The notes under the pieces are model-generated. The model was not told the origin of the DNA. It searched no databases and was given only the letters and a program-made list of their open reading frames with translations. A DNA stretch of 64,000 nucleotides, from NCBI GenBank assembly GCA_032821775.1, contig JAVLRN010000008.1:620001-684000 (forward strand), given 5' to 3'. A program made the translations under genes and the position numbers. This DNA is from Sanguinoderma infundibulare (Eukaryota > Basidiomycota > Agaricomycetes > Polyporales > Polyporaceae). Numbering within the stretch: the stretch's first letter is position 1; each line of letters begins with the position of its first letter. Positions 1-64,000 of the stretch are shown one piece after another.

Positions 1-200
1 CTGCACCCCCATTCATGCCTTCACGGGCGTCATCTGTCTTTCCGACAGAGATTTACGAACCGGTCATCGACTCCGTACATGATGCGGTCTACTACAGACG
101 GATCTTCGCGCTCAAGAACTGCATGCTGATGTGTCGCGCCTGGTTGCCACGGAGCCGCCTTCACCTCTTCCAGCTCCTTTCCCTTGTAAACGTCAGTCGC
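1..200 (+). pseudogene. F-box protein relic, copy 1
   Basis: The frame contains an F-box-like start (TEIYEPVIDSV) followed about 30 residues later by CRAWLPRSRLHLFQ, the usual opening of Agaricomycete F-box proteins, which recruit targets to SCF ubiquitin ligases. After about 60 residues the similarity stops and the frame runs into unrelated sequence, with no leucine-rich-repeat tail of the several hundred residues expected. The window begins inside this relic; its initiator ATG can be inferred from copies 2 and 3. I read it as a 5' fragment, not a working gene. Confidence 0.65.
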
Positions 201-389
201 ACCGCTGCTCGTAGGCCCTGCGACAACTGCTCAACTGCCTCGTCGACGTCTCTCTGCGTCCCACTAAAGCACGCATCCACCGCAACAGCACCGTTCCCTC
301 TCCCTTGACGTCCGCACTCTCTATCCGAAGCGACGCCTCTTTCAGCAGCTCCATCCTGTCCACCGACTCCTCTTGCCCGTCGCACCACG

Positions 390-845
390 ATGTCGAACCC
401 ATTTGTCTTTCTCTCAGAGAACGAGCTCCCCACGGACGCTTGCATCACGGCCCTTCTCCGCAAAGCAGACAAAGACTTTCCGCTGCCAAGCATCAACATC
501 AGAAATGCTAGAAGGCTGACGTCCAACCTCGTCCTCAAGACCACCTCTCTCTTCCCTTCCCGCGCCGAAGTCGAAGCTATGCAGTTCGTTGCCAGCCACT
601 GCCCACAGATCATCGGCCCGCGTGGTCACCGCTACTGGGAGTCTGGCGGCAGGGTTTACATCGTGGACTACATCGAGGGGGAGATGTACGCCAAGGTCAT
701 GCGTCGTCTCTCTCTCTCTGCAACGGCAATAGTCCGTCATGTGGACGCTGGTCAGATACGTCGCCGACCTCCGCCGCCGCATTCCCCAATCGCATTCACA
801 GACACAAAGTCTCCCGCACGCTGCTCTGTTTCCGCGTCCATGTGA
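390..845 (+). pseudogene. APH-like kinase relic, copy 1
   Basis: A 151-codon frame starting MSNPFVFLSENELPTD. It has the N-lobe signature of the aminoglycoside-phosphotransferase-like proteins common in Agaricomycetes: a strand ending LVLKTTSLFPSRAEVEAM, then a histidine-containing segment, then YIVDYIEGE, which corresponds to the hinge (normally YIVMDYIEGE; the methionine is missing). The frame ends soon after the hinge, so the catalytic HxD loop and the Mg-binding Asp are not in this frame. Further coding-looking scraps (1,100-1,330 and 1,390-1,440) lie downstream in other frames. I take it as a broken gene; its natural substrate class is unknown. Confidence 0.6.
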
Positions 846-1783
846 GTGATCCGCTTCCTAATACGCCCATAAACACATGCTCACCCTGTCATCCAAAGTG
901 GCTGCCGTGATGCCCCGACCGTCCTTCCCACTACGTACCCCCACATGATGCGGCGGCTTGGAGAGAAGCGGGTCAAATGTTATGCCAGGTTGGAGGGCGA
1001 TGGGCGATGGGCGATGGGCGGTTTATCTAAACGTGAGTACGTCCGCAATCGCCCGACCCTCCTTGCGCACCATGTACCCTCCGACCCCGCCAGGACTATG
1101 CGACCGGAGCGTTCACAGAGAGCCTTGCGGACCTCTTGCTCTCCTCAGCAAGGGACCTGGTCCGTACGCACTTCGCTTCAGAACCGGTGCTGTTCCCAAT
1201 CACGTCGGGGACGCTGCCCTGCGCAGAACACAGAGCGCGATCAACAAACAGGCTGACAAGTTGCGCCAAACATCTGTACGTACCCCAGGATGTGGCACGT
1301 GGATTGGACGGCGAGGGTCACCATGACCTCGGTTGTTTGCACGTCGAGCGCGACGGCCAAGAGGTGAGTACAGATAGAGTGCAGGAGCTGATCATGTCGT
1401 CTTCCCCCTTCTTGACAGCCTTTATACATTTTGTCCGAGACTGCGCACGGACCGCCGACGCGCTCTCGCCCTCGCCCTCGTTCCATCTTCCAACTCCGTT
1501 TCCGACCACCGGCATTGTGTCCCTGGCGTCCCGTCTCGCTTCCCGCAACCGAGCTCCTTCCGTCCAAGCGCACGCATATCTCCAAACACCCGAACGGCAT
1601 GCATATTGCACATCGGCCCAGCCCTTTGTCTCGCCCGCCCCCCGCCCACCGACCAATTTCACGGAGGCGGTCCACCGCCTAGTCATCACACGGCGATCGC
1701 ACCACCGCATACACCCGTGACGAACCGCCTGCAAACGTTGGCGCGGCGGTGACACCATCAAGGAGCTCCCGCACGCGATCTTC

Positions 1784-2029
1784 ATGAACCGGCGCATCCC
1801 CGACGACTCTGGCAGCGGCTGCAAGCAGCTCTACCGCGCCATGAACGGCTACAACATCTTGGCCGACGACGCTCCACCGTCCGCACTCGCTCTCGCGGCC
1901 GTCCGAGACGTTTTGAAAGTGCTGCCCAAAGACACGACCCTTTGCACGACGGATTCCGACTTTTTTGATTTCGCCTCAGACGGCCCGGGCATCGATTCGC
2001 GTGGGTTCGGGCAACGTTCGTGGAACTAG
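1784..2029 (+). CDS. Unassigned 81-codon frame, copy 1
   Basis: An open frame with balanced composition, starting MNRRIPDDSGSGCKQLYRA and containing VRDVLKVLPKDTTL and DSDFFDFASD. Several codons upstream of the ATG (ending KELPHAIF) stay open, so it may be the middle of a larger broken gene. I do not recognise the family. It is conserved in all three copies with a few replacements (for example T to M and D to G near residues 57-59), which could mean drift and not selection. Whether it is expressed is unknown. Confidence 0.3.
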   Translation: MNRRIPDDSGSGCKQLYRAMNGYNILADDAPPSALALAAVRDVLKVLPKDTTLCTTDSDFFDFASDGPGIDSRGFGQRSWN

Positions 2030-2482
2030 GATGCACGATCTGAGGTCGATACGAGCATATGGGAGCGGGGGAGATGCAATTTCGAAGGTCGGGACCTCCA
2101 ATTTTTGTCGTAACTTACTCTGTATGGTTCTATTCTTACAGAAATAAAGTGTTTCGTGGTCTCGTGCATGTTTGTAAACATGTGAGACAGTTTCGGCGGT
2201 GGTCGGACGGGATTGACAAAGTCGCGTTTTCTTGCGATTCCATGGGGGCCGAAAATGCGCATCCGCTCCCGCCCGCAGTTCGCATCGGGGTGCCGAGCGG
2301 AATGTTTCTATGGGCTCTGGGGATCGTGTACGACGCTTGTGACGCGTTCGTACCATTGCCGGTCGACTTTTTGAAAGTCGGGTCTTGGCGGTGGGCGGGC
2401 ACGGGTGGCACATATGGTCTCCCAGCCGCGCTCCGCTATTGGCGGTCATTCTGACTGTCGTGCATGACTCTTACAGGCCCAC

Positions 2483-2819
2483 ATGCAACGTCCATCAAGT
2501 ACTCGAGACCCCACGCGAAGTTTCAGGATGAGCGGACGGCCCGACGGCTCATATGCAGTACGTCCTCTTGAGTGCCTTCGGAGCATTCTCTGTGTTAACA
2601 GTCTCCAAACCACAGCGCTCACAAGTCCAAAGGATTTCGGCGAAGACCAATGGGGCCAATACCAGTCACCGACGGAACTCGAGATGCGCGTATACCATCG
2701 GCTAGTCCACATCCGAGACCAGAGGGAACGGTACGAGGATATCCCGGACGAGATCTGGACCCACCTCGTCTTCAGCCTCACCACGCGGTTCCGCCTCCGT
2801 GTGCAAGCGAAGAGCGCCT
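2483..2819 (+). pseudogene. SAC3/GANP relic, 5' part, copy 1
   Basis: The frame contains DQWGQYQSPTELEMRVYHRL, then HIRDQRERYEDIPDEI and FSLTTRFRLRVQAKSA. These are the conserved opening helices of the SAC3/GANP/THP3 family, whose members act in nuclear mRNA export (TREX-2) and related PCI-domain complexes. After RLRVQAKSA the family sequence stops abruptly; the following residues do not belong to SAC3 and the frame ends at 3,025. The expected acidic/hydrophobic PCI helices are missing. The gene resumes at 4,029 after an insertion, so this is the upstream half of an interrupted relic. Confidence 0.7.
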
Positions 2820-4071
2820 CGGCATGCGCAGATGAAAACAAGCGTCGGCTCGAAGGAGGTTCCGAAGTGCACACTGTTCTCGCGGTGCCTGGCTTAAACA
2901 CGGGAGACTCATCCACCGCGGATCCAAAAATACGAAAAAAGCGCCGCCCAAGTGGAGCAGTCGACTGTCATCGTCTCGCAGGGCGTCGAACGAGGGTGTC
3001 TTATCCATTTCAGACTGCGCTCTAGGTCTAGGCAGCTCGCGCGCGGGGAACCCAAGGACGCAAATCCGATTGTGCTGTCCACGCGTTGATGTCATCCACC
3101 CAACCATCGCGTCCCGCGAAAGTATAGCTCGAGTGCACCCAGACGTCGCTACACGATTAGACTTTGCAACTCTGCACGAAACGCAGGAGCGCACCGCGCC
3201 TCTCCGTTTTTGAGAAGCTGGCGGCGGCGGCCCCCACACGACGCAAGAAGGAAGACGAGGCCTGGCGGGTGGCAGCTGTGCACGGCAACGTCAACGAAGT
3301 TCGGGGCGAGCATTGTGTGCCCATTAATTCAACCCCCATGCCTCAACCGCTTTCCTGACCTGCATCGACCCCGCACTCATCGAGCAGGCATGCACCCCCG
3401 AAGCCGAGATCCGGGAACTCGAGCAGAAGGAGTATGGGGACGAGAACAAGGAGTTCGCAGAGGACGACAACCCGATCTGCCGACGGTCGACGGGGAGCAT
3501 CTTCGCGTGGCACAGCTCGGACCAGCTCGCCTCAACGGGCATCCTTTACATCATCCTTGCGCTCATCATGGTGGAAGGATGCACGATGAAGGATGGTACG
3601 CGTGTTTTCGCTGCATTGCACCGCACGGAGTACACTCACACATTGTGCTCTGCTCCAGTTGACCTGCGCAGGATTCCCGAACAGCTGCAGCTGCCCGTGA
3701 ATGCCCGGATCCCGCTCAGCAGCCAAGCGACGGCCCAGCCCGTCACGATCGATGCGTACCTCACGCAGGTCATGCGTCAGGGCTACTTCGAGAAGCACCG
3801 CATCGGCACTGCTGCAGGTAAAGGCGGAGCGAAGCGTGCGCGCGCCGCCCAGGCCCCTGCAGGCGACGACCAGCTCTAGGCGTACGAGCGGTGGTGGGGC
3901 GCGTGGGCGCTGGCGGAGGTGGGCGAGCGGGCGATCGCGCAGTTTGTCATGGATGTCATGGCGGGCACGCTGCTCGGCCAGCAGGAGGAGGATGGGGAGG
4001 AGGATGCGGTGGGCACGGCGGGCGACGACTCACCACGCGGTTCCGCCTTTGCGTGCAAGCGAAGAGCGCCT
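2777..4071. repeat. 43-bp direct repeat flanking the SAC3 insertion, copy 1
   Basis: The 43-bp segment at 2,777-2,819 (encoding LTTRFRLRVQAKSA) recurs at 4,029-4,071 (encoding LTTRFRLCVQAKSA) with two base differences. Between the two lie about 1.2 kb of foreign sequence: an unassigned part (2,820-3,354), then an nse3 fragment. The layout resembles a target duplication or a template-switch insertion into the SAC3 gene. Outside the 43 bp the two flanks continue into different parts of SAC3. Confidence 0.8.
3355..4028 (+). pseudogene. nse3 (MAGE) 3' fragment inserted in SAC3, copy 1
   Basis: This stretch encodes the C-terminal half of the MAGE-domain gene annotated on the minus strand elsewhere in the unit, in inverted orientation and about 85-90% similar at the protein level. 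It runs from DPALIEQAC through WHSSDQLASTGILYV and MRQGYFEKHR to AVGTAGDD. The parental third intron is still present (donor after MKDG, acceptor before VDLRRI), so it arose by DNA copying, not from mRNA. A TAG at 3,877-3,879 replaces a glutamine codon of the parent gene, and the fragment lacks exons 1 and 2. It joins the SAC3 repeat directly at 4,029. Confidence 0.85.
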
Positions 4072-5860
4072 TGATCACGATGGTCTCGAAACACTCTGTG
4101 GACGCCGACGCGATGGAGATCGCGACGTCGAGTGCCTTCTCGGTGTTCGGCTCATCTGGATCTACGTTCCCTTCGTCCTCCAGTGCACCCGCTACATCGG
4201 CGTTTGGGAACTTCGCGGCCAAGCCCAACGTATTCGGAGGCGCAACTTTCGAGCCTGCGTCTAGCACATTTTCGTTGCATCGTCTGTTGCACCCACAGTT
4301 TCGCTACCGAAGCCACCCGGGAGCCTCGTTAGCATTCCATTAGTCCCCCCACATCAACCACAGCATGCATCACTGACGCAACCCACGATTCCACCCCCAG
4401 TTCCTACCAAACCATCCTTACCTGTTGCCCCCGAACAACCCTTCACTGCGCCTTTCCAAAACCCCTCCCACATCTTCGAGTGGCGGCAGTTGGCATGGGA
4501 ATTTCGGGCTCGTCGTCTCCCTTCTCTCGCCTCAAGGAAAAACGCATGACATCACCCCAACACTGGGCAACGCCCCAGAACCACGCACACCTATATCCCC
4601 GACTGCCGGTCCACCTGCTCTCGGATGGCTTCCCGCTGTTGCGCTTCCTCCCACGCCCACCGTGCGGTGGTTCGACCCTGGCTCGCAAGCCGAAGAATCC
4701 GATTCCGCCCTTTCGCGCAAGAAGTCGCTCCTCCACTTCCCCTCACTCACCATTCCGACGCCAAACGCGCCCGAGATCCTGAGCCTTATACACCTCACGA
4801 TGCCCGTCCCCACCAAGAACGCCAGCAGACCCTCGCTGCTGTTCCAGTCTCGTCAAGCTTCCGGCGCATCCACTTCGACTTCGACACCGCCAAAAGCCAG
4901 GACAGTATCATCAGCGAATGGGAAAGGCAAGGCGAAGGAGACCCGGGCTGACCTCAACACTATGGCGATAGGCTTCCTGCGTACGAGCGTGCTCGTGCAC
5001 GACTGCTGGAGCCTCTGGCACGCGCGAATGGAGGCGGAGCGCAGTGGGAGGAGGCATGCAGACGGAGCGTGGTATGCCGGAACAGGGACGTCGTGAACAG
5101 CGTAGGGCGCGACAAGCGGAGGAAGAAGAGGCGGATATCGGTGCCGACGCTGGAAGAGGCGCATGCGAAGCGGAGACAGTGGGAGCAGTCCGAGAGGCCG
5201 CTGATGGACGAGGCACTCGCTCGGCGGTCACAGGAGGTGCGTCTTTGTTCTGATGGATGGGGAGCTGATTTGATTCGTCATGGTCGCGCGTAGAACCGGG
5301 AGGAGATCGAGAAGCGGTGGGCCCAGGGCTTGTTCCGGCAAACAGTGCTTGAGTGGCTGAAGGCGCGACTGGAGCCCGGGGACGAGCTGGACATTTGGTG
5401 CGTGTGGGTGTCGACGAACACGGAGAACGACAACACGGCGGTGTGGGTGGAGTGCAAGTTTGATGTTCCCTCGTCAGAATACTAGGTGTCAGAGAATGTC
5501 CTCTCAATACCGGCGTTCAACAGACCAGGTGTCAACGACGAGATCCCAAGGTAAGCATTATGACTAGCAGTTCATAGTCCGGTCGGTTGACAACAGTGTA
5601 TGGCGTTGTAGGAAATATCGCATCCCCGACAACCATGACGTCCTCGAGGCACTACATCCCGTGTCTGCTTGTCATCGACTGGTCTGAGAACGAGGACGCC
5701 GAGAAGGCGAGAGACTTGGTCGGCATGGCATGTCATTCCTCGATACGCTGTATCGCGTTAGATTGCTTACCATTCGTCCAGACTGCATCATCATGCTTGA
5801 TCGTACCGTCCGCGACCCTGTTGTTGTATGTCCGCTACTAAGTAGAAACCGACTGACTGA
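4029..5860 (+). pseudogene. SAC3/GANP relic, 3' part, copy 1
   Basis: Continuation of the SAC3 relic, spread over several frames. In order: RLCVQAKSA followed by VDADAMEI; the FG-like stretch FGSSGSTFPSSS and ATSAFGNFAAKPNVFGG; after a frameshift near 4,275 a proline-rich part ending NPSHIFEWRQLAWEFRARR; a stop near 4,548; then NSVGRDKRRKKRRISVP (about 5,090-5,145), KRWAQGLFRQTVLEWLKARL, IWCVWVSTNTENDNTAVWVE and a stop after SSEY at 5,484-5,486; and LLVIDWSENEDAEKA (5,665-5,710). The PCI core between the repeat and the FG part is deleted. Frameshifts, stops and the deletion make this a clear pseudogene. The exact 3' limit is uncertain. Confidence 0.75.
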
Positions 5861-7426
5861 TTGTTATGCAGGCTTGGGCCGATGCCAAGGCTCTGCCGGT
5901 CTGACTCACCATTTACGTTCACCCATTCAGCGGCTCCGGGTGGGATCTGGCCGGGAAAGCCCAGGTCGTCACCGTCATACACACACCGGACCGCTCAAGG
6001 TTCTCGGCCCCCACCAAAGCACCTCGACGCAAGGGGGCATCAAGATCACGCTCGGGAGATCAGGGCATTTAGTTTCCGACCCGACGGACCCGGGAGCCGT
6101 GCACGGAACACTGAGCAGTAAGCGAAAATGGGCGCGAGCGGGACAGCCGCATGCGCAGTAATTACCGTTGTGTATGTTTGATTGCGGAGGCTGCGCCCGA
6201 AGCTCTGGACCATCTCCGCATGCGGTGTTCATGCGCTACATTGAATGCCCAGGATCCCACGCAAATCCTGGGGCCCGGGGGACCTGATCGGCGACTAGGA
6301 GAGTGAATGCCGAGCCTGTCGTGTGCAGAGGTTAATTACTGAGTTACTGTTACGCCGGGTACGCCTGTTCCTTGTTCCTCTCTAGTATAAAATTATACCG
6401 GCGAAATGTAGATCTGTCGGACTCCATTCCGCGCGATTAAGGTTGTCGCTTGCTCGTATGGTCTGATATTCTGGATTTGCTGATCCACGGCCTGCGTAAA
6501 TCGACTGCGCTGGGATTCGAGACCCAGGTGATACGCTGCCGTCTCGGAATTCATCCGTAATATACCGTCATGATCCGAGGGTGGTGTGATACTTTGCATT
6601 TGCTTGGGCGAGTTGTCGCCAGCACTCAATCACATTGGCTCTCTCCTCACCGTATGCCTCTCTCATCACACCCTCTCCTCTATGCCATGTCATCGTCGCT
6701 GCACCGCCTGAGTAACCACGCCCTGAACGAACACTCTTCCGCTGGCCCATCGTCAGCTTGCGAAGATCACTTTCACGGAGTATGGAAATGTACGCTTCAG
6801 CTCTTTCATAGCATTCCCGAGCTCTATGCATGCTGAACTCCAATCCTTTTCTCGTTCACTGATTCGCACTCCCACATGGGACACATATCCTGCGACCAGG
6901 TGAACTCGTATCGACTGCCCTGAAGCCCGAGGTGCCTACCATCCTGGCCGACAGTGGGGACCTGATCATGCTCGGGAAGAACGTCGGCCACAACGTCTGC
7001 CTCGTACGTCCCACGGTCGTCATGCACATACAGCTGATCTTGAGCGGGGACGCCCTCAGCAGGCACCCTCCCCCTCGCTGGGATCACTCGAAGCAGAACC
7101 CGCTACCCCCGGTCCAGTCACCGATAACTCGCAATCGCAGCCACCACCACATGAACGTGATGCTAACAAGACAGAGGCCGCTACAGCGTGTTCCTGCCCT
7201 CGCCCCAGTCCTCGTCCTTGAGCTCGGACAGCGAGTCTGAGGTCCAAGAGATATCGCCTCCTCCGTCTCCCCAGCGGGACCCCGCACCCTCATTCCCTCT
7301 GTCGACCTCGTCATTCAGCGGAGTCCGTCCGTTTTGCTGCGACTCGATTCCCCTAGGTGCACGCCTCCATTTGCTGCAGCAAATCCTACCCCCAATCCAC
7401 ATCGCGGACTCTCCCGAGCCGGAATA
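5861..7426. other. Unassigned part of block B, copy 1
   Basis: No recognisable gene. On the plus strand a coding-looking scrap at 6,900-7,040 reads ALKPEVPTILADSGDLIMLG, and a serine/proline-rich frame begins at 7,188 (SSDSESEVQEISPPPSPQRD). On the minus strand two overlapping short frames (6,393-6,629 and 6,568-6,843) could be parts of one broken helical protein (HRARECYERAEAYISILRES). None has a complete domain. The same content recurs at 18,512-20,077 and 31,163-32,728. Confidence 0.4.
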
Positions 7427-8254
7427 CTACCCGCCGCCTGTTGAGGCGTTCTCGTTCCAGGAGATCCACGTCGAAGGCGGTGCAGTGGTCGAGGAAGAAG
7501 CTCCACGCTCCTCCCATCTGTCGCTCGCCACACCCGCACAGACTTGTTGGACGACGGGCTTGCGACGTACATGGCGTCGAACGAAAACAACGCCACGTGC
7601 GTGCGGTCCGTGTGTCCGTGGAGCTGCCTCACCCCTCGATGCACGTCGCTGAGGAGGTCGCCGCGGAAGAGCTTCAGGTTCGCGGTGGGGCCGGTCGAGC
7701 CAGAGACGAGCTGCACCGCGAGGACGCGCACCGGTCCGTCGTGCGCGTGGAGCGTCGCGAGCACCTTGCCAGTTTTGATGTTCCAGATCCGCACGGTGCC
7801 GTCGTCCGACGTGGTCGCGATGCGTGCGTCCGCTGCGTCCAATGAGGCACAGCACACCATCGCGTCGTGGTTCTTGAGCTCCTTGTGCAGCGCGCCCGAC
7901 TCCATGTTCCAGAGCCTGCAGATACCGTCGGTGCCGCCGCTCGCGAGGCGCCGCGCGGTGGCCGGCGATGTCGTGCAGGCAATCGTACGTCTGGTCATCC
8001 CAGATCCACACGGTGCCGTTGTCCGAGCCCGATGCGAGCTTGCTGTCGTCCTGGGACCAGGCGAGAGTGCGGACGGGCTGCGAGCGGCCGGTGAGAGTAG
8101 CGAGGAGCTCGCCACTGCTGGCATCCCAGATCATGATGTGGCCTGGGTCGCCAGATGAGGCGAAGCGGGTGCTGTCAGGGGAGACGGCGAGGGTGGGGAC
8201 GTGTCTTTCTTTGGAGACTCCCATATCCTGAGGACGCCGATTGAGTCCCGACAT
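7427..8254 (-). pseudogene. WD40-repeat protein relic, copy 1
   Basis: Reading from 8,254 downwards, the frame encodes WD40 blades: LAVSPDSTRFASSGDPGHIM with IWDASSGELLATL, then LAWSQDDSKLASGSDNGTV with WIWDDQTYDCLHDIAGH. Near 7,955-7,975 the frame shifts by one and about ten residues of the next blade (the strand before RRLASGGTDG) are missing. The other frame then continues CRLWNMESGALHKEL, IATTSDDGTVRIWNIKTGKV and VRVWRATDGRSVELLP. About five blades are visible, fewer than the seven or more of a closed propeller. WD40 proteins are scaffolds, so no specific role follows. The lesion and missing blades point to a pseudogene. Confidence 0.75.
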
Positions 8255-10694
8255 GGATCTCTCCTCAAGCTGCGGACCCTGACCTTCACACCGCGATTAG
8301 GCCTGGGAGGAGCATCCCATCATCTGCGGCTGGCCGCGCACCCCCTCAGTGGTTTCCGAGTCTCCTGAGCCACACCAGCCGAGCGTGGTCGAGTCGCAGC
8401 CGGTCCACCAGCGTGAGGTGATCGAGATCAGCGATGATGATTGTGGTATGTCCTCTCTCGAGGTTGCTATGAGTACGCCCGTCGAGGGCAGTGAGGAAGC
8501 TCGTCCAGCCGAGGAGGGTTCCGAGGTTGAGATGGTGGACACAGTGTTCGGCGGCGCGGAGTCTATCCGGAGTCCTCCAGATGACCTCGCTCTGTGAATG
8601 TGAGTGAGCCGTGCAGATGTGAAGTCGTCCGGGAGCGATACGCGTCACTTTCGGATGCGGAACTTGATGCTCGTATAGGAGCTCTTCGACCCACCTGGAA
8701 CGCGTTGAAGGGCTTCAAACCTGCCAACTCGAACGTCAGCTTAGCAGGTGTGAAGCGGGCAGGCCAGAATGCCAGCTGTACATGGGAACAGACATTCTGC
8801 GCTAATCGCGGAGACGCATAGAGTTGTAGGGCGATATACGACAAGTTCCGAGACCAGCACACAAGTTCCCAGAGGATGCCAGCGAGGTGAGGCCCAAGCA
8901 AACTCCAGCGCAAGTGCTGACAAGTCCCAAGCCCTCAGAGACGAGTTTATCTGGAACATAGCAGCGGCGGCGAGAGACGACATGGGGGAGATGGTGGTGG
9001 CGGTGGCAGAAGGAGACTCGGAGGCAGGCGCGGGATCTCGCATCTCGCTTGAGAGCCAGATAGGCGCCCGTGGACTTGAACGTGTTTCTGCGTCGGCGTC
9101 CCTCGTTTTTACTTGCTCGGTCGTAGATCCTTTCGGTGTATTTCTGTCTTGAACGCTTGCTTTCCTTTCTCTCGTTTTCGACAGCCTCTGCCCGACGCCG
9201 CCACCAGTTGACATGAATATGCGTCCCTCCGGGTGTACTGACGCAGACCTACCCTCCGTCTCCAATACCACCCTGTTGCCAATATAGCCCTCTATCGCCA
9301 ATACCACCCTCTCTCGCCAATATAGCCCCCCCAGAGAATACTGACTTGAACCTACCATCCTCTGAGAATACACCCTCCTCTGAGAATACACCCTCCATCT
9401 CCAATACAGTCCCCCACAAGAGTACTGAGGCAAGTGATCGATCCGGGAGATTTCAGCACAGATGTGCATCCGCCTATCAACCGCGCCCCGTCCGCCGCAC
9501 GCCCGGCATCTCGACGCATGCACACCAAGACTCGCATCGCCTACGAGACAAAGCAAGCTACTCGGCACATTATGAGCGCAAAAACAAACGATGCGGAAGA
9601 ACTTGGAGACGAATCGGTGACCCCGAGTGCTAACTTGTGGTAAGGGACATGTTGCGAACATGAGGCGATGAGAGCCTAGGCGCAGGGGCCACACGTCCGC
9701 TGCCACTTGTTCCTCGCCGCCATAGCCCACGCGTCCTTGGCCGTAGAATCCTACACTAGAAGCTCAGCCTTTGAGATTCGATCGTTGCCACGCCTTGCGG
9801 TCAACAATCCCAGTGCTCGCCACTGGCTCCCAATATGTCCTCGGATAACGAGCGCGCCAGACGTACGACCAACTTTAACCCGTGCGTCCAGGCCCAAGTC
9901 GATCCAGGATTGGACGCCTGTCTACGTTGAAATGAAAATAGAGGACGGCTTATTTGACGAGAGGATGGAAGAATGGCTCGAACTCATCCGAAATCTTCAC
10001 GGGTTTGGCTACGCCAGATGTTTTGTCAGTGCCGCCTTCAGTGGGTAGACTGTCGGCGTGCGTAAAGGGCCTACCACGCGTTTCGCATTGGCTGCCCTTG
10101 ATGCCCCTGCTTCAACACCAACCAGCGTGAGGAGTACCCGGTCACTGTGGACACGAGGCCATGCCATCCACGGGTCTTGGCATTGGTCGCTGCTAGATAA
10201 ATGGGCTAGGTGATGGAAAGAGATCGGCACGAGAACCGCGACGCAAAGCAAGTCAAACTAACCTCGCATTTAATATCTTCGGGATGAGAAGCAAGCAATC
10301 AGTGAGTACTAATGATATCGTCGACGACAAAAGGGGGGAAAGGTGATGCACTGGCGGAGGCAAGTCACAAAATTAGCCCGTCTGCAAGCGTCAGGTCAAG
10401 ATCAGTGTTGTACCAACCTTTGATACGGTGTAATTTCGCGTGCCCTGTTGATGGCGCAGGGATCTGCTTGCGCAAGTACACTATGTATACACTATCACGA
10501 ATGAAGGACACGACAAAATCATGATCAATGTAGGCATTGTACGGAATCCACCAAACCGGCTTCGTTATATCTACAACAACCAAGTAAACCTTTTCAATAT
10601 AAGCTAAAGCACTACTCACGCACGGAGCATTATTACACTATAAGGCGACCATGACCGAGCACGACCACGAAAGACACTCATACCTTCTCATCAC
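8255..10694. other. Gene-poor part of block B, copy 1
   Basis: Contains no gene I can name. Short frames with protein-like composition are present: 8,349-8,597 plus (acidic, with VIEISDDD), 8,594-8,821 plus (SLSDAELDARIGALRPTWNA), 9,707-10,048 plus (WTPVYVEMKIEDGLFDERM) and 10,365-10,619 minus (VYLVVVDITKPVWWIPYNA). The last sits just beyond the nse3 stop codon on the same strand. All are identical in the other two copies (20,906-23,345; 33,557-35,996), which gives no information on constraint because the copies are so young. Confidence 0.4.
9252..9415. repeat. Degenerate 18-19 bp minisatellite, copy 1
   Basis: About four units of the form GCCAATA(C/T)(C/A)(C/G)CCCT with small spacers, an interruption near 9,330-9,356, then two perfect units of CTCTGAGAATACACCCTC and a final unit of the first type. 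On the plus strand it reads PSSENTPSSENTPS, which inflates reading frames in this area. Confidence 0.8.
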
Positions 10695-12323
10695 TCATCG
10701 CGCCTCGAGCAACTGACCCCCCGCCGCAGCGCGCTCGATGCCCTTGAAGATGACCTGCACCCGCCTCTGCGTGCCCTCATCGTCCGCCGCGCCCACCGCG
10801 TCCTCCTCCCCGTCCTCCTGCTGCTGCCCGGGCAGCGGGCCAGCCATGAACTCCGCGACGAACTGCGCGATCGCCCGCTCGCCCACCTCCGTCAGCGCCC
10901 GCGCGCCCCACCGCCACTCGTACGTCTGTAGCTGGTCGTCGCCTGCGGGGGCCTGTGTACCACGCGTGCGTTTCGCGCCGCCTTTGCCTGCGGCGGTGCC
11001 GACGCGGTGCTTCTCGATGTAGCCCTGGCGCATGAGCTGCGCGAGGTACGCGTCGATCGTGAAGGACTGTGCCGTCGCTTGGCTGCTGAGCGGGATCAGT
11101 GCGTTCACGGGCAGCTGCAGCTGTTTAAGGATCCTGCGCAGATCAACTGGAGCAGAGCACGACGTGTGAGTGCACTCGGTGCGGTGGAATGCAGCGAAAA
11201 CACGCGTACCGTCCTTCATCATGCGTCCGTCCACCAGGATGAGCGCAAGGACGACGTAAAGGATGCCGGTTGAGGCGAGCTGGTCCGAGCTGTGCCACGC
11301 GAAGATGCTCCCCGATGACCGCTGGCCGATCGGGTTGTCGTCCTCGGCGAACTCCTCGTTCTCGTCCACGTGCTCCTTCTGCTCGAACTCCCGAATGTCC
11401 GCGTCGGGCGCGCATGCTTGTTCTATGAGTGCGGGGTCGAGGAGGGAGCGGAGTATGTACGATTTTGTGCCGGTCGGGGCAGCTGTGAGGTGATCAGCAA
11501 AGACGCTTGTCGGGTGCATGCTTCACAGGAAGGGATAGAAGAAGTAGGCAAGGGTATGCGCGTTCGAAAGAACGAGGAGGGAGTTAGATCGCGTGCGCAA
11601 GGACTAGGACATCGGTGGCAAGGGAAGGCCAGCTTGCCTGAACGAGATGGCTTTCACATTCCCTTTCCGCCTCCGTGAAAGGGCCGGTCCGGTGATAGGA
11701 CAGTGACAGGTGCGAGATATCCCCTAATCGCTTGCCAACTCCCTGCCAATTCCAATCGTACGCAGCAGAGTGTAAAGCTCACCTTTCTTCTTGACACCAG
11801 TGTTCTTCAACAGGTCCGCGTCCTTGTCGCTCATGTCCTTATCAGAAGGCATGGCCTGCATCTCGACGAGCTCCATCCCAAAGGTCTTATGGAGGATTTG
11901 GTTCGCAGCAGTAAGGACCGCATTGAACGTGCGCGTGCCTGTCCCCAAAACTGAAGAAAACACGTTCAATGGTCAGGACAACGCGCAATAATGATAAGGC
12001 GCACCTTTCTTGGATATCTCATCCCTCCTCAGCGGCAGCCTCCGCTGTTCGTGGAAGAGGGCAAGGCGGACCAAGTCGCGCGCCTTCTTGTCGATGTCCT
12101 GCAGGCGACGAGCGCGTTGGCAGCGTGTGCGCGCGCGGAGTGTGGAACGACTCACCCCTTCGACCTTTTCTCCTCCATCCTCGTCATCGTACCCGTCCTG
12201 TGCGGCCTGGCCTTCTTCGGGCTGTTCCTCTACCTGCGCCCGTCGCGAACGTCCTTGAGTTGCACGCGGTGGCTGCGATTGCGATGCTTGAGGTGCACGT
12301 TGAGAACGTGTTTGTCGGACCGT
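10695..12323 (-). CDS. nse3: MAGE-domain protein (Smc5/6 subunit Nse3-like), copy 1, ATG lost
   Basis: Four exons on the minus strand: 12,323-12,005, 11,950-11,783, 11,482-11,210 and 11,146-10,695 (introns of 54, 300 and 63 bp), 403 codons. A basic N-terminus leads into the MAGE homology domain: DKKARDLVRLALF, then FNAVLTAANQILHKTFGMEL, GTKSYILRSLLDPALIEQAC, SSDQLASTGILYVVLALIL and TIDAYLAQLMRQGYIEKHRV. Nse3 pairs with Nse1 and Nse4 in the Smc5/6 complex, which acts in DNA repair and repeat stability. The codon aligned with the ATG of the third copy is ACG here (12,321-12,323). The frame stays open upstream to an ATG at 12,533, so a product with 70 extra residues is conceivable. Intact or pseudogene cannot be settled from sequence. 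Confidence 0.75.
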
Positions 12324-12614
12324 GCCACGTGTTTTCGATAGAGATCCGTTGTCTGTAGCTAGCGGCAGACAGGTCAAGAGAGTCCAAGTCCAAGTTGACA
12401 CCGTCTGGAAGCCAGTCAGACGCGTCGTGTCGCGTGTATCCCGTCGTGACGTAAGGCGCCAGAGGCTGTGAAGGCAATTGAATGCTCGATCCCTCCCATC
12501 CTTCGACCATCCTTCGAACGACAACAAACACACGGATGCTAGCTATAGCGCTTCTGACCCCAATCTTCGTCTGCCGCCTCCAGTTGGCCATCGTGCGGCC
12601 GCCGAACAACCCCC

Positions 12615-12848
12615 ATGTCTACGCAGTCTACCAGCAGCCACGGACCTCCTGCACCCCCGTTCATGCCTTCACGGGCGTCATCTGTCTTTCTGACAGAAAT
12701 TTACGAACCGGTCATCGACTCCGTACATGATGCGGTCTACTACAGATGGATCTTCGCGCTCAAGAACTGCATGCTGATGTGTCGCGCCTGGTTGCCACGG
12801 AGCCGCCTTCACCTCTTCCAGGTCCTTTCCCTTGTAAACGTCAGTCGC
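12615..12848 (+). pseudogene. F-box protein relic, copy 2
   Basis: Here the start is visible: ATG at 12,615 opens a 113-codon frame that begins MSTQSTSSHGPP and reaches the F-box-like segment about 20 residues in. The motif CRAWLPRSRLHLF is intact. Compared with copy 1, one arginine in the segment is a tryptophan and a leucine after HLFQ is a valine. The relic lies head to head with the 5' end of nse3 (first exon ending at 12,323 on the minus strand), so the two share a short upstream region of about 290 bp. Confidence 0.65.
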
Positions 12849-13037
12849 ACCGCTGCTCGTAGGCCCTGCGACAACTGCTCAACTGCCTCGTCGACGTCTC
12901 TCTGCGTCCCACTAAAGCACGCATCCACCGCAACAGCACCGTTCCCTCTCCCTTGACGTCCGCACTCTCTATCCGAAACGACGCCTCTTTCAGCAGCTCA
13001 ATCCTGTCCACCGACTCCTCTTGCCCGTCGCACCACG

Positions 13038-13493
13038 ATGTCGAACCCATTTGTCTTTCTCTCAGAGAACAAGCTCCCCACGGACGCTTGCATCATGGCC
13101 CTTCTCCGCAAAGCAGACAAAGACTTTCCGCTGCCAAGCATCAACATCAGAAATGCTAGAAGGCTGACGTCCAACCTCGTCCTCAAGACGACCTCTCTCT
13201 TCCCTTCCCGCGCCGAAGTCGAAGCTATGCAGTTCGTTGCCAGCCACTGCCCACAGATCATCGGCCCGCGTGGTCACCGCTACTGGGAGTCTGGCGGCAG
13301 GGTTTACATCGTGGACTACATCGAGGGCGAGATGTACGCCAAGGTCATGTGTCGTCTCTCTCTCTCTGCAACGGCAATAGTCCGTCATGTGGACGCTGGT
13401 CAGATACGTCGCCGACCTCCGCCGCCGCATTCCCCAATCGCATTCACAGACACAAAGTCTCCCGCACGCTGCTCTGTTTCCGCGTCCATGTGA
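13038..13493 (+). pseudogene. APH-like kinase relic, copy 2
   Basis: Counterpart of the relic at 390, with three amino-acid changes visible near the start and hinge (E to K in SENKLPTD, T to M in IMALLRK, R to C after AKVM). The same truncation after the IEGE hinge motif is present, so the break is older than the divergence between the A blocks. Confidence 0.6.
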
Positions 13494-14425
13494 GTGATCC
13501 GCTTCCTAATACGCCCATAAACACATGCTCACCCTGTCATCCAAAGTGGCTGCCGTGATGCCCCGACCGTCCTTCCCACTACGTACCCCCACATGATGCG
13601 GCGGCTTGGAGAGAAGCGGGTCAAATGTTATGCCAGGTTGGAGGGCAATGGGCGATGGGCGGTTTATCTAAACGTGAGTACGTCCGCAATCGCCCGACCC
13701 TCCTTGCGCACCATGTACCCTCCGACCCCGCCAGGACTATGCGACCGGAGCGTTCACAGAGAGCCTTGCGGACCTCTTGCTCTCCTCAGCAAGGGACCTG
13801 GTCCGTACGCACTTCGCTTCAGAACCGGTGCTGTTCCCAATCACGTCGGGGACGCTGCCCTGCGCAGAACACAGAGCGCGATCAACAAACAGGCTGACAA
13901 GTTGCGCCAAACATCCGTACGTACCCCAGGATGCGGCACGTGGATCGGACAGCGAGGGTCACCATGATCCCGGTTGTTTGCACGTCGAGCGCGACGGCCA
14001 AGAGGTGAGTACAGATAGAGTGCAGGAGCTGATCATGTCGTCTTCCCCCTTCTTGACAGCCTTTATACATTTTGTCCGAGACTGCGCACGGACCGCCGAC
14101 GCGCTCTCGCCCTCGTTCCATCTTCCATCTTCCAACTCCGTTTCCGACCACCGGCATTGTGTCCCTGGCGTCCCGTCTCGCTTCCCGCAACCGAGCTCCT
14201 TTCGTCCAAGCGCACGCATATCTTCAAACACCCGAACGGCATGCATATTGCACATCGGCCCAGCCCTTTGTCTCGCCCGCCCCCCGCCCACCGACCAATT
14301 TCACGGAGGCGGTCCACCGCCTAGTCATCACACGGCGATCGCACCACCGCATACACCCGTGACGAACCGCCTGCAAACGTTGGCGCGGCGGTGACACCAT
14401 CAAGGAGCTCCCGCACGCGATCTTC

Positions 14426-14671
14426 ATGAACCGGCGCATCCCCGACGACTCTGGCAGCGGCTGCAAGCAGCTCTACCGCGCCATGAACGGCTACAACATC
14501 TTGGCCGATGACGCTCCACCGTCTGCACTCGCTCTCGCGGCCGTCCGAGACGTTTTGAAAGTGCTGCCCAAAGACACGACCCTTTGCATGACGGGTTCCG
14601 ACTTTTTTGATTTCGCCTCAGACAACCCGGGCATCGATTCGCGTGGGTTCGGGCAACGTTCGTGGAACTAG
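14426..14671 (+). CDS. Unassigned 81-codon frame, copy 2
   Basis: Same frame as at 1,784 with LCMTGSDFFDFASDNPG in place of LCTTDSDFFDFASDGPG. Function unknown. Confidence 0.3.
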   Translation: MNRRIPDDSGSGCKQLYRAMNGYNILADDAPPSALALAAVRDVLKVLPKDTTLCMTGSDFFDFASDNPGIDSRGFGQRSWN

Positions 14672-15134
14672 GATGCACGATCTGAGGTCGATACGAGCAT
14701 ATGGGAGCGAGGGAGATGCAATTTCGAAGGTCGGGACCTCCAATTTTTGTCGTAACTTACTCTGTATGGTTCTATTCTTACAGAAATCAAGTGTTTCGTG
14801 GTCTCGCGCACGTTTGTAAACGTGTGAGACAGTTTTGGCGGCGGTCAGACGGGATTGACAAAGTCGCGTTTTCTTGCGATTCCATGGGGGCTGAAAATGC
14901 GCGTCCGCTCCCGCTCGCAATTCGCGTCGGGGTGCCGAGCGGAATGTTTCTATGGGCTCTGGAGATCGTGTACGACGCTTGTGACGCGTTCGTACCGTTG
15001 CCGGACGACTTTTTGAAAGTCGGGTCTTCGCGGTTTTCGTCGGTGGGCGGGCACGGGTGGCACATATAATCTCCCGGCCGTGGTCCGTCATTGGCGGTCA
15101 TTCTGACTGTCGTGCATGACTCTTACAGGCCCAC

Positions 15135-15471
15135 ATGGAACGTCCATCAAGTACTCGAGACCCCACGCGAAGTTTCAGGATGAGCGGACGGCCCGACGGC
15201 TCATATGCAGTACGTCCTCTTGAGCGCCTTCAGAGCATTCTCTGTGTTAACAGTCTCCAAACCACAGCGCTCACAAGTCCAAAGGATTTCGGCGAAGACC
15301 AATGGGGCCAATACCAGTCACCGACGGAACTCGAGATGCGCGTATACCATCGGCTAGTCCACATCCGAGACCAGAGGGAACGGTACGAGGATATCCCGGA
15401 CGAGATCTGGAACCACCTCGTCTTCAGCCTCACCACGCGGTTCCGCCTCCGTGTGCAAGCGAAGAGCGCCT
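15135..15471 (+). pseudogene. SAC3/GANP relic, 5' part, copy 2
   Basis: Same break after RLRVQAKSA as at 2,819. A threonine is replaced by asparagine in the DEIWNHLVF segment, and the fragment now begins MERPSS instead of MQRPSS. Confidence 0.7.
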
Positions 15472-16722
15472 CGGCATGCGCAGATGAAAACAAGCGTCGG
15501 CTCGAAGGAGGTTCCGAAGTGCACACTGTTCTCGCGGTGCCTGGCTTAAACACCGGAGACTCATCCACCGCAGACCCAAAAATACGAAAAAAGCGCCGCC
15601 CAAGCGGAGCAGTCGACTGTCGTCGTCTCGCAGGGCGTCGAACGAGGGTGTCTTATCCATTTCAGACTGCGCTCTAGGTCTAGGCAGCTCGCGCGCGGGG
15701 AACCCAAGGACGCAAATCCGATTGTGCTGTCCACGCGTTGATGTCATCCACCCAACCATCGCGTCCCGCGAAAGTATAGCTCGAGTGCACCCAGACGTCG
15801 CTACACGATTAGACTTCGCAACTCTGCACGAAACGCAGGAGCGCACCGCGCCTCTCCGTTTTTGAGAAGCTGGCGGCGGCGGCCCCCACACGACGCAAGA
15901 AGGAAGACGAGGCCTGGCGGGTGGCAGCTGTGCACGGCAACGTCAACGAAGTTCGGGGCGAGCATTGTGCACCCATTAATTCAGCCCCCTGCCTCAACCG
16001 CTTTCCTGACCTGCATCGACCCCGCACTCATCGAGCAGGCATGCACCCCCGAAGCCGAGATCCGGGAACTCGAGCAGAAGGAGTACGGGGACGAGAACAA
16101 GGAGTTCGCAGAGGATGATAACCCGATCTGCCAACGGTCGACGGGGAGCATCTTCGCGTGGCACAGCTCGGACCAGCTCGCCTCAACGGGCATCCTTTAC
16201 GTCATCCTTGCGCTCATCATGGTGGAAGGATGCACGATGAAGGATGGTACGCGTGTTTTCGCTGCATTGCACCGCACGGAGTGCACTCACACATTGTGCT
16301 CTGCTCCAGTTGACCTGCGCAGGATTCCCGAACAGCTGCAGCTGCCCGTGAATGCCCGGATCCCGCTCAGCAGCCAAGCGACGGCCCAGCCCGTCACGAT
16401 CGATGCGTACCTCACGCAGGTCATGCGTCAGGGCTACTTCGAGAAGCACCGCATCGGCACTGCTGCAGGTAAAGGCGGAGCGAAGCGTGCGCGCGCCGCC
16501 CAGGCCCCTGCAGGCGACGACCAGCTCTAGGCGTACGAGCGGTGGTGGGGCGCGTGGGCGCTGGCGGAGGTGGGCGAGCGGGCGATCGCGCAGTTTGTCA
16601 TGGATGTCATGGCGGGCACGCTGCTCGGCCAGCAGGAGGAGGATGGGGAGGAGGATGCGGTGGGCACGGCGGGCGACAACTCACCACGCGGTTCCGCCTT
16701 TGCGTGCAAGCGAAGAGCGCCT
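15429..16722. repeat. 43-bp direct repeat flanking the SAC3 insertion, copy 2
   Basis: Repeat arms at 15,429-15,471 and 16,680-16,722 in the same arrangement as copy 1, so the insertion happened before the A blocks diverged. Confidence 0.8.
16006..16679 (+). pseudogene. nse3 (MAGE) 3' fragment inserted in SAC3, copy 2
   Basis: As at 3,355, with the same nonsense codon at 16,528-16,530 and the same retained intron. Upstream, a 1-bp deletion relative to copy 1 (near 3,340) opens one long frame from 15,862 to 16,530 (222 codons) that runs through the intron; that frame has no homologous start and is not evidence of function. Confidence 0.85.
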
Positions 16723-18511
16723 TGATCACGACGGTCTCGAAACACTCTGTGGACGCCGACGCGATGGAGATCGCGACGTTGAGTGCCTTCTCGGTGTTCG
16801 GCTCGTCTGGATCTACGTTCCCTTCGTCCTCCAGTGCACCCGCTACATCGGCGTTTGGGAACTTCGCGGCCAAGCCCAACGTATTCGGAGGCGCAACTTT
16901 CGAGCCTGCGTCTAGCACATTTTCGTTGCATCGTCTGTTGCACCCACAGTTTCGCTACCGAAGCCACCCGGGAGCCTCGTTAGCATTCCATTAGTCCCCC
17001 CACATCAACCACAGCATGCATCACTGACGCAACCCACGATTCCACCCCCAGTTCCTACCAAACCATCCTCACCTGTTGCCCCCGAACAGCCCTTCGCTGC
17101 GCCTTTCCAAAACCCCTCCCACATCTTCGAGCGGCGGAAGTCGGCATGGGAATTTCGGGCTCGTCGTCTCCCTTCTCTCGCCTCAAGGAAAAACGCATGA
17201 CATCACCCCAACACTGGGCAACGCCCCAGAACCACGCACACCTATATCCCCGACTGCCGGTCCACCTGCTCTCGGATGGCTTCCCGCTGTTGCGCTTCCT
17301 CCCACGCCCACCGTGCGGTGGTTCGACCCTGGCTCGCAAGCCGAAGAATCCGATTCCGCCCTTTCGCGCAAGAAGTCGCTCCTCCACTTCCCCTCACTCA
17401 CCATTCCGACGCCAAACGCGCCCGAGATCCTGAGCCTTATACACCTCACGATGCCCGTCCCCACCAAGAACGCCAGCAGACCCTCGCCGCTGTTCCAGTC
17501 TCGTCAAGCTTCCGGCGCATCCACTTCGACTTCGACACCGCCAAAAGCCAGGACAGTATCATCAGCGAATGGGAAAGGCAAGGCGAAGGAGACCCGGGCT
17601 GACCTCAACACTATGGCGATAGGCTTCCTGCGTACGAGCGTGCTCGTGCACGACTGCTGGAGCCTCTGGCACGCGCGAATGGAGGCGGAGCGCGGTGGGA
17701 GGAGGCATGCAGACGGAGCGTGGTATGCGGGAACAGGGACGTCGTGAACATCGTAGGGCGCGACAAGCGGAGGAAGAAGAGGCGGATATCGGTGCCGACG
17801 CTGGAAGAGGCGCATGCGAAGCGGAGACAGTGGGAGCAGTCCGAGAGGCCGCTGATGGACGAGGCACTCGCTCGGCGGTCACAGGAGGTGCGTCTTTGTT
17901 CTGATGGATGGGGAGCTGATTTGATTCGTCATGGTCGCGCGTAGAACCGGGAGGAGATCGAGAAGCGGTGGGCCCAGGGCTTGTTCCGGCAAACAGTGCT
18001 TGAGTGGCTGAAGGCGCGACTGGAGCCCGGGGACGAGCTGGACATTTGGTGCGTGTGGGTGTCGACGAACACGGAGAACGACAACACGGCGGTGTGGGTG
18101 GAGTGCAAGTTTGATGTTCCCTCGTCAGAATACTAGGTGTCAGAGAATGTCCTCTCAATACCGGCGTTCAACAGACCAGGTGTCAACGACGAGATCCCAA
18201 GGTAAGCATTATGACTAGCAGTTCATAGTCCGGTCGGTTGACAACAGTGTATGGCGTTGTAGGAAATATCGCATCCCCGACAACCATGACGTCCTCGAGG
18301 CACTACATCCCGTGTCTGCTTGTCATCGACTGGTCTGAGAACGAGGACGCCGAGAAGGCGAGAGACTTGGTCGGCATGGCATGTCATTCCTCGATACGCT
18401 GTATCGCGTTAGATTGCTTACCATTCGTCCAGACTGCATCATCATGCTTGATCGTACCGTCCGCGACCCTGTTGTTGTATGTCCGCTACTAAGTAGAAAC
18501 CGACTGACTGA
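16680..18511 (+). pseudogene. SAC3/GANP relic, 3' part, copy 2
   Basis: Same series of frameshifted SAC3 pieces as at 4,029. Differences from copy 1 fade out at 17,751, the last diverged base, after which the two are the same. Confidence 0.75.
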
Positions 18512-20077
18512 TTGTTATGCAGGCTTGGGCCGATGCCAAGGCTCTGCCGGTCTGACTCACCATTTACGTTCACCCATTCAGCGGCTCCGGGTGGGATCTG
18601 GCCGGGAAAGCCCAGGTCGTCACCGTCATACACACACCGGACCGCTCAAGGTTCTCGGCCCCCACCAAAGCACCTCGACGCAAGGGGGCATCAAGATCAC
18701 GCTCGGGAGATCAGGGCATTTAGTTTCCGACCCGACGGACCCGGGAGCCGTGCACGGAACACTGAGCAGTAAGCGAAAATGGGCGCGAGCGGGACAGCCG
18801 CATGCGCAGTAATTACCGTTGTGTATGTTTGATTGCGGAGGCTGCGCCCGAAGCTCTGGACCATCTCCGCATGCGGTGTTCATGCGCTACATTGAATGCC
18901 CAGGATCCCACGCAAATCCTGGGGCCCGGGGGACCTGATCGGCGACTAGGAGAGTGAATGCCGAGCCTGTCGTGTGCAGAGGTTAATTACTGAGTTACTG
19001 TTACGCCGGGTACGCCTGTTCCTTGTTCCTCTCTAGTATAAAATTATACCGGCGAAATGTAGATCTGTCGGACTCCATTCCGCGCGATTAAGGTTGTCGC
19101 TTGCTCGTATGGTCTGATATTCTGGATTTGCTGATCCACGGCCTGCGTAAATCGACTGCGCTGGGATTCGAGACCCAGGTGATACGCTGCCGTCTCGGAA
19201 TTCATCCGTAATATACCGTCATGATCCGAGGGTGGTGTGATACTTTGCATTTGCTTGGGCGAGTTGTCGCCAGCACTCAATCACATTGGCTCTCTCCTCA
19301 CCGTATGCCTCTCTCATCACACCCTCTCCTCTATGCCATGTCATCGTCGCTGCACCGCCTGAGTAACCACGCCCTGAACGAACACTCTTCCGCTGGCCCA
19401 TCGTCAGCTTGCGAAGATCACTTTCACGGAGTATGGAAATGTACGCTTCAGCTCTTTCATAGCATTCCCGAGCTCTATGCATGCTGAACTCCAATCCTTT
19501 TCTCGTTCACTGATTCGCACTCCCACATGGGACACATATCCTGCGACCAGGTGAACTCGTATCGACTGCCCTGAAGCCCGAGGTGCCTACCATCCTGGCC
19601 GACAGTGGGGACCTGATCATGCTCGGGAAGAACGTCGGCCACAACGTCTGCCTCGTACGTCCCACGGTCGTCATGCACATACAGCTGATCTTGAGCGGGG
19701 ACGCCCTCAGCAGGCACCCTCCCCCTCGCTGGGATCACTCGAAGCAGAACCCGCTACCCCCGGTCCAGTCACCGATAACTCGCAATCGCAGCCACCACCA
19801 CATGAACGTGATGCTAACAAGACAGAGGCCGCTACAGCGTGTTCCTGCCCTCGCCCCAGTCCTCGTCCTTGAGCTCGGACAGCGAGTCTGAGGTCCAAGA
19901 GATATCGCCTCCTCCGTCTCCCCAGCGGGACCCCGCACCCTCATTCCCTCTGTCGACCTCGTCATTCAGCGGAGTCCGTCCGTTTTGCTGCGACTCGATT
20001 CCCCTAGGTGCACGCCTCCATTTGCTGCAGCAAATCCTACCCCCAATCCACATCGCGGACTCTCCCGAGCCGGAATA

Positions 20078-20905
20078 CTACCCGCCGCCTGTTGAGGCGT
20101 TCTCGTTCCAGGAGATCCACGTCGAAGGCGGTGCAGTGGTCGAGGAAGAAGCTCCACGCTCCTCCCATCTGTCGCTCGCCACACCCGCACAGACTTGTTG
20201 GACGACGGGCTTGCGACGTACATGGCGTCGAACGAAAACAACGCCACGTGCGTGCGGTCCGTGTGTCCGTGGAGCTGCCTCACCCCTCGATGCACGTCGC
20301 TGAGGAGGTCGCCGCGGAAGAGCTTCAGGTTCGCGGTGGGGCCGGTCGAGCCAGAGACGAGCTGCACCGCGAGGACGCGCACCGGTCCGTCGTGCGCGTG
20401 GAGCGTCGCGAGCACCTTGCCAGTTTTGATGTTCCAGATCCGCACGGTGCCGTCGTCCGACGTGGTCGCGATGCGTGCGTCCGCTGCGTCCAATGAGGCA
20501 CAGCACACCATCGCGTCGTGGTTCTTGAGCTCCTTGTGCAGCGCGCCCGACTCCATGTTCCAGAGCCTGCAGATACCGTCGGTGCCGCCGCTCGCGAGGC
20601 GCCGCGCGGTGGCCGGCGATGTCGTGCAGGCAATCGTACGTCTGGTCATCCCAGATCCACACGGTGCCGTTGTCCGAGCCCGATGCGAGCTTGCTGTCGT
20701 CCTGGGACCAGGCGAGAGTGCGGACGGGCTGCGAGCGGCCGGTGAGAGTAGCGAGGAGCTCGCCACTGCTGGCATCCCAGATCATGATGTGGCCTGGGTC
20801 GCCAGATGAGGCGAAGCGGGTGCTGTCAGGGGAGACGGCGAGGGTGGGGACGTGTCTTTCTTTGGAGACTCCCATATCCTGAGGACGCCGATTGAGTCCC
20901 GACAT
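20078..20905 (-). pseudogene. WD40-repeat protein relic, copy 2
   Basis: Exact translated copy of the relic at 7,427, frameshift included (about 20,606-20,626). Confidence 0.75.
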
Positions 20906-21902
20906 GGATCTCTCCTCAAGCTGCGGACCCTGACCTTCACACCGCGATTAGGCCTGGGAGGAGCATCCCATCATCTGCGGCTGGCCGCGCACCCCCTCAG
21001 TGGTTTCCGAGTCTCCTGAGCCACACCAGCCGAGCGTGGTCGAGTCGCAGCCGGTCCACCAGCGTGAGGTGATCGAGATCAGCGATGATGATTGTGGTAT
21101 GTCCTCTCTCGAGGTTGCTATGAGTACGCCCGTCGAGGGCAGTGAGGAAGCTCGTCCAGCCGAGGAGGGTTCCGAGGTTGAGATGGTGGACACAGTGTTC
21201 GGCGGCGCGGAGTCTATCCGGAGTCCTCCAGATGACCTCGCTCTGTGAATGTGAGTGAGCCGTGCAGATGTGAAGTCGTCCGGGAGCGATACGCGTCACT
21301 TTCGGATGCGGAACTTGATGCTCGTATAGGAGCTCTTCGACCCACCTGGAACGCGTTGAAGGGCTTCAAACCTGCCAACTCGAACGTCAGCTTAGCAGGT
21401 GTGAAGCGGGCAGGCCAGAATGCCAGCTGTACATGGGAACAGACATTCTGCGCTAATCGCGGAGACGCATAGAGTTGTAGGGCGATATACGACAAGTTCC
21501 GAGACCAGCACACAAGTTCCCAGAGGATGCCAGCGAGGTGAGGCCCAAGCAAACTCCAGCGCAAGTGCTGACAAGTCCCAAGCCCTCAGAGACGAGTTTA
21601 TCTGGAACATAGCAGCGGCGGCGAGAGACGACATGGGGGAGATGGTGGTGGCGGTGGCAGAAGGAGACTCGGAGGCAGGCGCGGGATCTCGCATCTCGCT
21701 TGAGAGCCAGATAGGCGCCCGTGGACTTGAACGTGTTTCTGCGTCGGCGTCCCTCGTTTTTACTTGCTCGGTCGTAGATCCTTTCGGTGTATTTCTGTCT
21801 TGAACGCTTGCTTTCCTTTCTCTCGTTTTCGACAGCCTCTGCCCGACGCCGCCACCAGTTGACATGAATATGCGTCCCTCCGGGTGTACTGACGCAGACC
21901 TA

Positions 21903-22066
21903 CCCTCCGTCTCCAATACCACCCTGTTGCCAATATAGCCCTCTATCGCCAATACCACCCTCTCTCGCCAATATAGCCCCCCCAGAGAATACTGACTTGA
22001 ACCTACCATCCTCTGAGAATACACCCTCCTCTGAGAATACACCCTCCATCTCCAATACAGTCCCCC
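21903..22066. repeat. Degenerate 18-19 bp minisatellite, copy 2
   Basis: Same length and same units as at 9,252. An unstable repeat type with no length change between copies supports a very recent duplication. Confidence 0.8.
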
Positions 22067-23345
22067 ACAAGAGTACTGAGGCAAGTGATCGATCCGGGAG
22101 ATTTCAGCACAGATGTGCATCCGCCTATCAACCGCGCCCCGTCCGCCGCACGCCCGGCATCTCGACGCATGCACACCAAGACTCGCATCGCCTACGAGAC
22201 AAAGCAAGCTACTCGGCACATTATGAGCGCAAAAACAAACGATGCGGAAGAACTTGGAGACGAATCGGTGACCCCGAGTGCTAACTTGTGGTAAGGGACA
22301 TGTTGCGAACATGAGGCGATGAGAGCCTAGGCGCAGGGGCCACACGTCCGCTGCCACTTGTTCCTCGCCGCCATAGCCCACGCGTCCTTGGCCGTAGAAT
22401 CCTACACTAGAAGCTCAGCCTTTGAGATTCGATCGTTGCCACGCCTTGCGGTCAACAATCCCAGTGCTCGCCACTGGCTCCCAATATGTCCTCGGATAAC
22501 GAGCGCGCCAGACGTACGACCAACTTTAACCCGTGCGTCCAGGCCCAAGTCGATCCAGGATTGGACGCCTGTCTACGTTGAAATGAAAATAGAGGACGGC
22601 TTATTTGACGAGAGGATGGAAGAATGGCTCGAACTCATCCGAAATCTTCACGGGTTTGGCTACGCCAGATGTTTTGTCAGTGCCGCCTTCAGTGGGTAGA
22701 CTGTCGGCGTGCGTAAAGGGCCTACCACGCGTTTCGCATTGGCTGCCCTTGATGCCCCTGCTTCAACACCAACCAGCGTGAGGAGTACCCGGTCACTGTG
22801 GACACGAGGCCATGCCATCCACGGGTCTTGGCATTGGTCGCTGCTAGATAAATGGGCTAGGTGATGGAAAGAGATCGGCACGAGAACCGCGACGCAAAGC
22901 AAGTCAAACTAACCTCGCATTTAATATCTTCGGGATGAGAAGCAAGCAATCAGTGAGTACTAATGATATCGTCGACGACAAAAGGGGGGAAAGGTGATGC
23001 ACTGGCGGAGGCAAGTCACAAAATTAGCCCGTCTGCAAGCGTCAGGTCAAGATCAGTGTTGTACCAACCTTTGATACGGTGTAATTTCGCGTGCCCTGTT
23101 GATGGCGCAGGGATCTGCTTGCGCAAGTACACTATGTATACACTATCACGAATGAAGGACACGACAAAATCATGATCAATGTAGGCATTGTACGGAATCC
23201 ACCAAACCGGCTTCGTTATATCTACAACAACCAAGTAAACCTTTTCAATATAAGCTAAAGCACTACTCACGCACGGAGCATTATTACACTATAAGGCGAC
23301 CATGACCGAGCACGACCACGAAAGACACTCATACCTTCTCATCAC

Positions 23346-24974
23346 TCATCGCGCCTCGAGCAACTGACCCCCCGCCGCAGCGCGCTCGATGCCCTTGAAG
23401 ATGACCTGCACCCGCCTCTGCGTGCCCTCATCGTCCGCCGCGCCCACCGCGTCCTCCTCCCCGTCCTCCTGCTGCTGCCCGGGCAGCGGGCCAGCCATGA
23501 ACTCCGCGACGAACTGCGCGATCGCCCGCTCGCCCACCTCCGTCAGCGCCCGCGCGCCCCACCGCCACTCGTACGTCTGTAGCTGGTCGTCGCCTGCGGG
23601 GGCCTGTGTACCACGCGTGCGTTTCGCGCCGCCTTTGCCTGCGGCGGTGCCGACGCGGTGCTTCTCGATGTAGCCCTGGCGCATGAGCTGCGCGAGGTAC
23701 GCGTCGATCGTGAAGGACTGTGCCGTCGCTTGGCTGCTGAGCGGGATCAGTGCGTTCACGGGCAGCTGCAGCTGTTTAAGGATCCTGCGCAGATCAACTG
23801 GAGCAGAGCACGACGTGTGAGTGCACTCGGTGCGGTGGAATGCAGCGAAAACACGCGTACCGTCCTTCATCATGCGTCCGTCCACCAGGATGAGCGCAAG
23901 GACGACGTAAAGGATGCCGGTTGAGGCGAGCTGGTCCGAGCTGTGCCACGCGAAGATGCTCCCCGATGACCGCTGGCCGATCGGGTTGTCGTCCTCGGCG
24001 AACTCCTCGTTCTCGTCCACGTGCTCCTTCTGCTCGAACTCGCGAATGTCCGCGTCGGGCGCGCATGCTTGTTCTATGAGTGCGGGGTCGAGGAGGGAGC
24101 GGAGTATGTACGATTTTGTGCCGGTCGGGGCAGCTGTGAGGTGATCAGCAAAGACGCTTGTCGGGTGCATGCTTCACAGGAAGGGATAGAAGAAGTAGGC
24201 AAGGGTATGCGCGTTCGAAAGAACGAGGAGGGAGTTAGATCGCGTGCGCAAGGACTAGGACATCGGTGGCAAGGGAAGGCCAGCTTGCCTGAACGAGATG
24301 GCTTTCACATTCCCTTTCCGCCTCCGTGAAAGGGCCGGTCCGGTGATAGGACAGTGACAGGTGCGAGATATCCCCTAATCGCTTGCCAACTCCCTGCCAA
24401 TTCCAATCGTACGCAGCAGAGTGTAAAGCTCACCTTTCTTCTTGACACCAGTGTTCTTCAACAGGTCCGCGTCCTTGTCGCTCATGTCCTTATCAGAAGG
24501 CATGGCCTGCATCTCGACGAGCTCCATCCCAAAGGTCTTATGGAGGATTTGGTTCGCAGCAGTAAGGACCGCATTGAACGTGCGCGTGCCTGTCCCCAAA
24601 ACTGAAGAAAACACGTTCAATGGTCAGGACAACGCGCAATAATGATAAGGCGCACCTTTCTTGGATATCTCATCCCTCCTCAGCGGCAGCCTCCGCTGTT
24701 CGTGGAAGAGGGCAAGGCGGACCAAGTCGCGCGCCTTCTTGTCGATGTCCTGCAGGCGACGAGCGCGTTGGCAGCGTGTGCGCGCGCGGAGTGTGGAACG
24801 ACTCACCCCTTCGACCTTTTCTCCTCCATCCTCGTCATCGTACCCGTCCTGTGCGGCCTGGCCTTCTTCGGGCTGTTCCTCTACCTGCGCCCGTCGCGAA
24901 CGTCCTTGAGTTGCACGCGGTGGCTGCGATTGCGATGCTTGAGGTGCACGTTGAGAACGTGTTTGTCGGACCGT
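23346..24974 (-). CDS. nse3: MAGE-domain protein (Smc5/6 subunit Nse3-like), copy 2, ATG lost
   Basis: Same exon layout as copy 1 shifted by 12,651 (exons 24,974-24,656, 24,601-24,434, 24,133-23,861 and 23,797-23,346), with the same ACG in place of the start codon and an upstream in-frame ATG at 25,184. The base at 24,042 in exon 3 is private to this copy and leaves the Nse3 protein frame open. If transcribed, it would produce essentially the same protein as copy 1. Confidence 0.75.
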
Positions 24975-25265
24975 GCCACGTGTTTTCGATAGAGATCCGT
25001 TGTCTGTAGCTAGCGGCAGACAGGTCAAGAGAGTCCAAGTCCAAGTTGACACCGTCTGGAAGCCAGTCAGACGCGTCGTGTCGCGTGTATCCCGTCGTGA
25101 CGTAAGGCGCCAGAGGCTGTGAAGGCAATTGAATGCTCGATCCCTCCCATCCTTCGACCATCCTTCGAACGACAACAAACACACGGATGCTAGCTATAGC
25201 GCTTCTGACCCCAATCTTCGTCTGCCGCCTCCAGTTGGCCATCGTGCGGCCGCCGAACAACCCCC

Positions 25266-25499
25266 ATGTCTACGCAGTCTACCAGCAGCCACGGACCTCC
25301 TGCACCCCCGTTCATGCCTTCACGGGCGTCATCTGTCTTTCTGACAGAAATTTACGAACCGGTCATCGACTCCGTACATGATGCGGTCTACTACAGATGG
25401 ATCTTCGCGCTCAAGAACTGCATGCTGATGTGTCGCGCCTGGTTGCCACGGAGCCGCCTTCACCTCTTCCAGGTCCTTTCCCTTGTAAACGTCAGTCGC
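25266..25499 (+). pseudogene. F-box protein relic, copy 3
   Basis: Same sequence as the copy at 12,615, with the ATG at 25,266. It is again divergent from an nse3 copy on the minus strand (24,974 downwards). No extra lesion separates it from copy 2. Confidence 0.65.
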
Positions 25500-25688
25500 A
25501 CCGCTGCTCGTAGGCCCTGCGACAACTGCTCAACTGCCTCGTCGACGTCTCTCTGCGTCCCACTAAAGCACGCATCCACCGCAACAGCACCGTTCCCTCT
25601 CCCTTGACGTCCGCACTCTCTATCCGAAACGACGCCTCTTTCAGCAGCTCCATCCTGTCCACCGACTCCTCTTGCCCGTCGCACCACG

Positions 25689-26144
25689 ATGTCGAACCCA
25701 TTTGTCTTTCTCTCAGAGAACAAGCTCCCCACGGACGCTTGCATCATGGCCCTTCTCCGCAAAGCAGACAAAGACTTTCCGCTGCCAAGCATCAACATCA
25801 GAAATGCTAGAAGGCTGACGTCCAACCTCGTCCTCAAGACGACCTCTCTCTTCCCTTCCCGCGCCGAAGTCGAAGCTATGCAGTTCGTTGCCAGCCACTG
25901 CCCACAGATCATCGGCCCGCGTGGTCACCGCTACTGGGAGTCTGGCGGCAGGGTTTACATCGTGGACTACATCGAGGGCGAGATGTACGCCAAGGTCATG
26001 TGTCGTCTCTCTCTCTCTGCAACGGCAATAGTCCGTCATGTGGACGCTGGTCAGATACGTCGCCGACCTCCGCCGCCGCATTCCCCAATCGCATTCACAG
26101 ACACAAAGTCTCCCGCACGCTGCTCTGTTTCCGCGTCCATGTGA
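25689..26144 (+). pseudogene. APH-like kinase relic, copy 3
   Basis: Identical in translation to the frame at 13,038. The private copy-2 base at 13,000 lies just upstream of the frame. Confidence 0.6.
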
Positions 26145-27076
26145 GTGATCCGCTTCCTAATACGCCCATAAACACATGCTCACCCTGTCATCCAAAGTGG
26201 CTGCCGTGATGCCCCGACCGTCCTTCCCACTACGTACCCCCACATGATGCGGCGGCTTGGAGAGAAGCGGGTCAAATGTTATGCCAGGTTGGAGGGCGAT
26301 GGGCGATGGGCGGTTTATCTAAACGTGAGTACGTCCGCAATCGCCCGACCCTCCTTGCGCACCATGTACCCTCCGACCCCGCCAGGACTATGCGACCGGA
26401 GCGTTCACAGAGAGCCTTGCGGACCTCTTGCTCTCCTCAGCAAGGGACCTGGTCCGTACGCACTTCGCTTCAGAACCGGTGCTGTTCCCAATCACGTCGG
26501 GGACGCTGCCCTGCGCAGAACACAGAGCGCGATCAACAAACAGGCTGACAAGTTGCGCCAAACATCCGTACGTACCCCAGGATGCGGCACGTGGATCGGA
26601 CAGCGAGGGTCACCATGATCCCGGTTGTTTGCACGTCGAGCGCGACGGCCAAGAGGTGAGTACAGATAGAGTGCAGGAGCTGATCATGTCGTCTTCCCCC
26701 TTCTTGACAGCCTTTATACATTTTGTCCGAGACTGCGCACGGACCGCCGACGCGCTCTCGCCCTCGTTCCATCTTCCATCTTCCAACTCCGTTTCCGACC
26801 ACCGGCATTGTGTCCCTGGCGTCCCGTCTCGCTTCCCGCAACCGAGCTCCTTTCGTCCAAGCGCACGCATATCTTCAAACACCCGAACGGCATGCATATT
26901 GCACATCGGCCCAGCCCTTTGTCTCGCCCGCCCCCCGCCCACCGACCAATTTCACGGAGGCGGTCCACCGCCTAGTCATCACACGGCGATCGCACCACCG
27001 CATACACCCGTGACGAACCGCCTGCAAACGTTGGCGCGGCGGTGACACCATCAAGGAGCTCCCGCACGCGATCTTC

Positions 27077-27322
27077 ATGAACCGGCGCATCCCCGACGAC
27101 TCTGGCAGCGGCTGCAAGCAGCTCTACCGCGCCATGAACGGCTACAACATCTTGGCCGATGACGCTCCACCGTCTGCACTCGCTCTCGCGGCCGTCCGAG
27201 ACGTTTTGAAAGTGCTGCCCAAAGACACGACCCTTTGCATGACGGGTTCCGACTTTTTTGATTTCGCCTCAGACAACCCGGGCATCGATTCGCGTGGGTT
27301 CGGGCAACGTTCGTGGAACTAG
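27077..27322 (+). CDS. Unassigned 81-codon frame, copy 3
   Basis: Identical in translation to the frame at 14,426. Function unknown. Confidence 0.3.
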   Translation: MNRRIPDDSGSGCKQLYRAMNGYNILADDAPPSALALAAVRDVLKVLPKDTTLCMTGSDFFDFASDNPGIDSRGFGQRSWN

Positions 27323-27785
27323 GATGCACGATCTGAGGTCGATACGAGCATATGGGAGCGAGGGAGATGCAATTTCGAAGGTCGGGACCTCCAATTTTTG
27401 TCGTAACTTACTCTGTATGGTTCTATTCTTACAGAAATCAAGTGTTTCGTGGTCTCGCGCACGTTTGTAAACGTGTGAGACAGTTTTGGCGGCGGTCAGA
27501 CGGGATTGACAAAGTCGCGTTTTCTTGCGATTCCATGGGGGCTGAAAATGCGCGTCCGCTCCCGCTCGCAATTCGCGTCGGGGTGCCGAGCGGAATGTTT
27601 CTATGGGCTCTGGAGATCGTGTACGACGCTTGTGACGCGTTCGTACCGTTGCCGGACGACTTTTTGAAAGTCGGGTCTTCGCGGTTTTCGTCGGTGGGCG
27701 GGCACGGGTGGCACATATAATCTCCCGGCCGTGGTCCGTCATTGGCGGTCATTCTGACTGTCGTGCATGACTCTTACAGGCCCAC

Positions 27786-28122
27786 ATGGAACGTCCATCA
27801 AGTACTCGAGACCCCACGCGAAGTTTCAGGATGAGCGGACGGCCCGACGGCTCATATGCAGTACGTCCTCTTGAGCGCCTTCAGAGCATTCTCTGTGTTA
27901 ACAGTCTCCAAACCACAGCGCTCACAAGTCCAAAGGATTTCGGCGAAGACCAATGGGGCCAATACCAGTCACCGACGGAACTCGAGATGCGCGTATACCA
28001 TCGGCTAGTCCACATCCGAGACCAGAGGGAACGGTACGAGGATATCCCGGACGAGATCTGGAACCACCTCGTCTTCAGCCTCACCACGCGGTTCCGCCTC
28101 CGTGTGCAAGCGAAGAGCGCCT
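27786..28122 (+). pseudogene. SAC3/GANP relic, 5' part, copy 3
   Basis: Translates identically to the fragment at 15,135, with the same interruption. Confidence 0.7.
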
Positions 28123-29373
28123 CGGCATGCGCAGATGAAAACAAGCGTCGGCTCGAAGGAGGTTCCGAAGTGCACACTGTTCTCGCGGTGCCTGGCTTAA
28201 ACACCGGAGACTCATCCACCGCAGACCCAAAAATACGAAAAAAGCGCCGCCCAAGCGGAGCAGTCGACTGTCGTCGTCTCGCAGGGCGTCGAACGAGGGT
28301 GTCTTATCCATTTCAGACTGCGCTCTAGGTCTAGGCAGCTCGCGCGCGGGGAACCCAAGGACGCAAATCCGATTGTGCTGTCCACGCGTTGATGTCATCC
28401 ACCCAACCATCGCGTCCCGCGAAAGTATAGCTCGAGTGCACCCAGACGTCGCTACACGATTAGACTTCGCAACTCTGCACGAAACGCAGGAGCGCACCGC
28501 GCCTCTCCGTTTTTGAGAAGCTGGCGGCGGCGGCCCCCACACGACGCAAGAAGGAAGACGAGGCCTGGCGGGTGGCAGCTGTGCACGGCAACGTCAACGA
28601 AGTTCGGGGCGAGCATTGTGCACCCATTAATTCAGCCCCCTGCCTCAACCGCTTTCCTGACCTGCATCGACCCCGCACTCATCGAGCAGGCATGCACCCC
28701 CGAAGCCGAGATCCGGGAACTCGAGCAGAAGGAGTACGGGGACGAGAACAAGGAGTTCGCAGAGGATGATAACCCGATCTGCCAACGGTCGACGGGGAGC
28801 ATCTTCGCGTGGCACAGCTCGGACCAGCTCGCCTCAACGGGCATCCTTTACGTCATCCTTGCGCTCATCATGGTGGAAGGATGCACGATGAAGGATGGTA
28901 CGCGTGTTTTCGCTGCATTGCACCGCACGGAGTGCACTCACACATTGTGCTCTGCTCCAGTTGACCTGCGCAGGATTCCCGAACAGCTGCAGCTGCCCGT
29001 GAATGCCCGGATCCCGCTCAGCAGCCAAGCGACGGCCCAGCCCGTCACGATCGATGCGTACCTCACGCAGGTCATGCGTCAGGGCTACTTCGAGAAGCAC
29101 CGCATCGGCACTGCTGCAGGTAAAGGCGGAGCGAAGCGTGCGCGCGCCGCCCAGGCCCCTGCAGGCGACGACCAGCTCTAGGCGTACGAGCGGTGGTGGG
29201 GCGCGTGGGCGCTGGCGGAGGTGGGCGAGCGGGCGATCGCGCAGTTTGTCATGGATGTCATGGCGGGCACGCTGCTCGGCCAGCAGGAGGAGGATGGGGA
29301 GGAGGATGCGGTGGGCACGGCGGGCGACAACTCACCACGCGGTTCCGCCTTTGCGTGCAAGCGAAGAGCGCCT
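28080..29373. repeat. 43-bp direct repeat flanking the SAC3 insertion, copy 3
   Basis: Repeat arms at 28,080-28,122 and 29,331-29,373, identical in layout to copy 2. Confidence 0.8.
28657..29330 (+). pseudogene. nse3 (MAGE) 3' fragment inserted in SAC3, copy 3
   Basis: Identical to the fragment at 16,006; nonsense codon at 29,179-29,181. Confidence 0.85.
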
Positions 29374-31162
29374 TGATCACGACGGTCTCGAAACACTCTG
29401 TGGACGCCGACGCGATGGAGATCGCGACGTTGAGTGCCTTCTCGGTGTTCGGCTCGTCTGGATCTACGTTCCCTTCGTCCTCCAGTGCACCCGCTACATC
29501 GGCGTTTGGGAACTTCGCGGCCAAGCCCAACGTATTCGGAGGCGCAACTTTCGAGCCTGCGTCTAGCACATTTTCGTTGCATCGTCTGTTGCACCCACAG
29601 TTTCGCTACCGAAGCCACCCGGGAGCCTCGTTAGCATTCCATTAGTCCCCCCACATCAACCACAGCATGCATCACTGACGCAACCCACGATTCCACCCCC
29701 AGTTCCTACCAAACCATCCTCACCTGTTGCCCCCGAACAGCCCTTCGCTGCGCCTTTCCAAAACCCCTCCCACATCTTCGAGCGGCGGAAGTCGGCATGG
29801 GAATTTCGGGCTCGTCGTCTCCCTTCTCTCGCCTCAAGGAAAAACGCATGACATCACCCCAACACTGGGCAACGCCCCAGAACCACGCACACCTATATCC
29901 CCGACTGCCGGTCCACCTGCTCTCGGATGGCTTCCCGCTGTTGCGCTTCCTCCCACGCCCACCGTGCGGTGGTTCGACCCTGGCTCGCAAGCCGAAGAAT
30001 CCGATTCCGCCCTTTCGCGCAAGAAGTCGCTCCTCCACTTCCCCTCACTCACCATTCCGACGCCAAACGCGCCCGAGATCCTGAGCCTTATACACCTCAC
30101 GATGCCCGTCCCCACCAAGAACGCCAGCAGACCCTCGCCGCTGTTCCAGTCTCGTCAAGCTTCCGGCGCATCCACTTCGACTTCGACACCGCCAAAAGCC
30201 AGGACAGTATCATCAGCGAATGGGAAAGGCAAGGCGAAGGAGACCCGGGCTGACCTCAACACTATGGCGATAGGCTTCCTGCGTACGAGCGTGCTCGTGC
30301 ACGACTGCTGGAGCCTCTGGCACGCGCGAATGGAGGCGGAGCGCGGTGGGAGGAGGCATGCAGACGGAGCGTGGTATGCGGGAACAGGGACGTCGTGAAC
30401 ATCGTAGGGCGCGACAAGCGGAGGAAGAAGAGGCGGATATCGGTGCCGACGCTGGAAGAGGCGCATGCGAAGCGGAGACAGTGGGAGCAGTCCGAGAGGC
30501 CGCTGATGGACGAGGCACTCGCTCGGCGGTCACAGGAGGTGCGTCTTTGTTCTGATGGATGGGGAGCTGATTTGATTCGTCATGGTCGCGCGTAGAACCG
30601 GGAGGAGATCGAGAAGCGGTGGGCCCAGGGCTTGTTCCGGCAAACAGTGCTTGAGTGGCTGAAGGCGCGACTGGAGCCCGGGGACGAGCTGGACATTTGG
30701 TGCGTGTGGGTGTCGACGAACACGGAGAACGACAACACGGCGGTGTGGGTGGAGTGCAAGTTTGATGTTCCCTCGTCAGAATACTAGGTGTCAGAGAATG
30801 TCCTCTCAATACCGGCGTTCAACAGACCAGGTGTCAACGACGAGATCCCAAGGTAAGCATTATGACTAGCAGTTCATAGTCCGGTCGGTTGACAACAGTG
30901 TATGGCGTTGTAGGAAATATCGCATCCCCGACAACCATGACGTCCTCGAGGCACTACATCCCGTGTCTGCTTGTCATCGACTGGTCTGAGAACGAGGACG
31001 CCGAGAAGGCGAGAGACTTGGTCGGCATGGCATGTCATTCCTCGATACGCTGTATCGCGTTAGATTGCTTACCATTCGTCCAGACTGCATCATCATGCTT
31101 GATCGTACCGTCCGCGACCCTGTTGTTGTATGTCCGCTACTAAGTAGAAACCGACTGACTGA
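29331..31162 (+). pseudogene. SAC3/GANP relic, 3' part, copy 3
   Basis: Translates identically to the copy at 16,680, with all the same frameshifts and stops. Confidence 0.75.
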
Positions 31163-32728
31163 TTGTTATGCAGGCTTGGGCCGATGCCAAGGCTCTGCCG
31201 GTCTGACTCACCATTTACGTTCACCCATTCAGCGGCTCCGGGTGGGATCTGGCCGGGAAAGCCCAGGTCGTCACCGTCATACACACACCGGACCGCTCAA
31301 GGTTCTCGGCCCCCACCAAAGCACCTCGACGCAAGGGGGCATCAAGATCACGCTCGGGAGATCAGGGCATTTAGTTTCCGACCCGACGGACCCGGGAGCC
31401 GTGCACGGAACACTGAGCAGTAAGCGAAAATGGGCGCGAGCGGGACAGCCGCATGCGCAGTAATTACCGTTGTGTATGTTTGATTGCGGAGGCTGCGCCC
31501 GAAGCTCTGGACCATCTCCGCATGCGGTGTTCATGCGCTACATTGAATGCCCAGGATCCCACGCAAATCCTGGGGCCCGGGGGACCTGATCGGCGACTAG
31601 GAGAGTGAATGCCGAGCCTGTCGTGTGCAGAGGTTAATTACTGAGTTACTGTTACGCCGGGTACGCCTGTTCCTTGTTCCTCTCTAGTATAAAATTATAC
31701 CGGCGAAATGTAGATCTGTCGGACTCCATTCCGCGCGATTAAGGTTGTCGCTTGCTCGTATGGTCTGATATTCTGGATTTGCTGATCCACGGCCTGCGTA
31801 AATCGACTGCGCTGGGATTCGAGACCCAGGTGATACGCTGCCGTCTCGGAATTCATCCGTAATATACCGTCATGATCCGAGGGTGGTGTGATACTTTGCA
31901 TTTGCTTGGGCGAGTTGTCGCCAGCACTCAATCACATTGGCTCTCTCCTCACCGTATGCCTCTCTCATCACACCCTCTCCTCTATGCCATGTCATCGTCG
32001 CTGCACCGCCTGAGTAACCACGCCCTGAACGAACACTCTTCCGCTGGCCCATCGTCAGCTTGCGAAGATCACTTTCACGGAGTATGGAAATGTACGCTTC
32101 AGCTCTTTCATAGCATTCCCGAGCTCTATGCATGCTGAACTCCAATCCTTTTCTCGTTCACTGATTCGCACTCCCACATGGGACACATATCCTGCGACCA
32201 GGTGAACTCGTATCGACTGCCCTGAAGCCCGAGGTGCCTACCATCCTGGCCGACAGTGGGGACCTGATCATGCTCGGGAAGAACGTCGGCCACAACGTCT
32301 GCCTCGTACGTCCCACGGTCGTCATGCACATACAGCTGATCTTGAGCGGGGACGCCCTCAGCAGGCACCCTCCCCCTCGCTGGGATCACTCGAAGCAGAA
32401 CCCGCTACCCCCGGTCCAGTCACCGATAACTCGCAATCGCAGCCACCACCACATGAACGTGATGCTAACAAGACAGAGGCCGCTACAGCGTGTTCCTGCC
32501 CTCGCCCCAGTCCTCGTCCTTGAGCTCGGACAGCGAGTCTGAGGTCCAAGAGATATCGCCTCCTCCGTCTCCCCAGCGGGACCCCGCACCCTCATTCCCT
32601 CTGTCGACCTCGTCATTCAGCGGAGTCCGTCCGTTTTGCTGCGACTCGATTCCCCTAGGTGCACGCCTCCATTTGCTGCAGCAAATCCTACCCCCAATCC
32701 ACATCGCGGACTCTCCCGAGCCGGAATA

Positions 32729-33556
32729 CTACCCGCCGCCTGTTGAGGCGTTCTCGTTCCAGGAGATCCACGTCGAAGGCGGTGCAGTGGTCGAGGAAGA
32801 AGCTCCACGCTCCTCCCATCTGTCGCTCGCCACACCCGCACAGACTTGTTGGACGACGGGCTTGCGACGTACATGGCGTCGAACGAAAACAACGCCACGT
32901 GCGTGCGGTCCGTGTGTCCGTGGAGCTGCCTCACCCCTCGATGCACGTCGCTGAGGAGGTCGCCGCGGAAGAGCTTCAGGTTCGCGGTGGGGCCGGTCGA
33001 GCCAGAGACGAGCTGCACCGCGAGGACGCGCACCGGTCCGTCGTGCGCGTGGAGCGTCGCGAGCACCTTGCCAGTTTTGATGTTCCAGATCCGCACGGTG
33101 CCGTCGTCCGACGTGGTCGCGATGCGTGCGTCCGCTGCGTCCAATGAGGCACAGCACACCATCGCGTCGTGGTTCTTGAGCTCCTTGTGCAGCGCGCCCG
33201 ACTCCATGTTCCAGAGCCTGCAGATACCGTCGGTGCCGCCGCTCGCGAGGCGCCGCGCGGTGGCCGGCGATGTCGTGCAGGCAATCGTACGTCTGGTCAT
33301 CCCAGATCCACACGGTGCCGTTGTCCGAGCCCGATGCGAGCTTGCTGTCGTCCTGGGACCAGGCGAGAGTGCGGACGGGCTGCGAGCGGCCGGTGAGAGT
33401 AGCGAGGAGCTCGCCACTGCTGGCATCCCAGATCATGATGTGGCCTGGGTCGCCAGATGAGGCGAAGCGGGTGCTGTCAGGGGAGACGGCGAGGGTGGGG
33501 ACGTGTCTTTCTTTGGAGACTCCCATATCCTGAGGACGCCGATTGAGTCCCGACAT
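32729..33556 (-). pseudogene. WD40-repeat protein relic, copy 3
   Basis: Exact translated copy of the relic at 7,427, frameshift included (about 33,257-33,277). Confidence 0.75.
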
Positions 33557-34553
33557 GGATCTCTCCTCAAGCTGCGGACCCTGACCTTCACACCGCGATT
33601 AGGCCTGGGAGGAGCATCCCATCATCTGCGGCTGGCCGCGCACCCCCTCAGTGGTTTCCGAGTCTCCTGAGCCACACCAGCCGAGCGTGGTCGAGTCGCA
33701 GCCGGTCCACCAGCGTGAGGTGATCGAGATCAGCGATGATGATTGTGGTATGTCCTCTCTCGAGGTTGCTATGAGTACGCCCGTCGAGGGCAGTGAGGAA
33801 GCTCGTCCAGCCGAGGAGGGTTCCGAGGTTGAGATGGTGGACACAGTGTTCGGCGGCGCGGAGTCTATCCGGAGTCCTCCAGATGACCTCGCTCTGTGAA
33901 TGTGAGTGAGCCGTGCAGATGTGAAGTCGTCCGGGAGCGATACGCGTCACTTTCGGATGCGGAACTTGATGCTCGTATAGGAGCTCTTCGACCCACCTGG
34001 AACGCGTTGAAGGGCTTCAAACCTGCCAACTCGAACGTCAGCTTAGCAGGTGTGAAGCGGGCAGGCCAGAATGCCAGCTGTACATGGGAACAGACATTCT
34101 GCGCTAATCGCGGAGACGCATAGAGTTGTAGGGCGATATACGACAAGTTCCGAGACCAGCACACAAGTTCCCAGAGGATGCCAGCGAGGTGAGGCCCAAG
34201 CAAACTCCAGCGCAAGTGCTGACAAGTCCCAAGCCCTCAGAGACGAGTTTATCTGGAACATAGCAGCGGCGGCGAGAGACGACATGGGGGAGATGGTGGT
34301 GGCGGTGGCAGAAGGAGACTCGGAGGCAGGCGCGGGATCTCGCATCTCGCTTGAGAGCCAGATAGGCGCCCGTGGACTTGAACGTGTTTCTGCGTCGGCG
34401 TCCCTCGTTTTTACTTGCTCGGTCGTAGATCCTTTCGGTGTATTTCTGTCTTGAACGCTTGCTTTCCTTTCTCTCGTTTTCGACAGCCTCTGCCCGACGC
34501 CGCCACCAGTTGACATGAATATGCGTCCCTCCGGGTGTACTGACGCAGACCTA

Positions 34554-34717
34554 CCCTCCGTCTCCAATACCACCCTGTTGCCAATATAGCCCTCTATCGC
34601 CAATACCACCCTCTCTCGCCAATATAGCCCCCCCAGAGAATACTGACTTGAACCTACCATCCTCTGAGAATACACCCTCCTCTGAGAATACACCCTCCAT
34701 CTCCAATACAGTCCCCC
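34554..34717. repeat. Degenerate 18-19 bp minisatellite, copy 3
   Basis: Same length and same units as at 9,252 and 21,903. Confidence 0.8.
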
Positions 34718-35996
34718 ACAAGAGTACTGAGGCAAGTGATCGATCCGGGAGATTTCAGCACAGATGTGCATCCGCCTATCAACCGCGCCCCGTCCGCCGC
34801 ACGCCCGGCATCTCGACGCATGCACACCAAGACTCGCATCGCCTACGAGACAAAGCAAGCTACTCGGCACATTATGAGCGCAAAAACAAACGATGCGGAA
34901 GAACTTGGAGACGAATCGGTGACCCCGAGTGCTAACTTGTGGTAAGGGACATGTTGCGAACATGAGGCGATGAGAGCCTAGGCGCAGGGGCCACACGTCC
35001 GCTGCCACTTGTTCCTCGCCGCCATAGCCCACGCGTCCTTGGCCGTAGAATCCTACACTAGAAGCTCAGCCTTTGAGATTCGATCGTTGCCACGCCTTGC
35101 GGTCAACAATCCCAGTGCTCGCCACTGGCTCCCAATATGTCCTCGGATAACGAGCGCGCCAGACGTACGACCAACTTTAACCCGTGCGTCCAGGCCCAAG
35201 TCGATCCAGGATTGGACGCCTGTCTACGTTGAAATGAAAATAGAGGACGGCTTATTTGACGAGAGGATGGAAGAATGGCTCGAACTCATCCGAAATCTTC
35301 ACGGGTTTGGCTACGCCAGATGTTTTGTCAGTGCCGCCTTCAGTGGGTAGACTGTCGGCGTGCGTAAAGGGCCTACCACGCGTTTCGCATTGGCTGCCCT
35401 TGATGCCCCTGCTTCAACACCAACCAGCGTGAGGAGTACCCGGTCACTGTGGACACGAGGCCATGCCATCCACGGGTCTTGGCATTGGTCGCTGCTAGAT
35501 AAATGGGCTAGGTGATGGAAAGAGATCGGCACGAGAACCGCGACGCAAAGCAAGTCAAACTAACCTCGCATTTAATATCTTCGGGATGAGAAGCAAGCAA
35601 TCAGTGAGTACTAATGATATCGTCGACGACAAAAGGGGGGAAAGGTGATGCACTGGCGGAGGCAAGTCACAAAATTAGCCCGTCTGCAAGCGTCAGGTCA
35701 AGATCAGTGTTGTACCAACCTTTGATACGGTGTAATTTCGCGTGCCCTGTTGATGGCGCAGGGATCTGCTTGCGCAAGTACACTATGTATACACTATCAC
35801 GAATGAAGGACACGACAAAATCATGATCAATGTAGGCATTGTACGGAATCCACCAAACCGGCTTCGTTATATCTACAACAACCAAGTAAACCTTTTCAAT
35901 ATAAGCTAAAGCACTACTCACGCACGGAGCATTATTACACTATAAGGCGACCATGACCGAGCACGACCACGAAAGACACTCATACCTTCTCATCAC

Positions 35997-38273
35997 TCAT
36001 CGCGCCTCGAGCAACTGACCCCCCGCCGCAGCGCGCTCGATGCCCTTGAAGATGACCTGCACCCGCCTCTGCGTGCCCTCATCGCCCGCCGCGCCCACCG
36101 CGTCCTCCTCCCCGTCCTCCTCCTGCTGCCCGGGCAGCGGGCCAGCCATGAACTCCGCGACGAACTGCGCGATCGCGCGCTCGCCCACCTCCGTCAGCGC
36201 CCGCGCGCCCCACCGCCACTCGTACGTCTGTAGCTGGTCGTCGCCTGCGGGGGCCTGCGTACCGCGCGCGCGTTTCGCGCCGCCTTTGCCTGCGGCGGTG
36301 CCGACGCGGTGCTTCTCGATGTAGCCCTGGCGCATGAGCTGCGCGAGGTACGCGTCGATCGTGACGGACTGTGCCGTCGCTTGGCTGCTGAGCGGGATCG
36401 GGGCGTTCACGGGCAGCTGCAACTGTTTAAGGATCCTGCGCAGATCAACTGGAGCAGAGCACCACGTGTGAGTGCACTCCGTGCGGTAGAATGCAGCGAA
36501 AACACGCGTACCGTCCTTCATCATGCGTCCTTCCACCAGGATGAGCGCAAGGACGACGTAAAGGATGCCCGTTGAGGCGAGCTGGTCCGAGCTATGCCAC
36601 GCGAAGATGCTCCCCGACGACCGCTGGCCGATCGGGTTGTCGTCCTCGGCGAACTCCTCGTTCTCGTCCACGTGCTCCTTCTGCTCGAACTCCCGAATCT
36701 CCGCGTCGGGCGCGCATGCTTGTTCTATGAGCGCGGGGTCGAGGAGGGAGCAGAGGATGTACGATTTTGTGCCGGTCTGTGCAGCTACGAGGTGATCAGC
36801 AAATGAAACCAGCGGAACGCGAGGCATCGATGAAATGCGAAAATAGGATGAGAGACGAGAGGTAAAGGCAGGTCATAAGATGCTTGGTGAACGTTGCGTT
36901 GGGTCTCCGATACAAGCCGCAGGCGAGTGGCACTGACCGGCTAGTCACTGCGGGCTGGCTGCATGCGCGCACCCGTGCGGTTGATTTGTCCAGCACAAGG
37001 GACAGTCGAGCGCACCTACCAGCCCCTCACGCTCGACCCCAACTCCGTCGGCTACGATATCATCCTCGGTGATGCCTTCTTGCGCAACGACTACGCCTCG
37101 CGAGTGCTGCAGCCACGGAATCCTCCAACTTCCTGCTTGCTAACCCTTGTGCATCGCACAGCTTCGATTACGGTGACTACCACCCAGCCAACCACACGAA
37201 CGGACTCCCGTTCGTGCAGATGCTTAGCACGACTAACACCTCCACGATGTGGGCCGAGTTCTCCGCTCAGCGTAACGTCACCCTCGCGAAGCTCCCATCG
37301 GAAATCGACCCGCTCACCGCAGTCGCGTTCTACGGGAAACTGGACCAGAGCAGTTTGAGCAACTCGATGAACTCGGGCGTCCTCTCGGTCACCGGCGCGG
37401 TGTCCTCCTCCGATGGCTCGGCGGACGGCGGGGACACTACTGCGCGCGAGTGATCCGTGACGCTCGTCGGGTGCATGCTTCACAGGAAAGGATAGAAGGA
37501 GTAGGCACGGGTGTGCGCGTTCGAAAGAACGAGCAGGGAGTTAGATCGCGTGTGCGAGGACTAAGACGGCGGTGCCAAGGGAAGGCCAGGTTGCTTGAAC
37601 GAGATGGCTTTCACATTCCCTTTCCGCCTCCGTGAAAGGGCCGGTCCGGCGACAGCAAGTGCGAGATACCCCCTAATCGCTTGCCAACTCCCCTGGCAAT
37701 TCCAATCGTACGCAGCAGAGTGTAAAGCTCACCTTTCTTCTTGACACCAGTGTTCTTCAACAGGTCCGCGTCCTTGTCGCTCATGTCCTTATCAGAAGGC
37801 ATGGCCTGCATCTCGACAAGCTCCATCCCAAAGGTCTTATGGAGGATTTGGTTCGCAGCAGTAAGGATCGCATTGAACGTGCGCGTGCCTGTGCCCAAAA
37901 CTAAAGAAAACACGTTCAATGGTCAGGACAACGCGCAATGATGATAAGGCGCACCTTTCTTGGATATCTCATCCCTCCTCAGCGGCAGCCTCCGCTGTTC
38001 GTGGAAGAGGGCAAGGCGGACCAAGTCGCGCGCCTTCTTGTCGATCTCCTGCAGGCGATGAGCGCGTTGGCGGGGTGTGCGCGAGCGGAGTATCGAGCGA
38101 CTCACCCCTTCGACCTTGTCTCCTCCGTCCTCATCATCGTACGCGTCCTGTGCGGCCTGGTGTTCTTCGGGCTGTTCCTCTACCTGCGCCCGTCGCGAAC
38201 GTCCTTGAGTGGCACGCGGTGGCTGCGATTGAGATGCTTGGGGTGCACGTTGAGAACGGGTTTGTCTGACCAT
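35997..38273 (-). CDS. nse3: MAGE-domain protein (Smc5/6 subunit Nse3-like), copy 3, start intact
   Basis: The best candidate for the working gene. Exons 38,273-37,955, 37,900-37,733, 36,784-36,512 and 36,448-35,997 give 403 residues with ATG at 38,273. Introns 1 and 3 are 54 and 63 bp; intron 2 is 948 bp against 300 bp in the other copies because of a 653-bp insertion. Splice sites remain canonical (intron 2 donor GTGAGC, acceptor GTAG). The MAGE domain covers about residues 78-370 with winged-helix segments ARDLVRLALFHEQRRLPLRR, FNAILTAANQILHKTFGMEL and IDAYLAQLMRQGYIEKHRV. The C-terminus ends VIFKGIERAAAGGQLLEAR. The protein differs from copies 1 and 2 by scattered replacements (for example EEHQAAQDAYDD against EEGQAAQDGYDD). 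Confidence 0.85.
36804..37456 (+). pseudogene. A1 aspartic protease 3' fragment inside nse3 intron 2
   Basis: This 653-bp block is absent from the same intron in copies 1 and 2, where GATCAGCAAA is followed directly by GACGCT. Its right two thirds encode the end of an A1 (pepsin-type) protease: LDPNSVGYDIILGDAFLRN, then after an apparent GC-AG intron (about 37,090-37,153) FDYGDYHPANHTNGLPFVQM and a serine-rich tail ending in a stop at 37,451-37,453. The ILGDAFLRN strand is the classic C-lobe motif. Both catalytic Asp motifs lie upstream in such enzymes and are not present. The retained intron argues for a DNA-level insertion. It lies antisense to nse3. The first 150-200 bp of the insert are unassigned. 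Confidence 0.75.
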
Positions 38274-38559
38274 GACCAGTGATTTGGGTACAGATCCGTT
38301 GTCAGTAGCTAGCGGCAGAAAGGTCAAGAGAGTCCAAGTCCAAGTCGACGCCGTCTGGAAGCCAGTCACACGCGTTCGCGTCGCGTGTATCGCGCCATTA
38401 CGTAAGCGTGGTGGCATCACAATACTGCAAAGTCGGACTCGGAGCTGGCAGCGCCGCTCTCCTCGTACTGCTGTTGTTGGAATCATAACACACGGATTCC
38501 AGAGCTAATTATGAACCTTCGAGCAATCAACCAACGATGCATGGACGCCTAGCCTTCCG

Positions 38560-39592
38560 AGGTGCAGGGCACCGGCTTCGACACGACATGCTCGGACCAG
38601 TTTGGCGAGCTCGCCGTCATCATGAAGGGCGACCAGCTAGCACAGAACGGCGATCGCAACATCGTCCTCTAGGCTGGTCACCGTACCGAGAAGGAGGCGG
38701 ATCTCAACGGCACCGGGTCCGCCGTGCTCGTTGTGTTGGTGGCACGATGAGCGTACGCCTCGTGATCGCGCTTTTTGCTCGCGCGGGCGCTCATGTTCCA
38801 CAGCTACAGATGGAAATCTCGTTGAAGATACTCTGGCTGAAGCGCAACATGAAGTTGGAACTCTTCAAGCGTTTCCAGTCCTTTTGCCTCCCTGACTTCA
38901 AGTTCATCACCTGCCGCGCCACCGCCGCTCGTGCTGCTCGTACATCCCCACAAAGGGCGGCTTGAAGCCCGAGTTATCCAGCAAGATTTTACTCGAGGAC
39001 AACAAATTCTCTCAGCTGAGCAAAGAGAAGGTCGAGACCGCCGGCATGCCTGTCGGAAACGGGCTGTCCAAGAAGACCGCGGAGGACACCGGTCTGCTGG
39101 GAGGCACGCCCGTAGGCAGCGGGGTCATTGACGCGTAAGCCAGTGTTGCGTTCCGTCACTCGCCGACACCATAGTACAGCTATGCGGGCTGGCTCGGGAC
39201 GCTTGCGGCGAGGCACACAGTCTATGGCAAGCTTTCCGATGTTATTCCCAACCTTGACGAATCGAGACATAGGCTCGCTGCTGTAGCCAGAACTAGCACT
39301 TGCCACATTGTGCAGGTGAGTATTTTGGCGCCCTCAATGTGCGAAGGAAGAGGGATAATGTCATTTCGTCGACATAGCCGCGAGGGTGTACTCGTGAACG
39401 GCGTCTGGGGCTCTTACAAGGATGTCGGCTTTATCGGGTGGTGGATGAATGAGGGTGGTCAGTCGTCTACAGGTCAGGTGAGTGAGGTTTTCCTGAAACT
39501 CTATCCGTGAAGTGGGCGTTGACCTAAATACCCGTAGCTCATCGATTTCATGATCACGACCCACCACCTATTGTTTGTCGTAAATGGGTAAC
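38560..39592 (+). pseudogene. FGGY-family carbohydrate kinase relic
   Basis: Pieces match the ribulokinase-like FGGY kinases (yeast YDR109C type), which phosphorylate sugars or sugar alcohols. In order: GTGFDTTCSDQFGELAVIMK with GDQLAQNGDRNIVL; EISLKILWLKRNMKLELF and LPDFKFITCRAT; METAGMPVGNG-like sequence followed by GLLGGTPVGSGVIDA; a 45-bp intron (39,135-39,179); YAGWLGTLAARHTVYGKL and STCHIVQ; then GVLVNGVWGSYKD, MNEGGQSSTGQ and LIDFMITTHH. A TAG at 38,670-38,672 stands where the family has TGG (NILWAGHR). There is a deletion after TCS, several frame changes, and both ends are lost. It is a degraded gene directly beyond the tandem array. Confidence 0.8.
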
Positions 39593-39707
39593 GGCGGAAG
39601 TTGAATTTCGCGGCGGGCCACCGCACATGCAGTGACCTACATATACGGTCACGGGCGGCTTTTCTGGTTTGTCGCTTAACACTCACAACCACTACAGTCC
39701 TACCGCC

Positions 39708-42416
39708 ATGGAGTCTGCAGACGGCGTCGAGGCGTCGCCACGCAGGCTAGAGATCAGTACATGCTCCATCGGTAGGATCTCGCATCTGAAGCAACGTCGC
39801 ATTCGACTCGTCGAGGATCTGGCCAACCACACTGTCAAGACCGACTCAGTCCCTCAGTTCCTGGACGCCTTCCTTCCACGCGGTCCACACATTCCCCCAC
39901 GCCCAAAACGGACAGACAACCCCTTCCAAGGCCTGGAGCGTGCAGATAAAATCGTGGAGATCGAGGTGATGAACCTATTCGTGAGTGTTCCACTTCCCAA
40001 CCACCATTCATTGAGTTCACCTCCGGCGTAGCTGCAGGCAGTTTCCGACGGAAACCTCTGCCCTAGAATGGTCATCTGTCGTTCAGAGGCTCGACCAGAC
40101 TCCCTAGAGATCGACTCGGACAGGCAGAAGGTCGACGCTGGGGTCTTTCGGCCCGGGACAGAACCAACCAATGGCCAACCCAAGTATATCGACCAAGTGG
40201 TCCCAATTGAATTGAAGATGCGGAAGGAAGGAAACAAGCGGGATCCATGGGACGACCGGCCCCAACGCAACCTCGAATCTGACGCGGACAAGCGTGAGGA
40301 GACCCGCGGCCAACTTACCTCGTACTCGGACATCCTCCAGGCTCTCCAGTTTCGTGTGTTCCTCTTCATGCTCTTCATCATCGGCCGACGTTTTCGGCTG
40401 ATCCGTTGGGACCGTTCTGGAGCCATCATCACCGAATCAACCGACTACTTTGACAACCCCGATCTGCTCTGCGAGTTCTTCTGGCGGGTTTCCCACATGT
40501 CCGATACCCAGCTTGGGTATGACCCCACCGTCACCCGACTCCCCCTGCGACCCGACCTTACCAACGTCCTCGACGACGTTCTTGAGGAGCTGAGGCCTTT
40601 TATTGTGGACGACCAACCTCGCGAGCTCACCAAGCCACTGCCAGAACGCTACGTGTACAAGTACATCTTCGACCTGTTCGAAGAGTCGCTCCGTGCTACG
40701 GAATGGCCGCGGCACGAGGTTCGGATGGTCGATGGTACAGGGGAGCCCTACGGCCGCCTTCTTGTCGGCAAGCCCGTCTTCCAGACGCGTGGTGCCGTCG
40801 GTCGCTGCACCCGTGGTTACGTGGCTTTCGACCTCGAGTGTCGGACGCTTGTGTGGCTCAAGGACACCTGGCGCAATTGGTACGCGGGAGTAGAGATGGA
40901 GGGGGCTGTTCTTCAGCGGCTCAACGACGCTGGCATCAGAGGAGTTCCTACTGTCGTATGCCACGGCGATGTCGAAGACCAGGTCACCCTGACCCCCGAT
41001 TGGTGGGAGAGCCAACACCCTCGCGCCGACAAGCAAGGCTCCGCTTCCGCTCCGACCTCGTCACCTCCACTCCCTTCCTCTTCTTCCACTGCCCCTGACA
41101 TCATTGGCGACGATGGTTCAATGGAGAACATAGGAAGTAAGCGAAAGCGTGACGGCCTTTTGTCGGAGGGCTCTCCTGCAGAGGAGTCCAATACACCGGA
41201 CGCGTCCGGCCCCAAGTACTGCACTGATGCTCCGGTCCGCCACCGCAGGCATTACCGCGTGGTTACCGAGGAGATCTGCCTGGAACTCAAGGAATTCAAG
41301 AACGCATTGCAACTGACGAATATTTTCTTGGACTGTATCAACGGTAAGACCATTTAGCATATTTTCCTTCTCCTCGGAATATCACTCACACCTTAATTCA
41401 TAGCGCACTATCAGGCAGCCTCGTCTCCCCTGTTGGATATTCACGTCCTCCATCGTGATATCACAGATAGTAATATCATGATCTACCCCAAGGTTCAAAC
41501 AGTCAATAAACGAACTACGTTGGCCTGGACGGGTATGCTTATTGACTGGGAGATGTCGAAACCCATCAGCGCCGCACTGCAAGCTCGTCAGCCAGGATGT
41601 ACGGTACGTACCATACACCACTGGCTGCTGTTTCCTGGGATCTAGATTGAATCATTCTCTTAGGCGACGTGGCAATTTACCTCAGCGCGGTTGCTTGTGA
41701 ACAACTTGCGAGCGGTGGAGGCCAAGGATGACATGGAGTCTTTCCTGTTCATCTTGATCTACTACGGTGTCCGTTATTTGCGCTCAAACCTCGTCCGTGA
41801 TACAGACGCTGCCTCGTTCATCGACCAGTGCTATGATCTTTATTGTCTCCTCGACAATCGGGTCATCGTCGGCCAGCTCAAGTGGATGATCATTCGCAAT
41901 GGACAGCTCGTCTTCGACCACCCCGTGCTACCTCAGACGTTCCACATCGTCTTCGGCAACCCTCCACTCGACAAGCTCATCTCCCGACTTCTCAAGCAGT
42001 TCCAAGCCTACTACGAGGATGCGGCTATACTGTCCTCGTTGGCCCACAACGTGCTCGCTCCGACTTCCCCCACCCCTCATCGAAACGCCAAACGGAGACG
42101 GATGTTGACGGCTACAGGAGACGACGACCGCCCGGGTCCATCACAACCGCGGGGCGGTCAGCGAGTGCAACCGCAACGGAACGCTCGGCTGAAGACGTTG
42201 CCCAAGGTCCATGCTCCAGCGCAAGCACCGGACCACAAGGAGATGATTACCTCTTTTTCGGAGGCCGTGCGGAGCACCGCTTGGGTGAACCAATCTGCGG
42301 TTCCTGACCGTGTCAAAGCGGCGAAGTACAAGTCTCCAATCGCGATCGTTTCGGTCGTGCCACCGGGGAATGTGTTGTCGGACAAGGCGATGATGAAGAT
42401 CCACTTACAACCATGA
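39708..42416 (+). CDS. FunK1-type fungal protein kinase, 845 aa
   Basis: Four exons: 39,708-39,980, 40,032-41,343, 41,404-41,603 and 41,664-42,416; introns of 51, 60 and 60 bp with GT-AG ends. The first intron could also end at 40,037. The protein has the FunK1 family core: RVFLFMLFIIGRRFRLIRWD (typical first block), GRCTRGYVAFD, TVVCHGDVEDQ, then the catalytic loop HRDITDSN (about residues 545-552) and DWEMSKP (576-582) in place of DFG. A second block, AKDDMESFLFILIYYGVRYL, follows, as in the family. The C-terminal part is basic with a nuclear-type KRRR cluster. Substrates of FunK1 kinases are unknown. No stop or frameshift was seen, so it is probably intact. It is convergent with the next kinase. 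Confidence 0.88.
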
Positions 42417-43109
42417 TGGAGAGCTCGTCCTGGCCGTTTCAGTATTTACTTATGTCTCTCGCTGGTGGCTTCTTTCCATCGTCATGTTTTCCTCCGCGTA
42501 TGTTCAAATCATTATGATCGGGTGCTATGATGGTGTATGTAATTCTCTCGCCCAACTCGACTGAATGCCTCACTAGTATGTTGCCATATGAACGTGACCT
42601 ACTAGTAGTGCTCGCCTGAGTACATCAATACTGGCATTGAGAATTACGTGCATACCTGGACGAGTTATGATGAATTGCATCTTCATCCGTCCTTCTGTGG
42701 CATCAATGTAGATGTACAAGGTAAGATATGCATCATTAGGTCAAGAGCTCAAGTAGTTGCGACGGTAGTACCGTACTGGAGGGCAATCTAAGTACAGTAC
42801 AGCAACTGATCCGAGAAGTAATAAGTTAGATGGCAAAGAAACGTCCCGATGCGACCTAAGTAACTGTGCCCATGCACGGCGGAAATAGATGAGCAGTGTC
42901 TATAACAAGCAGGGGAAGGGAAAGATCGAGACAGGCAGGAACGATGAGAGTCGGAGCACGGAGCGAGGGTTGAAGCACAGGGGACGTCGCGAAGGTGGCG
43001 CGGACACAGGGAACAGTGGAGAGAGGAGAGGAAGGAGGCGTCGCAGGTTTCGGATCGAGTCCTGTGTGCCGCCTGAGCCAGCGCGACCGTCCAAGGAAGG
43101 ACAACCGGA
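42417..43109. other. Intergenic region between two convergent kinases
   Basis: Lies between the stop codons of the two convergent FunK1 genes and must hold both 3' ends. It is AT-richer than its surroundings to about 42,850. I see no gene, no long repeat and no clear terminator motif. Confidence 0.5.
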
Positions 43110-45654
43110 TCACCGCATCCTGGCGGCGGGAAGAGGCTGGAGGCCCGTGCGCCGCGTCGACGGGTGGAGACGAGTGCGGACGGATTTGAAGGGCTCGGGC
43201 GCGGTTAGTCGCCGCCTCTTGTTGCTGGTTGGTAACGACTGTGCGGCGAGGGCATCGTTCGGCGGGCTAGAAGGAACGGCCATCTGCGTCTTCGTCGACG
43301 GCACGCGATCGTCCTCGGGCCATTCACAGCTCTGGACCATGCTCTGGAAGAGATCGAGCACGAACTTGTGGTCAACGACCCGCGCAGCCCAATCCCGGTC
43401 CTCTGGCGTTGGTGTGTTGTTGTCGTCGCCGTCCGAGTCATCGTCGTCGCCACGTTCCTTCGAATCATCATCTATAGCGTCATCGCCAAAGAAGACGATC
43501 TCAGCGATGGCGCAGGGGACGAAGTCGTCAGGCGATGGCTCATAGGGAGGCCACTCGGGTTCCGGAAGCGGAGGCGCTGTCCTTGCCATGTCGTCCCTTA
43601 GAACCTTGTAGTGCGCTTGGAAGCAGTCGAGAAGCGTCTCAAGCAGATCGTCCATGGGACTGCTGAAGAGGAGGGGAGCATGCGGGAACTGAGTGCTCAA
43701 CCACTTGTCGACCTCCATGGTCAGCGACTTCCACCCACAGGGGTGGAGATGTCCCGGGCCGGCGTAGTTGTTGAAGTAGTTATCGATGTACGCCGTAGGA
43801 TGCGCGCAGGTAGACCGCAGGTAGCGGACGGCGTAGTAGAGGAGCACATGGAAAAAGGCTTCGAGCTCGTCCGCGATTTTGGCCGGCGTCGAAGGGGAGG
43901 TGAGCAAGTTGACGGACATAAATTGATATGTTCCCTAAAAACCGATCAGTGAACACGTGGTGATACCGCACGGCTAACCAGCTCACCATCTGATCTGCCT
44001 GAGTAGCTTTCGAAGGGGCGCTCTGGTCGTCTACAGGCCTAGACAGTTCCCAGTCGCTGAGAATACCCGTCCAGACCATCGCATTCAGGCCGTCCTCGGT
44101 GCGTCTGACCCTCGGATAGATGAGGATGTTCCCGCCACTGATGTCTCGATGAAGGAGGAGGGTCTTAGGGTTGGTGGCGGCTTGATAGTGAGCTGCGAAT
44201 GGCAATTAGTTCGGTCGATAAGGGGGGCTGTCGTAAACCATACCTTGAATAGCGTCCAATACTATGGAGGCTAGCTGTTTGCCGTTCTCGAAGTCTTTGA
44301 GAGGCAATGCGACCTCCGCAACAATGATCCGATAGTGTTGGTACTGGCGTAGGGGTCCGTCCGTCTGTGGTTGCGAGGGTGCGTCGTCGTCCTCGCACCT
44401 CTTCCGCTTCTTGCTTGAAGGAGTCGCCGAATCGGCGAGGGTACACGATGAAGGGCTGGAGCCCGACGAGGAAGATGGCGAAAGCATGAGCGAGTGTGCA
44501 CGCTCCCACCAGTCACCGGTGACAGTCGTCTGGTCCTCCACGTCCCCGTGACACACGAGCGTCGGGATGTTCTCGATACCGGCGTCATTGAGCCTTTGAA
44601 GGACGTCTCCCTCCGTTACCGGGATGGTGTGTGCCACGCGCCACGCGTCCTTCAGCCAGACGAAGCGATTAGTCTCGCAGTCAAGCGCGACGTAACCGTG
44701 GGTTCCACGACCGAACACTCCAGTTGCGAGGAACGTCGGCTTCCCGACGAGAAATGCGCGTTGTGTCGAGCCTCTGGGAGCCCGAATCTTGTATCGCGGC
44801 CAGTCGGACACGAGGGAGGTGCGGAACATTGTGCGGGCATACGCGAAGGTCGCGGGATCGGTCGATTCGCCTTCGAGGAGAATGCCCTCCATGTGGTCAG
44901 CATCTCTAGAGTCCCTGAGGGCGGCAACGTCCATGCGGGCGAAGTCGATGTCGCCAGGAAGGACCCGAGTGGCTGTAGGATCGAACCCGAGTGCGGTATC
45001 ATCCATATTTGAGAGACACCAGACGAAGTCGCAGAGCGTGCCGGGATTCTCGTAGTAGTCGATGGAGGGGGTAGTGATGATACCTGCGTGATCCCATCGT
45101 AGCACCCGGAACCTACGACCGATAATAAGAAGGAGGAAGATGAAGATACGGGGCTGGGCGGCGAAGAGGACTTCGACGGTGGTAGTGAGGTGTGTGAGTA
45201 TCCTGGAGCGTGCCTCCTTGATTGTGCAATAGGGGTCGTCGAATTCTGCGTTATCGAAGGGATCGATGTTGGCGTGGTGACGGCGGAATGACACTGGGAC
45301 GGTCTGATCGGACCAGGAAGGCTCCATAGTTGCGTGCTCGTTACGGAAGAGAGCAGCGACAGTGGACGTGGTGGATGCGGCCGTCTTGTACGGTTGGACG
45401 AGGGATAGCGTGGATCGAGAAGCGGGGCAATGCCGTTTGAAAGCTTGAAGCTGTTGAAAAGTCAGAGAAGCTGGCGAGGGCTCAATGTAGAAACTCACGA
45501 AAAACTCGGAAATTTCGTGTCCGCCCAAATCGTCTGCGTCTTCAAGGCGCGCGAATAAGACATTATCGTCGTTCGTATCTCGCGGAGCGTGCTCTGAAGG
45601 GAGGAAAGCGCGGCGAAATTCGCCGGTTTCAACCACAACTGCAGATCGCGCCAT
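43110..45654 (-). CDS. FunK1-type fungal protein kinase, 797 aa
   Basis: Five exon blocks on the minus strand: 45,654-45,499, 45,450-44,244, 44,192-43,987 and 43,934-43,110; the first intron (48 bp, 45,451-45,498) is a multiple of three and could be skipped without breaking the frame. Key blocks: FIFLLLIIGRRFRVLRWDHAG, FGRGTHGYVALDCET with NRFVWLKDAWR, ENIPTLVCHGDVEDQ, SKKRKRCEDDD, the catalytic loop LHRDISGGN (residues 468-476), DWELSRP (501-507), and DELEAFFHVLLYYAVRYL. A very acidic stretch rich in Asp (around 43,430-43,480) precedes a C-terminal basic tail. Start chosen at MARSAVVVETGEFRRAFLPS because this is the family's usual N-terminus. Intact by eye; substrate unknown. Confidence 0.88.
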
Positions 45655-46303
45655 CGACGTTCGGAGCTTGGTAAACGTAGAGGAGGCACAGATACGAGAC
45701 GGCGCAGGTAATGAGACGAGGAGCTATGCGGCGGAGGAGTGTTGATGTGAACAATGAGGAAGCCGACGATGGTGGTTGAGGTCCAAGTTGAAGTGAGTAG
45801 ACGCCCGTTACCACTTCCACTTTTGGCATCATAAGCGCTCCATCAGCAAAAGTGTACTGGGCTGCTGAGTGGTGGTCATCTAAGCGCCTCCCGGCGCGAC
45901 ACCGAATGTCATACCGATTGTCGTATATCTTATTATTAGGTCAAGCCATAACATTTTACGGAGGCTTTGCGCCGCGGTCGATACTCTGACTGCTTCTAGG
46001 TAGATGAAATATGAAATGGCCCGCACGAGAGAACGTGCTCGGCGCCGAAGGATCTCCGACCTTAGTTGCTATGTGGATGCGCAGACGGCCAGTCGTTGCG
46101 TACGTGTCTCGCGGCAGTAGGCGATCCGTGGAGCTGATTCTCTTCGAAAACCTTTGTAGGTTGTCGACCGCAGGTCCGCACCGGATAACTTTGGATCTGC
46201 TTGGTACGTGTCGCACCATAGTCCCTTGCGCAGCCGCGCGTACGTGTTGTGAATCGAAGCATAACTAGTACAGGTGCGGATGGCGAATCTCCTACATCGA
46301 AAC
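45655..46303. other. Intergenic region
   Basis: Upstream of the second FunK1 gene and downstream of the F-box gene. Only short, biased frames on both strands; nothing I can support as a gene. Confidence 0.5.
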
Positions 46304-48016
46304 TTATACATCGACTTCACGGGTATCTTCCAGGCGTGCATCCTGGTTTCGTTCTTGATGATCTTCGATAGCCAGGAGGAGATCCTCCCACATCACCACG
46401 CCAAAATCCCAGCGGCTAAGCGTGCCGTCTCCGCGCTCCTCCTGTTCGTCACTCTCCTCCAAGTTCCTGACCATGCACTCCCTCGCGTTCAGTTTAGGAA
46501 ACATGGTGGCGATGACCGCGCCCGTGCGCAAACGGTCGTCCACAGCGAACATGTCCATCGCGTCGAAGCCCAGCCAGCGCAGCGTGTCCTGGACGGGTAG
46601 CGGGTCCGGGAGAAGGCACTCCCAGTCTGCCGCAGCCTCGGCATTGAGCCCGGATACCATCAGGTGGCTGAGCGACGGGCACAGGCGCGCAAAGTGCGCC
46701 AGCCCGGCCGGCGTCAGCGCGAGGAGCCCGACGGAGATGGACAGATAGATCGACTCGGCCCGAGGGAGCGCCTTCGCGAGGGCTTCGTAGTCGTCGTCCT
46801 CGCCCTCGAGTCCCTGGTCGGCCGCGATCCTGATACGCTTCAGGCCGCTGAGGTGCGGAAGCAGATGCTCGAGGAAGCCCGAGAGATCCAAAATCTCTAG
46901 GACGGCGCCAGGCGCGGCCTCTAGTTCCATCTCCAAAACCTTCAGATGCGTGCACTTTGGGCCAATGATCGCGAACTGGCGCTGCCAGCCCGACAGGGTC
47001 GAGATCCCATGCGATATAATGCGGAGGGCTTCGAGTGGGCTGCTGAGACACTGGCAGACTTGGGTGATGTCCATCTCGTCCCCTTCGACAGACAATTCTC
47101 GGAGTCTGGGAAACCCGGCGATGTCCTTTAATGACTGGCCAGCGAGCTTGATGCGGAAAAATAGCGTTTCGAGGCTGGGCATCTCTGCCAGGTGACGGAC
47201 CGTCGCCGCATCCGAGATTTCGATCGATCCGGCGAGATCGAGAGTGCGTAGATATTGGAGGCTCCGTGCGGCGGTGCGCACTGGACTGCTGTGCATCTTC
47301 CGGCAGAGCCTGAGGACGTCGAGGCGGGGGATGTCGGTGCACACGGCATCAAGGAGCATGTCGACTGCTGCCTCTTGACGGAGCAGATGATCCTCCCCAT
47401 CTCTCTCGTCACCGGGCATGAAGTAAAGCACGAGATGGCGGATGGATGGACTGAGGAGGCAGAGGAGGGAGGTGTCGAACGGCATAACGACGTAGATGAG
47501 GGCATGGAGACGAGGGAGGAGGACGTCTCCGCGGAGCTGCCGAGCGAGATGTGGCCAGAAGGAGTGGTCCATGAAGCTGCCGGTCTCGTGGTCAAAGCGA
47601 ACCGAGCGGACATACCGTGTATATTGAAGAAAACGGGACCAGTCCTCGGGGCGTATCTCATCGGTGAGGCTCTGTGATAGTATGAGGGTGAGTGCTCGGC
47701 AGGAAGTGATGTGAGTGCAGATTGTTCGTACGTATGTGTACTCCCTTTCCGGGATCACTGGATCGCTGACGGATTGAAGGGAAGGGAGGAGGCGGAATAG
47801 GGGGAACAAGGTCTTCAGCGAGGACCACAGGACGCAGAGAGTGGGGTCTTTAAACGCTCTGCACACCAGTGCTGCGCTCGCGAGCATGCGCTCTTCCTCT
47901 TCCCCACCAGGTAGGTTTTCTTTTGGATCCCTGGGGACCAGTGGACAGGCGAACCAGTCAAATACCAGGGTGAGGATATCGAGATTGAGCAATGCCTTGT
48001 GGACGACGGAGGACAT
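46304..48016 (-). CDS. F-box protein with leucine-rich repeat-like tail, 570 aa
   Basis: Single uninterrupted exon. An F-box-like region at the N-terminus (KALLNLDILTLVFDWF, then ASAALVCRAFKDPTLCVLW, residues about 7-65) is followed by SLKTLFPLFRLLPS and by loosely repeating leucine-rich segments such as LQYLRTLDLAGSIEI, MPSLETLFFRIKLAG and FPRLRELSVEG to about residue 470, the normal layout of Agaricomycete F-box proteins. These serve as substrate receptors of SCF ubiquitin ligases; the target is not known. The C-terminus is acidic (EESDEQEERGDG). No lesion seen. ATG at 48,016 is the first methionine of the frame. Confidence 0.85.
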   Translation of the reverse strand: MSSVVHKALLNLDILTLVFDWFACPLVPRDPKENLPGGEEEERMLASAALVCRAFKDPTLCVLWSSLKTLFPLFRLLPSLQSVSDPVIPEREYTYVRTICTHITSCRALTLILSQSLTDEIRPEDWSRFLQYTRYVRSVRFDHETGSFMDHSFWPHLARQLRGDVLLPRLHALIYVVMPFDTSLLCLLSPSIRHLVLYFMPGDERDGEDHLLRQEAAVDMLLDAVCTDIPRLDVLRLCRKMHSSPVRTAARSLQYLRTLDLAGSIEISDAATVRHLAEMPSLETLFFRIKLAGQSLKDIAGFPRLRELSVEGDEMDITQVCQCLSSPLEALRIISHGISTLSGWQRQFAIIGPKCTHLKVLEMELEAAPGAVLEILDLSGFLEHLLPHLSGLKRIRIAADQGLEGEDDDYEALAKALPRAESIYLSISVGLLALTPAGLAHFARLCPSLSHLMVSGLNAEAAADWECLLPDPLPVQDTLRWLGFDAMDMFAVDDRLRTGAVIATMFPKLNARECMVRNLEESDEQEERGDGTLSRWDFGVVMWEDLLLAIEDHQERNQDARLEDTREVDV

Positions 48017-50494
48017 GAGCTGGGTTTGATGGTGGAGGTTGAAATGGTCAGGAACTTGTGGGAGGAAACGGGGCGCGCGGGAGGGAAGCGAACGGGGGAG
48101 AATGTAGTTGCATTTGAATGCTAAAGCAAACGGGTGAGGAACAACGCATCGTGAGCGAAACTAAATACATGTGCAAACAAGACTAAATCGCCTTGCGCTT
48201 TGCTTCGTTTGGCTGTGGTCCTGTGGAGCATTGACAGGTGCGGCTGTGGGAGAGGGACGAGGCGAGCACCATGACAGGAACAAAAACAATAACGGGACTC
48301 GAGCGCCACGGTCGCGGCCCGCGCTTTCCAACCATCGCCCCCATCCGCAGCTGAACCAAGCAAAGTGCGAGGCGGTTTATAATACAATGAACGGAGCAGA
48401 CGCGCGGTTTAATATACAAGTAGGCAAATAGTAAGAAGGAAGGCGTGCACCAGGGAGGGAAGGTGGGTAGCGAAAATACGAACTACACAAAGCGCTGTCG
48501 GGCGGCAGTGAGAGAGTCAGCGAGGCTCGACGCCGTCAAGGACCCCGCAAGCGTGCGTACCTGGCGGGCGGTGAGAGAGGATTGAGCGATCAGTGGACCT
48601 CGATTCAGCCGCTATATGCCAGGCTCGCGCCTGCCCGACTCCTAACTCCCATGCGAGGAGGAAAGCGCGCATGCCGGCGGGTGTGGCTAGATCAGGAGAG
48701 GAGCGCGCGAGCTGGCGCGGCCGGCTCGAGAGGCACATACCACTGCGGGGCACAGCACGCTACCGGCGATTTACCTTGTGTAACCTCGGTTTAAACCCGA
48801 AACAAGTTATCCGAGACAGTGTGAGCGTACAAGACTGCGAGCACAGAGCAAGCTCGCTGACATAAGCGTAATATTTCCAACCCAACTCCAGGTTGTATCT
48901 ATGATACTCCGCCAACTTTGCCACGCTCGTCCTGTTTCAAGGGGGCAAGAACAATAGAAACCTCTGAGCAGCGAGACATGAGGCGCAGGGTAATTCACGC
49001 AGGGTCCATCCTGCGAAAGAAACAAAAAAGGATGTGAAATCGCGGTGGTAATAGACGATCCAAGCAGCTCCTCTCTTCAATGGCCTTCAAGTTCATCCGA
49101 GTGGTCGCGAGCCTTGTGCAATGGAGATTAGCACAGCTTCAAGAGCACAATTACAGGTCGCACACAATACGAATTTGCCGCTCATGTAGTGGTTTCTCAA
49201 CACATACTTATACAAGATCTGCCGACTCCACCAAAGTGATGATCCTCCACCAATTTATAGATGCTCTATACCGACATCTTCCTCGCGTGCATCCCAGTGT
49301 CGTGCTCGATGATCATACCCGCAACACTGTTTCTGCCTCGCTTCTCTGTACTGTTCTTCGTGATCAATGACCGTACATCTCTACATGATCGGAATCACAA
49401 TAATTGACCATTATCAAGACATCGGGATGTCAGAAATATACGCAGCTTGCGCGAAGCGCCTAATTGTTTTTGTTTGTGTACCCTCGAAGCCAAACTACGT
49501 CACGGCATCGAGCGCAGTATCGGACAGCCCTCGAACTTCGCGAAGTTCTCTGCCGCCCTCTCCCACCGGTTTGGACTCTCCCTGTACACACTACTCTTCT
49601 TCTTGCTGAAACCATACTCACCTTAGAGTCACTTCGAATGACAGGAAGCTGCGGGCGCCACCTCAGCGCTGAATTCGTCCTCCACAGAGTCAGTGTCATC
49701 CCGTTCATGAACGTTGCCTCCGAAAAAGCACTTTGATCCGAGCGCTGCCTCGCGCTCCTTCCCAAGATGTGATCCTTCGATGGGACTTTGGGCGCACCAA
49801 TATGTTCGCGCACCGTTCAGCTCTTCCATCGCCTCCACCGATTGGGCTCGCTACAAGGTTCGAGCTCCGATGGGCAAGCGGGCTACCTCGTCGAACAGCT
49901 TGGCTTTCGCGCAGATGGACATCCGCCAGCGGACTTGACATCGTTAAAATCTATACCTTGTGTGGTCTCGATTGTCTTGCACCCCTCAACGTCGTCGGTA
50001 ATCACGCTACATCGAAGCCAGAAAAGGCGCTGACCCACACCCTCGTGAACACGCCAATGAGACACCTCCAACGCAGATCAAAAGACGAATGGTATTTCAA
50101 ACACGAGGTACTCTAGGTATAAATTCATACCGTTGCCAAGCGTTCCTTGTCTTTCCGCCTTCTCGCGCGTTCCGCACCGACGACCTTGTGTCTTCTCTGT
50201 CCTAGTTGCGCAGCAATCGGAGCGTGCATCAGCGGAGATCATATCGAGGAAGCACCGCAACGACAGCGCCTTTCCCTAGTGATTCTTGCTTTATCAAGGT
50301 GGCCTGGACATGACTCTGCGAGCAGCTGATCCAGCCGTGCGAAGAGGAAGCACCTGGAGATGCTCGAGGGTCCGAATTTCAACCAACGCCACTCGGGTTG
50401 CCCATATACCAACTTGAACTTGAACTTGACCGTCTCCTCCTCGTTCGTTGAACGCCCTCCTCCTCCGACTTGCCAACCCAATCACTAGCTGAAT
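48017..50494. other. Gene-poor stretch of 2.5 kb
   Basis: No gene is supported. Many short frames exist on both strands but none shows a domain or consistent codon bias. At about 49,760-49,920 a plus-strand scrap reads SIASTDWARYKVRAPMGK and, one frame over, AGYLVEQLGF; this resembles the FunK1 segment SDWPRYKIRAPRG followed by FLVGKPTF and could be a decayed kinase remnant. The stretch 48,100-49,400 shows nothing. Confidence 0.45.
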
Positions 50495-52836
50495 ATGCCC
50501 ACCGAACAACAGCCTCGGAAGGTGATGAGGTACGGCCAGAAGGGCGCCATTATCCGTAGATTTAGATAGAGGCACAGGCCCCCAAAGAACATCCTAGACA
50601 TGGGGATTGGGACGGACGAAGAGGTGAGTAGAAAGCTCGTCTTCAACATCTTTGAGGCACCAAATGATATCGGACGTTTCTTTCAACACAGCTTATGCAG
50701 ATGTTTCCTCAGTGCGGTCTGCAGGGATTGCTCGACGACCCACCCGAGTCGCTCCCTGAACTTTTGCAAGACGCGCTTACGACCGGCAAAGCGCTTGAGA
50801 GGCAAAAGAAGTTGGCAGATGCGGTGGATGGAGATGGCGGCGATGAGGCCCTGAAGACGGGCGCAAAGAACACGGGGGTTAGGGCGATGAAGAAGGTACG
50901 TCGAGTCCTCGGTGATTTGGGAGTCATACTAACAAGGGCTGGGTTGCTGTAGCCTTCTAAGGCGACGAGTGGTACACGGCCGCCCCCACGTCGCCTCGTT
51001 CCCATTCTCCCTAAGCCCTTGCCTAAGAATGAGGCCCCCCAAGTCAGGTACCCCTCAACACAGCGCGGAAAGCATTACGACCCCTCTGGGGCCTCATCGG
51101 CGTCCCTTCCACGGGTATACCGCCAGACCGGCTCCTTCGACTTCTCCAGCCCGGCGTCGTTCAAAGCATACGACTACCCTTCGGCTCTTCCCACTTCCCG
51201 CCACCCGATTACGGGCGTCCTAGAGGAACCGCGCGAACAATGTGATTGTCCTGGACTGCTTGATTTCCCCACAAATGTCGCTCTGCCTGCCGCGCACGCC
51301 GCCGCATCCCCCACCTTAAGCTCCGATGCAGAGTACGCGTATGCCGCGTATCGAGCTTCGACCGGGCCCTTTTCCGCCGCCTCGTCATCTGCAGAGTCGA
51401 GCAGTGGGAGCCCTTCGACACCGTCATCACCATCGTCACCCGGAGTGTGGTCCCTGAGCCCAGGATTGGGAGTAAAGCCTCCCCTCACGTACAGCGCGCA
51501 CCAGTTCATCCCTTGTCTGGACATCCCCTGCCATACCGCGACAACCGCAGACAGCTATGGCGCCAGCTTCCAGGGATTCTCCGATTCGCTTCCGCTAGAG
51601 TCCTCGGAGCACAGCGACAAATACGCCCCCTCAGACACTTCCCTTCAGCAAATATACACTGGCCAGACCGGCTCATCCGCCATTCCAGCGTCGTTCGAAG
51701 TATATGACTGCAGTCTTCCTATGGCGCAGGTGCGATCTGACTTGGCCACTTCCCCCCATCCGAGTACGCGCGGCCCCACGGATGCGCGCGAGCAATGCAA
51801 TTGTCCCGGACTGCTTGATTCCCCCACGAGCGTCGATCCGCGCGCCACGTACGCCACCCCATCCCCCGCCATAACCTTCGATGCAGAGTCCGCATATGCC
51901 GCATACCAAGCTTCGACCGGGCACTTCGTCGCCCCATCGTCGTCGGGCACGTGGTCCGAGACTCCAGGATTGGGATCAACAGCTTTCCTCATGGACAGCG
52001 CGGACCAGGTCGACCCTTTCCCGCGCGTCCCACGCCAAGGCGCAGTAGCCATAGACAGCTGCAATCCCGTCTACGAGGGCTCCCCCAATGCGCTTTCGCT
52101 TTCTTTGCACGGTCACTACCCCAATGACGGGGCGGCATTGAACGAGCACTACGTGCTCGGGGCACCACAGGACGGCGTACTCGAATCTCAGCTGCCGATA
52201 TATGCGTCTGTGTCCGTCCACCGCACCTCGAGCACGCTCGCTCATGGTGGAATCTGGGAGCTAGGTCCTCGTCTGGACATGGATGAGATGCCAGGGACAG
52301 CATATCCACCCCTGGCGGGTAGCGAGTATGTTTTGTCGACAGCCCCAGTCCGGGATGGTCAGCGATCAGACCAGATCGAGGACCTCCGAACAAGCAGCGC
52401 ATACACTCCCGGCGGGAACATTCCAGTCCATGACCATCCCCTCATGCCAGGGACGACCCATGACGTGTATGCATATCCAGACAACCATTACACCTGGACA
52501 TCGCAAGCATCGCACTATGCCCCCCACGTCCGGATGGGCCATGAGACCGCATCGGAGAACACGGAGAACTTGGCGACAACTTGGTCCATGATCCCCCCCG
52601 TGACCGACGACGGTCTCTACACCCACCCTTCCGACCGCGGTCTGGACGCCAGTTTGCCAGAGTCTCTTCCCCTCTCTTCCCCGCACCAGCGAGGAGTAGC
52701 CAACAACGCGCACTCAGATATGAGCACTCACCTCTCGCTTTATAGCACGCTTGCTCATGCCCTGCGCCCGCACAACATGTATCTCCATCCCGCCACCGTC
52801 TCCTCCCAAAAGGCGACGTTGTTGTCGGATATCTGA
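50495..52836 (+). CDS. Proline/serine-rich protein with internal duplication, 719 aa
   Basis: Four exons: 50,495-50,529, 50,578-50,623, 50,701-50,895 and 50,953-52,836, with introns of 48, 77 and 57 bp and clean GT-AG ends. The joins give MPTEQQPRKVMRPPKNILDM at the N-terminus. I do not recognise the family. Residues about 149-265 and 328-433 are a duplicated module: both have a (R/G)QTGS start, REQC(D/N)CPGLLD, DAE(Y/S)AYAAY(R/Q)ASTG and a (S/E)TPGLG-like end. The CxCPGLLD motif occurs twice. The rest is low in hydrophobic residues, rich in Pro, Ser, His and Tyr, and probably largely disordered. No signal peptide or membrane segment. It may be lineage-specific. Confidence 0.7.
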
Positions 52837-53776
52837 CCCATATTGATTCCCTGTACAGCGTGCATTCTGCGTTCCATGACGATCGCAGTCCCGCAGCGTA
52901 CGACTCAGGTCCCCTGATAACGAATGTACTTCTTCCACAGACTCTTCTTGTCGTAGACGTAACCAGAAATCACAATGCTTGATTTGTATCTTGCCGCGTT
53001 AAGTCCTGCAGCTGCAACCAGTGTGTTGTCGATTGTGATCGAGTCTTGTGCGATTTTCGAGACAGGGCATGCAGAGCATGGGAATGATTTGCTATGGGCA
53101 AGTGTATCCGACCGTCGGATATACTGACCCATAGCACATTCTCCCCGAGCCATCGTCTTTCCACAAGCAAGATCTGGAACCCAGGCAGACGAGCGAAGAA
53201 ATGCAGAAGACTCGGAGTCGGCGGATGAGGAGAGGAGGACAGCGCTGAGTGATTTTCGATTTGATCACAAGAGCCGAAGTACAAATTTGGTAACACAGAC
53301 GCCCCCGCAGCTTTTGCCACGCATCCGCGCGCACACGTCACCCACCCTCCCATCGGTGGCCTGTTATCTTCTACCCGTGCGTGTCTCATACATGCATACA
53401 TGCAATTGGTAAGTACAGTATGAGTAACCCTTTCCTCAAACTGATGTCGATAAGCCCGGAATGACCAGGAGCTCCGACCACCGCAAAGAGGCCCCCGAAA
53501 TTGCATACTGTCGCAGCTCAGCAGACTAAAATCTGAACCCATGTCGTCATCGCGTCGGATACATTTCCAACAATAATACGTCACAGATGTATATGCATCC
53601 GTGGAAAATGTCAACTTACAGAGCACCAAGCAACGAACCTGAAGACCTGGGACGACTTGCATTGCAGCGTGCCGAGTACTTGCCCTCGCCTACAAGAAAT
53701 ATGGGTGCAAGCAACTGCAAGGTGAGTATTAGATCGTTCCCAATGTTCTTCCTCCTTTATCGTTTCTCGGTTTCCC
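52837..53776. other. Intergenic region
   Basis: A 230-codon minus-strand frame (52,970-53,662) crosses most of it but has random-looking composition (many Cys, His and Arg, no bias) and is not accepted. A donor-like GTGAGT at 53,722 and an acceptor-like CTAG ending near 53,785 lie just upstream of the next gene and may belong to its 5' part. Confidence 0.4.
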
Positions 53777-54015
53777 ATGTCTAGGCCTCTTCACGCTGTG
53801 ACGTCGGATTGGCAACGGGCCCAGATCCTCGGTCGGCTGCCTATTCGCCTCCCGGATGTCAGCCACCACGTGCCCAGCCACAAACTTGTCCGAACGACCT
53901 TCAGATCCCTCAACGTTTCTTCCGCCGTCCGCACCCCACCATCTGATACTGCCTTCGACAAGGCACCGACTGCTATTGGCACTTCGTCTCAACAACCCTT
54001 ACCTGGCTCATCAGA

Positions 54016-55586
54016 ATGTGGGCACTGCTCGTTGCGGTTATGCAAGGGATCGCCGAATTTCTCGGCACTGGCTTCTTCTACCTCGCTTCCATCATCATTC
54101 GTCTTGACTTCTTCTATCAAGTCATCGATCAGCTCGTGGCCGGTTCTTATCTCGACGCCGTGGACGTCATCCTTTACGGCGGGCATTTCGCGATGGACTC
54201 CGGCACGGTCAGGCCGGAACTCACTCTCGGCATCGCCCTCAAGGCCACCACACGCTTCCTTTGGGTGTTCCTGCCATTGTGCGACTTGACCTTGATCATC
54301 CTCGACATCCTCCGCTCCCTTTGGCGCGAGCCTCGCGAATCCTCGGCACCGCTCTGCCGTCTCGTCTACTCGGTCGTCGTGGTCACGTACTACATATGCT
54401 CGTTCGTTATCAAAGCTGGCCTAGCCATTTGCGGTCTTCTTCCTCGGATCGTCTCTGCCGCCACGGATGCATTCATGATCGCGGTCATCGCTGTATTTGC
54501 CATAGTCCTCCACGGGATGAGCATTCTTGCTTGCAGGGCTGAGCGTGCGGCTGGGACGTTCGTGCGCGGCATGAAGGCTCCACCCGTCGTCGTTGCGGTT
54601 GGCTTTGGTTCGGTGGGCAAGAGTATTGGGACGATGGGCCTCAAGGTACGTCTGCATGTCCACGATACACACGGCTTTTCTCTTCATGGCCACGTCTGTA
54701 GATGCTATGGACACAGAAGCCGTGCCAACCGAGGACGATAGTCGATGAGGTCAAGAACAATGTCGCTGCTGTTGATCCGGTGTCTGGTTCTGACTCCGAA
54801 GCCACGGTCTCTCTCGCGACGGACGTCGTCGATCTTGCCTCGAATGTCCTACCCATGGACTTGGATGTTTCCTCGAAGCCCTCTGCGGATGACACCACCG
54901 AAGCGGAAGCCTTTGACCTTCACGTTGCACCCCTCTCGTCTCGCTCGACGTGCGCGCCTTCAGCCCCACCTCGCCAGATCATGTCTGAGAACGACAACCC
55001 CAACGTCGGGTCAGCTGAGCTCCCCACGCCTCAGTTGTCGTCTTCCACGGCCGGCGCTATGCCTTTCGTCCCGGGACTCCCCTGCGTCGCTTCGTTCACG
55101 ATCATCTCTCTGCCGCCTACCATCCGCAAGGTTCAGTTCGTGGACCCGAGATGCGAGTCAACGCGAAGAGACAGACCCTCCCCCAAGCCCCGCGTCACCT
55201 TCTCGTCGCAGTCGCATTTTGGCCCCTACACGGCGCGGTCGACGTCTCCCCCTCGTTCTTCCACACCAAAGAGCTCGAAGTACGCTCCCATCGAGTCCAC
55301 TCTCGCCGCGCTTAAGATCGCGTTTCTGCAGCGGTCGCTGTCGAAGCCCAAGACGTCTACCAAACCTAGGTCATCGAGCTGTCCTCCCACCGGGTCCTCT
55401 TCGCCGAACGTCGATTCTTCGAGCTCAAGCACGGAGAGGAGAAGAGGCTTTAGGAAGACAATGGGCAGAAAACGGCAAGAGAAGGCGAAGGGGATACAGA
55501 CCGAGGCTGGTGCTGGTGCAGCGAGGTGGCTTAAGCAGCCTTGGCAAAGGTCGCTCTGGTCGATTCTTTCCATCCCAGGCATTTAG
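54016..55586 (+). CDS. Predicted four-helix membrane protein, 504 aa from this start
   Basis: Two exons, 54,016-54,645 and 54,702-55,586 (intron 56 bp). Residues about 2-26, 80-98, 115-143 and 151-173 are hydrophobic helices; the remaining 330 residues are soluble, with an acidic stretch followed by a Ser/Pro-rich and basic tail (TERRRGFRKTMGRKRQEKAK). I do not recognise the family. The 5' end is uncertain: coding bias continues upstream of 54,016 in the same frame back to a TGA near 53,947, and a neighbouring frame (ATG at 53,777, RLPIRLPDVSHHVPSHKLVR) also looks coding up to about 53,950, so a frameshift or unrecognised exon may be present. No link to the neighbours is evident. Confidence 0.65.
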
Positions 55587-56017
55587 AATTGGTCGTCGGT
55601 TGAATATCTGGGCCCTGTGTGCGTGTATCTATATGAGTTGATTCATTTCCCAACATCTCTATCTTCCTATGCTCTTTCTCCCTCAACAAGTGCAGTTCTT
55701 CAGTGGACGAAATGCAACGCGCTGCCGGCCACTCGAGGGCGCTTCCTCCGGGTGAGTGTTTTTGCATATCTGTGCTACTGAGCATTTAGAACAATAGGAA
55801 GTTGGCCACATGCAGATGGAAGGCAGTCCAGCTTGAGCCATGGTTCGTCATAGCTTACCTCTGTGGCGTGGGCGCTAAGTTTTCACACAAGTTGAACTCG
55901 GACACCTTCCTCTTCCTCCTACCGCCGCCGCCACTCGCGCGCAGCCACGATACTATCCTATCGCACTCATCGCATTACTATCAAATCCGTCGCGCATTGC
56001 ACCATACGACGCGCGAT
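55587..56017. other. Intergenic region upstream of FunK1 pseudogene
   Basis: No gene or repeat seen. It should contain the 3' end of the membrane-protein gene and the former promoter of the FunK1 pseudogene. Confidence 0.5.
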
Positions 56018-58640
56018 ATGGCGCGCAACGCTATCCAGCTGAATGTCGAAGAGTTTCGTCACACCTTCCTCCCATCCGATCTCGGTCGTCCAACTCGGCT
56101 ACGAAGCGCTAGGCGAAACCCTTTTACTACGCTCAAGGACGCGGATGGAATCTCAGCTCATGACATTTCTGTGCGCTTCGTAAGTTTTCGCTGCCCATTG
56201 CCTCTGGTGGTTGTGGTTGTGCTTACTCGAGTGTTAGGCCGAGTCTATCAACGGTTCGACCCTTATCCCCGGTTCGACCCTCTCACACTTCAAGTCCAGC
56301 TCGACTAGCGGTAAGATCGGGAGGAGTCTCCATACAGCCCTTTTCAGAGGGTATTACACATCGCGGAGTAGGCGTCAGCCTTGGTGGGCCGACCAGACCA
56401 TCTCGGTGGAGTTCGAGGACCATACTGATGGCATCGATCCCTTTGATCGCCTCCAAGACGATGATGGATCGGCTACGGAACGTGACCGTCGAGGCATTTT
56501 TAACAAGATCGTTGCTACTGCCCATCTCCTCTTCGCCTCCCAACATCGAGTCTTCCTCTTCATGTTCCTCATTATTGGACGCAGATTCCGCCTCCTGCGC
56601 TGGGACCGCTCTGGGATCATTACCACCCCTTCCATCGATTACTAAGAGGAGTATGGCGTACTCTGTGATCTCCTATCGCGACTCTCTCATTCGGACGACC
56701 TGGGGCTCGGTTTTGACCACAGTGCCACTCGCATCCTTCCCGGTAAACCGGACTACCTGCGGATGGATGGAGCCTTACACCACGGTCCTGACCCTTCTAC
56801 CTACGAGCCTTGCGATGCCCCTGCCTGGGAGTATGCACATTCGTCATTCCAAGCATCGCTTGTCGACGACTAGCCACGCTACAAACTCGAGGTTCCCGAT
56901 GCCGACGGGCTCCGTCACTATCTTGTCGGTAAACCTACTTTTATCTCCACTGGAGTCGTCGGTCATGGAACGGGCGGCTACGTTGCTCTTGACTGCGCGA
57001 CGGATCAATTTGCATGGCTCAAGAACACCAGGCGACCATCATACATCCTCGCCGACAAGGAAGGCGACATTCTTCAACGACTCAACCACGCTGGCATCGA
57101 GAACGTCCCGACGCTTGTGTCGCACTCAGACATCCACAGCCAAGTCACATTTATCCCAGACAATCCAGCTCAGCTCTCGTCCGCACACCCCGTCCCCGTT
57201 CCCATGTCACCAGCGACGTCAACCTCCACCTCGAGTGCTTCTCCGATCGGGCTAAACCGAAAGCGGACGAGGGACGACGGTAACGGCTCACCAACCGCTG
57301 CAACCATCAATGTACCCGAGGATCCGGACGAGAATGTTCCTCCGGACAGCCTCCGACGCAAGCACACCCACTACCGCATCGTAGTCCAGGAAGTATGCGT
57401 GCCTCTCAAGTATTCCGAGAACAGTCGTCAGTTAGTATCAGTCGTGCTCGATTGTCTCCGTGGTGAGTACTCGTGGGACTGGTTGTCCTTCTGTGTATTA
57501 ATACCGTCCATTTCAGGTCACTTCCAGGCCGCAACTAACCCCAAGACCCTGCTGCTTCACCGCGACGTCAGCATGGGAAACATGCTCATGCTTCCGAAGG
57601 TAGCGCAGGGGGAGAACGGCTCTCGGATCGTGTGGATTGGGATGCTCAGCGATTGGGAGATGGCAAAGCCACTGAACGATCACCAACTGGCATCAGGAAC
57701 CACTCAAGCAGAGCGCATGGTAAGTCACATTCGTTTCGACGTGGCCACGATCGTTAACAGGGCGCTTTAGGGGACGTATGAGTTCATGTCCATAAATCTT
57801 ATCCAGTATACGTCAGGGCCGGTCACAACTGCCGACGAGCTCGAATCCTTTTTCCACGTGCTGCTGTACTTCGCCATATGCTTCTGCCGCTCCACTTGCG
57901 ATTCGCCGTCAGGGTGGGTCGAAAGTTACTTCCACACTTACCGTGGGCCCGATGCGTTCCACGCAGCCGGTTACAAAGCGACCACCATCGAAGGGTATGG
58001 GCATCTACAAACGATGTCTCCCTTCAGGCTCATCCGCTTCGACAGTCCTTTGGACTCGCTATTTTCGGAAATGCTCCGCTGCTTCAAAGCCCGATACAAG
58101 GTCTTGGAGCACGAGCGCGGCCAATTGGACGCCCCGGACCCGTCGCCCATTCCCCAAGTTCCAGAACCCCCGGTACCGTCCTCGCAACCAGAGCAGCCGT
58201 TCGTCTTCACCGGGCGTCACATACCAGTCACAGAGGAAGACCTGGCCATCCGCGCCGAAATACGGGCCAGGCGGAAAGCTCGGGCCATTTGGGACAACAC
58301 GCCGTCGCCTGAAGAGCGGGAGCTCGTGAGCAAAGTCACGGATCACCCATTCATGCTCGAGCTACTTGAGCGACTGCTCCGGGACGCGAGCTGGCCGGAA
58401 GACGATCGGATTCCTGGTTCCCAGCCTCCGCCGATGGTCATCGCGACCCCGAACCCTACAGCTGTGGCGGGACGCTCGGAGTCAGCACAAGTTGTCGAAG
58501 AGGCGCCGCGGAGGAAGCGGCAGCGGACTGCGGGTCCTTCGCGAGATTCAGCTCCTCCCGCGTGCCCGCGGGCTACGGCTACGCGTCGGACACGTCGTCA
58601 AGCTCGCGCCGCTCCCGTCAAGAAGAGGTCGAAGGCGTGA
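56018..58640 (+). pseudogene. FunK1-type protein kinase with two premature stops
   Basis: The exon plan of the FunK1 genes is fully recognisable: exon 1 56,018-56,179, intron 58 bp, exon 2 56,238-57,462, intron 54 bp, exon 3 57,517-57,719, intron 51 bp, exon 4 57,771-58,640. All blocks are present: VFLFMFLIIGRRFRLLRWDR, GHGTGGYVALDCA, LLLHRDVSMGN, SDWEMAKP and DELESFFHVLLYFAICF. Two nonsense codons interrupt exon 2: TAA at 56,643-56,645 after PSIDY and TAG at 56,871-56,873, where the family has Trp in DWPRYK. No frameshift was found between them, so decay looks recent. Sequencing error at both sites is possible but unlikely. Confidence 0.85.
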
Positions 58641-58806
58641 GGGATTCGCGGAGTGTCAAGCAGCGTTTTCGAAGTCCCTGCGACTATCGCTGCACGTCGC
58701 ACTTCGCGTGCGTACTTTGTAGCTGGCTCCTTTGAGCCTATCCGCATGCCGCCGACACACATAAGCACGCCGCTCAGGGACCCGCGTACACGAATGTGCG
58801 CCGACG

Positions 58807-59007
58807 TTGGACGGTGCTCTTGCGGCGCAGTCATTGCCCACGAGCAAGAGGCGGCGAGTAGCCGGCCCCGAGACCTTCAAATCCCTCCGCACGCGCATCC
58901 ACCCGCTTCCCGCCGCCAAGGTCATCAGCCCTGGACTCAGACGCTATCCTCGAGGAGTCGTCGCGACTGCGCCAACAAGGGGTCACGACTATAGCAGTGG
59001 CCTTTGA
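58807..59007 (+). pseudogene. C-terminal remnant of another FunK1 kinase
   Basis: Directly behind the FunK1 pseudogene, a 66-codon frame reads ALAAQSLPTSKRRRVAGPET followed by FKSLRTRIHPLP. This matches the tail of the 797-aa kinase (ALAAQSLPTSNKRRRLTAPE, FKSVRTRLHP), and not the tail of the pseudogene it follows. It indicates a second tandem FunK1 gene whose body was lost, or a C-terminus displaced by recombination. The interval 58,641-58,806 has no recognisable kinase sequence. Confidence 0.75.
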
Positions 59008-59508
59008 GCCGACTGCATATTTTGCATGGATGGAACGGTGATCCGATACGAGTTGCACTTTTGGTTGATGTTTCTCTCGGACTGCATGCCGGTGGCGTAT
59101 TCGGCCCTGTTTAGACTATATCCCATATCCCATTTCTAGATCTATATCTCCATCTCGCACTCCGGCTCCGATGTGGCCTTTTAACCTGTATGTTCTCCAA
59201 TTGAAGTTTCAGAATATACGAACCTCTCTCCGAAGACGTAAACAAGACATGAAAGCAAGGAGGGCACGACAAGAACTTAACCCAGAGGAGGTGGTTGACT
59301 TGGAGAGGAGACAATAACGCGTCCGCGAGCGTGAGCGGTCAATCCAGTTCAGCTCGAAATTTCTGGACACATGCAATTGGAGGGGAGAAGGGAACGAGGA
59401 TCGCGTCGCTTTGGTGGTTTACAGTACGTTACACGTTGTGTATCTGTATGCTACATGTCCTTGGGTTATAGCCATGGCACGCCTCTGCTCGACACACCGC
59501 CGTGCCTC
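59008..59508. other. Intergenic region, 3' side of the transporter
   Basis: No gene seen. AT-richer than coding neighbours; would include the transporter's 3' untranslated region on the minus strand. Confidence 0.45.
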
Positions 59509-61797
59509 TCAGACAGTCTTGTCCTGAAGGTGCTCCACGCGCGTGTCCTCCACCTTCCCGAACTCATGCTTCTCCGACGCGACCTTCGACGCGACAAAGT
59601 CCTTGCGCGACGCGAAGCCCTCGGGCGCCCAGTTGCGCGAGCCCCACGGCGTGCACGCGCGGTCGCAGTACATCGCGTCGACCTCCTCGAGCGAGAGGTC
59701 CGAGGACTCATACAGGAAGAGGTAGACGATGACCGCGCCGGTGAGGTTGCACGCGGCGAAGACGAAGCCGTAGCGGTAGCCGATCGCCTTGACGATGAAG
59801 GGCGTGAAGAAGGCGAGGAGGAAGTTCCAGAGCCAGTTGGACGCCGTCGCGAGGGAGGCCTGGTGCGCCCGCGTGCGGGTGGGGAACGTCTCGCCGATGA
59901 TGATCCAGACGCCGCTGCGGGGAACGGGTCAGCTTCGAGGAGAGAAGATGAGGATGAGGACGAAGAACGTACGGAGCCCAGGTCATGGCGTAGCCGAGGA
60001 TGAACAGGCAGGCGGAGACGATCATCACTACCGGAGGGACGTGAGCACTGGACTTGAGGCATTCAAACGGACAGAGACGACGCTTACGTTCACCAATGCC
60101 TTGGTCTGTCGTCGGGTTCTTGGCCGTACCAGCCGCGGCGAAGACGAACAACCAAGCGGACTGCCATACGCCTCCGATGATAAGGGGGATGCGACGTCCG
60201 AACTGAAGTAGAGACGATTAAGCTAATCTGAATCGCGCATTGGGAAAGATGCGTAAACCGTACCTTCTCCATGACGTACATGCCGCCGAACGTGCAGCCA
60301 AAGTTCACCGCGCCGAGGATGATCTGCGTCACGAACGAGTCGCTGATCCCGACTGACTGGAAGATCGTCGCCCCGTACTGTCATATCATGATCAGCGCGG
60401 GAACAACACAGAGAAGGACAAGAGACGACAAAACGCACGTAGAAGAAGTAGTTGGCACCCGTAAGCTGCTGGAACATCTGTAGCGTCATGGAGAGGAGCG
60501 TCCGGTAGAGCTGCTTGCGATGCGGGTTGAAGCATTCGATCCAGCCCGCTTTCTCCTTGCTCTCCCTCTCAATGACGGTCCGCATCTCCTCGATCTAAAT
60601 CAAAACCATCAATTAGGTTAGCCCACAATGCCCGCTGCATATTGCAGATAAGCGATCAACCATACCTCGCGGTGGATGAACGGGTGCTCGTCCTCCTCAG
60701 ACTCGGGTATGCCACGCGCAAGCGCGATCGAGCGCCGCGCTTGATCGAAGTGACCGTGCGCGGTGAGCCATCTACGAAACCAGTCCGAGTCAGACTCGCG
60801 GCTGACAGAACGGTGCGACGTTACACACCTGGGTGACTCGGGCATGAACAAGATCCCGACGCCGAGGATCAAGGGCCAGAGGAAGCCAATGCCGACCACG
60901 GTCCGCCACGAACCGGCGCCAGGGATGTTTCGCGCTCCAATGGAGATGCAGTCTGCGTGAATGGATGCAATCAGCATACCGCGACCAGCATGGCAAAGTC
61001 GTCCACTTACACGCAACGAGGATGCCGAAGGTGATGAAGAGCCTGACGAGCAAGACGGTGTTAACACACCCTCACGATACGAACCGCGAGCGAGACTCAC
61101 TGGTATGTAGCAGTCAGCGTACCACGGATCTGCGGGGGTGCCGTCTCCGCCTGATACATCGGGACCGCCGCGCTGAGGGAGCCAACACCCAAGCCGCTGA
61201 CGAGGCGGCCGATGGCGAACTGCTGCCAGGACTGAAACGCAGTGATTTGGATGAGGACGCCGACCATGAAGACGCCACATTCCACGCTCATCGCGTGCCG
61301 GCGACCGAGGAAGTCCGCCGTCCTAAGTTCGAAGGGCCGCGGGCGAAATCGGTCAGCACCACATAACCTTGGCGCGCGATGAGATCAGGGAGGCTTACGG
61401 GGCACCAAGGAGCGCGCCGACGAGCGTGCCGACGCTGAGCAGGGCGACGATGAGCCCTTCGCGGACGTCGGTGTACGAGCAGGTCTTCGCGTCTGTCGGG
61501 TTGGTGCAGTTGGCGAAACGGAGGAGGAAATCGTCCATGAGCAGAATATCGGAGATTTGGCCCGTATCATACTGCGGCGATTCAGACGCGGATAAGGGTG
61601 AGCATACACCAGGTTTCGTGCTGACGAGACGGCGAAATACGTACACCGAAGATGAAACCGCCCATGGAGGCCAGAACGGCCAGCATGATGGCCATCCATC
61701 CTATGGGAAGACCCTCCCTGTTGCGAGAACAAGTCAGAGGTCGAGTTGGCAGCCGCCATGTCGAAGGAGGTGCGACTCACACATAGAACAAAGCCAT
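59509..61797 (-). CDS. MFS hexose transporter, 12 exons, 527 aa
   Basis: Exons (minus strand): 61,797-61,781, 61,717-61,645, 61,571-61,399, 61,322-61,101, 61,042-61,011, 60,952-60,839, 60,771-60,666, 60,594-60,439, 60,378-60,264, 60,202-60,088, 60,027-59,973, 59,914-59,509; introns of 58-76 bp, all phases consistent. Sugar-porter signatures: [23 protein letters not shown] (about 91-98), [18 protein letters not shown] (about 206-211), [14 protein letters not shown] (about 286-299), [20 protein letters not shown] and [15 protein letters not shown] in the place of the usual PETKG end. It is a plasma-membrane proton/sugar symporter of the fungal HXT type; the exact sugar cannot be told. Length is normal for the family and no lesion was seen. 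The short first exon (17 nt) was chosen because it joins in frame to [11 protein letters not shown]. Confidence 0.92.
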
Positions 61798-61822
61798 GGT
61801 AACAAGGTAGGTTGTAGGCGCT

Positions 61823-61913
61823 GTGGGGCCGCTGTGGGGTATTGGGCGGGGAAGCTCCGGGACACTGCACGTAAGTGGGGGACTCGGGGTATATACAATG
61901 TCGAAGTGCGGGG
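61823..61913. promoter_or_regulatory. Cluster of CreA/Mig1-like GC boxes upstream of the transporter
   Basis: Five hexamers fit the SYGGRG consensus of the carbon-repression factor CreA: 61,823-61,828, 61,834-61,839, 61,846-61,851, 61,875-61,880 and 61,908-61,913. The nearest lies 26 bp before the start codon. Paired sites close together, as here, are the form that binds CreA in other fungi. The local sequence is G-rich, so some matches may be chance. Confidence 0.45.
61890..61895 (-). promoter_or_regulatory. Possible TATA box of the hexose transporter
   Basis: TATATA about 93-98 bp upstream of the start codon, a usual distance in fungi. It lies among the GC boxes. No other TATA-like element is closer. 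Confidence 0.4.
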
Positions 61914-63060
61914 AAAGGAAAGCAGGCACTGCGGCTTGCACAGTCGCTTTAGTACTCCCGGGCATGGGAATGACATCACCAGTCCAACACCCAATTTTAC
62001 GAAAGCCGCACACCCGGAGCAAGAATTTGCGCGCCTCGCGGTGCTCGCCGCCGTTGGCTGACGGAGTTTTGAACCGGTTTGGAAACGCGTCCAGAACGGC
62101 GGCTGGCGCACTGGCGACGCGCTCTCGCTGGTCCGAAAGAAGTCGGGTGCATGGTTCAAACAAAGCCTGTCGGAATTCGGAGCATAAGATGGGTGTGTCA
62201 AAACCCACAAGTCAGTACACACACACCTTAATAAGCCAGAAGATATCGAAGCCACTTTGAGACAAGCACGGATGAATGTATTAGCCACTAGCTGACTGAG
62301 AGTCTGAGAACTGCGGGGCACTGTGAATGTGTAACACGGTCCCTGAAACAAACGGCCTGGAGGGCCGGAGTTCCTAGCGTCAATAGTTGAAGTAGACTGT
62401 ACTTTATATTTGCGTTCATGGGCTCGCTTCGACTGCACGCTTTGAATTCGACAAGAAAGTATACGATGCCTATCGATCTTTGTATGACCACTTTGAGGAC
62501 GCTGAATCCCAGGTGTCCGTAATTGCGAGTCCAGATCGCCTCCGGTAATTCCGGCAGACTTACGCCCAGTGGGACCAAGCGCCGTCCGTCGGGGTCGGAA
62601 GCGGCGTGGCGCTTTCTTTAGACCTATAACCCGTCGGAGCAGCGGAATGGCTATCTAGTTTGAAGGCCAATAAAACGGCCTTTCTACAAGACGGAACACG
62701 TTGAATGAGCTTCCAAGTACTTGGTCTCGCCGAGTGACGGTGGAAAATGCGACAAAAGGGACGTACCAAATCGCTTTTTGACCTCCATTTGGTCTCCAAA
62801 CTGCATACACGATGTCAGAAGACACATATACGACCCAAAGAGGACTGCCTTAGACCAAGAAACACGCATATATCGAAAGGAGTCATGGTGGGCAGCTGCA
62901 AAACAATAGCCGAGCCTTGGCGGTGCCGTCACATACCATCTCCCTGTGACACGATGTGACTCATGGCGTGACTATTTCCCGAAAAGGGACGGGGCGCAGC
63001 TGTGGCTGAGCTCCGCCGCCCGACCTCCATCTCTCCGTCACTCTCCTCATTTCCACCACC
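61914..63060. other. Intergenic region between divergent transporter and PIN genes
   Basis: Holds both promoters. No gene is supported; frames here are short and lack bias. Nothing repeated was noticed. Confidence 0.5.
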
Positions 63061-64000
63061 ATGGCCGACGCAACGGTCGTCTCGAACAAGCTCGCGATGT
63101 CCCGCGCCCTCGGGGCGGCGTTCTTGAACCACCAGGTCGAACAACTCGAGAAATCCGTACACACGGCCGGCAACTGGCGCGAGCGCCGCAGTCCTGACAA
63201 CTGGAGGGTCGGAGACACCAAGAAGAGCTTCGCAAGCCCGAAGATCGCCCAGAGGCGTCGCGAGGAGAGCGCAGATGATAGGCCGAGGCAGCCGAGTCCG
63301 AAGATCGAGAGGGAGTACGAGAGGAGGGAGCGGCGCAGCGAGGACGGCAAGGGGCAGAAGGAAGCTGATGTGGTCGTTGTGGACGCTAGTGTGCTCGTCC
63401 ACGGGCTCTACCACATCAAGAAATGGTGCAGGGAGGGTCGGGAGGAGGTTGTGATTGTCCCACTCGAAGGTCAGTCTCCTATCACTTAACCGCCCTCTTC
63501 TGTGTGGGGTCTGTCTGCAGTCTATCGCCCATCCCGACCTTGCGATTTGGGCGGGACGCTTGCAAAGTGGTATGGCGGTCTTAGGGGGACGGGGTCCAGC
63601 TGACCTACGCCCTCGCCCCACCATGAGCACCCCAATCACTGGGGAACCGTCCGTGCGAGGGAGGGCACGGACGGTTCCCTAGGAGTTTGTCATACCTCCC
63701 TGGTTTAACGCTGGCGGTTCTCCGATCCTTCGAGACTCTATATTGTTTCGCGAGACACGGTCATTGCAGAAACCTTTAACTCCGTAGACTGTTTCCGTCG
63801 CTCCCCACTTGTACTTAGTGGAGTGTACAAGAGGAGTGACTCTCAGATCTCAACCTTATATCTCTGTACCTTGATTCCGCATATACTGACCGCGCCGCAC
63901 AGCCCTAAACACTCTCGATCTCCTTAAAAAGGGTACGAGCGCGCTCGCCCAACGCGCCCGTGCCGCTTCCCGCATTCTCGAGGCTCAGGTCGGCACGAAC
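63061..64000 (+). CDS. PIN-domain-like protein, 5' part (runs off the window)
   Basis: Exon 1 is 63,061-63,469 with ATG in a good context (CACCATGG); exon 2 starts at 63,903 and continues past the window end. The intron is 433 bp, much longer than the usual 45-76 bp here. The joined frame reads ADVVVVDASVLVHGLY, then KKWCREGREEVVIVPLEALN and TLDLLKKGTSALAQRARAAS. A buried strand ending in Asp, followed by a helix, then VPL and a hydrophobic helix, is the N-terminal pattern of PIN nucleases (as in SMG6-like proteins), the Asp being the first metal ligand. The first 110 residues are basic and probably disordered. Likely an RNA-processing nuclease or an inactive relative; the remaining acidic residues lie beyond the window. 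Confidence 0.75.
63642..63679. repeat. Perfect 15-bp inverted repeat in the long PIN-gene intron
   Basis: Arms 63,642-63,656 and 63,665-63,679 (GGGAACCGTCCGTGC and its exact complement) are separated by an 8-nt G-rich spacer. They would form a strong GC-rich hairpin in the pre-mRNA. It sits near the middle of the unusually long intron. Confidence 0.8.

Follow-up and report, generated by a model that had tools for sequence, protein, structure and literature searches.

A shared, apparently non-coding element in tandem gene arrays of Sanguinoderma infundibulare

A nine-unit array carrying NSE3

The window considered here is a 64,000-nucleotide stretch of contig JAVLRN010000008.1 (C8) from the fungus Sanguinoderma infundibulare, with window position 1 at C8:620001. 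It opens inside a tandem array of 116 kb and nine units (C8:542168-658406) that reaches 78 kb beyond the left window edge; the window holds its right end only. The initial annotation, which saw three near-identical copies, thus counted too few, and a simple triplication is rejected. The array begins with a left partial from C8:542168, and its units start at C8 positions 545537, 558109, 570323, 582538, 595143, 607786, 620001, 632649, and 645300, the copy number being as assembled from a strain described as dikaryotic (PMC10989896).

Three units lie on the forward strand of the window: U7 at 1..12648 (C8:620001-632648), U8 at 12649..25299 (12,651 bp), and U9 with the right edge at 25300..38406, where unit homology ends. 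The exact 12,651-bp offset first noted between 5,101 and 36,084 is borne out, as positions 5,101-23,433 (18,333 bp) differ from the next unit by 3 mismatches and 5,682 bp recur at the double offset with none. Positions 1-5100 of U7 have diverged 1-3% from U8 and the remainder of U7 is near identical, while U9 matches U8 closely up to 36084, with 2 differences within its first 1.4 kb. The right edge (36,085-38,406) also belongs to the array, at about 96% identity up to 36,803 and 92.6% from 37,459, and the 655 bp in between (36,804-37,458) are absent from internal units. The original suggestion of a recent event with homogenisation fits the near-identical trio, a 25,215-bp tract that recurs at an offset of 37,463 with 4 mismatches, and the composition of the C8 units, in which blocks with 0 differences stand beside blocks up to 7.5% apart. 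Shifts of 12.65 kb and 37.46 kb are seen in this array, and its internal units fall into distinct mosaic classes with indels; from these mosaics we conclude that unequal exchange is active in the C8 array.

Each unit joins a 2.93-kb segment of host DNA carrying an NSE3/MAGE gene (H) to a 9.7-kb spacer (E), and the array as a whole has the order H-(E-H)9, with H at both outer ends. The edges of E were defined from the left and right native junctions (unit positions 9531 and 12458, respectively). By this definition, E occupies 12456..22178 on the plus strand between two copies of H and recurs at 25107-34829. The H segments, all read on the minus strand, lie at 9528..12455 (ACG at start codon position 12323, stop codon ending at 10695), at 22179..25106 (gene at 24974-23346 with five exons, again with ACG at the start position), and at the right edge at 34830..38406, where NSE3/MAGE has an ATG at 38273 and H joins native sequence.

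Assignment of this gene to an Smc5/6 subunit, as first proposed, is upheld by matches to the MAGE homology domain PF01454 (61.2 bits in U8 and 64.3 bits at the right edge; cut-off 25), and the protein is 78% identical to one from Ganoderma adspersum. The pseudogene debris reported earlier has to be divided in two. All 10 sense copies retain a complete spliced frame of 1,155 bp with GT..AG at every intron, and dN/dS between distinct classes, the U7/U8 pair excepted, is 0.11-0.31; judged by these ratios, the sense frames are under purifying selection, and their reading as pseudogenes is rejected, with a reservation for the 6 copies whose start position reads ACG (it reads ATG in the other 4). 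The label does hold for an inverted NSE3 fragment on the plus strand (15985..16680, also at 3334-4029 and 28636-29331), which shares about 87-88% identity with the sense copies and contains an in-frame TAG. Intron 3 measures 948 nt at the right edge, 548 in the left-edge copy, and 300-304 in internal copies, and U7 and U8 differ in NSE3 by one silent change. Divergence is greatest in the right-edge copy (dS 0.059-0.077, versus 0.004-0.051 among internal classes); that of the left-edge copy overlaps the internal range and is not clearly higher. The only complete NSE3 genes found are those in the C8 array.

Element E and its recurrence at other loci

The element linking this array to others is not visible from the window alone. 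A core of E recurs beyond the C8 array, in ladders of 10-14 kb at six further loci and on four small contigs; the smaller contigs that carry array units number five (C22, C48, C51, C58, and C75). The plus-strand core blocks in the window match other arrays at 14033..14199 (71-72%), 14517..15153 (73-74%), 18608..19359 (70-78%), and 21529..21780 (68-72%), and the four arrays read keep them in one order, except that C8 has a block of about 90-125 bp inverted. Toward the 3' end, an imperfect minisatellite of 18-19 bp (21902..22059, plus strand; also 9251-9408 and 34553-34710) lies just 5' of a 22-bp motif, GATCGATCCGGGAGATTTCAGC (22087..22108, plus strand; also 9436-9457 and 34738-34759), whose extended 33-bp form reads AGTAC-N2-AGGCA-N3-GATCGATCCGGGAGATTT. 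The motif has 34 exact matches, all at E loci, compared with 0 for a reversed-pattern control, and a core 25-mer has 41 matches, all at H-E loci or array contigs. A variant of the motif tags more ladders, of 12-13.5 kb, which are missing from the core-probe listings. Ladders were noted at C1 138-162 kb and in C17 and C31, and further arrays on the plus strand of C13 and in C3 at 4.15 Mb. In 10,000 column shuffles, a run as long as the 22 fully conserved columns at the 3' motif came up 5 times; for the central core block, where conserved columns form no unusual run, the figure was 1,085 of 10,000.

E-to-E similarity ends at one point in C5, C3, C13 plus, C22 (two units), C48, C51, and C75. Measured from that point, H starts with a 7-8 bp overlap in C5 and follows about 14 bp on in C13, about 31 bp in C22 and C3, and about 50 bp in C8. 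The E end differs in alternate C22 units, and C13 minus and C1 have shorter E tails. Between H and the core on the 5' side lie 0.16-1.6 kb, largely specific to each array; C1 and C5 have an E start of about 25 bp in common, and the 5' end of E is placed approximately.

The sequence of E gives little sign of a coding function. Core mismatches among C22, C13, and C5 show no codon-phase bias, and none of 1,191 candidates was a homologue of a 252-aa core frame at E <= 0.001; E as a coding element is rejected on these two grounds. Outside the array, a 627-aa frame in the right flank found no homologue among the 7,988 candidates scored. No Pfam transposase or recombinase was found in 28 array ORFs (18 from U8, 2 from elsewhere in C8, and 8 from other arrays), and no Rfam model scored at or above its gathering threshold, either in the window or in pieces of C22, C13, and C5. 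The 14033..14199 block of C8 and its counterparts in C22 and C13 carry a GTGAGT...ACAG pair, with GTCAGT in C5, and the E of the C8 array includes a WD40-repeat remnant on the minus strand (19969..20947; corresponding frames at 7315-8296 and 32617-33598). A viral origin was rejected, the one exact 18-mer match in viral_contigs being close to chance expectation by our own estimate. E is best read as mobile-like and apparently non-coding; its 3' end is common to different arrays and carries a conserved motif.

The host DNA differs from array to array. Three other arrays that were read hold host genes or gene fragments unrelated to NSE3, the genes recorded in arrays being NSE3, aspartate-semialdehyde dehydrogenase, an RNase PH-type gene, and part of ATG7. 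Counts at five loci all give one more H than E: 10/9 in C8, 6/5 in the minus-strand array of C13, 5/4 in C5, 3/2 in C1, and 2/1 in C3 near 3.89 Mb. H is 2.9 kb long at C8 and 3.2 kb or more at the other counted loci. The C3 locus is the only one with a single E, and it seems to be one locus appearing twice, the other appearance being C22 with eight E. Native flanks were read on both sides of C8 and on one side each of C5 and C13. No circularly permuted units were found in the four arrays read.

Origin of the arrays

The order H-E-H with H outermost, the presence of E at many loci beside different H, the near-constant E/H border, and the mosaic units are established by the sequence. The best explanation, to which we give an even chance, is that E joined to host DNA entered the same locus, probably by way of a circle and homologous recombination, and was then amplified. 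E would become joined to an adjoining piece of host DNA, in the simplest form as an excised or replicating circle; E-H would re-enter its own locus, for example on the empty chromosome of the other nucleus; and a single homologous crossover within H would leave E flanked by H. These H repeats, kilobases long, would then have driven unequal crossing-over and gene conversion, by which the array would expand, contract, and homogenise. The minisatellite and GATCGATCCGGGAGATTT module at the 3' end may take part, for example in replication-fork pausing, as an origin, or in end-recognition. Entry of E-H is supported by the H = E + 1 counts, the common E end, the constant block order, the lack of codon-phase bias in core mismatches (C22, C13, and C5), the restriction of the motif to E loci, the mosaic shifts, and the position of the right-edge NSE3 as the most diverged copy. 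Circular permutation is the usual mark of circle reinsertion, and its absence from the four arrays read, with that of a recombinase from the 28 array ORFs, counts against this explanation, as do the array-specific 5' sequence, the differing C22 ends, the short C13 minus and C1 tails, and a left-edge NSE3 not clearly more diverged. More tentatively, E may represent an undescribed class of array-forming selfish element that joins host gene pieces and makes their loci 10-14 kb tandem arrays, its motif-bearing end being the active part, since the second set of ladders has the motif though unlisted by core probes.

The same H-E-H would also result if a long stretch of target were duplicated, or from a tandem duplication with templated insertion. 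In the rival built on this, which we consider rather unlikely, insertion of E duplicates kilobases of target, as a giant target-site duplication or by template switching that copies E into the junction, so that H-E-H arises directly, unequal crossing-over follows, and a circle is unneeded. It fits the shared 3' end as well, and the ambiguous 7-8 bp overlap at the C5 junction is as expected from microhomology. It would, however, need kilobase duplications at every counted locus (2.9 kb at C8, at least 3.2 kb at the others), and to our knowledge such target duplications are exceptional for any transposon. The present evidence does not tell this route from the circle.

E could also be a passenger, because it evolves without coding constraint. 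Ordinary segmental amplification, in which E is a decayed repeat that lay at duplicated genes by chance and unequal crossing-over did the rest, gains from the exchange evident in the mosaic units, from the ordinary conserved run of the central core, and from a tandem duplication over two 10-kb regions described around CYP5150 genes in Ganoderma sinense (PMC4457147). A passenger repeat should also stand alone, whereas all 41 core 25-mers and all 34 motifs lie at H-E loci or array contigs and E is single only in C3 near 3.89 Mb; together with the rarely equalled conserved run at the 3' motif, this makes the explanation improbable.

Arrays selected for dosage have their model in CUP1-type amplifications, and selection for NSE3 dosage, compatible with the other explanations, could have driven the C8 array. 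Ten complete frames and the low dN/dS between distinct classes (U7/U8 excepted) favour such selection; ACG at the start position of 6 of the 10 copies speaks against it. With unrelated genes or fragments of genes in the other arrays read, a single cause common to all is the more economical view, and we hold dosage to be a distinctly improbable driver.

Two further models were rejected: with transposon copies flanking E and recombining, array ends would be E, not H, and with plain tandem duplication of an E-containing segment, H copies would be equal in number, not n+1. An artefact that strung together the units of two nuclei or mis-joined reads, as a strain reported to be dikaryotic (PMC10989896), a locus that seemingly appears twice with one and eight E, and units on five smaller contigs might suggest, is very improbable given the distinct mosaic classes with indels, the native flanks, and the several loci at which the same failure would be needed.

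Tandem gene amplification is usually viewed as chance duplication followed by selection. With many amplified loci having one element and end motif in common, and unrelated genes in those read, the way an array starts can be treated as a process defined by sequence and open to test, and this process would explain copy-number variation of central-pathway genes (NSE3, aspartate-semialdehyde dehydrogenase, the RNase PH-type gene, and part of ATG7) in a mushroom. The arrays are also structure where the published analysis of this genome reported no segmental duplication.

Comparison with known systems

Tandem arrays of the rDNA type evolve in concert, and the arrays described here resemble them in their 10-14 kb head-to-tail units, homogenised interior, and spacer with minisatellite and conserved motif; they differ in having no rRNA at gathering score (window and C22, C13, and C5 pieces) and in occupying many loci, with different genes in those read. 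Helitrons and other gene-capturing transposons include non-coding members beside captured host gene pieces, and tandem arrangements of them are known. E likewise is apparently non-coding and lies beside host gene pieces, but the C8 array holds the only complete NSE3 genes found, and H stands on both sides. No Helitron Rep/helicase gene was matched by Pfam in the 28 array ORFs, with which a non-autonomous member is still compatible; the CTRR 3' end and the insertion between A and T that mark Helitrons are not matched either, since inspection by eye of C5 and C22 shows no conserved CTRR where E ends at its 3' side, and the start of H in C8, C13, or C5 is not an A/T site. Nor was a tyrosine recombinase of the Crypton or Starship kind found in these ORFs, drawn from arrays that were mostly read in part.

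Among the open-licence literature matches listed, no description of arrays of this kind was found. A related genus, Ganoderma, offers a 10-kb tandem duplication around the CYP5150D27 genes of G. sinense, for which unequal crossing-over was proposed (PMC4457147); the unit size is similar, but the part of that account available describes one duplication and reports no shared element. For region B of the wine yeast Z. bailii, amplification by extrachromosomal circles has been proposed (PMC3053389), and both systems have a defined segment amplified at several loci and a proposed circular intermediate. As far as the accessible text of that report goes, region B is said to insert non-homologously and varies in organisation, whereas in the present case E has H on both sides at each locus counted, the arrays read keep their blocks in one order, the arrays are long, and the host genes differ per locus. 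That one apparently non-coding element sits in arrays of such differing host genes suggests a previously undescribed element associated with gene amplification on a large scale.

Extent and anatomy of the C8 array

The initial annotation recognized three near-identical tandem copies of a 12.65-kb unit at positions 1..38404 of the window, and self-comparison at an offset of 12,651 bp, with mismatches near zero from 5,101 to 36,084, bore out both its period and its coordinates. With 200 kb of neighbouring sequence added, the array was found to span C8:542168 to 658406 (C8 being contig JAVLRN010000008.1) and to consist of a left partial unit, nine units (U1–U9) and a right end that lies inside the window, at 38406; copy numbers here and below are as assembled. 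The published assembly of strain Cui 17238, a dikaryotic strain, comprises 88 scaffolds and 48.99 Mb with a longest scaffold of 4,906,148 bp; where the genome paper takes up segmental duplication it states that there is no evidence for it, and the word 'tandem' is absent from its main text (PMC10989896).

In unit-to-unit comparisons, blocks without a single difference are interspersed with others that differ by as much as 7.5%. Over nine compared blocks, two bases separate U3 from U6, and at an offset of 37,463 a 25,215-bp tract is repeated with 4 mismatches. Such an alternation of identical and diverged blocks is the expected trace of unequal crossing-over and gene conversion. The U7–U9 trio, which lies in the window, is the array end homogenized most recently.

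The native flanks reveal how the unit is built. Unit homology starts at unit position 9531 in the left flank and stops at 12458 in the right flank, and therefore the stretch 9531–12458, a 2.93-kb host segment (H), is present n+1 times and the remainder, a 9.7-kb spacer element (E), n times, giving H-(E-H)9. The same excess of one H over E was predicted for other arrays and was borne out in the four counted, making 5/5 loci with C8: the C13 minus-strand array (C13:672359-734969; six H, five E), the C5 array (five and four), the C1 array (three and two) and C3 near 3.89 Mb (two H flanking a single E), each of these four with H at both outer ends. The H count covers these five loci, with the small contigs, the plus-strand array on C13 and C3 near 4.15 Mb outside it; at the last of these, a within-unit repeat present three times versus two E is consistent with the n+1 rule.

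On C8, H encodes NSE3, the MAGE-domain subunit of Smc5/6, and in all 10 sense copies the five-exon frame is stop-free and identical in layout. Among six distinct classes dN/dS is 0.11-0.31, the U7/U8 pair, separated by one silent change only, being excepted. The right-edge copy has diverged furthest (dS 0.059-0.077 from all other copies vs 0.004-0.051 among internal classes); the left-edge copy is at dS 0.036-0.059 from the internal classes, a range that overlaps theirs. The start position is ATG in 4 and ACG in 6 of the sense copies (ACG, e.g. at window 12323 and 24974), and non-AUG initiation of the latter is possible; two ACG-bearing classes are 13-14 silent and 5 replacement changes apart. 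Also within the C8 E are a WD40 remnant and a stop-bearing NSE3 fragment in inverted orientation.

Several relatives of the unit lie outside the array. A broken NSE3 relative (74-78%) is present ~76 kb to its right (C8:734727-735583), more NSE3-related fragments occur on C6 and C10, and scattered relatives of unit segments, 79-96% identical, lie 78-97 kb to its left (C8:445532-449367 and 462717-463918). Right of the array, fungal-type (FunK1) protein kinase frames occupy both strands at window 40032-45723 and 56527-58905, with a third, below cut-off, at 57771-58637; window 43161-45170 and 56527-58905 show inverted similarity of 64-79%.

Related arrays share a non-coding core

Three probes, two from the C8 unit (2 kb and 1.2 kb) and one of 2.5 kb from C13, were run against the 48.9-Mb genome (87 contigs), counts being at-least values among the best ~40 candidates scored. 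Among the matches listed, probe ladders with spacings of ~9.6 to 14.4 kb were found on C22, C13 (two arrays on opposite strands), C5, C1 and C3 as well as four small contigs (C48, C51, C58 and C75), with a lone copy at C3 near 3.89 Mb. The second C13 array (C13:757214-782747, plus strand) lies ~22 kb from the first in opposite orientation, and their cores, the blocks common to E of different arrays, are ~88-90% identical. C22:1-112828 and C3:3880935-3907149 (near 3.89 Mb) look like one locus in two versions, with eight E versus one in this dikaryotic strain, each from its own nucleus or the two produced by a split in the assembly.

Units were read over 30 kb on C22 and over roughly one period on each of C13 and C5; their blocks are collinear with those of C8 except for a ~90-125-bp block that in C8 is inverted and lies elsewhere. 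Block identity to C8 is 68-89%, and C22, C13 and C5 are mostly 69-92% identical among themselves. As judged from the C22, C13 and C5 alignments, the core is non-coding, since mismatches show no preference among codon positions and most gaps have lengths not divisible by three. A core 25-mer gave 41 matches at ≤3 mismatches, every one within the array loci and contigs named. A GTGAGT...ACAG pair at C8 unit 1385-1700 has counterparts in C22 and C13, with GTCAGT in C5, as if derived from a spliced non-coding transcript.

Host genes were scanned in the C8, C22, C5 and C13 arrays. Besides NSE3, H carries aspartate-semialdehyde dehydrogenase and RNase PH-type exons on C22, ATG7 N-terminal coding sequence and an F-box-like frame (slightly below the curated cut-off) on C5, and an O-methyltransferase-like frame on C13, where E holds a short-chain dehydrogenase-like frame, both slightly below the Pfam cut-off. 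The host gene adjoining the E 3' end points towards that end in 4/4 arrays, a sample too small to carry much weight.

The 3' end of E

Two probes were placed across E/H junctions. With the first, from C5, similarity ends at 105-107 in C3, C13 plus, C22, C48, C51 and C75; with the second, from C22, it ends at 382-388 in C5, C13 plus, C3, C48, C51 and C75. E similarity stops earlier in C13 minus, C1 and alternate C22 units. Relative to the E stop, native H overlaps by 7-8 bp in C5 and starts ~14 bp beyond it in C13, ~31 bp in C22/C3 and ~50 bp in C8.

Close to this end, on its inner side, E carries an 18-20 bp imperfect minisatellite and GATCGATCCGGGAGATTTCAGC. Across four arrays, 22 consecutive columns are identical, a run that column shuffling reached in 5 of 10,000 trials; the central core block has no excess conserved run (1,085/10,000). 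Genome-wide, the 22-mer has 50 matches at ≤3 mismatches and its reversed control 0. Exact copies number 34, all within E loci; five with two mismatches occur on C22 only, 10 are variants with a TTTGCAC end, and one is a stray match on C4. The variants form ladders at C1:138256/150145/162034 (spacing 11,889 bp), C17:186633/200161 (13,528 bp) and C31:10926/22866 (11,940 bp), with single matches at C1:212, C17:10631 and C84:6267. In short pieces, the C1, C17 and C31 loci show a common layout of minisatellite followed by AGTACAGAGGCAGTTGATCGATCCGGGAGATTT; these ladders are not among the matches listed for the core probes (best ~40 candidates scored), a limit under which weak similarity to the core is possible.

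E may take an active part in array formation or be a passenger: that it is confined to array loci and has a constrained 3' end favours the former, and that it lacks any gene favours the latter.

Routes to H-E-H

A circle carrying E and H could, by a single homologous crossover into the resident H, generate H-E-H directly. H-E-H would arise equally if E inserted and duplicated kilobases of its target, or through templated tandem duplication; the data fit these as they fit the circle route, which is modestly preferred. One simple tandem duplication of an E-containing segment and recombination between two E copies are each incompatible with H-E-H. Once formed, H-E-H offers direct repeats long enough for unequal exchange.
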